A stretch of DNA of 64,000 nt. Source: Chondrosia reniformis (taxonomy: Eukaryota > Porifera > Demospongiae > Chondrillida > Chondrillidae). Positions 1 through 64,000 of this stretch are shown here, piece after piece. Where the stretch lies: positions 9,314,501 through 9,378,500 of the forward strand of contig OX359189.1 in the NCBI GenBank assembly GCA_947172415.1, written 5' to 3'. The position numbers and the translations under genes are program-made. Positions within the stretch are counted from its first letter, which is position 1; the number at the start of each line of letters is the position of its first letter. The notes beneath the pieces are model-generated. The model was not told the origin of the DNA and searched no databases. It saw only the letters and a program-made list of their open reading frames with translations.

Positions 1-345
1 TTTTAATGACGTCATAATCAGTCGAAGATTGCGAAACCAAAATGATTTTAATTATATGAATCTAATTCCTAGCCCATGCTCCATAAAAAGTACAGAAACT
101 AGAAATATTAAAAATTTTCTACAAAAATAGTGAAGATGTAGGGAGGGCATAAAAAGTAGAGAAACAAGAAAGGGATGTTACACAGTGAAGCATTAGCTAT
201 ACATGAATCCTACAAGCAAGGGTGTTGTATGATTCATGCACAGCTAATGCTTCACTGTGTAACATCCCTTTCTTGTTTCTCTACTTTTTATGCCATCCCT
301 ACATCTTCACTATTTTTGTAGAAAATTTTTAATATTTCTAGTTAA
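1..345 (-). mobile_element. Hairpin MITE-like element, copy A (runs off left edge)
   Basis: Positions 98-343 form a long hairpin whose arms begin and end in ACTAGAAATATT or its complement. Bases 1-97 are the reverse complement of about 2877-2975, so the element continues left of the window in the opposite orientation to copy B. The right edge at about 344 meets sequence that is uninterrupted at 58128, which marks the insertion point; a TA target is likely. No coding capacity is seen. Non-autonomous DNA transposon is an inference from the hairpin and the two mobile copies. Confidence 0.6.
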
Positions 346-565
346 ATATATATCCAAAGACATGCATTGATTGGCCATGCATGGTCTCATTTTAACTTGT
401 TCATGATCAATTGAAATCTAGAAATAATGAAAGTGTGTACGTAAATGGTGAATGGTGACTACTTATCTTATAGTGAAGATGAATGTAATAATTGTACACT
501 TTGATTAGTACTCAGTGTAAAGTATTCCTATCAAGTTTTCCCATATAATACATGTTACACCAGAA

Positions 566-575
566 GGGGAATTCC
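566..575. promoter_or_regulatory. NF-kB-type site (GGGGAATTCC) before receptor 1
   Basis: This is a perfect palindromic match to the kB consensus GGGRNNYYCC, 16 bases before the ATG at 592. The same decamer at nearly the same distance precedes every type 1 receptor in the window. Its closeness to the ATG places it in the core promoter or 5' UTR. Confidence 0.5.
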
Positions 576-591
576 TTATCACAACCACAAG

Positions 592-3527
592 ATGGCTGGC
601 CAGTGTTGCATAGTGATCCTATATTTTCTTTCAATACTTAAAGGTATGGCAAACATTCATTTCAGTACAAATTTATTAGTAATTAAGGTAATGGACATGC
701 ATATATGTGCAGTATATACCTGCATGTTTGTAATTCTCTGATGTATTTATGTATAGCTACATATAGGATGTATTAGCTGTATATACTTCTTATTAGTTGT
801 AGAAGCTACTGTTACACTCACTGCTCCATTAAGTCCTCCTTGTTTTGGTCAAACCTACAAGTTAACATGTACACATCCTGTACTTGATGCTGATACTAAT
901 GTCAGATGGGAGAGAAATGGAACTGGATTTAATCCTCAGTCTACTCCTAATCATGATGATGATGGTAATACAACTACTACTACTCTGACTATCACTGTGA
1001 CCAGAGAAGAGTTTGAGAATAAAGTCTACACTTACAGATGTTTCACATTTGATGTCACTCGTGGTTTATCTGATCCAAATAGAGTCATTAGTAATGAAGT
1101 TACTGTAGATCCACCTGGTGAGTGTACATTATGACAGTTTAATAGAGCTATACCTAGATTGATGCTTTCAGTCATTTATGTATGTAATATTTAATATAAA
1201 TAACATTAGCACTATTATATTCTCTAAGACCTGTTTATGCATATGACTATTATATCGGGCCTATACAACTGGGCATGTATACCCTATACAGATTTGGTTT
1301 TATACATTATGTGAGCATACATGTGTTTACATGTTACCATGCACTCTAGCAATTGGTTTTAGATTACTCATTTATCAAACTAGTATGTATTGCACTACCT
1401 CTTCAGATGTTCCTCTACCACCAGTTAATATTGGATATATGAGAACATCCAATTCCATCTCAATTGACGGGCAATCAGAAGATGTGTGTTTTATTGTCGT
1501 GTCATATGAGGTAGAAGTACTACAAGATGGCCACCCCACTGTACTGATTAATGATACTAGTACTACCATTGAAGAACTGGTTCCTAATACAACATATGCC
1601 ATAGTTATCAGAGTTGTTAGTGGAACAGTGAAGAGCAAACCAGTTCAAGTGATGGTTACTACATTAAGTGAGTATTTGTTACTGTAACAATGTACTACTA
1701 TTTATTTGTTACAATGTACTACTAGTTATAAACTTATACTTCATACAGTGGAATGTAAACATCAAATTCACACTGTCTTTGATTCAAAATGAAAAAAAGA
1801 AGGCAATTTTATCTAACCTTTCACTATTGTAGTACAATAGTAAATTACCCTACAGGACATGTGTTCTACCTAATTTTGTAAATGTCAACTTTTCAACAGA
1901 GAATACAACCTTAAAGGCTAGTTCATTAGAGAACTATCAAGTCACTTTGACATGCAAACATCATGACAGAAATGATGTATCCTTCAATCAAACATCAACC
2001 TTTTGGAGGAAGAACAATGGTAGCTTTGTAGAGTACTCTGAAGGAGTAGTTAAGAGTGGAAATGAAGAGACAGTTCTGTACATCACTGCTGAATATGGAG
2101 ACACGTTCACTTGTGCACTGAAACTACAAAATGGAGGAGTGGAGGAAAGTAACACAATCATAGTTCAAAGACCTGATGAACCTCCTCAATGTGAGATTGA
2201 TACTTTATATAGAATCGAGTGAAATTACTTATATACACACATGTACATACTTACGACTTACATACGTATAAAGTATTATATATTATGCATTCTCTATATA
2301 ATATTTCAGTTTGTATATATGTATATAACACTATATGAAGGCTTTTGCTGTCAATGGGATATCTGATATATTGAATACATCTCATTAACAGGTACTTCTG
2401 CAGCTGTAGCAAGTGACTGTGGGTCATTGATAAGTGCTTTTGGAGTAGTAACTTCTCTTTTGATAATCAGTTGGAGCATACTCATAGCTACCTGTGTTGT
2501 AGCTGTTTGTATGTACAAGAAGGTTCATATCAGTCGTAAGAATGAGAAGTATACATCTCAGGAAGGTAATAAGACAGAGAATATATATACAGTACACAAC
2601 CTGGATATAAGTATATAAAACTAGAAATATTAAAAATTTTCTACAAAAATAGTGAAGATGTAGGGATGGCATAAAAAGTAGAGAAACAAGAAAGGGATGT
2701 TACGTATACACAGTGAAGCATTAGCTATGCATGAATCATACAACACCCTTGCTTGTAGGATTCATGTATAGCTAATGCTTCACTGTGTATACGTAACATC
2801 CCTTTCTTGTTTCTCTACTTTTTATGCCATCCCTACATCTTCACTATTTTTGTAGAAAATTTTTAATATTTCTAGTTTCTGTACTTTTTATGGAGCATGG
2901 GCTAGGAATTAGATTCTTATAATTAAAATCATTTTGGTTTCGCAATCTTAGACTGAATATGACGTCATTAAAATGGCGACTTTATTGAGGCCTTGACTCT
3001 AGGGTCATGAAAACCGTCATGCTCAATAATAGCGTTATCGCTCTCGCTTCTACAAAAGAATACAGCTCGGAAAATTTGCAGTAGTTTCGTGTAACAATTA
3101 GTCCAAAAGCTTATATAGTTTTTTAGTTATGGCTGACGAAGAAGAAGAAGAAGAAGAAGAATATGAAGAAGACGAAAATGGGAATTTTTAAAGTTTATTA
3201 TTTCGCCAGCGGGACATATTCGCTTGCTTTTAAGGTCTATTTAGAGTATGTATATTGTATATTTAGCTATACATAGCCTTGTTTTGTCGATTTTCGGCCT
3301 ATTTCGGGATTTCGCTCCTATACCAATGTATGGGGAAAACGAAAAAAACCGTGTCATCCCTACATAGGGAGTACTACCGTACTCCCTGATAGGTTCCCCT
3401 CTCTCTTATTATGTGCAAATTAGTGACTAAAGAAGGTGCAATTAAAGGGGGAATGGAGAGGAATCCTGCTTATATACCTATTGAGATGAGTCAGATTGAA
3501 GATAAACCAACTTATGTGAACTTGTGA
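592..3527 (+). CDS. Receptor 1: type 1 Ig-FN3-Ig transmembrane protein with ITAM-like tail
   Basis: Six exons, all joined in phase 1: 592-643 (signal peptide MAGQCCIVILYFLSILK), 797-1117 (Ig1), 1407-1667 (FN3), 1900-2190 (Ig2), 2392-2565 (TM), 3424-3527 (tail); about 400 aa. Ig1 shows KLTC, WERNG and TYRC as the B-strand Cys, core Trp and F-strand Cys. Ig2 shows TLTC, FWRK and FTC. The TM segment is SLLIISWSILIATCVVAVC followed by MYKK. The tail carries NPAYIPI, ten residues, then YVNL. The last intron is enlarged by MITE copy B, but its donor and AG acceptor remain. The FN3 core Trp (WQQ elsewhere) is Gly here, and the Ig2 lead-in Cys (ENCQ) is Tyr. Likely a cell-surface recognition receptor; the ligand is unknown. 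Confidence 0.8.
2620..3392 (+). mobile_element. MITE copy B in the last intron of receptor 1
   Basis: Other family members read straight through the sequence interrupted here (an AGTATATAGG context), so the insert is defined by comparison, probably with TA duplication. Its left part, 2620-2876, is the same hairpin as copy A. The right part includes a very short frame with an acidic run, MADEEEEEE, at 3129, followed soon by a stop. The two copies lie inverted around receptor 1. No transposase is seen. Confidence 0.6.
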
Positions 3528-3639
3528 TAATACGTATTACGTATACTGTAATAGTCATACTTGTATTACGTATGTATATGTATATGTATACTGTAATATG
3601 TTCTTCTACAAAATTTGTTATGAAAATTCACTGAAAACT

Positions 3640-3722
3640 GATGAGAATTAGAATGAGAATGAGGAGTATGAGAATGAGAATGAGAATGAGAATGAGAATG
3701 AGAATGAGAATGAGAATGTGAG
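3640..3722 (+). repeat. (GAGAAT)n microsatellite at tail-to-tail junction
   Basis: A hexamer array between the 3' ends of receptors 1 and 2. The same array sits at the other tail-to-tail junctions of the cluster. The rest of 3528-3974 is AT-rich 3' flank. Confidence 0.9.
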
Positions 3723-3974
3723 TAATTACAATTGTCAAACGTATATTACATATGCAGTAACAGTACCTTCCTGAAATGCATACTTCTCATTCATACACTC
3801 TCATTATCAATCTATTTCACTTGCATGTATTATGGAGACATTAATTGGTTTCATTTTGTTTTCCATTTGAATCAGTTGCTAATGAAGATGAAAGTGTACG
3901 TGTATACATACATGTACGTATATCTATATATACATCACTTCATTCATCAATTTCATAATATGTATTATATGAAA

Positions 3975-6007
3975 TCACAAGTTAATATAAATCTGTTTAT
4001 TTTCAATTTGATTCATCTCAATAGGTACATAAGCAGGATTCTTCTCCATATCTTCATTTTTATTAATAGTACTTTCATTACAACTGAATGGCACTACACA
4101 ACAATGATATTGATATACAATAAATTGCAATTGGAAGACATATATATTATAGAAACTGATTCATAGATATAAGTGCATATATGCAAACTGTATAATGCCT
4201 TACGTTTCAATGTTTTCACATTGGAAGATGTTTCACTGGAAATAGTTCTCTTGCAAAGAACTACAACACATGTAACTATGAATATGCTCCAACTGATTAT
4301 CAATAATGAAGCTAACACACCAGCTGCCACCATCCAAGATTCTGTGGCACATGTACAATCTATTACCAGAAATATATTAATTAGCATTCCAAGAATATAT
4401 ATTACAGTAGCAAATGCATAAATTATTTTACATGTGACTGAGACTTACTCATTTTCATAGTTGATACAAAGCTATGTACAATTTCACTTGGAATATTTGG
4501 ATTTTCTCTACAATAAGCTCCAACTCCAATCTCATAAGATGTACCAGGAGTAAGACATTCAATAGTGTAGGATGTTTCAGTAGTGGTTGCATTCCTCAAA
4601 CTAGATCCACCTCCACTCTGTTGCCATGTTACCTCATACATGAAGGTACAGTTCTCAAAACACTCATCACTGTGGGACCACATCAGGGAGATACTTGTAT
4701 CAGAAGGGACGGATGTGAGTAAGGTTGGAGGAAGGGGAGAACCTGAATGTATATATAATTATGAAAGTGTAACACTATTCTAGAAATTATCCGCATTCTT
4801 TACCTCTGGCACTAGCAGTCACAGGTTCACTCTCCTCCATACTACCATCAGCATACACAACAGCACAAGAGTAGTTAGCCTCTCCATTGTACATACTGTT
4901 AACATTCCAAACCACCCTCAGAATACTTGACATAAGAGTCTCTTCAATGACACAACTACCATCACATTCATCAATCCTTGTACCATCCTTCATCCACACT
5001 ATACTGTAGGATCCTTCAGGGAATTCCCCTCCAATACCACATTTTACTTCTGTACATGACATTTCCTGATTTACTACAATTCTCAATATATCTGGAAATT
5101 ATTCAAATATGCACAAGAATTATATTTATAGACAATCATACACTGCAAATGAGGTACATACCCAATGTTGTAATCTCCACTTCCACTGTATCACTGGTAA
5201 TATCTGGATACTGTACACTCTGTGCTGTGATCATAAAGATGTAACTTGTATTTGGTGTTAGTGACTCTACTGTGATGGTCATGTTAGTAGTTGTATATGA
5301 TGTACACTGAGATGGATCAGGTACTCCATTGACAAGAAGACAGTGAGTGATGTTGAAGAAGACATCTTTGTAACATTTTATCTCTTTGTAGCTCCAAGAT
5401 AAAGTGACTGAAGTTGCCCTCAAAAGAGATTGGAATTGATATGGTACATTACCAATAACAGCTGTACAATTCAATAGATTCAGACATCAATCATTTTAAA
5501 TTGAACAATAATGAAAGTAAATATATTAAGACTTACTAGTTGAGTTGATAGTGACATCGTTGCTCTCTAATGTTGAAAAGAAAGTTGCATTGAATCGCTT
5601 AAGTACATAACACTTGTAGTATGTTCCTGGTTCATGTACTCCTTTAGTGATATTGATCTGTAGTCCAGTGACAGTAGAGTTGATAGGAACACTCTGTTCA
5701 GTAGTGTTATCAGGTACAAATACTGTTCCATTTCTACTCCAGAACACAGTATTTAGGTATCCACTACTCACATCCAGTACAGCATGTGTACAGTTTATCT
5801 GATAAGTCTCTCCAAAACACACTTCATCAGGTAGATCAGTCAGAGTGATTTCCGCTGAGTTTGCTAATTAAATGAATATTACTAAAACAAGATGTATCCT
5901 GTTTGTATACCAAATTTCTGTTATTGTCATGTCATACCTTCGAAATCCAACTTGAAGCAGACAACAAATAGAAATTGCGATAAAAGACTAAACGCACTAT
6001 TAGTCAT
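3975..6007 (-). CDS. Receptor 2: type 3 Ig-FN3-Ig-FN3 transmembrane protein with ITAM-like tail
   Basis: Seven minus-strand exons in phase 1: 6007-5938 (signal MTNSAFSLLSQFLFVVCF), 5863-5537 (Ig1: INC, FWSRNG, YYKC), 5461-5162 (FN3a: LSWSY, NTSYIFMI), 5091-4804 (Ig2: VKC, IVWMKDG, YSC), 4742-4449 (FN3b: LMWSHSDECF), 4359-4204 (TM: SLLIISWSIFIVTCVVVLC), 4093-3975 (tail); about 517 aa. The tail reads NPAYVPI, ten residues, YINL. All splice sites are GT-AG and no stop interrupts the model, so it looks intact. It shares its promoter with receptor 3. The TM and tail resemble those of types 1 and 2, so the types share an origin. Confidence 0.8.
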
Positions 6008-6211
6008 GATGCTCAGTAGGTATATATACTGCTAAACAGACACAGTCTAGATTTATAGTCCCATACTACAGACGGTAGTTCTAGGGAAAGCCCCCAATCT
6101 GCTATGATCTATGATCAGTCGCTTCATGAAAATGATGATGTTTTTGTAAACGCTTTCGTCGATCATTGTGGTATTTAGAACTAACAGTATACACAATTAC
6201 ATATATACAAG
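6008..6211. promoter_or_regulatory. Bidirectional promoter between receptors 2 and 3
   Basis: Only 204 bases separate the divergent ATGs. The stretch holds a kB-like site (GGAAAGCCCC, 6085-6094, reverse complement GGGGCTTTCC) overlapping a CCAAT box at 6094-6098, then near-palindromic ATGATC repeats. Large parts of this sequence recur in the four other head-to-head gaps. Confidence 0.6.
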
Positions 6212-8704
6212 ATGGATTCTGACCACCACGGTTCAGTGACGCTATTCCTTCTGCCTTTAATATTACAAGGTACGTAATAATTTAGACTGTGCATGTAACT
6301 AGCCGCTTTTTACTTTAAAGGTTTAGCATTTTTAACGATATCATTTTATGATCTCCTACACTTTTGTATATACCGAAATAGCAATGGTTATTTACTATGC
6401 ACATATAGAGGAGTGATCTATTTACACTATACTAGTGGTAGATTTAGGGATGGTGAAATACCACTAGAGTTGAGTTGGTATCAGCCAACCTTCCAACTAT
6501 ATAAACTAGCCAAACCCTTCTCTGTCGCATTTTTATACTTTTGTACCCCTTATAGATTTGTAGACCTGCTCTAATAAGTGCATGTATTACACACTATTAA
6601 TTACATTAATTCTCTCTAATATGGCTATTCTTTTACATTAATACTATTAGTTGTAGAAGCTAATGTTACACTCACTGCTCCATCAAGTCCTCCTTGTTTT
6701 GGTCAAACCTACAAGTTAACATGTACACATCCTGTACTTGATGGATATATTTTTCTTGGGTGGGAGAGAAATGGAACTGGATTTAATCCTCAGTCTACTC
6801 CTAATCATGATGGAGATGATCCTACTCCAAATACTACTAGTCTGACTATCACTGTGACCAGAGAAGAGTTTGAGAATAAAGTCTACACCTACAGATGTTT
6901 CACATTTGATATTAATGTTGGTTTATCTGATCCAAATAGAGTCATCAGTAATGAAGTTATTGTAGATCCACCTGGTGAGTCAGGTTTAGTGAACTTGATA
7001 CATAACCTTCCAGCCATTATCTCTTGTCACTTAACTTCAATGCCCAAAACCTATGTACTATATGTAGAACCTTATTATTGTCTTATAGATGTCAGCTAGA
7101 AGCTATATATATCTTTTCAGACTATTATATTGCAATTGTGAACTATATGTACACAAGTATTCTGTAGGTAGCTGTGTATTCATTAAAATGTATTGTGTAT
7201 ATACGTATATAATAATCTAGCAATTTTTATAATTATTTTGTTACAAATTGTATGTAGAGGTACCAAGCCCACCATATGATATTCTGACTGCGAGAACCAC
7301 TTCTTCAGTCTCAATTCGATGGCAGCATCACGATGTGTGTTTTCCAGACATTACGTTTGAAATAAGAATACTACAAGATGACAGATACCTTATAGTTTCT
7401 GATGGGTACCATGACAACATTACCATTGAAGGACTAGTACCCAATACAACTTATACTATAGTAATTGGAGCAGTGGATGGTGGGAGTGTGCAAGTGATGG
7501 TTACAACATTAGGTGTGTTACTGTGGGTATGTATTAGATAGTATATTCTCTAGTAGTAGTAATATACTGTATGTACACTGTATATTCTCAAGCACTCTTT
7601 TACTTAATGTACATGTTCCAGTCAGTTTATAGATTCACTGAGCGCTTATATATTAAATGTTCTGAGGACATATTTGTGTGGTATAAGTATTTACTCTTCA
7701 CAGTTGTATCTTTAAGAAAAGATTTAAAATTTATCATAGGAAGAATTAGAATATTAAGACTTCCCACATGAATACGTACATATCAAACCACAAGTTTTAT
7801 AACTTTCCAACAGAGAATACAATCCTAAAGGCTAGTTCATTAGAAAACTGTCAAGTCACTTTGACATGCAAACATCATGACAGAAATGATGTAGCCTTCA
7901 ATCCAAAATCAACCTTTTGGAGGAAGAACAATGGTAGCTTTGTAGAATACTCTGAAGGAGTAATTAAGAGTGGAAATGAAGAGACAATTCTATCCATCAC
8001 TGCTGAATATGGTGACATGTTCACTTGTGCACTGAAACTACAAAATGGAGGAATGGAGGAAAGCAACACAATCACAGTTCAAAGACCTGATGAACCTCCT
8101 CAATGTGAGATTGATGCTTTATATAGGATCGAGTGAAATTACTTACACACATACAGTACATACTTACGACTTACGTACTTATAAAGTAAATTACCTATAT
8201 ACACACATATACATACTTCCGACTTATATATTATGCATTCTCTATATAATATTTCAGTTTGTATATATGTATATAACACTATATGAAGGCTTTTGCTGTC
8301 AATGGGATGTCTGATATATTGAATACATCTCATTAACAGGTACTTCTGCAGCTATAGCAAGTGACTGTGTGTCATTGATAAGTGCTTTTGGAGTAGTAAC
8401 TTCTCTTTTGATAATCAGTTGGAGCATACTCATAGCTACCTGTGTTGTAGCTGTTTGTATGTACAAGAAGGTTCATATCAGTCGTAAGAATGAGAAGTAT
8501 ACACCTCAGGAAGGTAATGAAACGGAGAATATATATACGGTACACTACCTGGATATAAGTATATAGGTTCCCCTCTCTCTCTTATATGTATGCAAATCAG
8601 TTACTAATGAAGGTGCAATTAAAGGGGAAATGGAGAGGAATCCTGCTTATATACCTATTGAGATGAGTCAGATTGAAGATAAACCAACTTATGTGAACTT
8701 ATAA
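6212..8704 (+). CDS. Receptor 3: type 2 Ig-FN3-Ig transmembrane protein with ITAM-like tail
   Basis: Six phase-1 exons: 6212-6269 (signal MDSDHHGSVTLFLLPLILQ), 6651-6974 (Ig1), 7258-7512 (FN3 starting EVPSPPYDILTARTT, core IRWQHHDVCF), 7814-8104 (Ig2), 8340-8513 (TM), 8601-8704 (tail); about 401 aa. Ig2, TM and tail are nearly the same as in type 1 genes, while signal peptide and FN3 are type-specific. The Ig1 C-strand region is GYIFLGWERNG, unlike the DADTNVRWERNG seen in most relatives. The tail has NPAYIPI-x10-YVNL. The model looks intact. Confidence 0.82.
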
Positions 8705-8980
8705 AGTGACCATTTTGAAGTTATTATTTACATGATACCTTTTATGTATGATATGTGCACATACTAAGACACAATTCAAATTCTTGTAATGTATTCATGT
8801 ATGCTATTAGAGTAAGATTTGCATATAAGGTAGAGGTATTATTTTTTGCACTGTGTTCTTTATGTACTATAGAACCATGTAAGCCCATTCAATCATTATT
8901 TGTTGCAAGTACATAGTGTGTTTTATTTAAGTATGTGTTGGAGGAAAACACTTGTAAAAGTTTGCTTTCAGTTCTAGTTG

Positions 8981-9135
8981 TTATGCCACTCCTCCGGTTA
9001 ATCCACCGATAACACCACTAACTACACCTCCAATAACAGTTCCAAAATCTGGAACAACAGAACCAATAATGGCACCTGTTATAGCTGCACCAACAACTCC
9101 AGTTGCACCCCCTACTCCTCCTCCAATTGCAACTC
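8981..9135 (-). CDS. Glycine-zipper exon 1 (isolated terminal exon)
   Basis: A minus-strand exon with an AG acceptor at 9137-9136 and a stop at 8981. It encodes about 50 residues of Gly-rich hydrophobic sequence (GVAIGGGVGGATG, then VIGGVVSGVIGGL), a glycine-zipper pattern common in membrane-embedded or oligomerising segments. It matches the second exon of the complete gene at 56034-56658, but no first exon is recognisable upstream on the minus strand. Bases 8705-8980 are the 3' flank of receptor 3. It may be an exon of an unseen transcript or a relic. Confidence 0.4.
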
Positions 9136-9779
9136 CTATAAAATGCATTCAATACATGACATACAGGTGTATATGACACATAACATATAATTAACTTATT
9201 CAGCTGTGTCACTAGACCCTCCCCCATATAACTATGCTTGTTATGCAAGAATAAACTGAATGCTTATTGATGCATTTGTTATAGCTATATAGTATAGGTT
9301 CAAATTTATTATGTTCACCATACATATGTACTTGCCATGCCATGCTTTAAATGCATTATTTTAAAAGGAAAAAAAGAAAAACGTCATCTTTTACAGAACA
9401 TCGTAGTCATACCTCATGATTATCTTTTTTTCTTTTTCCTAACATTCTCCTTATGCATGTTTGTTATGCAAGAATTTACAAGAGTATACTGAATGCTTAT
9501 GGATGGATATAATGTATTGTTAGTATTTTCAGCTACTATCATCAATTAGGATTGTATATAGTCTATAACCAAAGATCATTTTTACAATATGTACTTACAA
9601 ATGGTAACTAGAAAAATGTTCAAATAGTAAAATGTTATATTCGAATTTATTATACACTTCTTATTACTATCACCAATTGGGATTACAAATATAATCAATG
9701 ATCATTTCAGCAATATATATACATATATACTTCAAATTAAGAAGAAAAATGTTCAAACAGTAAATATAGTTTTTGTTAG
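9136..9779. other. AT-rich spacer between glycine-zipper exon and R-block
   Basis: No gene is seen. The first half is closely repeated at 24134-24470. It includes polypurine and polypyrimidine runs around AAAAAGAAAAACGTC and TTTTTCTTTTTCC. Frames here are shadows. Confidence 0.5.
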
Positions 9780-10740
9780 TTCTTCACGGTTGTAAGCAGC
9801 TTGTTTTTCTTCTTCCTTTGAGTGGCTTTGAATTGTTTGCTGTACTTCGTTTTGCATCACTTTACTGAGTGTAAAGTGATCCCAGGGCACACCACGTGGA
9901 GGTAGAAGTACTTTGTGCCCCAAAAGGCCTCCGGTTTCTCAACTCTGTTTGACACTTCCACTACTTGCGTCGTAAGAGAAGCTGCTCGGGAACGGTCCGG
10001 CGTACCTGACCGACCTGTGACCAGTTACTAGTCCTGCTCTGCCTCACGCTACGGACAGAACAAGCCCGACCCTGGCGGACCACAAACTCCCACCAATGAG
10101 AATCATCATGTGCACACAACGCAGCTTGAGAGTACTGTACACAGACTTTAGCTCATTGGGATCGGCCAGGCGCTTTAGAGTAGGGACCCATCAGTTCACT
10201 GAACTGCAAGAAAAGAATTAGAGAATACATAATATAAAATACCAAGAAATTGAATACAAAATGCAAATTCCTTCCAAACCAACCTGAAGCTGCAGCCTAC
10301 AACAGGGGTTCCTGACCGACTACGTAGTGGCACTGGACCACACCAACCTCCAGGTACGGGTCGTATAGCAAGAATCCCGCAAGTGCCAATTTAACACACA
10401 AGCAGGATTAATAGTGAGATACATCTCCAGGCACTAACCCATGATAGAGAGACCACCCCACTATACGAACACCGATGACCCTTCGGATAGGCATGTACCA
10501 TTGCTCGTACTCCAAGAATGGTTGGCGCATCGATCCACACCAAAGTAGACCTCCAGAGTTGATAGCCCGGAGGCCAAAGACTGAAAATTTCCTTGCCTAT
10601 TTATTAGAAATTGTCGGCGGGAAACATCGTAAACTTGGCGGAAAATCGTGGAACCTAATTGTTTTCGATGTCATGTTCGAGAACAATAGACAACATGTAG
10701 TACATGCCCCGATCTATTCAGCAAGTTGTTATTTCTATTG
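9780..10740 (-). ncRNA. Candidate spliced non-coding transcript in R-block 1
   Basis: On the minus strand there is a clean GT-AG intron, 10283-10204, between exon-like segments about 10740-10284 and 10203-9780. Across the four copies the segments differ at only a few bases per 400, whereas the 80-base intron carries several substitutions and indels. The three frames all close within short distances on either side of the junction, so a protein is not obvious. Upstream lie E2F-like TTTCCCGCC and TTTTCCGCC elements. It could equally be a decayed gene kept uniform by gene conversion. Confidence 0.35.
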
Positions 10741-12760
10741 AGTTCAAACTCGAAAACATGCATGCATGGCTATCCAGCGAAGTCATAATTGAATCATATA
10801 ACAATTGCAGTGACCCCATGAATGGAAGTGCGTACACAAGCTATTAATATTTCAATCAACCTCAATTGTTCAGCAGAAATCATTTTTCTTAAGTAAACAT
10901 ATACAAGCTCTTGCGAGCGCATGAATTGACATACATATGACATGCGGCATGTTTCATGCACGTTGAGAATCAAGGATGCAGATGTATTTGTTAAACAGAA
11001 TCACAGGGTTCTTAATTATGATATCCATAAAGGTATTATTTAATGAAGAAAGTCTGAGCTTCGTGCATATCTTGATTATGTGTAAACCTTTGTGTCATTG
11101 CTCAATCAATTTGTGAATCCAAAATGGCCGTTGCTACGTGCTGAAGCCTAATTGCCTATTTTGAGGAACTTTGGTGTTGTTCGTACGCTAAACTTCACTG
11201 ATCTCTCTTTAATAAAGGTATGTTTGATAATTAGCATATTCCTAATCAGCATCTTTACCTCATGTAAAAATACTAACTTGTGAGACTGGTTAAATTGTAA
11301 TTTGTTACTGTAGGTAATTTATGCAAACCAACATTTGATTATTCACGTATATGGCTTATTGTGCAGCCTATACTTTATTTGCTGTATTTGCAGAAGAATT
11401 GTCATGGAAATTAAATGTCAGTTACCTAGCAACATGTCCAATTAAGTAAGCAGAAGGACTGAGTGATAGGAGATTACTAAAGTTATTGACTAAACCCATA
11501 TCCAGATTGGAAAGATAGTGAAAGGAAAGTATTGGATCAAGGGAGATTTGCATGCATTCAGCAGTGAGTATAACTACTGTAAAGGACCTGGGTTACATTT
11601 GTCCAATGGGACTACCAGATTTAGCATCTCTACCAGTCCCTAAGTAACTAGTAACTCCTAGCTACCATAGTTCAGTTGGGGGAGGTGTGTAGTACATGCT
11701 TATCAGGTTCTCTGTATCCTATAGATCAGTTTGCTATTTGGCTATGAAACTGTACAATCCCTTCCAGGAAGATTATTAAAGTTTATTGGCTTTGATATTA
11801 GCCAATAGGTAAATTGTGAAACTGTTCAAAATCTTTCTTATTTCTGTAGCTACTTAGATAATCTACTTGTTTTTGGTCTTCTTGAGTATCCATGGTAACT
11901 AGATAGAGGAATACTTCATTAATACCTGATTTAGGGTCCCTTCCAGCTCCTATAGCTATGGCTAGACTCATTTGGGGGAGTGGTTACAGTGTACATCTTG
12001 TTTGCTTCTTTACCTATACCTTAATTGCTAAAGGTATTATCAATGTTTATATTATATAGAAACATCTCCATAACAACCAGGTGCAGTTCCCTGGCAACCA
12101 TTCAATTGGAAATAAAGTAATCTCAATTGTTCATGTGGCTCTCACTTGTATAACAACTTTACACATGTAAGTCAAGTGGTATCTTGACCTAGTTAGCTGA
12201 TTCCAATTGAGACCAGGCAGTTTCTCCAAAGTCATTACTAATGGATGTACATGAAGAAACAAACATAATTTGTATATGTAAAGGTGATGTATGTAAAATG
12301 TGGAAAAGTGAATGTGTGTACTTTATGTCCTTTTAACAGAACCTATCTGTGACTATATACTAGAGAATTACTTTGTAAATTATCCATGACATTTTTCTGT
12401 CCAACTGCTTCACTGTAACAGCACATGACAGTGGTTGATGCAATAACATGTTTTGGCAGGATTTGTGTCTAATTGACTGACAACTTCTTCGGGGGTGACA
12501 ATGCCTTCTTGTTTCTAGTCATTTATAATAGCAGTACTCTATACTGCATAAGCGTAGCAACATTAACTAACTGTACTTTTGTACTCCTTTTGTAGTTACC
12601 ATTTATTAATACAAAGTGTAAAATAGGCATTCTGTAACTCTATCAATAGATAGATATGAAGCTAAGCTTTGTTGTTGACATTTACAGAAATCTTTATAGT
12701 ATGTCTAAAGTGATTTTGAAAATTTGAATGTATACCTCACCACTTGGTATTCAACATTCA
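9780..12760. repeat. R-block copy 1 (about 3 kb low-copy repeat)
   Basis: Four copies of this block occur in the window (also 24760, 42180, 51960), each following a glycine-zipper exon. The first ~960 bases are GC-richer than the surroundings and almost identical between copies. The remainder is AT-rich and diverges more. No long frame is conserved. An RFX X-box-like motif, GTTACCTAGCAAC, lies at 11421-11433, and GTTCCCTGGCAACC occurs near 12086. The right edge meets the pyrimidine tract of an orphan tail exon. Confidence 0.75.
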
Positions 12761-12798
12761 ATTCCCTCCTCTCTCTCTTATATATGTATGCAAATCAG

Positions 12799-12905
12799 TT
12801 ACTAATGAAGGTGCAATTAATGGGGAAATGGAGAGGAATCCTGCTTATGTACCTATTGAGATGAGTCAGATTGAAGATAAACCAACTTATGTGAACTTAA
12901 AGTGA
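12799..12905 (+). CDS. Orphan tail exon 1
   Basis: An intact copy of the receptor cytoplasmic exon with its CAG acceptor and pyrimidine tract but no TM exon in front. It encodes VTNEGAINGEM, NPAYVPI and YVNLK then stops. Its 3' flank, through about 13300, matches the flank of receptor 6. It could be an alternative last exon for receptor 3, about 4.3 kb upstream, or a leftover duplication edge. Confidence 0.55.
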
Positions 12906-13322
12906 CCATTTTGAAGTGACAATTATGCTGGGATTTTGGGGTTTATATCAGGAGTTGACTGTATACGTATATACTTATGAACCTGTGTTCTTCTAAAACT
13001 ATATATTACACTTTAATTTGACTATACATGTAATGTTGTGTTAGCTATTTATTTATTTATTTTTTATTTATGTATATCACATGATCTCACACATCTTAGT
13101 ATCATCTTGATCAGTTATGTTTAATCACTATTTTAGTTGACTTAAGTAGCTGTGCATATTTTGTTTTCCATACAACTTTCGATTATTACTATCGAACCCC
13201 CTTGATATTACAATACAGTATTCTGTTTTCAAATGTAATTTGAAAGTATTTATCAAGTTCTCACATATAAAAACATTTTCAATTTAAAATAGCTATCTCT
13301 AATTATAAATGTTTCACAAGAA

Positions 13323-13332
13323 GGGGAATTCC
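13323..13332. promoter_or_regulatory. NF-kB-type site (GGGGAATTCC) before receptor 4
   Basis: Same decamer and position as at 566, 16 bases before the ATG at 13349. Bases 12906-13322 are otherwise AT-rich flank without a gene. Confidence 0.5.
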
Positions 13333-13348
13333 TTATCACAACCACAAG

Positions 13349-16253
13349 ATGGCTGACCAGTGTTGCATAGTGATCCTATATTATCTTTCAATATTTAAAG
13401 GTATGGCAAACATTCATTTTAATACGTAAGTGTATATAGTATTGTACATGTGTATATACAATGCAAGTTACAATACCAATCTAATTTATATAAATAATTC
13501 ATATAATATGGCTCCAAGAAAGGAACTAGAAACAGAATTAGTATAAAACTCATTTTAAATTATATTATGTTTATAATTGTCTGTTGTATATACATATAAT
13601 AATAATAATGATTTTTATTAATGTGACATGCTATTCTGAAAAAAAGATCAGTCAGAAATAGCCCAACCCATGGTGGGTTTACAAGTCACTAGCAGGGGGT
13701 ATACATTTCCAGGGCCATGCAGGGAGGGTGTATGTATTACAAAACCTTTATGGAACAAAAATTAGTGAGAATGAGTGAGAGATTTACGATGAATGTACAT
13801 ACTGTAAATATAATTTGAGATCTTTTGATTTGGGTATGTTAGGATGAAGTGGTTTTTTTGGATACTTGGGTAAGAGTAGAAGTTAGGGGATAAAAGTGAG
13901 CATTCAGCAAAAAGATTACATCTTATATGATTGAAAGCTGGACAGGTTGTAATAAAATGAGTGGAGTCCTCTATTGCACCACAGTTACACAGCTGGCAAA
14001 TCCTGCTCTCCAGATCAACCTTAGGGTGTCTCAATCTGCCCTTCTCAATTTCGAGAGGGAGGCACCCACACCTCAGGGCTGCCAGGACTCTCCTTTTATC
14101 AAAATTACCAGTCCTTATATAGTCATCAGTTGAGGGTTATACGTATACAGCCATATGATGTATAGCTGTATACTTCTTATTAGTTGTAGAAGCTACTGTT
14201 ACACTCACTGCTCCATCAAGTTCTCCTTGTTTTGGTCAAACCTACAAGTTAACATGTACACATCCTGTATTTGATGCTGATACTAATGTTAGATGGGAGA
14301 GAAATGGAACTGGATTTAATCCTGAATCTTTTCCTAACCATATTGGTGATGACAACCCAGATCCAACTACTACTACTCTGACTATCACTGTGACCAGAGA
14401 AGAGTTTGAGAATACAGTCTATATTTACAGTTGTCTCACTGTTAACACAAGTACTGACACTGTTGTAAGAATCTACAGTAATGAAGTTACTGTAGATCCA
14501 CCTGGTGAGTCAGTTTTAGTGTACATTATGACAGTTTAATAGAGCTATACCTAGATTGATGCTTTCAGTCATTTATGTATGTAATATTTCATATAAATAA
14601 CATTAACACTATTATATTCTCTATATCTAAGACCTGTTTATGCATATGACTATTATATCCGGCCTATACAACTGGGCATGTATACCCTATACAGATTAAT
14701 TTGGTTTTATACATTATGTGAGCATACGTATACATGTGTACATGTGTTTACATGTTACCATGCACTCTAGCAATTGGTTTTGGATTACTCATTTATCAAA
14801 CTAGTATGTATTGCACTACCTCTGCAGATGTTCCTCTACCACCAGTTAATATTGGATATATGAGAACATCCAATTCCATCTCAATTGACTGGCAACAAGA
14901 AGATGTGTGTTTTATTGTCGTGTCATATGAGGTAGAAGTACTACAAGATGGCCGCCCCACTGTATGGACTAATGATACTGGTATTACCATTGAAGAACTG
15001 GTTCCTAATACAACATATGTTATAGGTATCAGAGTTGTTAGTGTAACAGTGAAGAGCAGACTAGTTCAAGTGATGGTTACTACATTAAGTGAGTATTTGT
15101 TACTGTAACAATGAACTACTATTTATTTGTAGTTATAAACCTTGCAAGTACATTCAAGTATTCAAGTATCTTATTTTAACTGGGGAGACCTTTAGCCAAT
15201 GGCTATTATTCTAGTGTACCCCTTTAGAGGTGTAATTACAATATAACTTCATTTATACATTGGAATTTTACACTGTCTTTGATTCAAAGTGAAAAAAGAG
15301 GCAATTTTATCTAACCTTTCACTATTGTAGTACAATAGTAAATTACCCTACAGGACATGTGTTCTACCTAATTTTGTAAATGTTGACTTTTCAACAGAGA
15401 ATACAACCCTAACAGCTAGTTCATTAGAGAACTGTCAAGTCACTTTGACATGCACACATCATGACAAAAATGATGTAGCCTTCAATCCATTATCAACCTT
15501 TTGGAGGAAGAACAATGGTAGCTTTGTAGAGTACACTGAAGGAGTAGTTAAGAGTGAAAATGAAGAGACAGTTCTATCCATCACTGCTGAATATGGAGAC
15601 ATGTTCACTTGTGCACTGAAACTACAAAATGGAGGAATGGAGGAAAGTAACACAATCACAGTTCAAAGACCTGATGAACCTCCTCAATGTGAGATTAATA
15701 CTTCACATATAGGATCGAGTGAAATTACTTACACACATGTACATACTTACAACTTACGTAAGTATAAAATATTATATTATGCATTCTCTATATCTCATTT
15801 TGTATATATGTAAATATATCACTATGTGAAGGCTTTTGCTGTCAATGGGATGTCTGACATATTGAATACATCTCATTAACAGGTACTTCTGCAGCTGTAG
15901 CAAGTGACTGTGTGTCATGGATAAGTGCTTTTGGAGTATTAACTTCTCTTTTGATAATCAGTTGGAGCATATTCATAGCTACCTGTGTTGTAGCTGTTTG
16001 TATGTACAAGAAGGTTCATATCAGTCGTAAGAATGAGAAGTATACATCTCAGGAAGGTAATGAGACAGAGAATATATATATATACGGTACACAACCTGGA
16101 TATAAGTATATATAGGTTCCCCTCTCTCTCTTATATGTATGCAAATCAGTTACTAATGAAGGTGCAATTAAAGGGGGAATGGAGAGGAATCCTGCTTATA
16201 TACCTATTGAGATGAGTCAGATTGAAGATAAACCAACTTATGTGAACTTGTGA
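13349..16253 (+). CDS. Receptor 4: type 1 Ig-FN3-Ig transmembrane protein with ITAM-like tail
   Basis: Exons 13349-13400, 14184-14504, 14828-15088, 15398-15688, 15883-16056 and 16150-16253, all phase 1; about 400 aa. Domain order is as in receptor 1. Its Ig1 carries a distinct loop set: NPESFPNHIGDDNPDP between the C and D regions, and SCLTVNTSTDTVVRIYSNEV in the F-G region where most relatives read RCFTFD. Receptor 8 shares the second loop, which suggests a recent common source. FN3 has the intact core IDWQQEDVCF. Tail NPAYIPI-x10-YVNL. Intron 1 contains a LINE fragment but the splice signals are unaffected. The model looks intact. Confidence 0.8.
13600..14138 (-). mobile_element. 5'-truncated LINE fragment in intron 1 of receptor 4
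   Basis: Comparison with intron 1 of receptor 8 defines the insert edges. On the minus strand, 14034-13762 encodes a Cys/His module, CQLCNCGAIEDSTHF followed by CPAFN, typical of the region after the reverse transcriptase of non-LTR elements. The 3' end, on the left, finishes in an (ATT)n-type tail, as in I/R1-like LINEs. Only the end of the element is present. Confidence 0.65.
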
Positions 16254-16358
16254 TAATATGTATTATGTATACTGTAATAGTCACTCTTGCACACTTCACA
16301 TAAAGTGATTACAAACGTGTTCTTCTACAAAATCTGTTATGAAAATTCACTGAAAGCT

Positions 16359-16505
16359 AATGAGAATGAGAATGAGAATGAGAATGAGAATGAGAATGAG
16401 AATGAGAATGAGAATGAGAATGAGAATGAGAATGAGAATGAGAATGAGAATGAGAATGAGAATGAGAATGAGAATGAGAATGAGAATGAGAATAAGAATG
16501 TGAGT
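16359..16505 (+). repeat. (GAGAAT)n microsatellite, longest copy
   Basis: A nearly perfect hexamer array of about 23 units between the 3' ends of receptors 4 and 5. It gives Asn-Glu or His-Ser dipeptide frames that are artefacts here. The flanks 16254-16358 and 16506-16740 are non-coding 3' sequence. Confidence 0.9.
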
Positions 16506-16740
16506 GATTACAATTGTAATACGTATATTACATATGCAGTATAACATTACCTTCTGGAAATGCATACTTTTCATCAATCTATTTCACTTGCTTGTATTAT
16601 GGCGACATTAATTGTTTCATTTGAATCAGTTGCTAATGAAGATGAAAGTGTACGTGTATACATATGTATATATAATGTATACGTACGTATATCTATATAT
16701 ATCACTTCATTTATCAATTTCATATATGTATTATATGAAA

Positions 16741-18179
16741 TCACAAGTTAATATAAATTGGTTTATTTTCAATTTGATTCATCTCAATAGGTACATATGC
16801 AGGATTCGTCTCCATATCTTCATTCTTATTAATAGTACTTTCATTTCCACTGGATGGCTCTACACAATGATGAACGATGATATAAGATTAAATTGGAAGA
16901 CATATATATTATAGAAACTGATTTATTCATATAAGTGCATATATGCAAACTGTATATGCCTTACATTTCAATGTTTTCACATTGGTAGATGTTTCACTGG
17001 AAATAGTTCTCTTGCAAAGAACTACAACACATGTACAGTAGCTATGAATATGCTCCAACTGATTATCAATAGTGAAGCTAACACACCAGCTGCCACCATC
17101 CAAGATTCTATGGCACATGTACAATCTACAATACCAGAAGTATATTAATTAGCATTCCAAGAATATATATTACAGTAGCAAATGCATAATTTTTTTACAT
17201 ATGACCGAGACTTACTCATTTTCATAGTTGATACAAAGCTATGTACAATTTCACTTCGAATATTTGCATTCTCTTTACAATAAGCTCCAACTCCAATCTC
17301 ATAAGATGTACCAGGAGTAAGACCTTCAATAGTGTAGGATGTTTCAGTAGTGGTTGCATTCCTCAAACTAGATCCATCTCCACTCTGTTGCCATGTTACC
17401 TCATACATGAAGGTACAGTTCTCAAAACACTCATCACTGTGGGACCACATCAGGGAGATACTTGTATCAGAAGGGACGGATGTGAGTGAGGTTGGAGGAA
17501 GGGGAGAACCTGGATATGTATATATAATTAAGAAAGTGTAACGTTATTCTAGAGATTATCTACCGTATTCTTTACCTCTGGCACTAGCAGTCACAGGTTC
17601 ACTCTCCTCCATACTACCATCAGCATACACAACAGCACAAGAGTAGTTAGCCTCTCTATTGTACATTTTGCCAACATTCCAAATCACCCTCAGAATACTT
17701 GACATAAGACTATCTTCAATGACACAACTGCCATCACATTCATCAATCCTCATACCATCCTTCATCCACACTATACTGTATGATCCTTCAGGGAATTTCC
17801 CTCCAATACAACATTTTACTTTTGTACATGACATTTCCTGATTTACTACAATTCTCAATGTATCTGAAAATTAAATAAGCACAAGAGCTATATATATAGA
17901 CAATCATACACTATAAATGAGGTACAAACCCAACGTTGTAATCTCCACTTCCACTGTATCACTGGTAATATCCGGATACTGTACACTCTGTGCTGTGATC
18001 ATAAAGATGTAACTTGTATTTGGTGTTAATGACTCTACTGTGATGGTCATGTTAGTAGTTGCATATGATGTACACTGAGATGGATCAGGTACTCCATTGA
18101 CAAGAAGACAGTGAGTGATGTTGAAGAAGACAACAACAAATAGAAATTGCGATAAAAGACTTAACACACTATTAGTCAT
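16741..18179 (-). pseudogene. Receptor 5: type 3 receptor lacking Ig1 and tail (deletion and frameshift)
   Basis: Signal-peptide exon 1 is fused directly to the middle of FN3a (exon 18179-17930, MTNSVLSLLSQFLFVVVFFN then ITHCLL). Intron 1, the whole Ig1 exon and the first half of FN3a are gone, but the fusion stays in frame. Ig2 (17863-17576) and FN3b (17509-17216) look normal. The TM exon (17125-16965) is 5 bases longer than in sisters, and the shifted frame stops at 17022-17024, just after the hydrophobic segment. The tail exon 16859-16741 still encodes NPAYVPI and YINL but is out of reach. The remaining product would be a tailless ~311 aa protein. Either a pseudogene or a decoy. Confidence 0.7.
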
Positions 18180-18392
18180 GATGCTCAGTAGGTATATATA
18201 CTGCTAAACAGAGTTCAGTTCACAGTCTAGATTTATAGTCCCATATTACAGACGGTAGTTCTAGGGAGAGCCCCCAATCTGCTATGATCATATGATCAGT
18301 CGCTTCATGAAAATGATGATGTTTTTGTAAACGCTTTCGTCGATCATTGTGGTATTTAGAACTAACAGTATACACAATTACATATATACAAG
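18180..18392. promoter_or_regulatory. Bidirectional promoter between receptors 5 and 6
   Basis: Gap of 213 bases, homologous to 6008-6211. The kB-like site is GGAGAGCCCC at 18265-18274 and still fits GGGRNNYYCC on the reverse strand. The CCAAT box next to it is kept. Confidence 0.55.
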
Positions 18393-20992
18393 ATGAATTC
18401 TGACCAACACGTTTCAGTGACGCTATTCGTTTTACCTTTAATATTACAAGGTACGTAATAATTTGGACTGTGCATGCAACTAGCCGCTTTTTACTTTAAA
18501 GGTTTAGCATTTTTAACGATATCATTTTATGATCTCCTACACTTTTGTATATACCGAAATAGCAATGCTTATTTACTATGCATATATAAAGGAGTGATCT
18601 ATTTACACTATGTTAATCAGTACTAGTGGTAGATTTAGGGGTCGATGGTGAAATACCACTAGAGTTTGAGTTTGTATTAGCCAACCTTCCAACTATATAA
18701 ACTAGCCAAACCCTTCTCTATCTCATACCCCTTATAGACTTGTAGATCTGCTCTAATAAGTGCATGTATAACACTATTAATTACATTAATTCTCTCTAAT
18801 ATGGCTATTCTTTTACATTATTACAATTAGTTGTAGAAGCTACTGTTACACTCACTGCTCCATCAAGTCCTCCTTGTTATGGTCAAACCTACAAGTTAAC
18901 ATGTACACATCCTGTTCTTGTGACAAGTACTCTTCTGTGGGAGAGGAATGGAGTGTTCTTTGGTCCTTCAGCTAGTACCACTCATGATGTAGTTGAGACT
19001 ACTCCAACTACTACTAGTCTGACTATCACTGTGACCAGAGAAGAGTTTGAGAGTACAGTCCACACTTACAGATGCTATACTGATGATCAAGTAATTAATG
19101 AAAGGGACTACAGTAACAACATTACAGTGGATCCGCCTGGTAAACATGTACTAATTTCATAAAGTGGTATACACTCCATATAATAAGAAATTCTAAAGGC
19201 ATATCAAGGAAATGTACTGTACTTTACTCAACATACATGTATGATTGAATAACCTAAACATAACCTTCCAGCTGTTATCTCTTGTCACTTAACTTCTATG
19301 CCCAAAACATATTACATATTAAGCAGAACCTTATTATTGTCTAATAGATGTCAGCTAGAAACTTTATATATATCAGACTCTCTATTATTGCAATTGTAAA
19401 CTATATGTACACATAATTACATAATAATCTAGCAATTTTTATAATTATTTTGTTACAAATTGTATGTAGAGGTACCAAGCCCACCATATGATATTCTGAC
19501 TGCGAGAACCACTTCTTCAGTCTCAATTCGATGGCGGCATCACGATGTGTGTTTTTCAAACATTACGTTTGAAATAAGAATACTACAAGATGACAGATAC
19601 TTTATAATTTCTTATGGTTACCATGACAACATTACCATTGAAGGACTAGTACACAATACAACTTATAGTATACTAATTGGAGCAGTGGGTGGTGGGAGTG
19701 TGCAAGTGATGGTTACAACATTAGGTGGGTTACTGTGGGTATGTATTAGATAGTATATTCTCTAGAGGTAATATACTGTATGTACACTGTCCATTCTCGA
19801 GCACTCTTTTACTTAATGTACATGTTCCAGTCAGTTTATAGATTCACTGAGCGCTTATATATTAAATGTTCTGAGTACATATTTGTGTGGTATAAGTATT
19901 TACTCTTCACAGTTGTATCTTTAAAAAAAGATTTCGAATTTATCATATAAAGAATTAGAATTAAGACTTCCCACATGAATACATACATATCAATTGTCTA
20001 ATAACTTTTCAACAGAGAATAAAACCCTAACAGCTAGTTCATTAGAGAACTGTCAAGTCACTTTGACATGCAAACATCATGACAGAAATGATGTAGCCTT
20101 CAATCCAAAATCAATCTTTTGGAGGAAGAAAAATGGTAGCTTTGTAGAGTACATTGAAGGAGTAGCTAAGAGTGGAAATGAAGAGACAGTTCTATCCATA
20201 ACTGCTGAATATGGAGACACTTTCACTTGTGCACTGAAACTACAAAATGGAGGAATGGAGGAAAGTAACACAATCTCAGTTCAAAGACCTGATGAACCTC
20301 CTCAGTGTGAGATTGATATACTTTATATAGGATCCAGTGAAATTACTTATATACACACATGTACATACTTACAACTTACGTACATATAAAGTATTATATA
20401 TTATGCATTCTTTATAATATTTCAGTTTGTATATATGTATATAACACTGGTTGGTTGGATATGATTTGAGCATCTTATAATAAGTGTTGCTGATGCTCAA
20501 ATCATATCCAGCCAACCAATTATGAGCGCAACAAGTACCCCTTATTACTTCATATATAACACTATATGAAGGCTTTTGCTGTCAATGGGATGCCTGATAT
20601 ATTGAATACATCTCATTAACAGGTACTTCTGCAGCTGTAGCAAGTGACTGTGTGTCATGGATAAGTGCTTTTGGAGTAGTAACTTCTCTTTTGATAATCA
20701 GTTGGAGCATACTCATCGCTACCTGTGTTGTAGCTGTTTGTATGTACAAGAAAGTTCATATCAGTCGTAAGAATGAGAAGTATACATCTCAGGAAGGTAA
20801 TGAGATAGAGAATATATATATATACGGTACACAACCTGGATATAAGTATATATAGGTTCCCTCTCTCTCTTATATGTATGCAAATCAGTTACTAGTGAAG
20901 GTGCAATTAAAGGGGTAATGGAGAGGAATCCTGCTTATGTACCTATTGAGATGAGTCAGATTGAAGATAAACCAACTTATGTGAACTTATAA
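18393..20992 (+). CDS. Receptor 6: type 2 Ig-FN3-Ig transmembrane protein with ITAM-like tail
   Basis: Exons 18393-18450, 18831-19139, 19470-19724, 20016-20306, 20623-20796 and 20889-20992; about 396 aa. Signal MNSDQHVSVTLFVLPLILQ. Ig1 is a different version from receptor 3: TSTLLWERNGVFFGPSASTT in the C to D region, and RCYTDDQVINERDYSNNI after the F-strand Cys. Receptor 10 shares this version. Ig2, TM and tail are the common forms, with NPAYVPI-x10-YVNL. Intron 4 carries a hairpin MITE. Bases 20993-21361 are 3' flank with no gene. The model looks intact. Confidence 0.82.
20449..20545 (+). mobile_element. Hairpin MITE in intron 4 of receptor 6
   Basis: Two arms of about 26 bases, 20449-20474 and 20492-20517, pair almost perfectly, starting GGTTGGTTGGATATG. 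A short right-hand part continues to about 20545. Half copies with only the right arm remain at the same intron position in receptor 12 (about 40306-40385) and receptor 14 (about 49918-49995). The insertion therefore predates the split of these genes. Confidence 0.65.
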
Positions 20993-21361
20993 AGTGACTA
21001 TTTTGAAGTGACAATTATGCTGGGATTTTGGGGTTTATATCAGTCGACTGTATATATACGTACTTATGAACCTGTGTTCTTCTAAAACTATATATTACAC
21101 TTTGACTATACATATAATGTTGTGTTAGCTATTTATGTATATCACATGATTTCACACATCTTAATATCATCCTGATCAGTTATGACTAATCACTATTTTA
21201 GTTGACTTATAAAGTTGCTGTGCATAAGTTGTTTCTACACAACTTTTAATTATTACTATCAAACCCTTGATACAGTATTCTGTTTTCAAATGTAATTTAA
21301 AGTATTTATCAAATTCTCACCTATAAAAACAATTTGTAAGTGATTACATGTTACACCAGAA

Positions 21362-21371
21362 GGGGAATTCC
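21362..21371. promoter_or_regulatory. NF-kB-type site (GGGGAATTCC) before receptor 7
   Basis: Same decamer, 16 bases before the ATG at 21388. Confidence 0.5.
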
Positions 21372-21387
21372 TTATCACAACCACAAG

Positions 21388-23688
21388 ATGGCTGACCAGT
21401 GTTGCATAGTGATCCTATATTTTCTTTCAATACTTAAAGGTATTTCAATTAAAGAGTGTATATAGTAATGTACATGTGTATATGTATACAGTGCAAGTTA
21501 CAATATACCAATTTAAATTAAGGGATATATACTTGTTTATAATTGTCTGTTGTATATACTAGGTGTATACCTCTTACTAGTTGTAGAAGCTACTGTTATA
21601 CTCACTGCTCCATCAAGTCCTCCTTGTTTTGGTCAAACCTACAAGTTAACATGTACACATCCTGTACTTGATGCTGATACTAATGTTAGATGGGAGAGAA
21701 ATGGAACTGGATTTGGTACAGCAGCTAGTACCACTCATGATGAAATTGAGACTAGTACAACTACTACTACTCTGACTATCAGTGTGACCAGAGAAGAGTT
21801 TGAGAATAGAGTCTACACTTACAGATGTATTACATTTGATAGTAATCTTGGTTTCATAAATGATCCAAATAGAGTCATCAGTAATGAAGTTACTGTAGAT
21901 CCACCTGGTGAGTTGATTTTAGTGTACATTATAACAGTTCAATAGAGCTTTACCTAGATTGATTCTTTTAGTCATTCATGTACGTATGTAATATTTCTAA
22001 GATTAAAATACTAAAGATGAATTTTATTAACACAATCACTATATCTCTAAGACCTGTTTAAACTATATATGTATACCATATAGACACCCATATCTGCCCT
22101 ATAAAGTATGTATATATATACAGCTGGACATGTATACCGTATATATACACACAAGTGCAGATACGTATATTTGGTTAAATATATTGTGTGAGCATATATG
22201 CATGCTACCACTCTATATACCAATTGGTTTTAGATTACTCATTTATCAAACTAGTATGTATTGCATTACCTCTTCAGATGTTCCCCTACCACCAGTTAAT
22301 ATTGAATATATGAGAACATCCAATTCCATCTCAATTGACTGGCAACAAGAAGATGTGTGCTTTATTGTCATGTCATATGAGGTAGAAGTACTACAAGATG
22401 GCCGCCCCACTGTACTGACCAATGATACTAATATTACCATTGAAGAACTGGTTCCTAATACAGCATATGTTATAGTTATCAGAGTTGTTAGTGGAACAGT
22501 GAAGAGCAGTCCAGTTCAAGTGATAGTTACTACATTAAGTGAGTATTTGTAACTGTAACAATGTACTATTACTACTGTACATGTGTAGTTATTAACCAAG
22601 TATTCAAATATTCAAGTTTCTTATTTTAAATGGGGAGACCTTTAGCCAATGGCTATTATTCTAGGTACCCAGTGTACCCCTCTATGCATTTACAATATAA
22701 CTTCATTAATACAGTGGAATTTCACACTGTCTTCAATTCAAAGTGAAAAAAGAAGGCAATTTTATCTAACCTTTCACTATTGTAGTACAATAGCAAATTA
22801 CCCTACAGGACATGTGTTCTACCTAATTTTGTAAATGTTGACTTTCAACAGAGAATACAACCCTAACAGCTAGTTTATTAGAGAACTGTCAAGTCACTTT
22901 GACATGCAAACATCATGACAGAAATGATGTAGCCTTCAATCCAAAATCAACCTTCTGGAGGAAGAACAATGGTAGCTTTGTAGAGTATTCTGTAGGAGTA
23001 GTTAAGAGTGGAAATGAAGAGACAGTTCTGTACATCACTGCTGAATATGGAGACATGTTCACTTGTGCACTGAAACTACAAAATGGAGGAATGGAGGAAA
23101 GTTACACAATCACAGTTCAAAGACCTGATGAACCTCCTCAATGTGAGATTGATACTTTATATAGGATCGAGTGAAATTACTTTCACGCATGTACATACTT
23201 ACGGCTTACGTACGTATAAAGTATTACATGCATTCTCTATATTTCATTTTGTATATACATATAACACTATATGAAGGCTATTGTTGTCAATGGGATGTCT
23301 GATATATTGAGTACATCTCATTAACAGGTACTTCTGCAGCTATAGCAAGTGACTGTGTGTCGTTGATAAGTGCTTTTGGAGTAGTAACTTCTCTTTTGAT
23401 AATCAGTTGGAGCATACTCATAGCTACCTGTGTTGTAGCTGTTTGTATGTACAAGAAGGTTCATATCAGTCATAAGAATGAGAAGTATACATCTCAGGAA
23501 GGTAATGAGATAGAGAATATATATACGGTACACAACCTGGATATAAGTATATATAGGTTCCCCTCTCTCTCTTATATATATATGTTACTAATGAAGGTGC
23601 AAATAAAGGGGAAATGGAGAGGAATCCTGCTTATGTACCTATTGAGATGAGTCAGATTGAAGATAAACCAACTTATGTGAACTTATAA
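21388..23688 (+). CDS. Receptor 7: type 1 receptor whose own tail exon lost its splice acceptor
   Basis: Exons 21388-21439, 21581-21907, 22278-22538, 22852-23142 and 23328-23501 are normal in type and phase. Ig1 has GTAASTTHDEIETSTTT as its C-D loop and CITFDSNLGFINDPNR in the F-G region. Before the tail sequence (about 23585-23688) the CAAATCAG acceptor found in every sister is missing, leaving a TATATATG run, so normal splicing to this tail is doubtful. Retaining the intron adds GNEIENIYTVHNLDISIYRF and then leaves the tail frame. An intact orphan tail exon at 27743, 4.2 kb downstream on the same strand, could serve instead. Intron 1 is only about 140 bases. Confidence 0.7.
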
Positions 23689-23978
23689 AGTGACCATTTT
23701 GAAGTTATTATTTACATGATACCTTTTACGTATGATATGTACACATACTAAGACACAATTCAAATTCTTGTAATGTATTCATGTACAGCTATTAGAGTAA
23801 GATTTGCATATAAGGTAGAGGTATTATTTTTTGCACTGTATTCTTTATGTACTATAGAACCATGTAAGCCCATTCAATCATTATATCATAAGTAGCAAGT
23901 TGCAAGTACATGGTGTGTTTTTATATAAGTATGTGTTGGAGGAAAACACTTGTAAACGTTTGCTTTCAGTTCTAGTTG

Positions 23979-24133
23979 TTATGCCACTCCTCCGGTTAAT
24001 CCACCGATAATACCACTAGCTACACCTCCAATAACAGTTCCAATACCTGGAACAACGGAACCAATAACGGCACCTGTTGTAGCTGCACCAACAACTCCAG
24101 TTGCACCCCCTACTCCTCCTCCAATTGCAACTC
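23979..24133 (-). CDS. Glycine-zipper exon 2 (isolated terminal exon)
   Basis: Close copy of 8981-9135: an AG acceptor, about 50 residues (GVAIGGGVGGATG, GAATTGAVIGSVVPGIG, VIGGVASGIIGGL) and a stop. The frame is kept despite substitutions. No first exon is seen. Bases 23689-23978 are flank of receptor 7, and 24134-24759 a non-coding spacer. Confidence 0.4.
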
Positions 24134-24759
24134 CTATAAAATGCATTCAATACATGACATACAGGTGTATATGACACATAACATATAATTAACTTATTCA
24201 GCTGTGTCACTAGACCCTCCCCCATATAACTATGCTTGTTATGCAAGAATAAACTGAATGCTTATTGATGCATTTGTTGTAGCTATATAGTATAGGTTCA
24301 AATTTGTTATGTTCACCATACATATGTACTTGCCATGCCATGCTTTATATGCGCATTATTTTAAAAGGAAAAAAGAAAAAAAGTCATCTTTTACAGAACA
24401 TCGTAGTCAAACCTCATGATTATCTTTTTTTCTTTTTTTCTTTTTCCTAACATGTTCTCTTTAAATACGTATATAACTTAGCATAATATATACACTTGCT
24501 GACTTAATGTATTAATGTATTGTAATATTCAATGCTCTTTGTGTGTATATAACTATGCTTGTTATGCAAGTTACAAGAGTATACTGAATGCTTATAGATG
24601 GGTGCTTTTGGTATATGCTATAGTATTTTCCAATTTATTATACACTACTTATTACTATCACCAATTATTATAATGATCATTTTGAAATATACATAATACA
24701 TATATACTTTAAAATTATATTAAAAAGAAAATGTTCAAACAAATATAGTTTTTGTTAGT

Positions 24760-27715
24760 TCTTCACGGTTGTAAGTAGCTTTGTTTTTCTTCTTCCTTTG
24801 AGTGGCTTTGAATTGTTTGCTGTACTTCGTTTTGCATCACTTTACTGAGTGTAAAGTGACCCCAGGGCACACCACGTGGAGGTAGAAGTACTTTGTGCCC
24901 CAAAAGGCCTCCGGTTTCTCAACTCTGTTTGACACTTCCACTACTTGCGTCGTAAGAGAAGCTGCTCGGGAACGGTCCGGCGTACCTGACCGACCTGTGA
25001 CCAGTTACTAGTCCTGCTCTGCCTCACGCTACGGACAGAACAAGCCCGACCCTGGCGGACCACAAACTCCCACCAATGAGAATCATCATGTGCACACAAC
25101 GCAGCTTGAGAGTACTGTACACAGACTTTAGCTCATTGGGATCGGCCAGGCGCTTTAGAGTAGGGACCCATCAGTTCACTGAACTGCAAGAAAAGAATTA
25201 GAGAATACATAATATAAAATACAAAGAAATTGAATACAAAATGCAAATTCCTTCCAAACCAACCTGAAGCTGCAGCCTACAACAGGGGTTCCTGACCGAC
25301 TACGTAGTGGCACTGGACCACACCAACCTCCAGGTACGGGTCGTATAGCAAGAATCCCGCAAGTGCCAATTTAACCACACAAGCAGGATTAATAGTGAGA
25401 TACATCTCCAGGCACTAACCCATGATAGAGAGACCACCCCACTATACGAACACCGATGACCCTTCGGATAGGCATGTACCATTGCTCGTACTCCAAGAAT
25501 GGTTTTCGCATCGATCCACACCAAAGTAGACCTCCAGAGTTGATAGCCCGGAGGCCGAAGACTGAAAATTTCCTTGCCTATTTATTAGAAATTGTCGGCG
25601 GGAAACATCATGAACTTGGCGGAAAATCGTGGAACCTAATTGTTTTCGATGTCATGTTCGAGAACAATAGACAACATGTAGTACATGCCCCGACCTATTC
25701 AGCAATTTGTTATTTCTATTGAGTTCAAACTCGAAAACATGCATGCATGGCTATCCAGCGAAGTCATAATTGAATCATATAACAATTGCAGTGACCCCAT
25801 GAATGGAAGTGTGTACACAAGCTATTAATATTTCAATGAACCTTAATTGTTCAGCAGAAATCATTTTTCTTAAGTAGCTAAACATATACAAGCGCATGCA
25901 TATGACATGCGGCATGTTTCATGCACGTTGAGAATCAAGGATGCAGATGTATTTGTTAAACAGAATCACAGGGTTCTTAATTATGATATCCATAAAGGTA
26001 TTATTTAATGAAGAAAGTCTGAGCTTCGTGTTATGTGTAAACCTTTGTGTCATTGCTCAATCAATTTGTGAATCCAAAATGGCCGTTGCTACGTGCTGAA
26101 GCCTAATTGCCTATTTTGAGGAACTTTGGTGTTGTTCGTACGCTAAACTTCACTAATAAAGGTATGTTTGATAATTAGCATATTCCTAATCAGCATCTTT
26201 ACCTCATGTAAAAATACTAACTTGTGAGACTGGTTAAATTGTAATTTGTTAATGTAAGTAATTTATGCAAACCAACATTTGATTATTCACGTATTGGGCT
26301 TATTGTGCAGCCTATACTTTATTTGCTGTATTTGCAGAAGAATTGTCATGGAAATCACATGTCAGTTACCTAGCAACATGTCCAATTAAGTAAGTAGAAG
26401 GACTGAGTGATAGGAGATTACTAAAGTTATTGACTAAACCAGATACAGATTGGAAAGATAGTGAAAGGAAAGTATTGGATCAAGGGAGATTTGCATGCAT
26501 TCAGCAGTGAGTATAACTACTGTACAGGACCTGGGTTACATTTGTCCAATGGGACTACCAGATTTAGCATCTCTACCAGTCCCTAAGTAACTAGTAACTC
26601 CTAGCTACCATTATTCAGTTGGGGGAGGTGTGTAGTACAGGCTTAACAGGTTCTCTGTATCCTATAGATCAGTTTGCTATTTGGCTATGAAACTGTACAA
26701 TCCCTTTCAGCAAGATTATTAAAGTTTATTGGTTTTGATATTAGTCAATAGGTAAATTGTGAAACTGTTCAAAATCTTTCTTGTTTCTGTAGCTACTTAG
26801 ATAATCTACTTGTTTTTGGTCTTCTTGAGTATCCATGGTAACTAGATAGAGGAATACTTCATTAATACCTGATTTAGGGTCCCTTCCAGCTCCTATAGCT
26901 ATGGCTAGACTCATTTGGGGGAGTGGTTACAGTGTACATCTTGTTTGCTTCTTTACCTATACCTTAATTGCTAAAGGTATTATCAATGTTTATATTATAT
27001 AGAAACATCTCCATAACAACCAGGTCCAGTTCCCTGGCAACCATTCAATTGGAAATAAAGTAATCAATTGCTCATGTGGCTCTCACTGGCAGAACAACTT
27101 TACACATGTAAGTCAAGTGGTATCTTAGTCTTATCTAGTTAGCTGATTCCAATTGAGACCAGGCAGTTTCTCCAAAGTCATTACTAATGGATGTACATGA
27201 AGAAACAAACATAATTTGTATATGTAAAGGTGATGTATGTAAAATGTGGAAAAGTGAATGTGTGTACTTTATGTCCTTTTAACAGGACCTATCTGTGACT
27301 ATATACTAGAGAATTACTTTGTAAATTATCCATGACATTTTTCTGTCCAACTGCTTCACTGTAACAGCACATGACAGTGGTTGATGCAATAACATGTTTT
27401 GTCAGGATTTGTGTCTAATTGACTGACAACTTCTTTGGGGGTGACAATGCCTTCTTGTTTCTAGTCATTTATAATAGCAGTACTCTATACTGCATAAGCG
27501 TAGCAACATTAACTAACTGTACTTTTGTACGCCTTTTGTAGTTACCATTTATTAATACAAAGTGTAAAATAGGCATTCTGTAACTCTATCAATAGATAGA
27601 TATGAAGCTAAGCTTTGTTGTTGACATTTACAGAAATCTTTATAGTATGTCTAAAGTGATTTTGAAAATTTGAATGTATACCTCACCACTTAGTATTCAA
27701 CATTCAATCCCCCCC
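24760..27715. repeat. R-block copy 2
   Basis: Near-identical to R-block 1, including the minus-strand exon-like segments with an intron at about 25205-25263. It has the X-box-like GTTACCTAGCAAC at 26365-26377 and the same ending next to a tail exon. Differences from copy 1 are mostly small indels in the AT-rich right part. Confidence 0.75.
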
Positions 27716-27742
27716 CCTCTCTCTTATATATATGCAAATCAG

Positions 27743-27849
27743 TTACTAATGAAGGTGCAATTAAAGGGGAAATGGAGAGGAATCCTGCTTATATACCTAT
27801 TGAGATGAGTCAGATTGAAGATAAACCAACTTATGTGAACTTAAAGTGA
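27743..27849 (+). CDS. Orphan tail exon 2
   Basis: Intact tail exon with CAG acceptor after a C/T-rich tract. It encodes VTNEGAIKGEM, NPAYIPI, YVNLK and a TGA. It lies downstream of receptor 7, which lacks a usable acceptor of its own. The following 28 kb flank (27850-28263) matches 12906-13322. Confidence 0.55.
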
Positions 27850-28263
27850 CCATTTTGAAGTGACAATTATGCTGGGATTTTGGGGTTTATATCAGGAGTT
27901 GACTGTATACGTATATACTTATGAACCTGTGTTCTTCTAAAACTATATATTACACTTTAATTTGACTATACATGTAATGTTGTGTTAGCTATTTATTTAT
28001 TTATTTTTTATTTATGTATATCACATGATCTCACACATCTTAGTATCATCTTGATCAGTTATGTTTAATCACTATTTTAGTTGACTTAAGTTGCTGTGCA
28101 TAAGTTGTTTCTACACAACTTTTAATTATTACTATTGAACCCTTGATATTACAATACAGTATTCTCTTTTCAAATAAAATTTGAAAGTATTTATCAAGTT
28201 CTCACATATAAAAACATTTTCAATTTAAAATAGCTATCTCTAATTATAAATGTTACACAAGAA

Positions 28264-28273
28264 GGGGAATTCC
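28264..28273. promoter_or_regulatory. NF-kB-type site (GGGGAATTCC) before receptor 8
   Basis: Same decamer, 16 bases before the ATG at 28290. Confidence 0.5.
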
Positions 28274-28289
28274 TTATAGCAACCACAAG

Positions 28290-30607
28290 ATGGCTGACCA
28301 GTGTTGCATAGTGATCCTATATTATCTTTCAATATTTAAAGGTATGGCAAACATTCATTTTAATACGTAAGTGTATACAGTATTGTACATGTGTATATAC
28401 AGTGCAAGTTACAATACCAATCTAATTTATATAAATAATTCATATAATATGGCTCCAAGAAAGGAACTAGAAACAGAATTAGTATAAAACTCATTTTAAA
28501 TTATATTATGTTTATAATTGTCTGTTGTATATACATATACGTATACAGCCATATGATGTATAGCTGTATACTTCTTATTAGTTGTAGAAGCTACTGTTAC
28601 ACTCACTGCTCCATCAAGTCCTCCTTGTTTTGGTCAAACCTACAAGTTAACATGTACACATCCTGTACTTGATGCTTATACTAATGTTAGATGGGAGAGA
28701 AATGGAACTGGATTTAATCCTCAGTCTACTCCTAATCATGATTATGGATATGGTCCTACTCCAACTACTACTACTCTGACTATCACTGTGACCATAGAAG
28801 AGTTTGAGAATACAGTCTATATTTACAGTTGTCTCACTGTTAACACAAGTACTGACACTGTTGTAAGAGTCTACAGTAATGAAGTTACAGTAGATCCACC
28901 TGGTGAGTCAGTTTTAGTGTACATTATGACAGTTCAATAGAGCTATATCTAGATTGATGCTTTCAGTCATTTATGTATGTAATATTTAATATAAATAACA
29001 TTAGCACTATTATATTCTCTAAGACCTGTTTATGCATATGACTCTTATATCCGGCCTATACAACTGGGCATGTATACCCTATACAGATTAATTTGGTTTT
29101 ATACATTATGTGACCATACGTATACATGTGTACATGTGTTTACATGTTACCATGCACTCTAGCAATTGGTTTTAGATTACTCATTTATCAAACTAATATG
29201 TATTGCACTACCTCTGCAGACGTTCCTCTACCACCAGTTATTTTTGGATATATGAGAACATCCAATTCCATCTCAATTAACTGGCAACAAGAATATGTGT
29301 GTTTTATTGTCGTGTCATATGAGGTAGAAGTACTACAAGATGGCCGCCCCACTGTACTGACCAATGATACTAGTATTACCATTGAAGAACTGGTTCCTAA
29401 TACAACATATACTATAGTTTTCAGTGTTGTTAGTGGAACAGTGAAGAGCAGATCAGTTCAAGTGATGGTTACTACATTAAGTGAGTATTTGTTACTGTAA
29501 CAATGTACTACTATTTACTTGTAAGTATTCAAGTATTCAAGTAACTGGGGAGACCTTTAGCCAATGGCTATTATTCTAGGTATCCAGTGTACCCCTTTAG
29601 AGGTGCAATTACAATATATATCATTTATACAATACACTGTCTTCGATTCAAAGTGGAAAAAAGAAGGCAATTTTATCTAACCTTTCACTATAGTAGTACA
29701 ATAGTAAATTACCCTATAGGGACATGTGTTCTACCTAATTTTGTAAATGTTAACTTCCTAACAGAGAATACAACCCTAACAGCTAGTTCATTAGAGAACT
29801 GTCAAGTCACTTTGACATGCGATCATCATGACAGAAATTATGTAGCCTTCAATCCAAAATCAACCTTTTGGAGGAAGAACAACGGTAGCTTTGTAGAGTA
29901 CTCTGAAGGAGTAGTTAAGAATGGAAACGAAGAGACAATTCTGTCCATCACTGCTGAATATGGAGACACGTTCACTTGTGCACTGAAACTACAAAATGGA
30001 GGAATGGAGGAAAGTAACACAATCACAGTTCAAAGACCTGATGAACCTCTTCAATGTGAGATTGATACTTTATATAGGATCGAGTGAAATTACTTATATA
30101 CACACATGTACATACTTATAACTTACGTATGTATAATGTATTATATAGCATGCATTCTCTATAATATTTCAGTTGGTATATAACACTATATGAAGGGCTT
30201 TTGCTGTCAATGGGATGTCTGACATATTGAATACATCTCATTAACAGGTACTTCTGCAGCTGTAGCAAGTGACTGTGTGTCGTGGATAAGTGCTTTTGGA
30301 GTAGTAACTTCTCTTTTGATAATCAGTTGGAGCATATTCATAGCTACCTGTGTTGTAGCTGTTTGTATGTACAAGAAGGTTCATATCAGTCGTAAGAATG
30401 AGAAGTATACATCTCAGGAAGGTAATGAGACAGAGAATATATATGCACTACCTGGATATAAGTATATATAGGTTCCCCTCTCTCTTATATATATGCAAAT
30501 CAGTTACTAATGAAGGTGCAATTAAAGGGGGAATGGAGAGGAATCCTGCTTATGTACCTATTGAGATGAGTCAGATTGAAGATAAACCAACTTATGTGAA
30601 CTTGTGA
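28290..30607 (+). CDS. Receptor 8: type 1 Ig-FN3-Ig transmembrane protein with ITAM-like tail
   Basis: Exons 28290-28341, 28582-28902, 29220-29480, 29765-30055, 30248-30421 and 30504-30607; about 400 aa. It is closely related to receptor 4: the same F-G loop (SCLTVNTSTDTVVRVYSNEV) and the same intron 1 without the LINE. The C-D loop differs (NPQSTPNHDYGYGPTP). FN3 core is INWQQEYVCF. Ig2 reads CDHHDRNYVAF where others read CKHHDRNDVAF. Tail NPAYVPI-x10-YVNL. The 3' end lies only about 100 bases from the end of receptor 9 on the other strand. The model looks intact. Confidence 0.82.
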
Positions 30608-30710
30608 TAATATGTATTATGTATACTGTAATAGTCACTCTTGTTCACTTCACATAAAGTGATTACAAACGTGTTCTTCTACAAAATTTGTTATGAAAAT
30701 TCACTGAAAA

Positions 30711-32559
30711 CTAATGAGAATGAGAATGAGAATGAGAATGAGAATGAGAATGAGAATGAGAATGAGAATGAGAATGAGAATGAGAATGTGAATGTGAATG
30801 TGAATGTGAGTGATTAGCTATGAATATGCTCCAACTGATTATCAATAGTGAAGCTAACACACCAGCTGCCACCATCCAAGATTCTGTGGCACATGTACAA
30901 TCTACAATACCAGAAGTATATTAATTCCAAGAATATATATTACAGTAGCAAATGCATAAATTATTTTACATGTGACCGAGACTTACTCATTTTCATAGTT
31001 GATACAAAGCTATGTACAATTTCACTTCGAATATTTGGATTTTCTCTACAATAAGCTCCAACTCCAATCTCATAAGATGTACCAGGAGTAAGACATTCAA
31101 TAGTGTAGGATGTTTCAGTAGTGGTTGTATTACTCAAACTAGATCCATTTCCACTCTGTTGCCATGTTACCTCATACATGAAGGTACAGTTCTCAAAACA
31201 CTCATCACTGTGGGACCACATCAGGGAGATACTTGTATCAGAAGGGACGGATGTGAGTGAGGTTGGAGGAAGGGGAGAACCTGCAGCTGGATATGTATGT
31301 ATAATTAAGAAAGTGTAACACTATTCTAGAGATTATCCACCGCATTCTTTACCTCTAACTCTCACAGTCACAGATTCACTCTCCTCCATACTACCATCAG
31401 CATACACAACAGCACAAGAGTAGTTAGCCTCTCTATTGTACATACTGCCAACATTCCAAATCAGTTTAAGAATACTTGACATAAGAGTCTCTTCAATGAC
31501 ACAACTGCCATCACATTCATCAATCCTCATACCATCCTTCATCCACACTATACTGTATGATCCTTCAGGGAATTCCCCTCCAATACCACATTTTACTTCT
31601 GTACATGACATTTCCTGATTTACTACAATTCTCAATATATCTGGAAATTATTGAAATAAGCACAAGAGCTATATATAGCAATCATACACTGCAAATGAGG
31701 TACATACCCAATGTTGTAATCTCCACTTCCACTGTATCACTGATAATATCCGGATACTGTACACTCTGTGCTGTGATCATAAATATGTAACTTGTATTTG
31801 GTGTTAACGACTCTACTGTGATGGTCATGTTAGTAGTTGTATATGATGTACACTGAGATGGATCAGGTACTCCATTGACAAGAAGACAGTGAGTGATGTA
31901 GAAGAAGATATCTTTGTAACATTTTACCTCTTCATAGCTCCAAGATAAAGTGACTAAAGTTGCCCTCAAAAGAGATTGAACTTGATATGGTACATTTCTG
32001 ATAACAGCTGTACAATTCAATAGATTCAGACATCAATCATTCTAAATTTTACAACTGTTACAATGAAAATAAATATATTAAGACTTACTAGTTGGGTTGA
32101 TAGTGACATCATTGCTCTCTAATTGTGAAAAGAAAGTTGCATTGAAGCGCTTAAGTACATAACACATGTAGTATGTTCCTGGTTCATGTACTCCTTTAGT
32201 GATATTGATCTGTAGTCCAGTGACAGTAGAGCTGATAGGAACACTCTGTTCAGTAGTACCATCAGGTACAAATACTGTTCCATTTCTATTCCAGAACACA
32301 GTAGGTAAGTATCCTCTACTCACATCCAGTACAGGATGTGTACAGTATATCTGATAAGTCTCTCCAAAACACACTTCATCAGGTAGATCAGTCAGAGTGA
32401 TTTCCGCTGAGTTTGCTAATTAAATGAACATTATTAAAGCAAGATGTATCCTACTTGTATATCAAATTTCTGTTATTGTCATGTCATACCTTCGAAATCC
32501 AACTTGAAGCAGACAACAAATAGAAATTGCGATAAAAGACTAAACGCACTATTAGTCAT
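30711..32559 (-). CDS. Receptor 9: type 3 receptor with ITAM-like tail replaced by a His-Ser repeat
   Basis: Exons 32559-32490 (signal), 32415-32089 (Ig1), 32007-31708 (FN3a), 31640-31353 (Ig2) and 31280-30987 (FN3b) are intact. The TM exon begins at 30901 and reads SWMVAAGVLASLLIISWSIFIA as usual. A deletion has then joined it to the neighbouring (GAGAAT)n array, and the end of the TM exon and the whole tail exon are gone. The frame runs on through the array as Asn, then His-Ser 16 times and His, to a TAG at 30711-30713; about 489 aa. The predicted protein keeps its ectodomain and membrane anchor but has a tyrosine-free tail. Signal loss looks certain; whether the protein is made is unknown. 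Confidence 0.7.
30714..30812 (-). repeat. Microsatellite read as (His-Ser)16 in receptor 9
   Basis: GAGAAT and GTGAAT units on the + strand, 33 codons in the receptor 9 frame. The GTGAAT variants lie next to the deletion junction. Confidence 0.85.
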
Positions 32560-32865
32560 GATGCTCAGTAGGTATATATACTGCTAAACAGAGCTCAGTT
32601 CACAGTCTAGATTTATTACGGTAGTTCAAGATGGCCGCGGGGATCATATGATCAGTCGCTTGAGTTTTTCATGAAAATGAATCTAATAAGAATTCCATTT
32701 TATTATCGTAAACAGGAGGAGACTATTTCCTCTGTTTATGTAAACGCTTTCGTCGATCATTGTGGCATGTGTTTACTTTATGTGTTTATTAGTCACATTT
32801 TATAATAGCTATATTTTAGAATTTAGCTCGGTATATAACACTATACACAATTACATATATACAAG
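32560..32865. promoter_or_regulatory. Bidirectional promoter between receptors 9 and 10 (divergent)
   Basis: 306 bases, longer than its four homologues. The GGAAAGCCCC and CCAAT stretch is absent and GATGGCCGCGGGG stands in its place. About 100 extra bases near 32680-32780 are not seen in sisters. The ATGATCATATGATCAGTCGC core is kept. Confidence 0.5.
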
Positions 32866-35385
32866 ATGAATTCTGACCACCACGTTTCAGTGACGCTATT
32901 CCTTCTGCCTTTAATATTACAAGGTACGAAATAATTTAGACTGTGCATGTAACTAGCCGCTTTTTACTTTAAAGGTTTAGCATTTTTAACGATATCATTT
33001 TATGATCTCATACACTTTTGTATATACCGAAATAGCAATGCTTATTTACTATGCATATATAGAGGAGTGATCTACTAGTACTAGTGGTAGATTTAGGAGA
33101 TGGTGAATTACCACAAGAGTGTGAGTTGGTATCAGCCAACCTTCCAACTATATAAACTAGCCAAACCCTTCTCTGTCGCATTCTTATACTTTTGTATCCC
33201 TTATAGACTTGTAGACCTGCTCTAATAAGTGCATGTATTATACACTTGAATTCTCCCTAATAATTGTCTGTAATATGGCTATTCTTTTACATTATTACAA
33301 TTAGTTGTAGAAGCTACTGTTACACTCACTACTCCATCAAGTACTTGTTTTGGTCAAACCTATAAGTTAACATGTACACATCCTGTACTTGTGACAAGTA
33401 CTCTTCTGTGGGAGAGGAATGGAGTGTTCCTTAGTACTACGGCTAGTACCACTCATCAGTTAGTTGAGACTACTCCAACTACTACACTTCTGACTATCAC
33501 TGTGACCAGAGAAGAGTTTGAGAATAAAGTCTACACTTATAGATGTTATACTGATGATCAAGTAACTTATGAAAGAGTCTACAGTAATAACATTTCAGTG
33601 GATCCGCCTGGTAAACATGTACTAATTTCATAAAGTGGTATACACTCCACATAATAAAAAATTCTAAAGGCATATCAAGGAAATATACTGTACTACACTC
33701 AACATACGTACATGTATGTGTATAGATCGACCATAAGCTTTCAGCCATTATCTCTTGTCACTTAACTTCTATGTCACACGTATTATATGTAGAACCTTAT
33801 TATTGTCTTATAGATGTCAGCTAGAAGCTATATATATCTTTTCAGACTATTATATTGCAATTGTGAACTATATGTACACAAGTATTCTGTAGGTAGCTAT
33901 ATATTCATTAAAATGTATTGTGTATATACGTATATAATAATCTAGCAATTTTTATAATTATTTTGTTACAAATTGTATGTAGAGGTACCAAGCCCACCAT
34001 ATGATATTCTGACTGCGAGAACCACTTCTTCAGTCTCAATTCGATGGCGGCATCACGATGTGTCTTTTTCAAACATTACGTTTGAAATAAGAATACTACA
34101 AGATGGCAGATACCTCATAGGTTCCCATGACAACATTACCATTGACGGACTAGTACCCAATACAACTTATAGTATACTAATTGTAGCAGTGGGTGGTGGG
34201 AGTGTGCAAGTGATGGTTACAACATTAGGTGGGTTACTGTGGGTATGTATTAGATAGTATATTCTCTAGAAGTAATATACTGTATGTACACTGTACATTC
34301 TCAAGCACTCTTTTACTTAATGTACATGTTCCAGTCAGTTTATAGATTCACTGAGCACTTATATATTAAATGTTCTGAGTACATATTTGTGTGGCATAAG
34401 TATTTTACTCTTCACAGTTGTATCTTTAAAAAAAGATTTCGAATTTATCATATAAAGAATTAGAATTAAGACTTCCCACATACATACATATCAATTGTCT
34501 AACAACTTTTCAACAGAGAATACAACCCTAACAGCTAGTTCATTAGAGAACTGTCAAGTCACTTTGACATGCAAACATCATGACAGAAATGATGTAGCCT
34601 TCAATCCAAAATCAACCTTTTGGAGGAAGAACAATGGTAGCTTTGTAGAGTACTCTGAAGGAGTAGTTAAGAGTGGAAATGAAGAGACAGTTCTGTACAT
34701 CACTGCTGAATATGGAGACACATTCACTTGTGCACTGAAACTACAAAATGGAGGAATGGAGGAAAGTAACGCAATCACAGTTCAAAGACCTGATGAACCT
34801 CCTCAATGTGAGATTGATACTTTATATAGGATCCAGTGAAATTACTTATATACACACATGTACAGTACATACTTACGACTTACATACTTATAAAGTATTA
34901 TATATTATGCATTCTCTATATAATATTTCAGTTTGTATATATGTATATAACACTATATAAAGGCTTTTGCTGTCAATGGGATGTCTGATATATTGAATAT
35001 ATACATCTCATTAACAGGTACTTCTGCAGCTATAGCAAGTGACTGTGTGTCATGGATAAGTGCTTTTGGAGTAGTAACTTCTCTTTTGATAATCAGTTGG
35101 AGCATATTCATAGCTACCTGTGTTGTAGCTGTTTGTATGTACAAGAAGGTTCATATCAGTCATAAGAATGAGGAGTATACATCTCAGGAAGGTAATAAGA
35201 CAGAGAATATATATATACGATACACTACCTGGATATAAGTATATATAGGTTCCCCTCTTTCTCTTATATATATATACAAATCAGTTACTAATGAAGGTGC
35301 AATTAAAGTTGAAATGGAGAGGAATCCTGCTTATATACCTATTGAGATGAGTCAGATTGAAGATAAACCAACTTATGTGAACTAG
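32866..35385 (+). CDS. Receptor 10: type 2 receptor with the last tail residue lost
   Basis: Exons 32866-32923, 33305-33610, 33983-34228, 34517-34807, 35018-35191 and 35285-35385; about 391 aa. Ig1 belongs to the receptor 6 version (TSTLLWERNGVFLSTTASTT; RCYTDDQVTYERVYSNNI). FN3 is three codons shorter than in receptor 6, around LIGSHDNITIDG. The tail has KVEM where sisters read KGEM, keeps NPAYIPI, but ends YVN with a TAG in place of the final Leu. The second YxxL is therefore incomplete while the YxN core stays. The acceptor reads ACAAATCAG. The signal peptide and all splice sites are normal. Confidence 0.78.
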
Positions 35386-35492
35386 TGATAATATGTATTA
35401 TGTACACTGTAATAGTCACTCTTGCACACTTCATATAAAGTGATTACAAACGTGTTCTTCTACAAAATTTCTTATGAAAATTCACTGAAAAC

Positions 35493-35605
35493 TAATGAGA
35501 ATGAGAATGAGCATGAGAATAAGAATGAGAACGCGAATGAGAATGAGAATGAGAATGAGAATGAGAATGAAAATGAGAATGAGAATGAGAATAAGAATAT
35601 GAGTG
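35493..35605 (+). repeat. (GAGAAT)n microsatellite, interrupted
   Basis: A hexamer array with several substitutions between the 3' ends of receptors 10 and 11. It is more decayed than the copy at 16359. The rest of 35386-35809 is non-coding 3' flank. Confidence 0.85.
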
Positions 35606-35809
35606 ATTACAATTGTCATACATGCAATAACTTTACCTTCTCAATCATATATACACTCTAATTCACTTACATGTATATGGAGACATTAATTGTTTTCATT
35701 TTGTTTTCCATTTGAATCAGTTGCTAATGAAAATGAAAGTGTACGTGTATACGTATGGATATATAATGTACGTATATCTATATATCACTTCTATATGTCT
35801 TATATGAAA

Positions 35810-37863
35810 TCACAAGTTAATATAAATTGGTTTATTTTCAATTTGATTCATCTCAATAGGTACATATGCAGGATTCTTCTCCATATCTTCATTCCTATTA
35901 ATAGTACTTTCATTTCCACTGGATGGCACTACACAATGATGAATGATGATATAAGAATGATATACATTAAATTGAAAGACATATTCGTATATTATAGAAA
36001 CTGATTCATAGATAAAAGTTCATACGTATATGCAAACTGTATAATGCCTTACGTTTCAATGTTTTCACATTGGAAGATGTTTCACTGGAAATAGTTCTCT
36101 TGCAAAGAACTACAACACATGTAGCTATGAATATGCTTCAACTGATTATCAATAGTGAAGCTAACACACCAGCTGCCACCATCCAAGATTCTGTGGTACA
36201 TGTACAATCTAATACCAGAAGTATATTAATTAGCATTCCAAGAATATATATTACAGTAGCAAATGCATAATTATTTTACATGTGACTGAGACTTACTCAT
36301 TTTCATAGTTGATACAAAGCTATGTACAATTTCACTTCGAATATTTGGATTTTCTCTACAATAAGCTCCAACTCCAATCTCATAAGATGTACCAGGAGTA
36401 AGACCTTCAATAGTGTAGGATGTTTCAGTAGTGGTTGTATTCCTCAAACTAGATCCATCTCCACTCTGTTGCCATGTTACATTATACATGAAGGTACAGT
36501 TCTCAAAACACTCATCACTGTGGGACCACATCAGGGAGATACTTGTATCAGTAGGGATGAATGTAAGTGAGGTTGGAGGAAGGGGAGAACCTGCAGCTGG
36601 ATATGTATGTATAATTAAGAAAGTGTAACACTATTCTAGAGATTATCCACCGCATTCTTTACCTCTAACTCTCACAGTTACAGGTTCACTTTCCTCCATA
36701 CTGCCATCAGCATACACAACAGCACAAGAGTAGTTAGCCTCTCTATTGTACATACTGCCAACATTCCAAATCACCCTCAGAATACTTGACATAAGAGTCT
36801 CTTCAATGACACAACTGCCATCACATTCATCAATCCTCATACCATCCTTCATCCACACTATACTGTATGATCCTTCGGGAAATTCCCCTCCAATGCCACA
36901 TTTTACTTCTGTACATGACATTTCCTGATTTACTACAATTCTCAATATATCTGGAAATTATTCAAATAAGCACATATATATAGACAATCATACACTGCAA
37001 ATGAGGTACATACCCAATGTTGTAATCTCTACTTCCACTGTATCACTGGTAATATCTGTATGCTGTACACTCTGTGCTGTGATCATAAAGATGTAACTTG
37101 TACTTGGTGTTAATGACTCTACTGTGATGGTCTTGTTAGTAGTTGTATATGATGTACACTGAGATGGATCAGGTACTCCATTGACAAGAAGACAGTGAGT
37201 GATGTTGAAGAAGACATCTTTGTAACATTTTACCTCTTCATAGCTCCAAGATAAAGTGACTGAAGTTGCCCTCAAAAGAGATTGGAATTGATATGGTACA
37301 TTGCTGATAACATCTGTACAATTCAATAGATTCAGACATCAATCATTCTAAATTTTACAACTGTTACAATGAAAATTAATATATTAAGACTTACTAGTTG
37401 GGTTTACAGTGACATCATTGCTCTCTAATTGTGAAAAGAAAGTTGCATTGAAACGCTTCAGTACATAACACTTGTAGTATGTGCCTGTTTCATATACTCC
37501 TTTAGTGATATTGATCTGTAGTCCAGTGACAGTAGAGTTGATAGGAACACTCTGTTCAGTAGTACCATCAAGTATAAATACTGTTCCATTTCTATTCCAG
37601 AACACAGTATTTATGTATCCACTACTCACATCCAGTACAGGATGTGTACAGTTTATCTGATAAGTCTCTCCAAAACACACTTCATCAGGTAGATCAGTCA
37701 GAGTGATTTCCGCTGAGTTTGCTAATTAAATGAACATTACTAAAACAAGATGTATCCTGCTTGTATACCATTTCTGTTATTGTCATGTCATACCTTCGAA
37801 ATCCAACTGAAACCAGACAACAAATAGAAATTGCGATAAAAGACTAAACACACTATTAGTCAT
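35810..37863 (-). CDS. Receptor 11: type 3 Ig-FN3-Ig-FN3 transmembrane protein with ITAM-like tail
   Basis: Exons 37863-37794, 37721-37395, 37313-37014, 36950-36663, 36590-36297, 36208-36053 and 35928-35810; about 517 aa, the same length as receptor 2. Ig1 has INC, FWNRNG and YYKC; FN3a LSWSYEEVKC; Ig2 VKC, IVWMKDG, YSC; FN3b LMWSHSDECF with VTWQQSG. The tail reads NPAYVPI, ten residues, YINL and stops. Every splice site is GT-AG and all exon phases are 1. With receptor 2 it is the best reference for the intact type 3 form. Confidence 0.83.
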
Positions 37864-38077
37864 GATGCTCAGTAGGTATATATACTGCTAAACAGAGCTC
37901 AGTTCACAGTCTAGATTTATAGTCCCGTATTACAGACGGTAGTTCAAGGGAAAGCCCCCAATCTGCTATGATCATATGATCAGTCGCTTCATGAAAATGA
38001 ATCACTATCTCCTCTGTTTATGCGTCGATCACTGTGGTATTTAGAACTAACAGTATACACAATTACATATATACAAG
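37864..38077. promoter_or_regulatory. Bidirectional promoter between receptors 11 and 12
   Basis: 214 bases with the kB-like GGAAAGCCCC at 37949-37958, a CCAAT box directly after it and the ATGATC palindrome. About 30 bases around the AAACGCTTTCG motif of sisters are missing. Confidence 0.58.
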
Positions 38078-40824
38078 ATGAATTCAGACCAACACGTTTC
38101 AGTGACGCTATTCGTTCTGCCTTTAATATTACAAGGTACGTAATAACTTAGACTGTGCATGTAACTAGCCGCTTTTTACTTTAAAGGTTTAGCATTTTTA
38201 ACGATATCAATTTATGATCTCTTACACTTTTGTATATACCGAAATAGCAATGCTTATTTACTATGCATATATGGAGGAGTGATCTATTTACACTATTTTA
38301 ATCAGTACTAGTGGTAGATTTAGGAGATGGTGAATTACCACAAGAGTGTGAGTTGGTATCAGCCAACCTTCCAACTATATAAACTAGCCAAACCCTTCTC
38401 TGTTGCATTCTTATACTTTGTACCCCTATACTGTATTATACACTATATACAGTATAGACTTGTATACCTGCTCTCTAAAGTATTATACACTATTAATTAC
38501 ATTAATTCTCTCTAATATGGCTATTCTTTTACATTATTACAATTAGTTATAGAAGCTACTGTTACACTCACTGCTCAATCAAGTCCTCCTTGTTTTGGTC
38601 AAGCCTACAAGTTAACATGTACACATCCTGTACTTGATGCTGATACTAATGTTAGATGGGAGAGAAATGGAACTAGATTTAATCCTTGGTCTACTCCTAA
38701 TCATGATGGAGATGGTAATGCAACTGTTACTACTACTGGTCTGACTATCACTGTGACCAGAGAAGAGTTTGAGAATAAAGTCTACACTTACAGATGTTTC
38801 ACATTTGATCTCAATGTTGGTTTCAATGATCCAAATAGAGTCATCAGTAATGAAGTTACTGTAGATCCACCTGGTGAGTCAGGGTTAGTGTACATTATAC
38901 ATACCCTTTCAGCCATTATCTCTTGTCACTTAACTTCAATGCCCAAAACGTATGTACTATATGTAGAACCTTATTATTGTCTTATAGATGTCAGCTAGAA
39001 GCTATGTATATCTTTTCAGACTATTATATTGCAATTGTGAACTATATGTACACAAGTATTCTGTAGGTAGCTGTGTATTCATTAAAATGTATTGTGTATA
39101 TACGTATATAATAATCTAGCAATTTTTATAATTATTTTGTTACAAATTGTATGTAGAGGTACCAAGCCCACATGATATTCTGACTGCGAGAACCACTTCT
39201 TCAGTCTCAATTCGATGGCAGCATCACGATGTGTGTTTTCCAAACATTACGTTTGAAATAGGATTACTACAAGATGACAGATACCTTATAGTTTCTGATG
39301 GTTACCATGACAACATTACCATTGAAGGACTAGTACCCAATACAACTTATACTATACTAATTGGGGCAGTGGGTGGTGGGAGTGTGCAAGTGATGGTTAC
39401 AACATTAGGTGGGTTACTGTGGGTATGTATTAGATAGTATATTCTCTAGAAGTAGTATACTGTATGTACACTGTACATTCTCAAGCACTCTTTTTCTTAA
39501 TGTACATGTTCCAGTCAGTTTATAGATTCACTGAGCACTTATATATTAAATGTTCTAGATCTGTGCACAGATGTGTGGTGTATTTTACTCTTCACAGTTG
39601 TATCTTTAGGAAAAGATTTAAAATATATGGGTATATATGTATTGGAGAGTATATTCTCTAGAGGTAATTATATGTTCATTCTCAAGCACTATTTTACTTA
39701 ATGTTCCAGCCAGTTTAGATTCACTGAGCTCTTATATATTAAATGTTCTGAGTACATATTTGTGTGATATAAGTATTTTACTCTTCACAGTTGTATCTTT
39801 AAAAAAAGATTTCGAATTTATCATTTAAAGAATTAGAATTAAGACTTCCCACATGCATACGTACATATCAAACCTCAAGTTTTATAACTTTTCAACAGAG
39901 AATACAACCCTAACAGCTAGTTCATTAGAGAACTGTCAAGTCACTTTGACATGCAAACATCATGACAGAAATGATGTAGCCTTCAATCCAAAATCAACCT
40001 TCTGGAGGAAGAACAATGGTAGCTTTGTAGAGTACTCTGAAGGAGTAGTTAAGATTGGAAATGAAGAGTCAGTTCTGTACATCACTGCTGAATATGGAGA
40101 CACGTTCACTTGTGCACTGAAACTACAAAATGGAGGAATGGAGGAAAGTAACACAATCACAGTTCAAAGACCTGATGAACCTCCTCAATGTGAGATTGAT
40201 ACTTCACGACTTACGTATAAAGTATTATATATATATTATGCATTCTCTATAACTGAAATATTATATTATAATATTTCAGTTTGTATATATGTATATCAGC
40301 AACACTTATAATAAGTATTGCTAATGCTCAAATCATATCCAACCAACCAATTATCAACGCAACAAGTACCCTTTATTACTTCATATATAACACTATATGA
40401 AGGCTATTGCTGTCAATGGGATGTCTGATATATTGAATACATCTCATTAACAGGTACTTCTGCAGCTGTAGCAAGTGACTGTATGTCATGGATAAGTGCT
40501 TTTGGAGTGACAATTTCTCTTTTGATAATCAGTTGGAGCATACTCATGGCTACCTGTGTTGTAGCTGTTTGTATGTACAAGAAGGTTCATATCAGTCGTA
40601 AGAATGAGAAGTATACATCTCAGGAAGGTAATGAGACAGAGAATATATATACGGTACACAACCTGGATATAAGTATATAGAGGTTCCCCCTCTCTCTCTT
40701 GTATGTATGCAAATCAGTTACTAATGAAGGTGCAATTAAAAGGGAAATGGAGAGGAATCCTGCTTATATACCTATTGAGATGAGTCAGATTGAAGATAAA
40801 CCAACTTATGTGAACTTAAAGTGA
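38078..40824 (+). CDS. Receptor 12: type 2 Ig-FN3-Ig transmembrane protein with ITAM-like tail
   Basis: Exons 38078-38135, 38547-38873, 39157-39408, 39899-40189, 40454-40627 and 40718-40824; about 402 aa. Ig1 is the DADTNVRWERNG version with NPWSTPNHDGDGNATVTTT and RCFTFDLNVGFNDPNR loops. The FN3 lacks one Pro of the EVPSPPYD start. Intron 3 is longer than in sisters because a stretch at about 39640-39840 repeats the sequence before it. The TM exon reads SAFGVTISLLIISWSILMAT, a variant also found inverted at 55071-55150. The tail has IKREM, NPAYIPI and YVNLK. The model looks intact. Confidence 0.82.
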
Positions 40825-40905
40825 CCATTTTGAAGTTATATTTTACATATCTATTATGTACATACATACTAAGACACAATTCAAATTCTTGCAATTGTAT
40901 ATAAT

Positions 40906-41066
40906 TCATTCATGTACAGCTATTAGAGTTAATCCATCAATAACGCCACCAACTACACCTCCGATAACAGTTCCGATACCTGGAACAATGGAACCAATAA
41001 CGGCGCCTGTGGTAGCTCCAACAACAACTCCAGTTACACCCCCTACTCCTCCTCCAATTGCAACGC
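40906..41066 (-). CDS. Glycine-zipper exon 3 (isolated terminal exon)
   Basis: AG acceptor, about 52 residues (GVAIGGGVGGVTGVVVGATT, VIGSIVPGIG, VIGGVVGGVIDGL) and an end LIAVHE different from copies 1 and 2. Twin of 50520-50680. Still open and acceptor-competent, but no first exon is seen nearby. Confidence 0.4.
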
Positions 41067-42179
41067 CTATAAAAATGCATTCAATATAATACTAATTATG
41101 ACATACCGGTGTATATGACATACCGGTGTATATGACACACAATTAACTTAAAATATAAAAATATGGAAAATAAAAGAAGGCTTATTCACTTGAAGCTTCA
41201 GCTGTGTCACTAGACCCTCCTCCATGACAACATTATGGTCCATGAACAGGCACTGGGGCTGGCTCCTGTTAACATTATATACCTCGCATAGGTAAAACTC
41301 CTCCCATGGTTACCATAGCAACCACTTTGGTGTGAACTATCAATTCTTTTATAAATTAGATGGCATGTTACTTATTACATGCATGGTTTAAGAAACAGCA
41401 GATTTGCATGTTATAGGTTACAATCTATATACATATATGTACTTACATTTCTATTACTAACTTTAGCCAGAAGGTTTTGGGATAACTTAATCTTTTTTTT
41501 TTTTTAAAGTTGTACAAGTAATTATATGCTATATATATTACGTAACCAAATTCATGCACTATAGACATATACCTGCTTATAATGTTACTTTGGTCACTAA
41601 GTATGGATATCAGAGGTAAGTGGGTAGTTTGGAAGAGATGCACTTCAGTGAGTTGGTCCACCATTTTCTGTGGATTGTCTAACCAAGATTCGAATATCCT
41701 TCAAAATGTACATTATGTGAATATATTTACTACATTGTTAAATTCTATACTCAAGAATATACAAAAGTATACTGATTGCTTGTAGATGGATGGATTTGTT
41801 AATATATCGATTCGATTTTTTTTATGTTCACCAATCATATGTACATGCGCTTCTATATGCATTATTTTAATAGGAAAAAAAGAAAAACGTCGTCTTTTAC
41901 AGAATATCCTAGTCATACCTCATGATTATCTTTTTTTTCTTTTTCTTAACATTCTCCTCATGCATGCTTGTTATGCAAGAATTTACAAGAGTATACTGAA
42001 TGCTTATAGATGGATGCAATTATAGATCTTATATACTTACGTAACGGTTACGTAAGTATATAAGATCTATTCTTTTTACTATCACCAATTTGGATTATAA
42101 ATATAATCAATGATCATTTCAGCAATATGTATACATATATACTTCAAATTAAAAAGAAAAATGTTCAAACAGTAAATAT
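41067..42179. other. Spacer between glycine-zipper exon 3 and R-block 3
   Basis: No gene is recognised. A perfect RFX X-box, GTTACCATAGCAAC, lies at 41309-41322, in a short GC-richer segment shared with 50881-50940. A 49-base palindrome is at 42022-42070. Frames here are short and unconserved. Confidence 0.5.
42022..42070. repeat. 49-base perfect palindrome, copy 1
   Basis: Two 24-base arms, starting ATAGATCTTATATAC, with one central base (G). It is absent from the corresponding place at 9500. Directly after it, about 180 bases present in the 51.7 kb copy are missing. Confidence 0.8.
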
Positions 42180-45150
42180 AGTTTTTGTTAGTTCTTCACG
42201 GTTGTAAGCAGCTTGTTTTTCTTCTTCCTTTGAGTGGCTTTGAATTGTTTGCTGTACTTCGTTTTGCATCACTTTACTGAGTGTAAAGTGACCCCAGGGC
42301 ACACCACGTGGAGGTAGAAGTACTTTGTGCCCCAAAAGGCCTCCGGTTTCTCAACTCTGTTTGACACTTCCACTACTTGCGTCGTAAGAGAAGCTGCTCG
42401 GGAACGGTCCGGCGTACCTGACCGACCTGTGACCAGTTACTAGTCCTGCTCTGCCTCACGCTACGGACAGAACAAGCCCGACCCTGGCGGACCACAAACT
42501 CCCACCAATGAGAATCATCATGTGCACACAACGCAGCTTGAGAGTACTGTACACAGACTTTAGCTCATTGGGATCGGCCAGGCGCTTTAGAGTAGGGACC
42601 CATCAGTTCACTGAACTGCAAGAAAAGAATTGAAAATACATAATATAAAATATAAAGAAATACAAAATACAAATTCCTTCCAAACCAACCTGAAGCTGCA
42701 GCCTACAACAGGGGTTCCTGACCGACTACGTAGTGGCACTGGACCACACCAACCTCCAGGTACGGGTCGTATAGCAAGAATCCCGCAAGTGCCAATTTAA
42801 CACACAAGCAGGATTAATAGTGAGATACATCTCCAGGCACTAACCCATGATAGAGAGACCACCCCACTATACGAACACCGATGACCCTTCGGATAGGCAT
42901 GTACCATTGCTCGTACTCCAAGAATGGTTTTCGCATCGATCCACACCAAAGTAGACCTCCAGAGTTGATAGCCCGGAGGCCGAAGACTGAAAATTTCCTC
43001 GCCTATTTATTAGAAATTGTCGGCGGGAAACATCGTGAACTTGGCGGAAAGGTGGAACCTAATTGTTTTCGATGTCATGTTCGAGAACAATAGACAACAT
43101 GTAGTACATGCCCCGACCTATTCAGCAAGTTGTTATTTCTATTGAGTTCAAACTCGAAAACATGCATGCATGGCTATCCAGCGAAGCCATAATTGAATTA
43201 TATAACAATTGCAGTGACCCCATGAATGGAAGTGCGTACACAAGCTATTAATATTTCAATCAACCTCAATTGTTCAGCAGAAATCAATTTTCTTAAGTAG
43301 CTAAACATATACAAGCGCATGCATATGACATGCGGCATGTTTCATGCACGTTGAGAATCAAGGATGCAGATGTATTTGTTAAACAGAATCACAGGGTTCT
43401 TAATTATGATATCCATAAAGGTATTATTTAATGAAGAAAGTCTGAGCTTCGTGCATATCTTTATTATGTGTAAACCTTTGTGTCATTGCTCAATCAATTT
43501 GTGAATCCAAAATGGCCGTTGCTACGTGCTGAAGCCTAATTGCCTATTTTGAGGAACTTTGGTGTTGTTCGTACGCTAAACTTCACTGATCTCTCTTTAA
43601 TAAAGGTATGTTTGATAATTAGCATATTCCTAATCAGCATCTTTATCTCATGTAAAAATACTAACTTGTGAGACTGGTTAAATTGTAATTTGTTACTGTA
43701 GGTAATTTATGCAAACCAACATTTGATTATTCACGTATATGGCTTATTGTGCAGCCTATACTTTATTTGCTCTATTTGCAGAAGAATTGTCATGGAAATC
43801 AAATGTCAGTTACCTAGCAACATGTCCAATTAAGTAAGCAGAAGGACTGAGTGATAGGAGATTACTAAAGTTATTGACTAAACCCATATCCAGATTGGAA
43901 AGATAGTAAAAGGAAAGTATTGGATCAAGGGAGATTTGCATGCATTCAGCAGTGAGTATAACTACTGTACAGGACCTGGGTTACATTTGTCCAATGGGAC
44001 TATCAGATTTAGCATCTCTACCAGTCCCTAGTAACTCCTAGCTACCGTAGTTCAGTTGGAGGAGGTGTGTAGTACATGCTTATCAGGTTCTCTGTATCCT
44101 GTAGATCAGTTTGCTATTTGGCTATGAAACTGTACAATCCCTTCCAGGAAGATTATTAAAGTTTATTGGCTTTGATATTAGCCAATAGATAAATTGTGAA
44201 ACTGTTCAAAATCTTTCTTGTTTCTGTAGCTACTTAGATAATCTACTTGTTTTTGGTCTTCTTGAGTATCCATGGTAACTAGATAGAGGAATACTTCATT
44301 AATACCTGATTTAGGGTCCCTTTCAGCTCCTATAGCTATGGCTAGACTCATTTGGGGGAGTGGTTACAGTGTACATCTTGTTTGCTTCTTTACCTATACC
44401 TTAATTGCTAAAGGTATTATCAATGTTTATATTATATAGAAACGTCTCCATAACAACCAGGTCCAGTTCCCTGGCAACCATTCAATTGGAAATAAAGTAA
44501 TCAATTGCTCATGTGGCTCTCACTGGCAGAACAACTTTACACATGTAAGTCAAGTGGTATCTTGACCTAGTTAGCTGATTCCAATTGAGACCAGGCAGTT
44601 TCTCCAAAGTCATTATTAATGGATATACATGAAGAAACAAACATGATTTATGTATGTAAAGGTGATGTATGTAAAATGTGGAAAAGTGAATGTGTGTACT
44701 TTATGTCCTTTTAACAGGACCTATCTGTGACTATATACTAGAGAATTACTTTGTAAATTATCCATGACATTTTTCTGTCCAACTGCTTCACTGTAACAGC
44801 ACATGACAGTGGTTGATGCAATAACATGTTTTGTCAGGATTTGTGTCTAATTGACTGACAACTTCTTTGGGGGTGACAATGCCTTCTTGTTTCTAGTCAT
44901 TTATAATAGCAGTACTCTATACTGCATAAGCGTAGCAACATTAACTAACTGTACTTTTGTACGCCTTTTGTAGTTACCATTTATTAATACAAAGTGTAAA
45001 ATAGGCATTCTGTAACTCTATCAATAGATAGATATGAAGCTAAGCTTTGTTGTTGACATTTACAGAAATCTTTATAGTATGTCTAAAGTGATTTTGAAAA
45101 TTTGAATGTATACCTCACCACTTGGTATTCAACATTCAATTCCCTCCTCT
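42180..45150. repeat. R-block copy 3
   Basis: Homologous to 9780-12760. The first ~960 bases are nearly unchanged, while the minus-strand intron (about 42622-42693) differs by substitutions and a deletion. X-box-like GTTACCTAGCAAC at 43809-43821. It ends against an orphan tail exon. Confidence 0.75.
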
Positions 45151-45174
45151 CTCTCTTATATATAGGCAAATCAG

Positions 45175-45278
45175 TTACTAATGAAGGTGCAATTAAAGGG
45201 GAAATGGAGAAGAATCCTGCTTATGTACCTATTGAGATGAGTCAGATTGAAGATAAACCAACTTATGTGAACTTGTGA
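45175..45278 (+). CDS. Orphan tail exon 3
   Basis: Tail exon with a CAG acceptor, encoding VTNEGAIKGEMEK, NPAYVPI and YVNL then TGA. Unlike orphans 1 and 2 it is followed by the tail-to-tail flank and a type 3 gene rather than a type 1 gene. The missing type 1 exons may have been deleted. Confidence 0.55.
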
Positions 45279-45382
45279 TAATATGTATTATGTACACTGT
45301 AATAGTCATACTTGTTTACTTCACATAAAGTGATTACAAACGTGTTCTTCTACAAACTTTGTTATGAAAATTCACTGAAAAC

Positions 45383-45421
45383 TAATGAGAATGAGAATGA
45401 GAATGAGAATAAGAATGTGAG
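45383..45421 (+). repeat. (GAGAAT)n microsatellite, short copy
   Basis: Five to six units between orphan tail exon 3 and the 3' end of receptor 13. The rest of 45279-45605 is non-coding flank. Confidence 0.8.
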
Positions 45422-45605
45422 TGATTACAATTGTCATACATGCAGTAACTTTACCTTCTCATTCATATATACACTCTAATTCACTTACATGTATATGGAG
45501 ACATTAATTGGTTTCATTTTGTTATCCATTTGAATCAGTTGCTAATGAAAATGAAAGTGTATGTGTATACATATGTATATAAAATGTACGTACGTACATA
45601 TGAAA

Positions 45606-47680
45606 TCACAAGTTAATATAAATTGGTTTATTTTCAATTTGATTCATCTCAATAGGTACATAAGCAGGATTCCTCTCCATATATTCATTTTTATTAATAG
45701 TATTTTCATTTCCACTGGATGGCACTACACAACGATGAATGATGATATAAGAATGATATACATTAAATTGGAAGACACATACGTATATTATAGAAACTGA
45801 TTCATAGATTCAAAAGTGCATATATGCAAACTGTATAATGCCTTACGTTTCAATGTTTTTACATTGGAAAATGTTTCACTGGAAATAGTTCTCTTGAAAA
45901 GAACTACAACACATGTAACTATGAATATGCTCCAACTGATTATCAATAGTGAAGCTAACACACCAGCTACCACCATCCAAGATTCTGTGGCACATGTACA
46001 ATCTACAATACAGAAGTATATTAAATAGCATTATATTAATTAACATTCCAAGAATATATATTACAGTAGTAAATGCATAAATAATTTTACATACGACCAA
46101 GACTTACTCATTTTCATAGTTGATACAAAGCTATGTACAATTTCACTTCGAATATTTGGATTTTCTCTACAATAAGCTCCAACTCCAACCTCATAAGATG
46201 TACCAGGAGTAAGACATTCAGTAGTTGTTGTATTCCTCAAACTAGATCCATCTCCACTCTGTTGCCATGTTACCTCATACATGAAGGTACAGTTCTCAAA
46301 ACATTCATCACTGTGGGACCACATCAGGGAGATACTTGTATCAGAAGGGATGGATGTGAGTGAGGTTGGAGGAAGGGAAGAACCTGGATTGTATAATTAA
46401 GAAAGTGTAACACTATTCTAAAGATTATCCACCACATTCTTTACCTCTGGGACTAGCAGTCACAGGTTCACTTTCCTCCATACTACCATCAGCATACACA
46501 ACAGCACAAGAGTAGTTAGCCTCTCCATTGTACATACTGTTAACATTCCAAATTACCTTCAGAATACTTGACATAAGTGTCTCTTTAATGACACAACTGC
46601 CATCACATTCATTAATCCTCGTACCAGCCTTCATCCACACTATACTGTATGATCCTTCAGGGAATTCCCCTCCAATACTACATTTTACTTCTGTACATGA
46701 CATCTCCTGATTTACTACAATTCTCAATATATCTGGAAATTATTCAAATATGCACAAGAGCTATATATATAGACAATCATACACTGCAAATGAGGTACTC
46801 ACCCAACATTGTAATCTCCACTTTCACTGTATCACTGATAATATCCGGATACTGTACACTCTGTGCTCTGATCATAAAGATGTAACTTGTATTCGTTAAT
46901 GACTCTACTGTGATGGTCATGTTAGTAGTTGTATATGATGTACACTGAGATGGATCAGGTACTCCATTGACAAGAAGACAGTGAGTGATGTAGAAGAAGA
47001 TATCTTTGTAGCAAGCTGATTTTTCATAACTCCAAGATATAGAAACAGACTTGCTTCTTAACAGAATATGAGAGTTGAAAGGATTACTAAGAGTAACTGT
47101 GAATATTTGAAGTACAGTAACTTATATCTGAATAATTATATCAGTGAAGTGTATTAATTAATATAATACATGATAAGTCAAATATATGTTACAACACATT
47201 CTCACCTAATGGATCCACAGTGATATTATTGCTCTTCAGAGTTTGAAGATTTGCTTCACTGTCAAGTCTAATAACATGACACTTGTAGTATGTTCCTGGT
47301 TCATGTACTCCTTTAGTGATATTGATCTGTAGTCCAGTGACAGTAGAGTTGATAGGAACACTCTGTTCAGTAGTACCATCAGGTATAAATACTGTTCCAT
47401 TTCTATTCCAGAACACAGTGGACATATATCCTCTACTCACATCCAGTACAGGATGTGTACAGTTTATCTGATAAGTCTCTCCAAAACACACTTCATCAGG
47501 TAGATCAGTCAGAGTGATTTCCGCTGAGTTTGCTAATTAAATGAACATTACTATATAAAACAAGATGTATCCTACTTGTATACCAAATTTCTGTTATTGT
47601 CATGTCATACCTTCGAAATCCAACTTGAAGCAGACAACAAATAGAAATTGCGATAAAAGACTAAACACACTATTAGTCAT
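45606..47680 (-). CDS. Receptor 13: type 3 receptor with a divergent Ig1/FN3a junction
   Basis: Exons 47680-47611, 47532-47206, 47096-46803, 46732-46445, 46383-46108, 46002-45847 and 45724-45606; about 509 aa. The first two thirds of Ig1 match sisters. After the F-strand Cys it reads HVIRLDSEANLQTLKSNNI with the end VDPLG, and FN3a starts VTLSNPFNSHILLRSKSVSI. Sisters have YVLKRFNATFF and NVPYQFQSLLRATS there. FN3a returns to the common sequence at CYKDIFFYITH. FN3b has lost six codons around TTTECLTPG in frame, and FN3a one Pro. The tail, NPAYVPI-x10-YINL, is intact. It looks functional and mosaic. Confidence 0.8.
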
Positions 47681-47893
47681 GATGCTCAGTAGGTATATAT
47701 ACTGCTAAACAGAGTTTAGTTCACAGTCTAGATTTATAGTCCCATATTACAGACGGTAGTTCAAGGGAAAGCCCCCAATCTGCTATGATCATATGATCAG
47801 TCGCTTCATGAAAATGATGATGTTTATGTGAACGCTTTCGTCGATCATTGTGGTATTTAGAACTAACAGTATACACAATTACATATATACAAG
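47681..47893. promoter_or_regulatory. Bidirectional promoter between receptors 13 and 14
   Basis: 213 bases with the kB-like GGAAAGCCCC at 47766-47775, adjoining CCAAT, the ATGATCATATGATCAGTCGC palindrome and the CGTCGATCATTGTGG element of sisters. Confidence 0.58.
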
Positions 47894-50438
47894 ATGAATT
47901 CTGACCAACACGTTTCAGTGACGCTATTCGTTCTGCCTTTAATATTACAAGGTACGTAATAACTTAGACTGTGCATGTAACTAGCCGCTTTTTACTTTAA
48001 AGGTTTAGCATTTTTAGCGATATCATTTTATGATCTCATACACTTTTGTATATACCGAAATAGCAATGCTTATTTACTATGCACATATAGAGGAGTGATC
48101 TATTTTAATCAGTACTAGTGGTAGATTTAGGGTCGATGGTGAAATACCACTAGAGTTTGAGTTGGTAGCAGCCAACCTTCCAACTCTATAAACTAGCCAA
48201 ACCCTTCTCTGTCGCATTCTTATACTTTTGTACCCCGTATAGACTTGTAGACCTGCTCTAATAAGTGCATGTATTATACACTTGAATTCTCCCTTATAAT
48301 TGTCTGTAATATGGCTATTCTTTTACATTAATACTATTAGTTGTAGAAGCTACTGTTACACTCACTGCTCCATCAAGTCCTCCTTGTTTTGGTCAAACCT
48401 ACAAGTTAACATGTACACATCCTGTACTTGATGCTGATACTAATGTTAGATGGGAGAGAAATGGAACTGGATTTAATCCTCAGTCTACTCCTAATCATGA
48501 TTTGGTGGATGTTACAGATCCAAGTACTACTACTCTGACTATCACTGTGACCATAGAAGAGTTTGAGAATATCTACACTTACAGATGTATCAAATTTGAT
48601 CTCAATGTTGGTTTCAATGATCCAAATAGAGTCATCAGTAATGAAGTTACTGTAGATCCACCTGGTGAGTCAGGGTTAGTGTACATTATACATACCCTTC
48701 CAGCCATTATCTCTTGTCACTTAACTTCAATGCCCAAAACGTACTATATGTAGAACCTTATTATTGTCTATAGATGTCAGCTAGAAGCTATATATATCTT
48801 TTCAGACTATTATATTGCAATTGTGAACTATATATATGTACACAAGTATTCTGTAGGTAGCTGTGTATTCATTAAAATGTATTGTGTATATACGTATATA
48901 ATAATCTAGCAATTTTTATAATTATTTTGTTACAAATTGTATGTAGAGGTACCAAGCCCACCATATGATATTCTGACTGCGAGAACCACTTCTTCAGTCT
49001 CAATTCGATGGCGGCATCACGATGTGTGTTTTCCAAACATTACGTTTGAAATAAGATTACTACAAGATGGCAGATACCTTATAGTTTCTTATGGTTACCA
49101 TGACAACATTACCATTGAAGGACTAGTACCCAATACAACTTATACTATACTAATTGGAGCAGTGGGTGGTGGGAGTGTGCAAGTGATGGTTACAACATTA
49201 GGTGGGTTACTGTGGGTATGTATCAGAGAGTATATTCTCTAGAAGTAATATACTGTATGTACACTGTACATTCTCAAGCACTCTTTTACTTAATGTACAT
49301 GTTCCAGTCAGTTTATAGATTCACTGAGCGCTTATATATTAAATGTTCTGAGGACATATTTGTGTGGTATAAGTATTTACTCTTCACAGTTGTATCTTTA
49401 AAAAAGATTTTGAATTTATCATATAAAGAATTAGAATTAAGACTTCCCACATACATACATATCAATTGTCTAACAACTTTTCAACAGAGAATACAACCCT
49501 AACAGCTAGTTCATTAGAGAACTGTCAAGTCACTTTGACATGCAAGCACCATGACAGAAATGATGTAGCCTTCAATCCAAAATCAACCTTTTGGAGGAAG
49601 AACAATGGTAGCTTTGTAGAATACTCTGAAGGAGTAGTTAAGAGTGGAAATGAAGAGACAGTTCTATCCATCACTGCTGAATATGGAGACACATTCACTT
49701 GTGCACTGTAACTACAAAATGGAGGAATGGAGGAAAGTAACAGAATCACAGTTCAAAGACCTGATGAACCTCCTCAATGTGAGATTAATACTTTATATAG
49801 GATCAAGTGAAATTACTGATATACACACATGTACATACTTACGACTTATGTATGTATAAAGTATTATATATATATTATGCATATATAATATTTCAGTTTG
49901 TATATATGTATATAACACTGCACTTATAAGTGTTGCTGATGCTCAAATCATATCCAACCAACCAATTATGAACGCAACAAGTACCCCTTATTACTCCATA
50001 TATAACACTATATGAAGGCTTTTGCTGTCAATGGGATATCTGATATATTGAATACATCTCATTAACAGGTAATTCTGCAGCTATAGCAAGTGACTGTGTG
50101 TCATGGATAAGTGCTTTTGGAGTAGTAACTTCTCTTTTGATAATCAGTTGGAGCATACTCATAGCTACCTGTGTTGTAGCTGTTTGTATGTACAAGAAGG
50201 TTCATATCAGTTGTAAGAATGAGAAGTATACATCTCAGGAAGGTAATGAGACAGAGAATATATATACGTACACAACCTGGATATAAGTATATAGAGGTTC
50301 CCCCTCTCTCTCTTATATGTATGCAAATCAGTGACTAATGAAGGTGCAATTAAAGGGGAAATGGAGAGGAATCCTGCTTATATACCTATTGAGATGAGTC
50401 AGCTTGAAGATAAACCAACTTATGTGAACTTAAAGTGA
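47894..50438 (+). pseudogene. Receptor 14: type 2 receptor with an early stop in Ig2 (possible soluble form)
   Basis: Exons 47894-47951, 48341-48664, 48947-49201, 49488-49778, 50069-50242 and 50332-50438 keep type 2 order and splice sites. In Ig2 the codon after FTCAL is TAA (49709-49711), a one-base change from the AAA of all sisters. Translation ends at about residue 286, before the TM segment, leaving signal peptide, Ig1, FN3 and most of Ig2. The downstream TM and tail stay open (NPAYIPI, MSQLED, YVNLK), so the stop seems recent. Ig1 has NPQSTPNHDLVDVTDPSTTT and CIKFDLNVGFNDPNR loops. Either a new pseudogene or a secreted ectodomain. Confidence 0.72.
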
Positions 50439-50519
50439 CCATTTTGAAGTTATATTTTACATATCTATTATGTACATACATACTAAGACACAATTCAAAT
50501 TCTTGCAATTGTATATAAT

Positions 50520-50680
50520 TCATTCATGTACAGCTATTAGAGTTAATCCACCAATAACGCCACCAACTACACCTCCGATAACAGTTCCGATACCTGGAAC
50601 AATGGAACCAATAACGGCGCCTGTGGTAGCTCCAACAACAACTCCAGATACACCCCCTACTCCTCCTCCAATTGCAACGC
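50520..50680 (-). CDS. Glycine-zipper exon 4 (isolated terminal exon)
   Basis: Near twin of 40906-41066 with the same LIAVHE end, differing by a few residues (GVSG for GVTG-type positions, GGVIGGL for GGVIDGL). Acceptor and stop are intact. The surrounding spacer to 51959 matches 41067-42179 and holds the X-box GTTACCATAGCAAC at 50921-50934. Confidence 0.4.
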
Positions 50681-51617
50681 CTATAAAAATGCATTCAATA
50701 TAATACTAATTATGACATACCGGTGTATATGACATACCGGTGTATATGACACACAATTAACTTAAAATATAAAAATATGGAAAATAAAAGAAGGCTTATT
50801 CACTTGAAGCTTCAGCTGTGTCACTAGACCCTCCTCCATGACAACATTATGGTCCATGAACAGGCACTGGGGCTGGTTCCTGTTAACATTATACCTCGCA
50901 TAGGTAAAACTCCTCCCCTGGTTACCATAGCAACCACTTTGGTGTGAACTATCAATTCTTTTATAAATTAGATGGCATGCTACTTATTACATGGTTTTAA
51001 AAACAGCAGCTTTGCATGTTATATATTACAATCTATATACATATATGTACTTACATTTCTATTACTAACTTTAGCCAGAAGGTTTTGGGATAACTTAATC
51101 TTTTTTTTTTTTAAAGTTGTACAAGTAATTATATGCTATATATATTACGTAACCAAATTCATGCACTATAGACATATACCTGCTTATAATGTTACTTTGG
51201 TCACTAAGTATGGATATCAGAGGTAAGTGGGTAGTTTGGAAGAGATGCACTTCAGTGAGTTGGTCCACCATTTTCTGTGGATTGTCTAACCAAGATTCGA
51301 ATATCCTTCAAAATGTACATTATGTGAATATATTTACTACATTGTTAAATTCTATACACAAAAGTATACTGATTGCTTGTAGATGGATGGATTTGTTAAT
51401 ATATCGATTCGATTTTTTTATGTTCACCAATCATATATACATGCGCTTCTATATGCATTATTTTAATAGGAAAAAAAGAAAAACGTCGTCTTTTACAGAA
51501 TATCGTAGTCATACCTCATGATTATCTTTTTTTTCTTTTTCCTAACATTCTCCTCATGCATGCTTGTTATGCAAGAATTTACAAGAGTATACTGAATGCT
51601 TATAGATGGATGCAATT

Positions 51618-51666
51618 ATAGATCTTATATACTTACGTAACCGTTACGTAAGTATATAAGATCTAT
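51618..51666. repeat. 49-base perfect palindrome, copy 2
   Basis: Same arms as 42022-42070 with central base C. Here the following ~180 bases of spacer are present. Confidence 0.8.
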
Positions 51667-51959
51667 GATATAAAGTATTGTTACACGCCATAGTATTTTC
51701 TAATTTTATTAGCTACTATCATCAATTAGGATTGTATATATAACCAAAGATCATTTTTACAAAATGTATATACTTACAAATAGTAACTAGAAAAATGTTC
51801 AAATAGTAAATATAGTGTTAGTACTTGTTATATTCGAATTTATTATACACTTCTTTTTACTATCACCAATTTGGATTATAAATATAATCAATGATCATTT
51901 CAGCAACATGTATACATATATACTTCAAATTAAAAAGAAAAATGTTCAAACAGTAAATA

Positions 51960-54535
51960 TAGTTTTTGTTAGTTCTTCACGGTTGTAAGCAGCTTGTTTT
52001 TCTTCTTTTGAGTGGCTTGGAATTGTTTGCTGTACTTCGTTTTGCATCACTTTACTGAGTGTAAAGTGACCCCAGGGCACACCACGTGGAGGTAGAAGTA
52101 CTTTGTGCCCCAAAAGGCCTCCGGTTTCTCAACTCTGTTTGACACTTCCACTACTTGCGTCGTAAGAGAAGCTGCTCGGGAACGGTCCGGCGTACCTGAC
52201 CGACCTGTGACCAGTTACTAGTCCTGCTCTGCCTCACGCTACGGACAGAACAAGCCCGACCCTGGCGGACCACAAACTCCCACCAATGAGAATCATCATG
52301 TGCACACAACGCAGCTTGAGAGTACTGTACACAGACTTTAGCTCATTGGGATCGGCCAGGCGCTTTAGAGTAGGGACCCATCAGTTCACTGAACTGCAAG
52401 AGAAGAATTGAAAATACATAATATAAAATACAAAGAAATACTGCTTTGAATACAAAGTACAAATTCCTTCCAAACCAACCTGAAGCTGCAGCCTACAACA
52501 GGGGTTCCTGACCGACTACGTAGTGGCACTGGACCACACCAACCTCCAGGTACGGGTCGTATAGCAAGAATCCCGCAAGTGCCAATTTAACACACAAGCA
52601 GGATTAATAGTGAGATACATCTCCAGGCACTAACCCATGATAGAGAGACCACCCCACTATACGAACACCGATGACCCTTCGGATAGGCATGTACCATTGC
52701 TCGTACTCCAAGAATGGTTTTCGCATCGATCCACACCAAAGTAGACCTCCAGAGTTGATAGCCCGGAGGCCGAAGACTGAAAATTTCCTCGCCTATTTAT
52801 TAGAAATTGTCGGCGGGAAACATCGTGAACTTGGCGGAAAGGTGGAACCTAATTGTTTTCGATGTCATGTTCGAGAACAATAGACAACATGTAGTACATG
52901 CCCCGACCTATTCAGCAAGTTGTTATTTCTTTTGAGTTCAAACTCGAAAACATGCATGCATGGCTATCCAGCGAAGCCATAATTGAATCATATAATGATT
53001 GCAGTGACCCCATGAATGGAAGTGCGTACACAAGCTATTAATATTTCAATAAACCTCAATTGTTCAGTAGAAATCATTTATCTTAATTAAACATATACAA
53101 GCGCATGCATATGACATGCGGCATGTTTCATGCACGTTGAGAATCAAGGATGCAGATGTATTTGTTAAAGAGAATCACATGGTTCTTAATTATGATATCC
53201 ATAAAGGTATTATTTAATGAAGAAAGTCTGAGCTTCGTGCATATCTTTATTATGTGTAAATCCTTTGTGTCATTGCTCAATCAATTTGTGAATCCAAAAT
53301 GGCCGTTGCTGCGTGCTGAAGCCTAATTGCCTATTTTGAGGAACTTTGGCGTTGTTCGTGCCCTAAACTTCACTGATCTCTCTTTAATAAAGGTATGTTT
53401 GATAATTAGCATATTCCTAATCAGCATCTTTACCTCATGTAAAAATACTAACTTGTGAGACTGGTTAAATTGTAATTTATTACTGTAGGTAATTTATGCA
53501 AACCAACATTTGATTACACACGTATATGGCTTATTGTGCAGCCTATACTTTATTTGCTGTATTTGCAGAAGAATTGTCATGGAAATTAAATGTCAATTAC
53601 CTAGCAACATGTCCAATTAAGTAAGCAGAAGGACTGAGTGGTGGGAGATTACTAAAGTTATTGACTAAACCCATATCCAGATTGGAAAGATAGTGAAAGG
53701 AAAGTATTGGATCAAGGGAGATTTGCATGCATTCAGCAGTGAGTATAACTACTGTACAGGACCTGGGTTACATTTGTCCAATGGGACTACCAGATTTAGC
53801 ATCTCTACCAGTCCCTAGTAACTAGTAACTCAATCAATATTATTTCCATTTATTTTATATGAAAAGTCTCCATAACAACCAGGTCCAGTTCCCTGGCAAC
53901 CATTCAATTGGAAATAAAGTAATCAATTGTTCATGTGGCTCTCACTTGTAGAACAACTTTACACATGTAAGTCAAGTGGTATCTTCACCTAGTCAGCTGA
54001 TTCCAATTGAGACCAGGCTGTTTCTACAAAGTCATTATTAATGGATATACATGAAGAAACAAACATAATTTGTATATGTAAAATGTAAAATGTGGAAAAA
54101 TGAATGTGTGTACTTTATGTCCTTTTAACAGAACCTATCTGTGACTATATACTAGAGAATTACTTTGTAAATTATCCATGACATTTTTAGTCCAACTGCT
54201 TCACTGTAACAGCACATGACAGTGGTTGATACAATAACATGTTTTGGCAGGATTTGTGTCTAATTGACTGACAACTTCTTTGGGGATTACAATGCCTTCT
54301 TGTTTCTAGTCATTTATAATAACAGTACTCTATACTGCATAAGCGTAGCAACATTAACTAACTGTACTTTTGTACACCTTTTATAGTTACCATTTATTAA
54401 TACAAAGTATAAAATAGGCATTCTGTAACTATCATTAGATAGATATGAAGCTATGCCTTGCTGTCAACATTAACAGACACCTCTTAAAGTTCAAAGGGAT
54501 TTTGAAAATTTGAATGTAAACCTCACCACTTGGTA
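51960..54535. repeat. R-block copy 4 (internally deleted)
   Basis: The left ~1.9 kb matches the other copies. About 450 bases are missing near 53835, where GTAACTCAATC joins sequence just before the CTCCATAACAACC element. The minus-strand exon-like segments and intron (about 52403-52481) are kept. No orphan tail exon follows directly. Confidence 0.72.
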
Positions 54536-55049
54536 TTCAATACACATTAAATTTGTAATTAATGCACATTTAGAGCTGCAACTCTGTCTACAACTTGTTG
54601 AAGACAGTTACAGAATATAATATACATACATGAATTTAGCCTGAGCTAATATGACTACATCAATCAAACATCAATACTAACTGTTACTGTTCTAATCTCT
54701 ATTTTACTAGCCATTATTGTATTGTTGGCTTTCCCTATACTTAATATTTTTAAATTACTTGGTACACTGCAAGTTTATAAACTACGTAAAACCAGATTGA
54801 GGATCGAGCTGGAAATGTGATTTCTATAAGAAATTCCCACTCTACCAGTACCATGCTAATACATCTTTTTCTAGATTATCTGCATTGTGATAATATTAAA
54901 TGTGGGGAAACTATATCATCTAAGAGACCAATTTGAAGAAAAAATGTCCGATTGTTGTAGACGCAATTAACTTGAGACAATGACTGTATATATACATACA
55001 TACATACATACATATATACATACATACATATACATACATACATACATAT
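54536..55049. other. Non-coding stretch with (TACA)n microsatellite
   Basis: No gene is seen. About 54540-54970 is unlike the other blocks. A TACATA tetramer array runs from about 54988 to 55046 up to the receptor relic. Confidence 0.5.
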
Positions 55050-55393
55050 GTGTGTCGTGGGTAAGTGCTTGGACATACAAACAGCTACAACACAGGTAGC
55101 TATGAGTATGCTCCAACTGATTATCAAAAGAGAAATTGTCACTCCAAAAGAAGGTTCATATCAGTCGTATTAATGAGAAGTATACGTACATCCCAGGAAG
55201 ATTTTGAGACAGAGAATATATATATACGGTACACAACCTGGATATAAGTATATATAGGTTCCCCTCTCTCTTATATGTATGCAAATCAGTTACTAATGAA
55301 GGTGCAGTTAAAGGGGAAATGGAGAAGAATCCTGCTTATATACCTATTGAGATGAGTCAGATTGAAAATAAACCAACTTATGTGAACTTATAA
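55050..55393 (+). pseudogene. Receptor relic: TM exon with an internal inversion plus tail exon
   Basis: The TM exon starts normally (TGTGTGTCGTGGGTAAGTGC), but bases 55071-55150 are the reverse complement of the expected sequence. Read on the minus strand they give FGVTISLLIISWSILIATC, the receptor 12 variant. From 55151 the + strand frame resumes as KVHISR-like sequence with small changes. The tail exon 55290-55393 is intact (VTNEGAVKGEM, NPAYIPI, IENKPTYVNL) with a good acceptor. No Ig or FN3 exon precedes it. It cannot make a normal receptor. Confidence 0.7.
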
Positions 55394-56033
55394 AGTGACC
55401 ATTTTGAAGTTATAATTAGTTATTTATTAGGTTAATATCCATTTAGTATAGAAATGACGAACAAAATTTTGAGCTCTATAAATATATAGCTTCTTTTTGA
55501 GAGGACTACATCGCTTTAAATACAGTGGAATTCTTTGCACATTGTGAATAATCTGACGAGGAACTTATTTGATCTTAAAAGACAAATTCCAACCTTAAAA
55601 AATCTTCCTTCTTAGATTTATACGTATAACTATTGCTTTGGTACCAAATTTGTGTAATATATAAGACATTGACAATTCAGAGGCATCATGTATATCCTAA
55701 TTAGCTGTAGATAAGTGAAGATCAATGGTATGCACCACCATCTGTACTTGTGTTACACGCCAGTATCTCTGAATATCCCTCCTTAAGGGTGTACGTATAT
55801 GTATACTTTAACACTTATATGAATTAACAGTACATATACGTACATACATATATATATATAGACTAAGTGTAGTAGTGTGACTATTAATATCATCATTTTT
55901 TATAAATATCTCATGTGTATATATTCACTTGAAATTAAAAAATGATCATCATATATACGTACATACACAGCAATTTAAATGCTTGTATATTCCAAATCTC
56001 ATTTCCAGATTTAAGTTCATATAATGGAGACTG
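55394..56033. other. Intergenic region, no gene seen
   Basis: The first ~30 bases are receptor 3' flank. The rest is AT-rich with TATACGTA-type simple sequence and no conserved frame, splice pair or match to other parts of the window. Confidence 0.5.
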
Positions 56034-56658
56034 TTAGTTTTGGTAGTCTTGCATCATCGTGATCACGCCAGGTATATCTTTATACTCGTCAAACACCTCT
56101 CGTATTGTAATGGTGAATGTATGCTTTCCTCTCACGTGAGCTCCAAATCCAGCTCCCACTCCACAACCTACAGCTGCACCTACTGTCAGTCCACCTGATC
56201 CAAACAATATTCCTCCAATAGTAGCTCCAGTAATGGTACCACCACCGGGAATAAAAGAACCAATTATGGTACCTATTGCAGCTCCACTGACAGTTCCAGC
56301 CGCACCACCAACTAGGGTTCCAACGGCAACTCCTTGAAAATATTCAGAAATGTTAATGTATTATTAGTATTACTATAGGTCTAGATATAACAGATTGAGC
56401 ATGCAAAATTTAAATTGTGGAAACAATTCACTTTAATACTATACCATTTCTAATAGGTCTTCCTGGATGACAATGCAATACCAAACCAGGATCCACTTTT
56501 AGCTTCCCTGTGCTCTCATCATAATTGGTATTCTGGCAAAGAGATTTCAGATCATCTTTATCAACAGTACAAGAGATAAATCCTTTAACTTTTGCTCTAC
56601 TGATAGCATAATTGTATATGTGACATTTCAATCCATCCATGCCAGCACTGGATGCCAT
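56034..56658 (-). CDS. Glycine-zipper protein, two exons, complete
   Basis: Exon 1 56658-56445 (starting MASSAGMDGLKCH) and exon 2 56332-56034 join in phase 1 for about 170 aa. Residues 1-71 are soluble, with Cys/His (KCHIYNYAISRAK, FISC, LCQNTNYDE, LHCHPGRP). Residues 72-138 are a long Gly/Ala hydrophobic zipper (GTLVGGAAGTVSGAAIGTII, then GATIGGILFGSGG and GAAVGCGVGAGFGA). The end is HVRGKHTFTITIREVFDEY and a short tail. No signal peptide is apparent. Such zippers pack helices in membranes or oligomers; I do not recognise the family. Exon 2 is the parent of the four isolated zipper exons. I chose this ATG because upstream codons in frame lack another. Confidence 0.6.
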
Positions 56659-57239
56659 GATAGTGCAGTCTTTAATTGCCACCAATATACATAAAATCCA
56701 GAGGTCTTGCTTGACTATTAGACTTATAATAATATGGCATATCTATTTTTGTCAACAAATTTGTAGGAGAATATATAGCATAAAAGGGTTACCAAGCAAC
56801 CAATCATGATATTCATACACATACGTACTATGATTCTAATTATATATAAATCTGTGATACATCAGGCCATATACGTAGGTATATTATCAATTGTATACAC
56901 ATAACAATTGTTATTATTGATTATATATTCCTGGAAAACTATATTCATTGGTCTGGAAAACTATATTCATTGGGTACATATTCCTGGAAAACTATATTCA
57001 TTGGGTACTGTAGACATATTGTACCAGAACATTATAATTATATTCATTACCAAATTCCTAGAAACTGCTCTACCACAGAAAAATATTGAAATCTTAAAAT
57101 TGTAGCTATATATCGCTAATTCCAAATGTGGGTGGAATATTATATATGGCCGCACATAGCTAACCAGTATATATACAGTATATATAGGTTTGATGGGGTA
57201 TATACGTACGTACGTATATAGCACCCAAATTTGGTGCAT
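56659..57239. other. Intergenic region with a short direct repeat
   Basis: No gene is seen. A unit beginning TCCTGGAAAACTATATTCATTGG is repeated about three times between 56928 and 57004. The 5' flank of the glycine-zipper gene, 56659-56760, may hold its promoter. Confidence 0.45.
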
Positions 57240-58075
57240 CTGTACATCTGATTCATTGCTAAAGTGGAATTTAATTGAAACGACAGCTTTTGAAAGAGAA
57301 CCCTGTGACTATACTTTCTTAGTTGTTGGTTCAGTTGGAGCTGGAAAGAGTACTTTCGATCAAATAAGATTTTAAAATCATTTTTAAAATTAATAGTTGG
57401 TCCTCCATGCAGCAGTGTTACTGTGTTATATAAGTTAAAGCATTGGAAAATAGAATTTTAGGTTGTATGGGCTATTGTTCAGGACAATTACATATAGATC
57501 AACCTTTTTTGGAGGCATATATAGGGGTATAGGAATATTTCAATTACTAAATGAGGAATTTACTATTATCAAAGTCAAAGCCTTCTCGTTAATTTTACTC
57601 TGTAAAATAGTGGCAAGTTGATTATTAGTACTAGTCATATATGGTTTTGTCATAGTCTCAAATGGGGATTTCCCAGGGCTGGAATTTGTCTTTTTAAGAC
57701 ACATAAATGGCCGTGCATCCTTATTTGATATACGTACGTATGATATCCAGACATGCATATATTATTATATGATTCATATACATTTAACTGGCCATATAGT
57801 ACATTTTATATAATATATAAAATGAATATTTTTATAGAAATGCAAAATTGAGGAGGATCAAATAGATGGCTTAAAACCAGTGACTGAGGAGTCAGTACCG
57901 TTGGGTCCATGAGAAAAAGGAGATAGAACTTATTGACACTCCAGGAACTGTAAATGCTGATAACTATAAAAAAATAGAATTAGGCCGATTAAATTCACTG
58001 AAAGATGAAAGGCATCTACATAAACAATTTAAAGATGGATTTAATTATTCATTCATGAGATGCTACGTATATATA
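57240..58075 (+). pseudogene. Decayed P-loop GTPase, possibly AIG1/GIMAP-like
   Basis: A Walker A motif GSVGAGKST is encoded at 57328-57354, after FEREPCDYTFLVV. About 580 bases on, 57929-57946 encodes LIDTPG, the G3 motif, followed by TVNADNYKKIELGRLNSLKD. The two pieces are in the order and sense expected for one GTPase, but stops and frame changes interrupt the region, and no G4 motif or start is seen. The AIG1 assignment rests on the DTPG context only. TA-rich simple sequence follows. Confidence 0.5.
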
Positions 58076-58352
58076 CGTATATACGTACATGTATACTGGG
58101 AGATCTATATATATGTCAATCACTAGTATTAAATATATATCCAAAGACATGCATTGATTGGCCATGCATGGTCTCATTTTAGCTTGTTCATGATCAATTG
58201 GAATCTAGAAATAATGAAAGTGTGTACGTAAATGGTGAATGGTGACTACTTATCTTATAGTGAAGATGAATGTAATAATTGTACACTTTGATTAGTACTC
58301 AGTGTAAAGTATTCTTATCAAGTTTTCCCATATAATACATATCACTCCAGAA

Positions 58353-58362
58353 GGGGAATTCC
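58353..58362. promoter_or_regulatory. NF-kB-type site (GGGGAATTCC) before receptor 15
   Basis: Same decamer, 16 bases before the ATG at 58379. The upstream sequence from 58128 also matches that of receptor 1 from 344. Confidence 0.5.
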
Positions 58363-58378
58363 TTATCCCAACCACAAG

Positions 58379-60897
58379 ATGGCTGACCAGTGTTGCATAG
58401 TGATTCTATATTTTCTTTCAATACTTAAAGGTATGGCAAACATTCATTTCAGTACAAATTTATAAGTAATTAAGATAATGGACATGCATATATGTGCAGT
58501 ATATACCTGCATGTTTGTAATTCTCTGATGTATTTATGTATAGCCACATATAGGATGTATTAGTTGTATACTTCTTATTAGCTGTAGAAGCTACTGTTAC
58601 ACTCACTGCTCCATCAAGTCCTCCTTGTTTTGGTCAAACCTACAAGTTAACATGTACACATCCTGTACTTGATGCTGATACTAATGTTAGATGGGAGAGA
58701 AATGGAACTGGATTTAATCCTCAGCCTACTCCTAATCATGATGGAGATGATCCTACTCCAACTACTACTACTCTGACTATCACTGTGACCAGAGAAGAGT
58801 TTGAGAATAAAGTCTACACTTACAGATGTTTTACATTTGATGTCACTCGTGGTTTATCTGATCCAAATAGAGTCATCAGTAATGAAGTTACTGTAGATCC
58901 ACCTGGTGAGTCAGGGTTAGTGTACATTATGACAGTTCAATAGAGCTATACCTAGATTGATACACATCTTTGGCGGTAGTGCGGATGGGAGTCAACCACT
59001 TCTGCTTCTTCCCAATTAATCTCATGCATACGGTCAACTGCATGCTCTGCTATCACTGACTGGGCTATGTTCCCTGATGTCAATGCCCTCTTGTGCTCCT
59101 TCAAGCGGTGTTCCATAGTCCTGCCAGTTTGGCCAATGTACACTCTGGGACATGAACCACACGGGATGCGGTAAACCACGCCAGCTCGTTGCTGTAGGGG
59201 CGTGCGGTCCTTCAACCTCACCAACGTCTGTCGAAGTGTGCGGTGAGGCCGGAAGCATGTGCGAACCCCGAGTGGGGCCAATATCCTTCGGATGGTCTCA
59301 GATAGGTGACGGATGTACGGTAGGGTAACAGTAGCTGTGGGTGGATCCTGCTCGGGCAGTTGTGGGCGTGGCTGTGGGCGCCAATTCTTCACCACTAGCC
59401 TTTTGTAATATCATCTTTTCACTGATGAGGGCCCAGGATTGGGCCGAAACGTTTGAATTAAGTGACTTTTTTAGGCTAGTGGAGTTTCCATATCATTATA
59501 TAATGCAGAAACTTAGCCACACAGAAACCTTCCAAATATTTATTTGTAGTTATAAACCTTTCAAGTACGTACATTCAAGTATTCATAATCAAGTATTCGA
59601 GTATCTTATTTCAACTGGGGAGACCTTTAGCCAATGGCTATTATTCTAGGTATCCAGTGTACCCCTTTAGAGGTGCAATTACAATATAACTTCATTTATA
59701 CAATATTTTACACTGTCTTCAATTCAAAGTGAAAAAAGAAGCAATTTTATCTAACCTTTCACTATTGTAGTACAAGAGTATATTACCCTACAAGACATGT
59801 GTTCTACCTAATTTTGTAAATGTCAACTTTTCAACAGAGAATACAACACTAACAGCTAGTTCATTAGAAAACTGTCAAGTCACTTTGACATGCAAACATC
59901 ATGACAGAAATGATGTAGCCTTCAATCCAAAATCAACCTTTTGGAGGAAGAACAACGGTAGCTTTGTAGAATACTCTGAAGGAGTAATTAAGAGTGGAAA
60001 TGAAGAGACAGTTCTGTACATCACTGCTGAATATGGAGACACGTTCACTTGTGCACTGAAACTACAAAACGGAGGAATGGAGGAAAGTAACACAATCATA
60101 GTTCAAAGACCTGATGAACCTCCTCAATGTGAGATTGATACTTTATATAGGATCGAGTGAAATTACTTATATACACACATGTACACACTTATGACTTAAG
60201 TATGTATAACACTATATGAAGGCTTTTGCTGTCAATGGGATGTCTGACATATTGAAAAATCTAAGATACCATTTTCCTACATGCTATATGCCTATTCTGT
60301 AAAAGAGCCTATAGGGGAACTAAAGAGAGCTTTAATTGGATAAGGATACAGGAGTCTTTCCTTCCTTCTTTTCCCTTCTTTCATCTTCTTCTCCACTGGG
60401 TCAGACAGCTGTTTCTAGAATTCCACCCTTCATCAGTGATCCTGGGAGTCTTTGTCTTTTTCTTTATCTTTATCTTCTGTGAATCCTTGGCATGTCTGAC
60501 ATATATTGAATACATCTCATTAACAGGTACTTCTGCAGCTGTAGCAAGTGACTGTGTGTCATGGATAAGTGCTTTTGGAGTAGTAACTTCTCTTTTGATA
60601 ATCAGTTGGAGCATATTCATAGCTACCTGTGTTGTAGCTGTTAGTATGTACAAGAAGGTTCATATCAGTCGTAAGAATGAGAAGTATACATCTCAGGAAG
60701 GTAATGAGACAGAGAATATATATACGGTACACAACCTGGATATAAGTATATATAGGTTCCCCCTCTCTCTCTTATATGTATGTAAATCAGTTACTAATGA
60801 AGGTGCAATTAAAGGGGAAATGGAGAGGAATCCTGCTTATATACCTATTGAGATGAGTCAGATTGAAGATAAACCAACTTATGTGAACTTAAAGTGA
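58379..60897 (+). CDS. Receptor 15: type 1 receptor without FN3 (Ig-Ig-TM-tail)
   Basis: Exons 58379-58430, 58582-58905 (Ig1), 59838-60128 (Ig2), 60527-60700 (TM) and 60791-60897 (tail); about 315 aa. The FN3 exon and its flanks are replaced by a Penelope-like fragment. All exons are phase 1, so Ig1 can splice to Ig2 in frame. The 5' half is closest to receptor 1 (CFTFDVTRGLSDPNR loop, same upstream flank). The TM ends VAVSMYKK with Ser for Cys. The last intron is 90 bases and fully open, so its retention would add GNETENIYTVHNLDIS and more without a stop. Tail NPAYIPI-x10-YVNLK. Intron 4 carries a second insert. Confidence 0.75.
58961..59538 (-). mobile_element. Penelope-like element fragment (GIY-YIG end) replacing an FN3 exon
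   Basis: The minus strand encodes LPYIRHLSETIRRILAPLG, then a GIY-YIG endonuclease core (VVYRIPCGSCPRVYIGQTGR, HRLKEHKRAL, AEHAV), the arrangement found C-terminal to the reverse transcriptase in Penelope-like elements. The transcriptase itself is absent. Edges come from comparison with receptors 1 and 4. A 10-base inverted repeat (59392-59401 and 59473-59482) encloses a hammerhead-like motif on the + strand. Confidence 0.8.
59422..59450 (+). ncRNA. Hammerhead ribozyme-like core in the Penelope-like fragment
   Basis: CTGATGA at 59422-59428, a GC-rich stem II (GGCCC 59430-59434 with GGGCC 59441-59445) and GAAAC at 59446-59450 make up the conserved hammerhead core. Penelope-like elements are known to carry such ribozymes. 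It is antisense to the GIY-YIG frame, which suggests a rearranged or inverted insertion. Stem III and the cleavage site were not established. Confidence 0.5.
60257..60491. mobile_element. Short insert in intron 4 of receptor 15
   Basis: Flanked by a near-duplicated target, ATGTCTGACATATTGAA (60240-60256, again from 60492). The minus strand contains CTGATGAAGGGTGGAATTC and TAGAAACAGCTG, which resembles a weak hammerhead or Penelope-end motif. No coding potential is seen. The class is uncertain. Confidence 0.45.
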
Positions 60898-61167
60898 CCA
60901 TTTTGAAGTGACAATTATGCTGGGATTTTGGGGTTTATATATAATCAGGAGTCGACTCTATACATATGTACTTATGAACCTAAAAATATATATTAAACTT
61001 TGACTATACATGTAATGTTGTGTTATCTATTGTGTATCACATGATCTCACACATCTTAGTATCATCCTGATCAGTTATGTTTAATCACTATTTTAGTTGA
61101 CTTAAGTTGCTGTGCATATGTTGTTTTCTACACAACTTTTGGTTATTACTATCGAACCCTTGATGCA

Positions 61168-61585
61168 CACATCATGACAGAAATGATGTAGCCTTCAATT
61201 CAAAATCAACCTTTTGGAGGAAGAACAATGGTAGCTTTGTAGAGTACTCTGAAGGAGTAATTAAGAGTGGAAATGAAGAGACAGTTCTGTACATCACTGC
61301 TGAATATGGAGACACATTCACTTGTGCACTGAAAGTACAAAATGGAGGAATGGAGGAAAGTAACACAATCTCAGTTCAAAGACCTGATGAACCTCCTCAA
61401 TGTGAGATTGATCATGAAATATATATATATATATTGTTTACACACATGCTTACATATAAATTGGAGATGTATAAAGTATTATTATGCATTCTTTATATAA
61501 TTATAAGTGTTTCAGTTTGTAAGCGTATATACTGTCAATGGGATGTCTGACATATTGAATACATCTCATTAACAGGTACTTCTGC
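61168..61585 (+). pseudogene. Receptor relic: partial Ig2 and first bases of a TM exon
   Basis: 61168-61401 matches Ig2 exons from about HHDRNDVAF to PDEPPQC with its donor, but the start of the exon and its acceptor are missing. At 61576-61585 the TM exon begins (GTACTTCTGC) and is cut off by a CT-rich run. Bases 60898-61167 are 3' flank like 12906-13190, joined directly to the relic. Confidence 0.7.
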
Positions 61586-61936
61586 TCTCTCTCTCTTCAT
61601 TAGCAAGATAATATCTACAAAATGTGATTGACTATCCCACGGTACAGCTTCTGCCTTTGACTGTACACTTTGGCCTCGTGGTCCACAATGATAATTGGTG
61701 ATAACTCGTGATGTTCTGGTGGCTACATTGCCGATTCACACGCAGGTCACATGAATAAGATACTTCTATAACACGTCTGTAGGCACTAATAGGAAGATCT
61801 TCAAAAATTGGAAATTCGCTGACATGTTCCACACTGTAAAGGTGTGCTTTAGCTTATTATCACTTCATTAGATAACATGAATAACTTGACATATTGCAAT
61901 TGACTATATAAGTCATAATTGGTCTTAAAATATGGT
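61586..61936. other. Unassigned stretch with a minus-strand frame
   Basis: A minus-strand frame at about 61832-61632 (EHVSEFPIFEDLPISAYRRV, then CDLRVNRQCSHQN) follows an AG and is followed by a stop. It could be an unrecognised exon of the minus-strand gene here or of a mobile element. No domain is recognised. Confidence 0.3.
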
Positions 61937-63707
61937 TTATAATTGGCTAATGTTTATTTGTACATCAGCAGGATTCTTCTCCATGTCCTCATGTTCTGAC
62001 TGGTTATAAGTATCTATAAAGAAGCAAACAAAATGAAGCAATCTTATACATTCAATGAAGTGATCATAATATATTAGAGTTATTTATGTATTAATTGTTT
62101 AGACTGGGTCATCAAGTGAAAGATGAGGTTAATTGTGCTAGGTTTCCAAAGATTTTAGATATTAGAAATCTTATACACAACAAATTTCCATAAATGGTTT
62201 AATAATAGACATCATTGTCAATTGAATCTGGACTTTAGCCCGCCCACTCATAAGGACATAAAAGGCCTTTATATACGTTTATATCATAAAATGTCCCTGT
62301 GTGCAAGTTACCAAATGGTCTCTAACCCCATTGATTATGCAAATGTATGCAACCATGCATTAATCGTCAGTATTCTTAGCTCCCTCTCAAAGCAAATCAA
62401 ATCTGCTGTGGTTATTAGCTAAGACCCCTTTAAGACTGGAACTTTTGTTGGCATGCAACTTTTGTCAATATATGGCATTCAGAAGGGTCATCTTCAAGGT
62501 GTGAAAAGGTAATTGATATAGGCCATGTGTTCTACCTGTATACGTAAACTACTACTCTCTATGCAGTAGTTGTGGATTACAAGGCCTGCAACAGCGTGAC
62601 TAAAGTCTTGTACTGTTTAATATACTTGTGATTATCCTAGGAGTCACTTTGATCCCTTTAACTCTGTAACTTTTAGTAGTACTTGATTGTAACTTTTATA
62701 CGATAGACACATTATATTATACTTTATACCTTTAGGTTGTATAGGATGATCACTTCCTCTTTTAGATCTCTTCCTCATACAACAAGCCACAACACATGTA
62801 ACTATGATTATGATCCAACTGATTATCAGCAGTGAAGCTAACACACCAGATGAGGCTATCCAAAATCTAGATCTCAGCCCATCTACTGTATATATGAAGT
62901 AACAGAAAGGTAGCAGACCAAATCCATGTCAAAATGGTATAAATTATAATTTACCATTATTAAAATTTGTGTTCACTTTCAACTTTGTACTTTTACTGAC
63001 TAAAACTACATTTTGAAAGCAATAAGCAATGGCATCCACTCCAATGAGGTAAATAGTTGGTGTCAAATCTTCAATGGTGTAGTATGTTTCATTCGTAGTT
63101 ACTTTTCTCAAACTAGATCCATCTCCACTCTGTTGCCATGTTACCTCATACACAATAGTGCAGTGCTCATAACATCCTACACTGTGGGACCACATTATGG
63201 AGATTGTACTCTCAGATATATTTAGAAGTGCCAATTTATTAGGTGGGTTGAAGGATTCAGCATCACCTATATAATATGCAGAAAAATTCTTCTGGATCAA
63301 TCAGTTGTATATATGTGAATGCACACAAATGTTCATATATATTTTGCATGGTAAATATATTATGCCTGTATACTACGTATATAGATCTCTAAAATTTTTA
63401 TTTGCATATTTATATACGTATATGTCATATATATATATATGTAATATACATTGTACGTATTATGTAAAACTATATATTTTATGTGTATACTGTATTAGAT
63501 TTTCGTACATAAATGTCAGCAACTGACCTTCACATTTTGGTTTTGCCTCCTTGAAGCTCCAAATGTTCCTAATCGGACAAGTTAGGTACTTTCCCTCTGC
63601 AAGTACACATCCTTCATTGCACTCCACAACAAGTAATTCACCAGATGTGGACACACTCTTTGTGTTACCATAGTAGCCATTCATTGGCTTGCTCAAAACA
63701 GGGCACA
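61937..63707 (-). CDS. Receptor 16: divergent CCP-FN3 transmembrane protein, tail without tyrosine motif (5' end outside)
   Basis: Minus-strand exons in phase 1: 63707-63528 (CCP/sushi: CPVLSKPMNGYYGN, then VVECNEGC, LTC, W and a final PKC), 63266-62955 (FN3: IMWSHSVGCYEHC, VTWQQSGDGSSLRK), 62882-62730 (TM: VLASLLIISWIIIIVTCVVAC then CMRKRSKRG) and 62013-61937 (tail). FN3 and TM are clearly related to FN3b and TM of type 3. The tail reads DTYNQSEHEDMEKNPAD, then VQINISQL and a stop: the NPAY tyrosine is Asp and the YINL tyrosine is absent. More 5' exons must lie beyond the window. The long intron 62014-62729 holds AT-rich sequence without a recognised gene. It is an old outgroup of the cluster with a different ectodomain. 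Confidence 0.65.
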
Positions 63708-64000
63708 CTATATATATATACATATATACGTATATATATCGTTCTATTCAATGCATTATCTCATATATAAATCAGCTATATATGATTGAAGATTGAAGAT
63801 TGAAGCTTTAGTTAACGAAGCTTTTCTATCTTTATTTATAATGTTAAGATTATGAATATATATATATATATTAAAGCCCAACAAAGCGGCCAAGTAGTTT
63901 GAGTGCGGGGATGGCAGCCCCACGAGTTCTTAAACTCGAAATACTTGTTTTAATTCTTTACTAAAAATGTTTGAGAATGAATACTTCTGTTTGATCATGA
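63708..64000. other. Intron-like edge sequence
   Basis: TA-rich, probably an intron of receptor 16. A GC-richer hairpin-like stretch at about 63890-63940 (GCGGGGATGGCAGCCCC, GAGTTCTTAAACTCG) has no recognised RNA family. Confidence 0.35.

Follow-up and report, generated by a model that had tools for sequence, protein, structure and literature searches.

A candidate recognition-receptor array with a two-tyrosine, ITAM-like tail in the demosponge Chondrosia reniformis

In Hydractinia, the Alr receptors are clustered, single-pass members of the Ig superfamily. In vertebrates, KIRs signal through ITIM tails or separate ITAM adaptors and are not known to contain FN3 domains. The aggregation factor of sponges is made up of secreted proteoglycan core proteins whose domains are Calx-beta, VWD, and wreath. 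A canonical ITAM consists of two YxxL/I motifs spaced by six to eight residues (x6-8). According to excerpts of one review (PMC12065747), how invertebrate allorecognition works is a complete mystery, candidate allorecognition proteins are not conserved among sponges, cnidarians, and ascidians, and ITAM/ITIM-type allorecognition signaling spans cnidarians to mammals. The same excerpts (PMC12065747) give the Botryllus FcoR proteins a V-type Ig domain, a Sushi domain, two C2 Ig domains, and a transmembrane (TM) segment, with a canonical ITIM, hemITAM, or core tyrosine motif. Which receptors sponges use to tell self from non-self is not settled.

We analyzed a 64-kb stretch of DNA (the window) that a preliminary description, made from the sequence letters, had assigned to a sponge-like genome; its source, the kidney sponge Chondrosia reniformis, is indeed a sponge, and the window fits chromosome 1 of that species. 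Exon searches and splice modeling resolved 15 multi-exon Ig/FN3 receptor loci (10 of class A and 5 of class B), a sixteenth, divergent relative, and several relics, in agreement with the sixteen loci, relics, and repeated exon structure described before. The start given earlier, position 592, coincides with the ATG of the first modeled gene. Class A genes are built as Ig-FN3-Ig-TM-tail and class B genes as Ig-FN3-Ig-FN3-TM-tail, and the two classes are interleaved as follows.

592..3527 (+): class A receptor gene, intact, with leader MAGQCC, Ig1, FN3a, Ig2, TM, and tail (splice model, exon matches); exons 592-643, 797-1117, 1407-1667, 1900-2190, 2392-2565, 3424-3527
3975..6007 (-): class B receptor gene, intact, 517 aa, with leader, Ig1, FN3a, Ig2, FN3b, TM, and tail (KQIYINL) (splice model)
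6008..6211 (no strand): 204-bp intergenic stretch shared by a B and an A gene whose start codons diverge, one of nine of its kind; possibly a bidirectional promoter
6212..8704 (+): class A receptor gene, intact, 401 aa, with leader MDSDHH, Ig1, FN3b, Ig2, TM, and tail (splice model); exons 6212-6269, 6651-6974, 7258-7512, 7814-8104, 8340-8513, 8601-8704
12789..12899 (+): relic, lone tail exon (NPAYVPI...YVNL) (six-frame scan, exon search)
13349..16253 (+): class A receptor gene, intact (splice model)
16741..18226 (-): class B gene, broken, without leader and Ig1 (splice model)
18393..20992 (+): class A receptor gene (FN3b), intact (splice model)
21388..23688 (+): class A receptor gene, usual tail acceptor lost, intact only via a downstream AG acceptor (splice model)
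27733..27843 (+): relic, lone tail exon (six-frame scan, exon search)
28290..30607 (+): class A receptor gene, intact (splice model)
30746..32559 (-): class B gene, broken, without tail exon, its TM exon entering a His-Ser coding repeat (splice model)
32866..35385 (+): class A receptor gene (FN3b), intact; tail YVN-stop (at 35323), without the final L (scan, splice model)
35810..37863 (-): class B gene, broken or partial, one in-frame stop within TM (splice model)
38078..40824 (+): class A receptor gene (FN3b), intact (splice model)
45165..45275 (+): relic, lone tail exon, tail to tail with the class B gene at 45606..47680 (six-frame scan, exon search)
45606..47680 (-): class B receptor gene, intact (splice model)
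47894..50438 (+): class A gene (FN3b), broken or partial, one in-frame stop within Ig2 (splice model)
55044..55390 (+): relic, reversed TM piece (55044-55160, minus) and lone tail exon (55280-55390) (scan, exon search)
58379..60897 (+): class A gene, broken or partial, without FN3 exon (splice model)
61164..61424 (+): relic, lone Ig2 exon (exon search)
61940..63747 (about 61.94-63.75 kb) (-): divergent relative with Sushi-like, FN3b-like, and TM exons and tail NPADVQINISQL (exon search, Pfam)

Ten of the 15 loci are thus intact and five are broken or partial; across all modeled loci, 18 of 30 are intact under a strict rule, and one more is flagged for its leader only. Complete gene models of both classes comprise leader, TM, and tail with phase 1 introns, and because of that phase a direct Ig1-to-Ig2 splice in the gene at 58379..60897 would keep the frame. 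Within the 194 kb of chromosome 1 that were read, all nine class B genes having a leader exon stand head to head with a class A gene, 205 to 307 bp apart. This order could be mere inheritance with a duplicated multi-gene unit.

Both classes share a two-tyrosine tail that is present on several chromosomes. Scanning the window in all six frames turned up 18 NPAY tails (14 on the plus strand, 4 on the minus strand), all of which read NPAY[IV]PI, then ten residues, then YxN, as previously described; the final Leu reported with this motif is present in the 17 tails that end in YVNL or YINL but missing from the one at 35323. The pattern AAYCCNGCNTAYRTNCCNATHGARATG matched exactly 52 times genome-wide, 18 of these in the window (reversed control, 0), and 93 times with up to three mismatches, versus 3 for the control. 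Of these 93 sites for the first half of the tail, 65 lie on chromosome 1 at 7.7 to 9.47 Mb. Among 20 distant loci sampled by this first half alone, YxN[LVIF] is kept in 11 and YxN is missing in 9. The preliminary reading of this locus as a recognition system is partly supported: gene structure, domains, the shared two-tyrosine tail, and outer-Ig variation agree with it, and the tail is a candidate ITAM. In 17 of 18 window tails, YIPI/YVPI-x10-YVNL/YINL satisfies the looser spacing of x6-12, but the x10 spacing of all 18 is longer than the canonical x6-8, and no ITAM family appeared among the Pfam matches of two full proteins at E values up to 1. An ITIM, (S/I/V/L)xYxx(I/V/L), was rejected, since P occupies position -2 of the first tyrosine in 18 of 18 window tails and, apart from one tail with Q, of the second tyrosine too. 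A receptor tyrosine kinase was likewise rejected, given that the template tails stop three residues past the second Tyr and that no kinase was among the Pfam matches of two full proteins.

Profile searches bore out the Ig/FN3 receptor domains named earlier, with FN3 domains above the Pfam cut-off and Ig domains mostly below it. Two full proteins matched fn3 (1.6e-13), ig, and weak others, their Ig matches lying below the cut-off. Of 37 Ig1 members, 24 gave a PF00047 match at E ≤ 0.1 (best, 2e-5), and the Ig1 profile matched Ig chains in the PDB at 1.9e-5. With Ig domains, a leader, and a single TM segment (the latter two read by eye), the products have the makeup of Ig superfamily cell-surface receptors. 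They resemble Hydractinia Alr as excerpted in the review (PMC12065747), where candidate allorecognition genes have ITAM/ITIM-type tails and associated signaling genes. Unlike Alr, the sponge genes each mix Ig and FN3 domains, and their tails are short and nearly uniform (NPxYxxI-x10-YxNL at the C terminus), with no ITIM type among the tails read. Judged by names alone, no Alr chain was found among 58 PDB matches or among 60 of 158 matches listed for the Ig1 profile. Botryllus FcoR (fuhc locus) is likewise, in the review excerpts (PMC12065747), a large linked Ig receptor family with tyrosine motifs and a partner encoded alongside, and one window relative has a Sushi-like exon (below the Pfam cut-off); the sponge array differs in being Ig-FN3-Ig(-FN3), with two tyrosines and no ITIM seen. 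The vertebrate leukocyte receptor complex (KIR/LILR) likewise arranges Ig receptors in tandem and changes in copy number, whereas the sponge tyrosine pair sits in the receptor itself. Oyster CgIgIT2 is an invertebrate Ig receptor with a TM segment and an ITAM but is described as a single receptor with five Ig domains, in contrast to an array with FN3 domains. Aggregation factor genes, a sponge recognition candidate named in the excerpted literature, were rejected, as no Calx-beta, VWD, or wreath domain was in the Pfam matches of two receptors.

Copies differ most in the outer Ig domain, where three loop segments (before the C-strand Trp, from C' to E, and from F to G) combine high dN with high dS. 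In class A, Ig1 (n = 18) had a dN of 0.154 and a dS of 0.160, and Ig2 had values of 0.038 and 0.104. The Ig2 ratio is 0.37; that of Ig1 is 0.96 (bootstrap, 0.72 to 1.34), and since it is close to 1, positive selection is not demonstrated. With loop boundaries chosen after the alignment was viewed, dN and dS were 0.345 and 0.316 for class A Ig1 loops and 0.048 and 0.060 for the framework, whose cysteines are invariant across 37 aligned Ig1 sequences. The high values of both rates in the loops suggest exchanged cassettes. The PHI recombination test gave p = 0.001 for class A Ig1, and exon-to-exon distance correlations reached p < 0.05 in just 3 of 32 tests, all between neighboring exons. Introns are 93 to 95% identical in FN3b genes but just 76 to 93% identical in FN3a genes, so that Ig1 stands out clearly from the sequence around it in FN3b and B genes only. 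FN3 exons had dN/dS values near or above 1 (0.94 to 1.59), except the B FN3a exon (0.48). Tail dN/dS was 0.65 for class A (bootstrap, 0.12 to 3.57) and 1.21 for FN3b genes; TM and tail vary too little inside the array for constraint to be shown there.

The same genome carries a candidate Syk-family gene on C6 (6.837 to 6.842 Mb), recognized from exons and motifs: two SH2 exons (best PDB matches, ZAP-70 at 5.7e-25 and SYK at 6.5e-22) are followed downstream by kinase motifs read by eye. It was missing from a kinase list in which 134 of 1104 candidates were scored. A Grb2-like gene pair (by eye) lies on C4, SH2-plus-kinase frames lie on C9, and Csk-like genes are present. These four kinds of genes, along with the gene models, tail, variation pattern, and pair arrangement, are the observed basis of our proposal.

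We propose, with a probability of about 0.6, that this demosponge locus is a diversified tandem array of paralogous single-pass recognition receptors with an ITAM-like tail. On sequence grounds, it is a strong candidate for sponge recognition of self, neighbors, or microbes. The membrane-distal Ig domain would be the variable ligand-contact module, its loop segments alternative cassettes shuffled between genes via gene conversion or unequal exchange, with framework, lower domains, TM, and tail homogenized among genes. Upon ligand contact, Src-type kinases would phosphorylate both C-terminal tyrosines, NPxYxx[IL] and YxN[L], and SH2 proteins would then recognize the phosphorylated pair: a Syk-family tandem-SH2 kinase, in the manner of a long-spaced ITAM, and Grb2 at YxN. 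Head-to-head B/A pairs may be coexpressed and act as partner chains. We infer the expression, ligand, phosphorylation, pairing, and biological role of the array receptors. The array, with its variable outer Ig domain and two-tyrosine tail and with a Syk-family gene elsewhere in the genome, would extend the logic of ITAM/ITIM-type signaling to one of the first animal lineages to branch off. It supplies concrete loci for genotyping, expression, and testing. A bolder version, in which chromosome 1 at ∼7.7 to 9.47 Mb is a histocompatibility-like megacluster of Ig/FN3 receptors with combinatorial Ig1 loop cassettes, an ITAM-like tail coupled to Syk and Grb2, and obligate head-to-head pairs that share promoters, strikes us as distinctly unlikely. 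If true, it would trace tyrosine-motif recognition signaling through clustered variable Ig receptors back to sponges, beneath the cnidarian record.

It is possible that the tail serves adaptors or trafficking and is not an ITAM, with NPxY for PTB binding or endocytosis and YxN for Grb2 alone, in adhesion or cell-sorting proteins without Syk signaling. The noncanonical spacing, the lack of a Pfam ITAM match, and the Grb2-like genes are consistent with this; some relatives have lost the second half but still carry NPxY, and the second site combines Asn at +2 with any of V, I, M, A, K, and N at +1, in a pattern search that itself demanded Y, N, and L/F. However, the genome has a Syk-family tandem-SH2 gene, and in 20 of 20 distant tails the first tyrosine is followed at +3 by I, L, V, or F while +1 and +2 vary, as YxxI/L predicts, a preference biased because the selecting pattern demanded Ile there. 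Very unlikely, in our judgment, is a largely decaying tandem array with neutral Ig1 diversity from relaxed constraint. Such decay would fit the 5 of 15 broken window loci, the four lone tails, the Ig1 dN/dS near 1, and the 7 to 24% difference among FN3a-gene introns. Yet under relaxed constraint dS should stay as low as intron divergence, and the class A Ig1 loop dS exceeds the divergence of FN3b-gene and most B-gene introns (about 4 to 7%); the invariant framework cysteines and constrained Ig2 also argue against it.

Somewhat unlikely is that these are innate immune or symbiont-recognition receptors, whose variable outer domain follows microbes and not conspecific cells. A contest with microbes would fit the cassette-like variation and the turnover of copies, the genome paper reports 53 bacterial genomes binned from this specimen, and an oyster Ig receptor with an ITAM senses microbes according to a review; on the other hand, the sequence names no microbial ligand, and no carbohydrate- or LPS-binding domain was among the Pfam matches of two full proteins and of the Ig1 members. 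Immune receptors are expected to show the same pattern as allorecognition proper, which counts against the latter. We regard it as unlikely that the array, or the larger cluster on chromosome 1, serves as a histocompatibility locus of the sponge and decides fusion or rejection between individuals, as proposed for Hydractinia Alr and Botryllus fuhc, although four class A proteins of another contig (831,104 bases) match their nearest copy at 89 to 91% over 102 to 135 residues, as strongly differing haplotypes would, in a comparison that covered the 194 kb plus seven further loci of 10 kb each.

In the divergent relative at 61940..63747, the Sushi-like exon scores a Pfam E value of 0.0013, below the curated cut-off, and the tail reads NPADVQINISQL, so that the tyrosine has been lost.

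Exons were sought in six frames across the window (C1:9314501-9378500) and 130 kb of flank, together 194 kb without N, followed by splice modelling; the wider searches covered the whole genome (117,379,552 bases, 15 contigs). The published Chondrosia reniformis genome description gives 117.37 Mb in 14 chromosomes and a mitochondrion (PMC12181767). Exon search and modelling of the 194 kb yielded two receptor classes, A on the forward and B on the reverse strand, and the window holds a divergent relative.

Receptor classes and the divergent relative, with position, strand and exons
Class A, in the 194 kb, + strand: leader, Ig1, FN3, Ig2, TM, tail
Class B, in the 194 kb, - strand: leader, Ig1, FN3, Ig2, FN3, TM, tail
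Divergent relative (sixteenth locus), window ~61940-63747, - strand: Sushi-like exon (below the Pfam cut-off), FN3 and TM exons

All introns of the two templates (401 and 517 residues) are GT/AG and phase 1, and each template runs from an ATG and hydrophobic leader to the shared tail and a stop codon (leader and TM judged by eye). By a strict rule, 18 of the 30 A/B loci modelled in the 194 kb are intact; locus 9303770-9306401 fails solely through a leader of the other type. The modelled set excludes loci with fewer than three exon matches as well as B-like ones whose Ig1 is of A type, and the divergent loci A19, B20, and A33 were dropped from the final models. Ten of the 15 loci modelled in the window are intact, including 21388-23688, which is so only with a shifted tail acceptor, and 32866-35385, whose tail ends without the final Leu. 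The dense Ig/FN3 receptor cluster of the preliminary description is real and extends beyond what was described there. Besides the 15 modelled loci there is the divergent sixteenth (~61.94-63.75 kb), in whose tail the first Tyr is Asp and the second motif is absent. The FN3/TM part of that relative has a further copy at C1:9445923-9446426. Since the 194 kb contains no N and the copies, which are not identical, follow a regular succession, a haplotype or assembly artefact was ruled out as the main cause.

The profile searches proposed earlier as a check bore out the FN3 domains, with Pfam fn3 at 1.6e-13 in the class B protein and 1.2e-5 in the class A protein; Ig matches of the full proteins were weak and below the curated cut-off. 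For Ig1, the outer domain, PF00047 was matched by 24 of 37 members at E ≤ 0.1 (best, 2e-5), and a profile run against PDB retrieved Ig chains, SYG-2, and titin (best, 1.9e-5).

Genome-wide, 154 exon-level matches were obtained with a query of Ig1 and FN3 parts and 121 with FN3 and Ig2 parts, both lower bounds for exons. No gene count is given because one gene can match several times and the weakest matches may belong to other Ig genes. The matches crowd at C1 ~7.7-9.46 Mb, with others on contigs C3, C4, C5, C8, C9, C10, C11, C13, and C14, among others. Exact matches to the opening half of the tail motif (the NPxY part) numbered 52, 18 of them in the window, versus 0 for the reversed control; with up to three mismatches allowed the counts were 93 versus 3, and 65 of the 93 lie in C1 7.7-9.47 Mb (hand count). 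Three protein database searches gave 83 proteins (1, 1, and 81), the first search having scored 7998 candidates; the 18 of the 83 that were compared with C. reniformis sequence all have close relatives there. Among the titles and abstract openings listed from the open-licence PMC literature, none describes such an array or a sponge cluster of ITAM-like receptors.

Over the 194 kb, the B genes lie interspersed among A genes in a regular arrangement. All nine leader-bearing B genes stand head-to-head with an A gene, ATG to ATG 205-307 bp, and the intervening stretches have a mean identity of 87.5% (minimum, 74%). The A partners carry MDSD/MNSD-type leaders, one of them shortened (MDHHGS), and the FN3b exon type, except 9303770-9306401, which has FN3a and is an exon mosaic. 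At the other end, seven of nine B genes that keep the tail and have an A gene before them face that gene tail-to-tail at 416-899 bp; for the other two, a lone tail exon takes that place. The arrangement may serve a function, or it may simply have been inherited through duplication of a multi-gene unit.

In comparisons that left out exons with stops or frameshifts, variation was greatest in Ig1: dN was 0.154 and dS 0.160 in class A (n=18) and 0.134 and 0.158 in class B. The corresponding class A values were 0.038 and 0.104 for Ig2, 0.031 and 0.047 for TM, and 0.025 and 0.038 for the tail. Variability is centred in Ig1 yet not confined there, since dN/dS of the FN3 exons was 1.59, 0.95, and 0.94, apart from class B FN3a at 0.48 (dN 0.103, dS 0.213). 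Introns are 93-95% identical in class A genes with FN3b and 93-96% in B genes, except that the Ig1-FN3a intron of B genes reaches only 69.5%; the class B variable block therefore extends into FN3a. In class A genes with FN3a, the surroundings of Ig1 diverge too, with intron identity of 76% before Ig1, 86-87% around FN3, and 92-93% in the rest.

Within class A Ig1, where loops were placed by Ig landmarks alone after the alignment was seen, dN and dS were 0.345 and 0.316 in loop segments and 0.048 and 0.060 in the framework. The contrast was weaker in class B (loops, 0.219 and 0.266; framework, 0.073 and 0.074). High loop dS beside a near-identical framework and near-identical FN3b and B gene introns would be expected from exchanged cassettes or from variants maintained over a long time; such a rise in dS would not follow from relaxed constraint by itself. 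Formal positive selection in Ig1 received no support, dN/dS being ~1 in both the whole-domain and the loop analysis. The PHI test (1000 permutations) detected recombination in Ig1 of class A and of class B (p=0.001 each); for class A Ig2 the signal was not clear (p=0.083). Of 32 overlapping tests for correlation of pairwise distances between different exons, only 3 reached p<0.05, each involving adjacent exons. In the Ig1 alignment, a copy on C10 shares its F-to-G segment type with window genes and differs elsewhere.

The tail had been described as NPAY(I/V)PI, ten residues and Y(V/I)NL, and window tails read so, as NPAY[IV]PIEM[SN]Q[IL]E[DN]K[PQ][TI]Y[VI]N(L)-stop, with the final L missing in 32866-35385. 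Twenty distant loci were sampled by the first half alone, with the second half not demanded; because several are near-copies of one another, they represent fewer than 20 independent cases. Y-x-N-[LVIF] is kept in 11, two of these with a longer spacer. Three have the Tyr in place and that Asn absent, two have a Tyr only further on (QYEF), and four are without the second Tyr, one of which also has Phe for the first. At the first tyrosine, +1 varies among V/I/T/M/E and +2 among P/S/Y/C/A, and +3 remains I, V, L, or F, although the pattern choosing the distant loci required Ile there. The tail core is therefore NPxYxx(hydrophobic) ... YxN(hydrophobic) at the C terminus. Across 35 distinct DNA versions (21 codons), pN and pS were 0.104 and 0.558 in the last four codons, a ratio biased because the collecting pattern demanded Y, N, and L/F, and 0.184 and 0.285 in the linker. 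Within the array, the class A tail (dN/dS 0.65; bootstrap, 0.12-3.57) varies too little to reveal constraint. Neither tyrosine site of the window tails has an ITIM-like residue at -2. Calling the tail an ITAM is functionally plausible; true membership is unproven. Two family tails elsewhere on C1 (L049 and L053, at 8.63 and 8.74 Mb) have a longer spacer and YINV/YINI endings, possibly marking a separate signalling subtype.

The same genome gave 82 SH2 matches. For two SH2 exons at C6:6.837-6.842 Mb, ZAP-70 (5.7e-25) and SYK (6.5e-22) are better matches than any other family, and the frames that follow contain the kinase motifs VHRDLAARNVL, DFG, and WYAPEC (by eye); this is a predicted Syk-family gene, its model partial. 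It emerged from the same scan as SHARK-, SHP2-, and PLC-gamma-like exons and is not among the kinase matches listed (134 of 1104 candidates scored). A pair of Grb2-like SH3-SH2-SH3 genes and Csk-like genes lie on C4 (both by eye), and C9 has SH2-plus-kinase frames judged Src-type by arrangement. As Syk candidates, a triple-SH2 frame on C9, the CSK-like genes on C4, and the SHARK-, SHP2-, and PLC-gamma-like exons were set aside by eye. One open frame of 395 residues on C9 (L029, C9:1352501-1357500; 2820-4007, - strand) has three SH2 matches, no kinase being seen by eye within 5 kb, and a second triple-SH2 frame lies ~4 kb away. At least 26 kinase frames of similar score among the matches listed (hand count) fall in C14:0.59-1.14 Mb, apparently another tandem expansion.

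In the mechanism we consider most probable, the outer Ig domain would make a specific contact, the two tail tyrosines would be phosphorylated, and a tandem-SH2 kinase and Grb2 would be recruited; B/A pairs could be co-expressed chains. The signalling steps are drawn from known family partnerships (Syk with ITAM, Grb2 with pYxN, and NPxY with PTB domains); the B/A pairing we infer from gene order only. C1 ~7.7-9.47 Mb might be a histocompatibility-like complex combining loop cassettes, obligate head-to-head pairs, and a Syk/Grb2-coupled ITAM-like tail, a doubtful reading to which we give a probability of about 0.25. That the genes are allorecognition receptors proper, one of two main roles not separable here, we consider possible, if tentatively.

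An alternate haplotype of C. reniformis (GCA_947172445.1) has been deposited, according to the genome description (PMC12181767), which also lists the RNA-seq run ERR10177766. Seventeen database proteins were compared with the 194 kb and with seven further loci of 10 kb each. On a 10,369,955-base contig, three proteins match the array region at 98-100%; for a further protein there, the match to C1 is 100%. For four class A Ig2 proteins on an 831,104-base contig, identity to the closest copy is 89-91% across 102-135 residues, although the top-scoring alignment of one of them (P0068) is longer, at 66%. That these four come from another haplotype of the array is only a lead. Against a simple haplotype reading, a C10 member is identical on a short contig (708,469) and 5% different on a chromosome-sized one (8,106,400). 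Weighing this evidence again made the allorecognition and the histocompatibility-like readings slightly less probable.

A block of 3-4 kb, with stretches of up to 100% identity, occurs four times, at window ~9801-12900, 24781-27850, 42213-45275, and 51991-55390, and each copy ends with a lone tail exon. As candidates for the last exon of a third gene type, these exons were rejected and taken as relics: by eye, the ORFs of 8900-12900, one of the four blocks, include nothing recognisable as a TM, Ig, or FN3 exon. Rfam and tRNA searches gave no match of either kind. A GIY-YIG-like ORF at 58952-59410 (- strand; E 0.002, below cut-off), which we take to be a Penelope-type element, occupies the expected FN3 exon place of gene 58379-60897. 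Within the first intron of 13349-16253 lies an ORF resembling zf-RVT, the reverse-transcriptase-associated zinc-binding domain (13762-14136, - strand; weak, E 0.037). A glycine-zipper ORF is present at 56034-56360 (- strand; Pfam Gly-zipper_Omp 2.8e-4, below cut-off), and pieces resembling it by eye lie downstream of three class A genes, at 8958-9148, 40820-41089, and 50434-50703.
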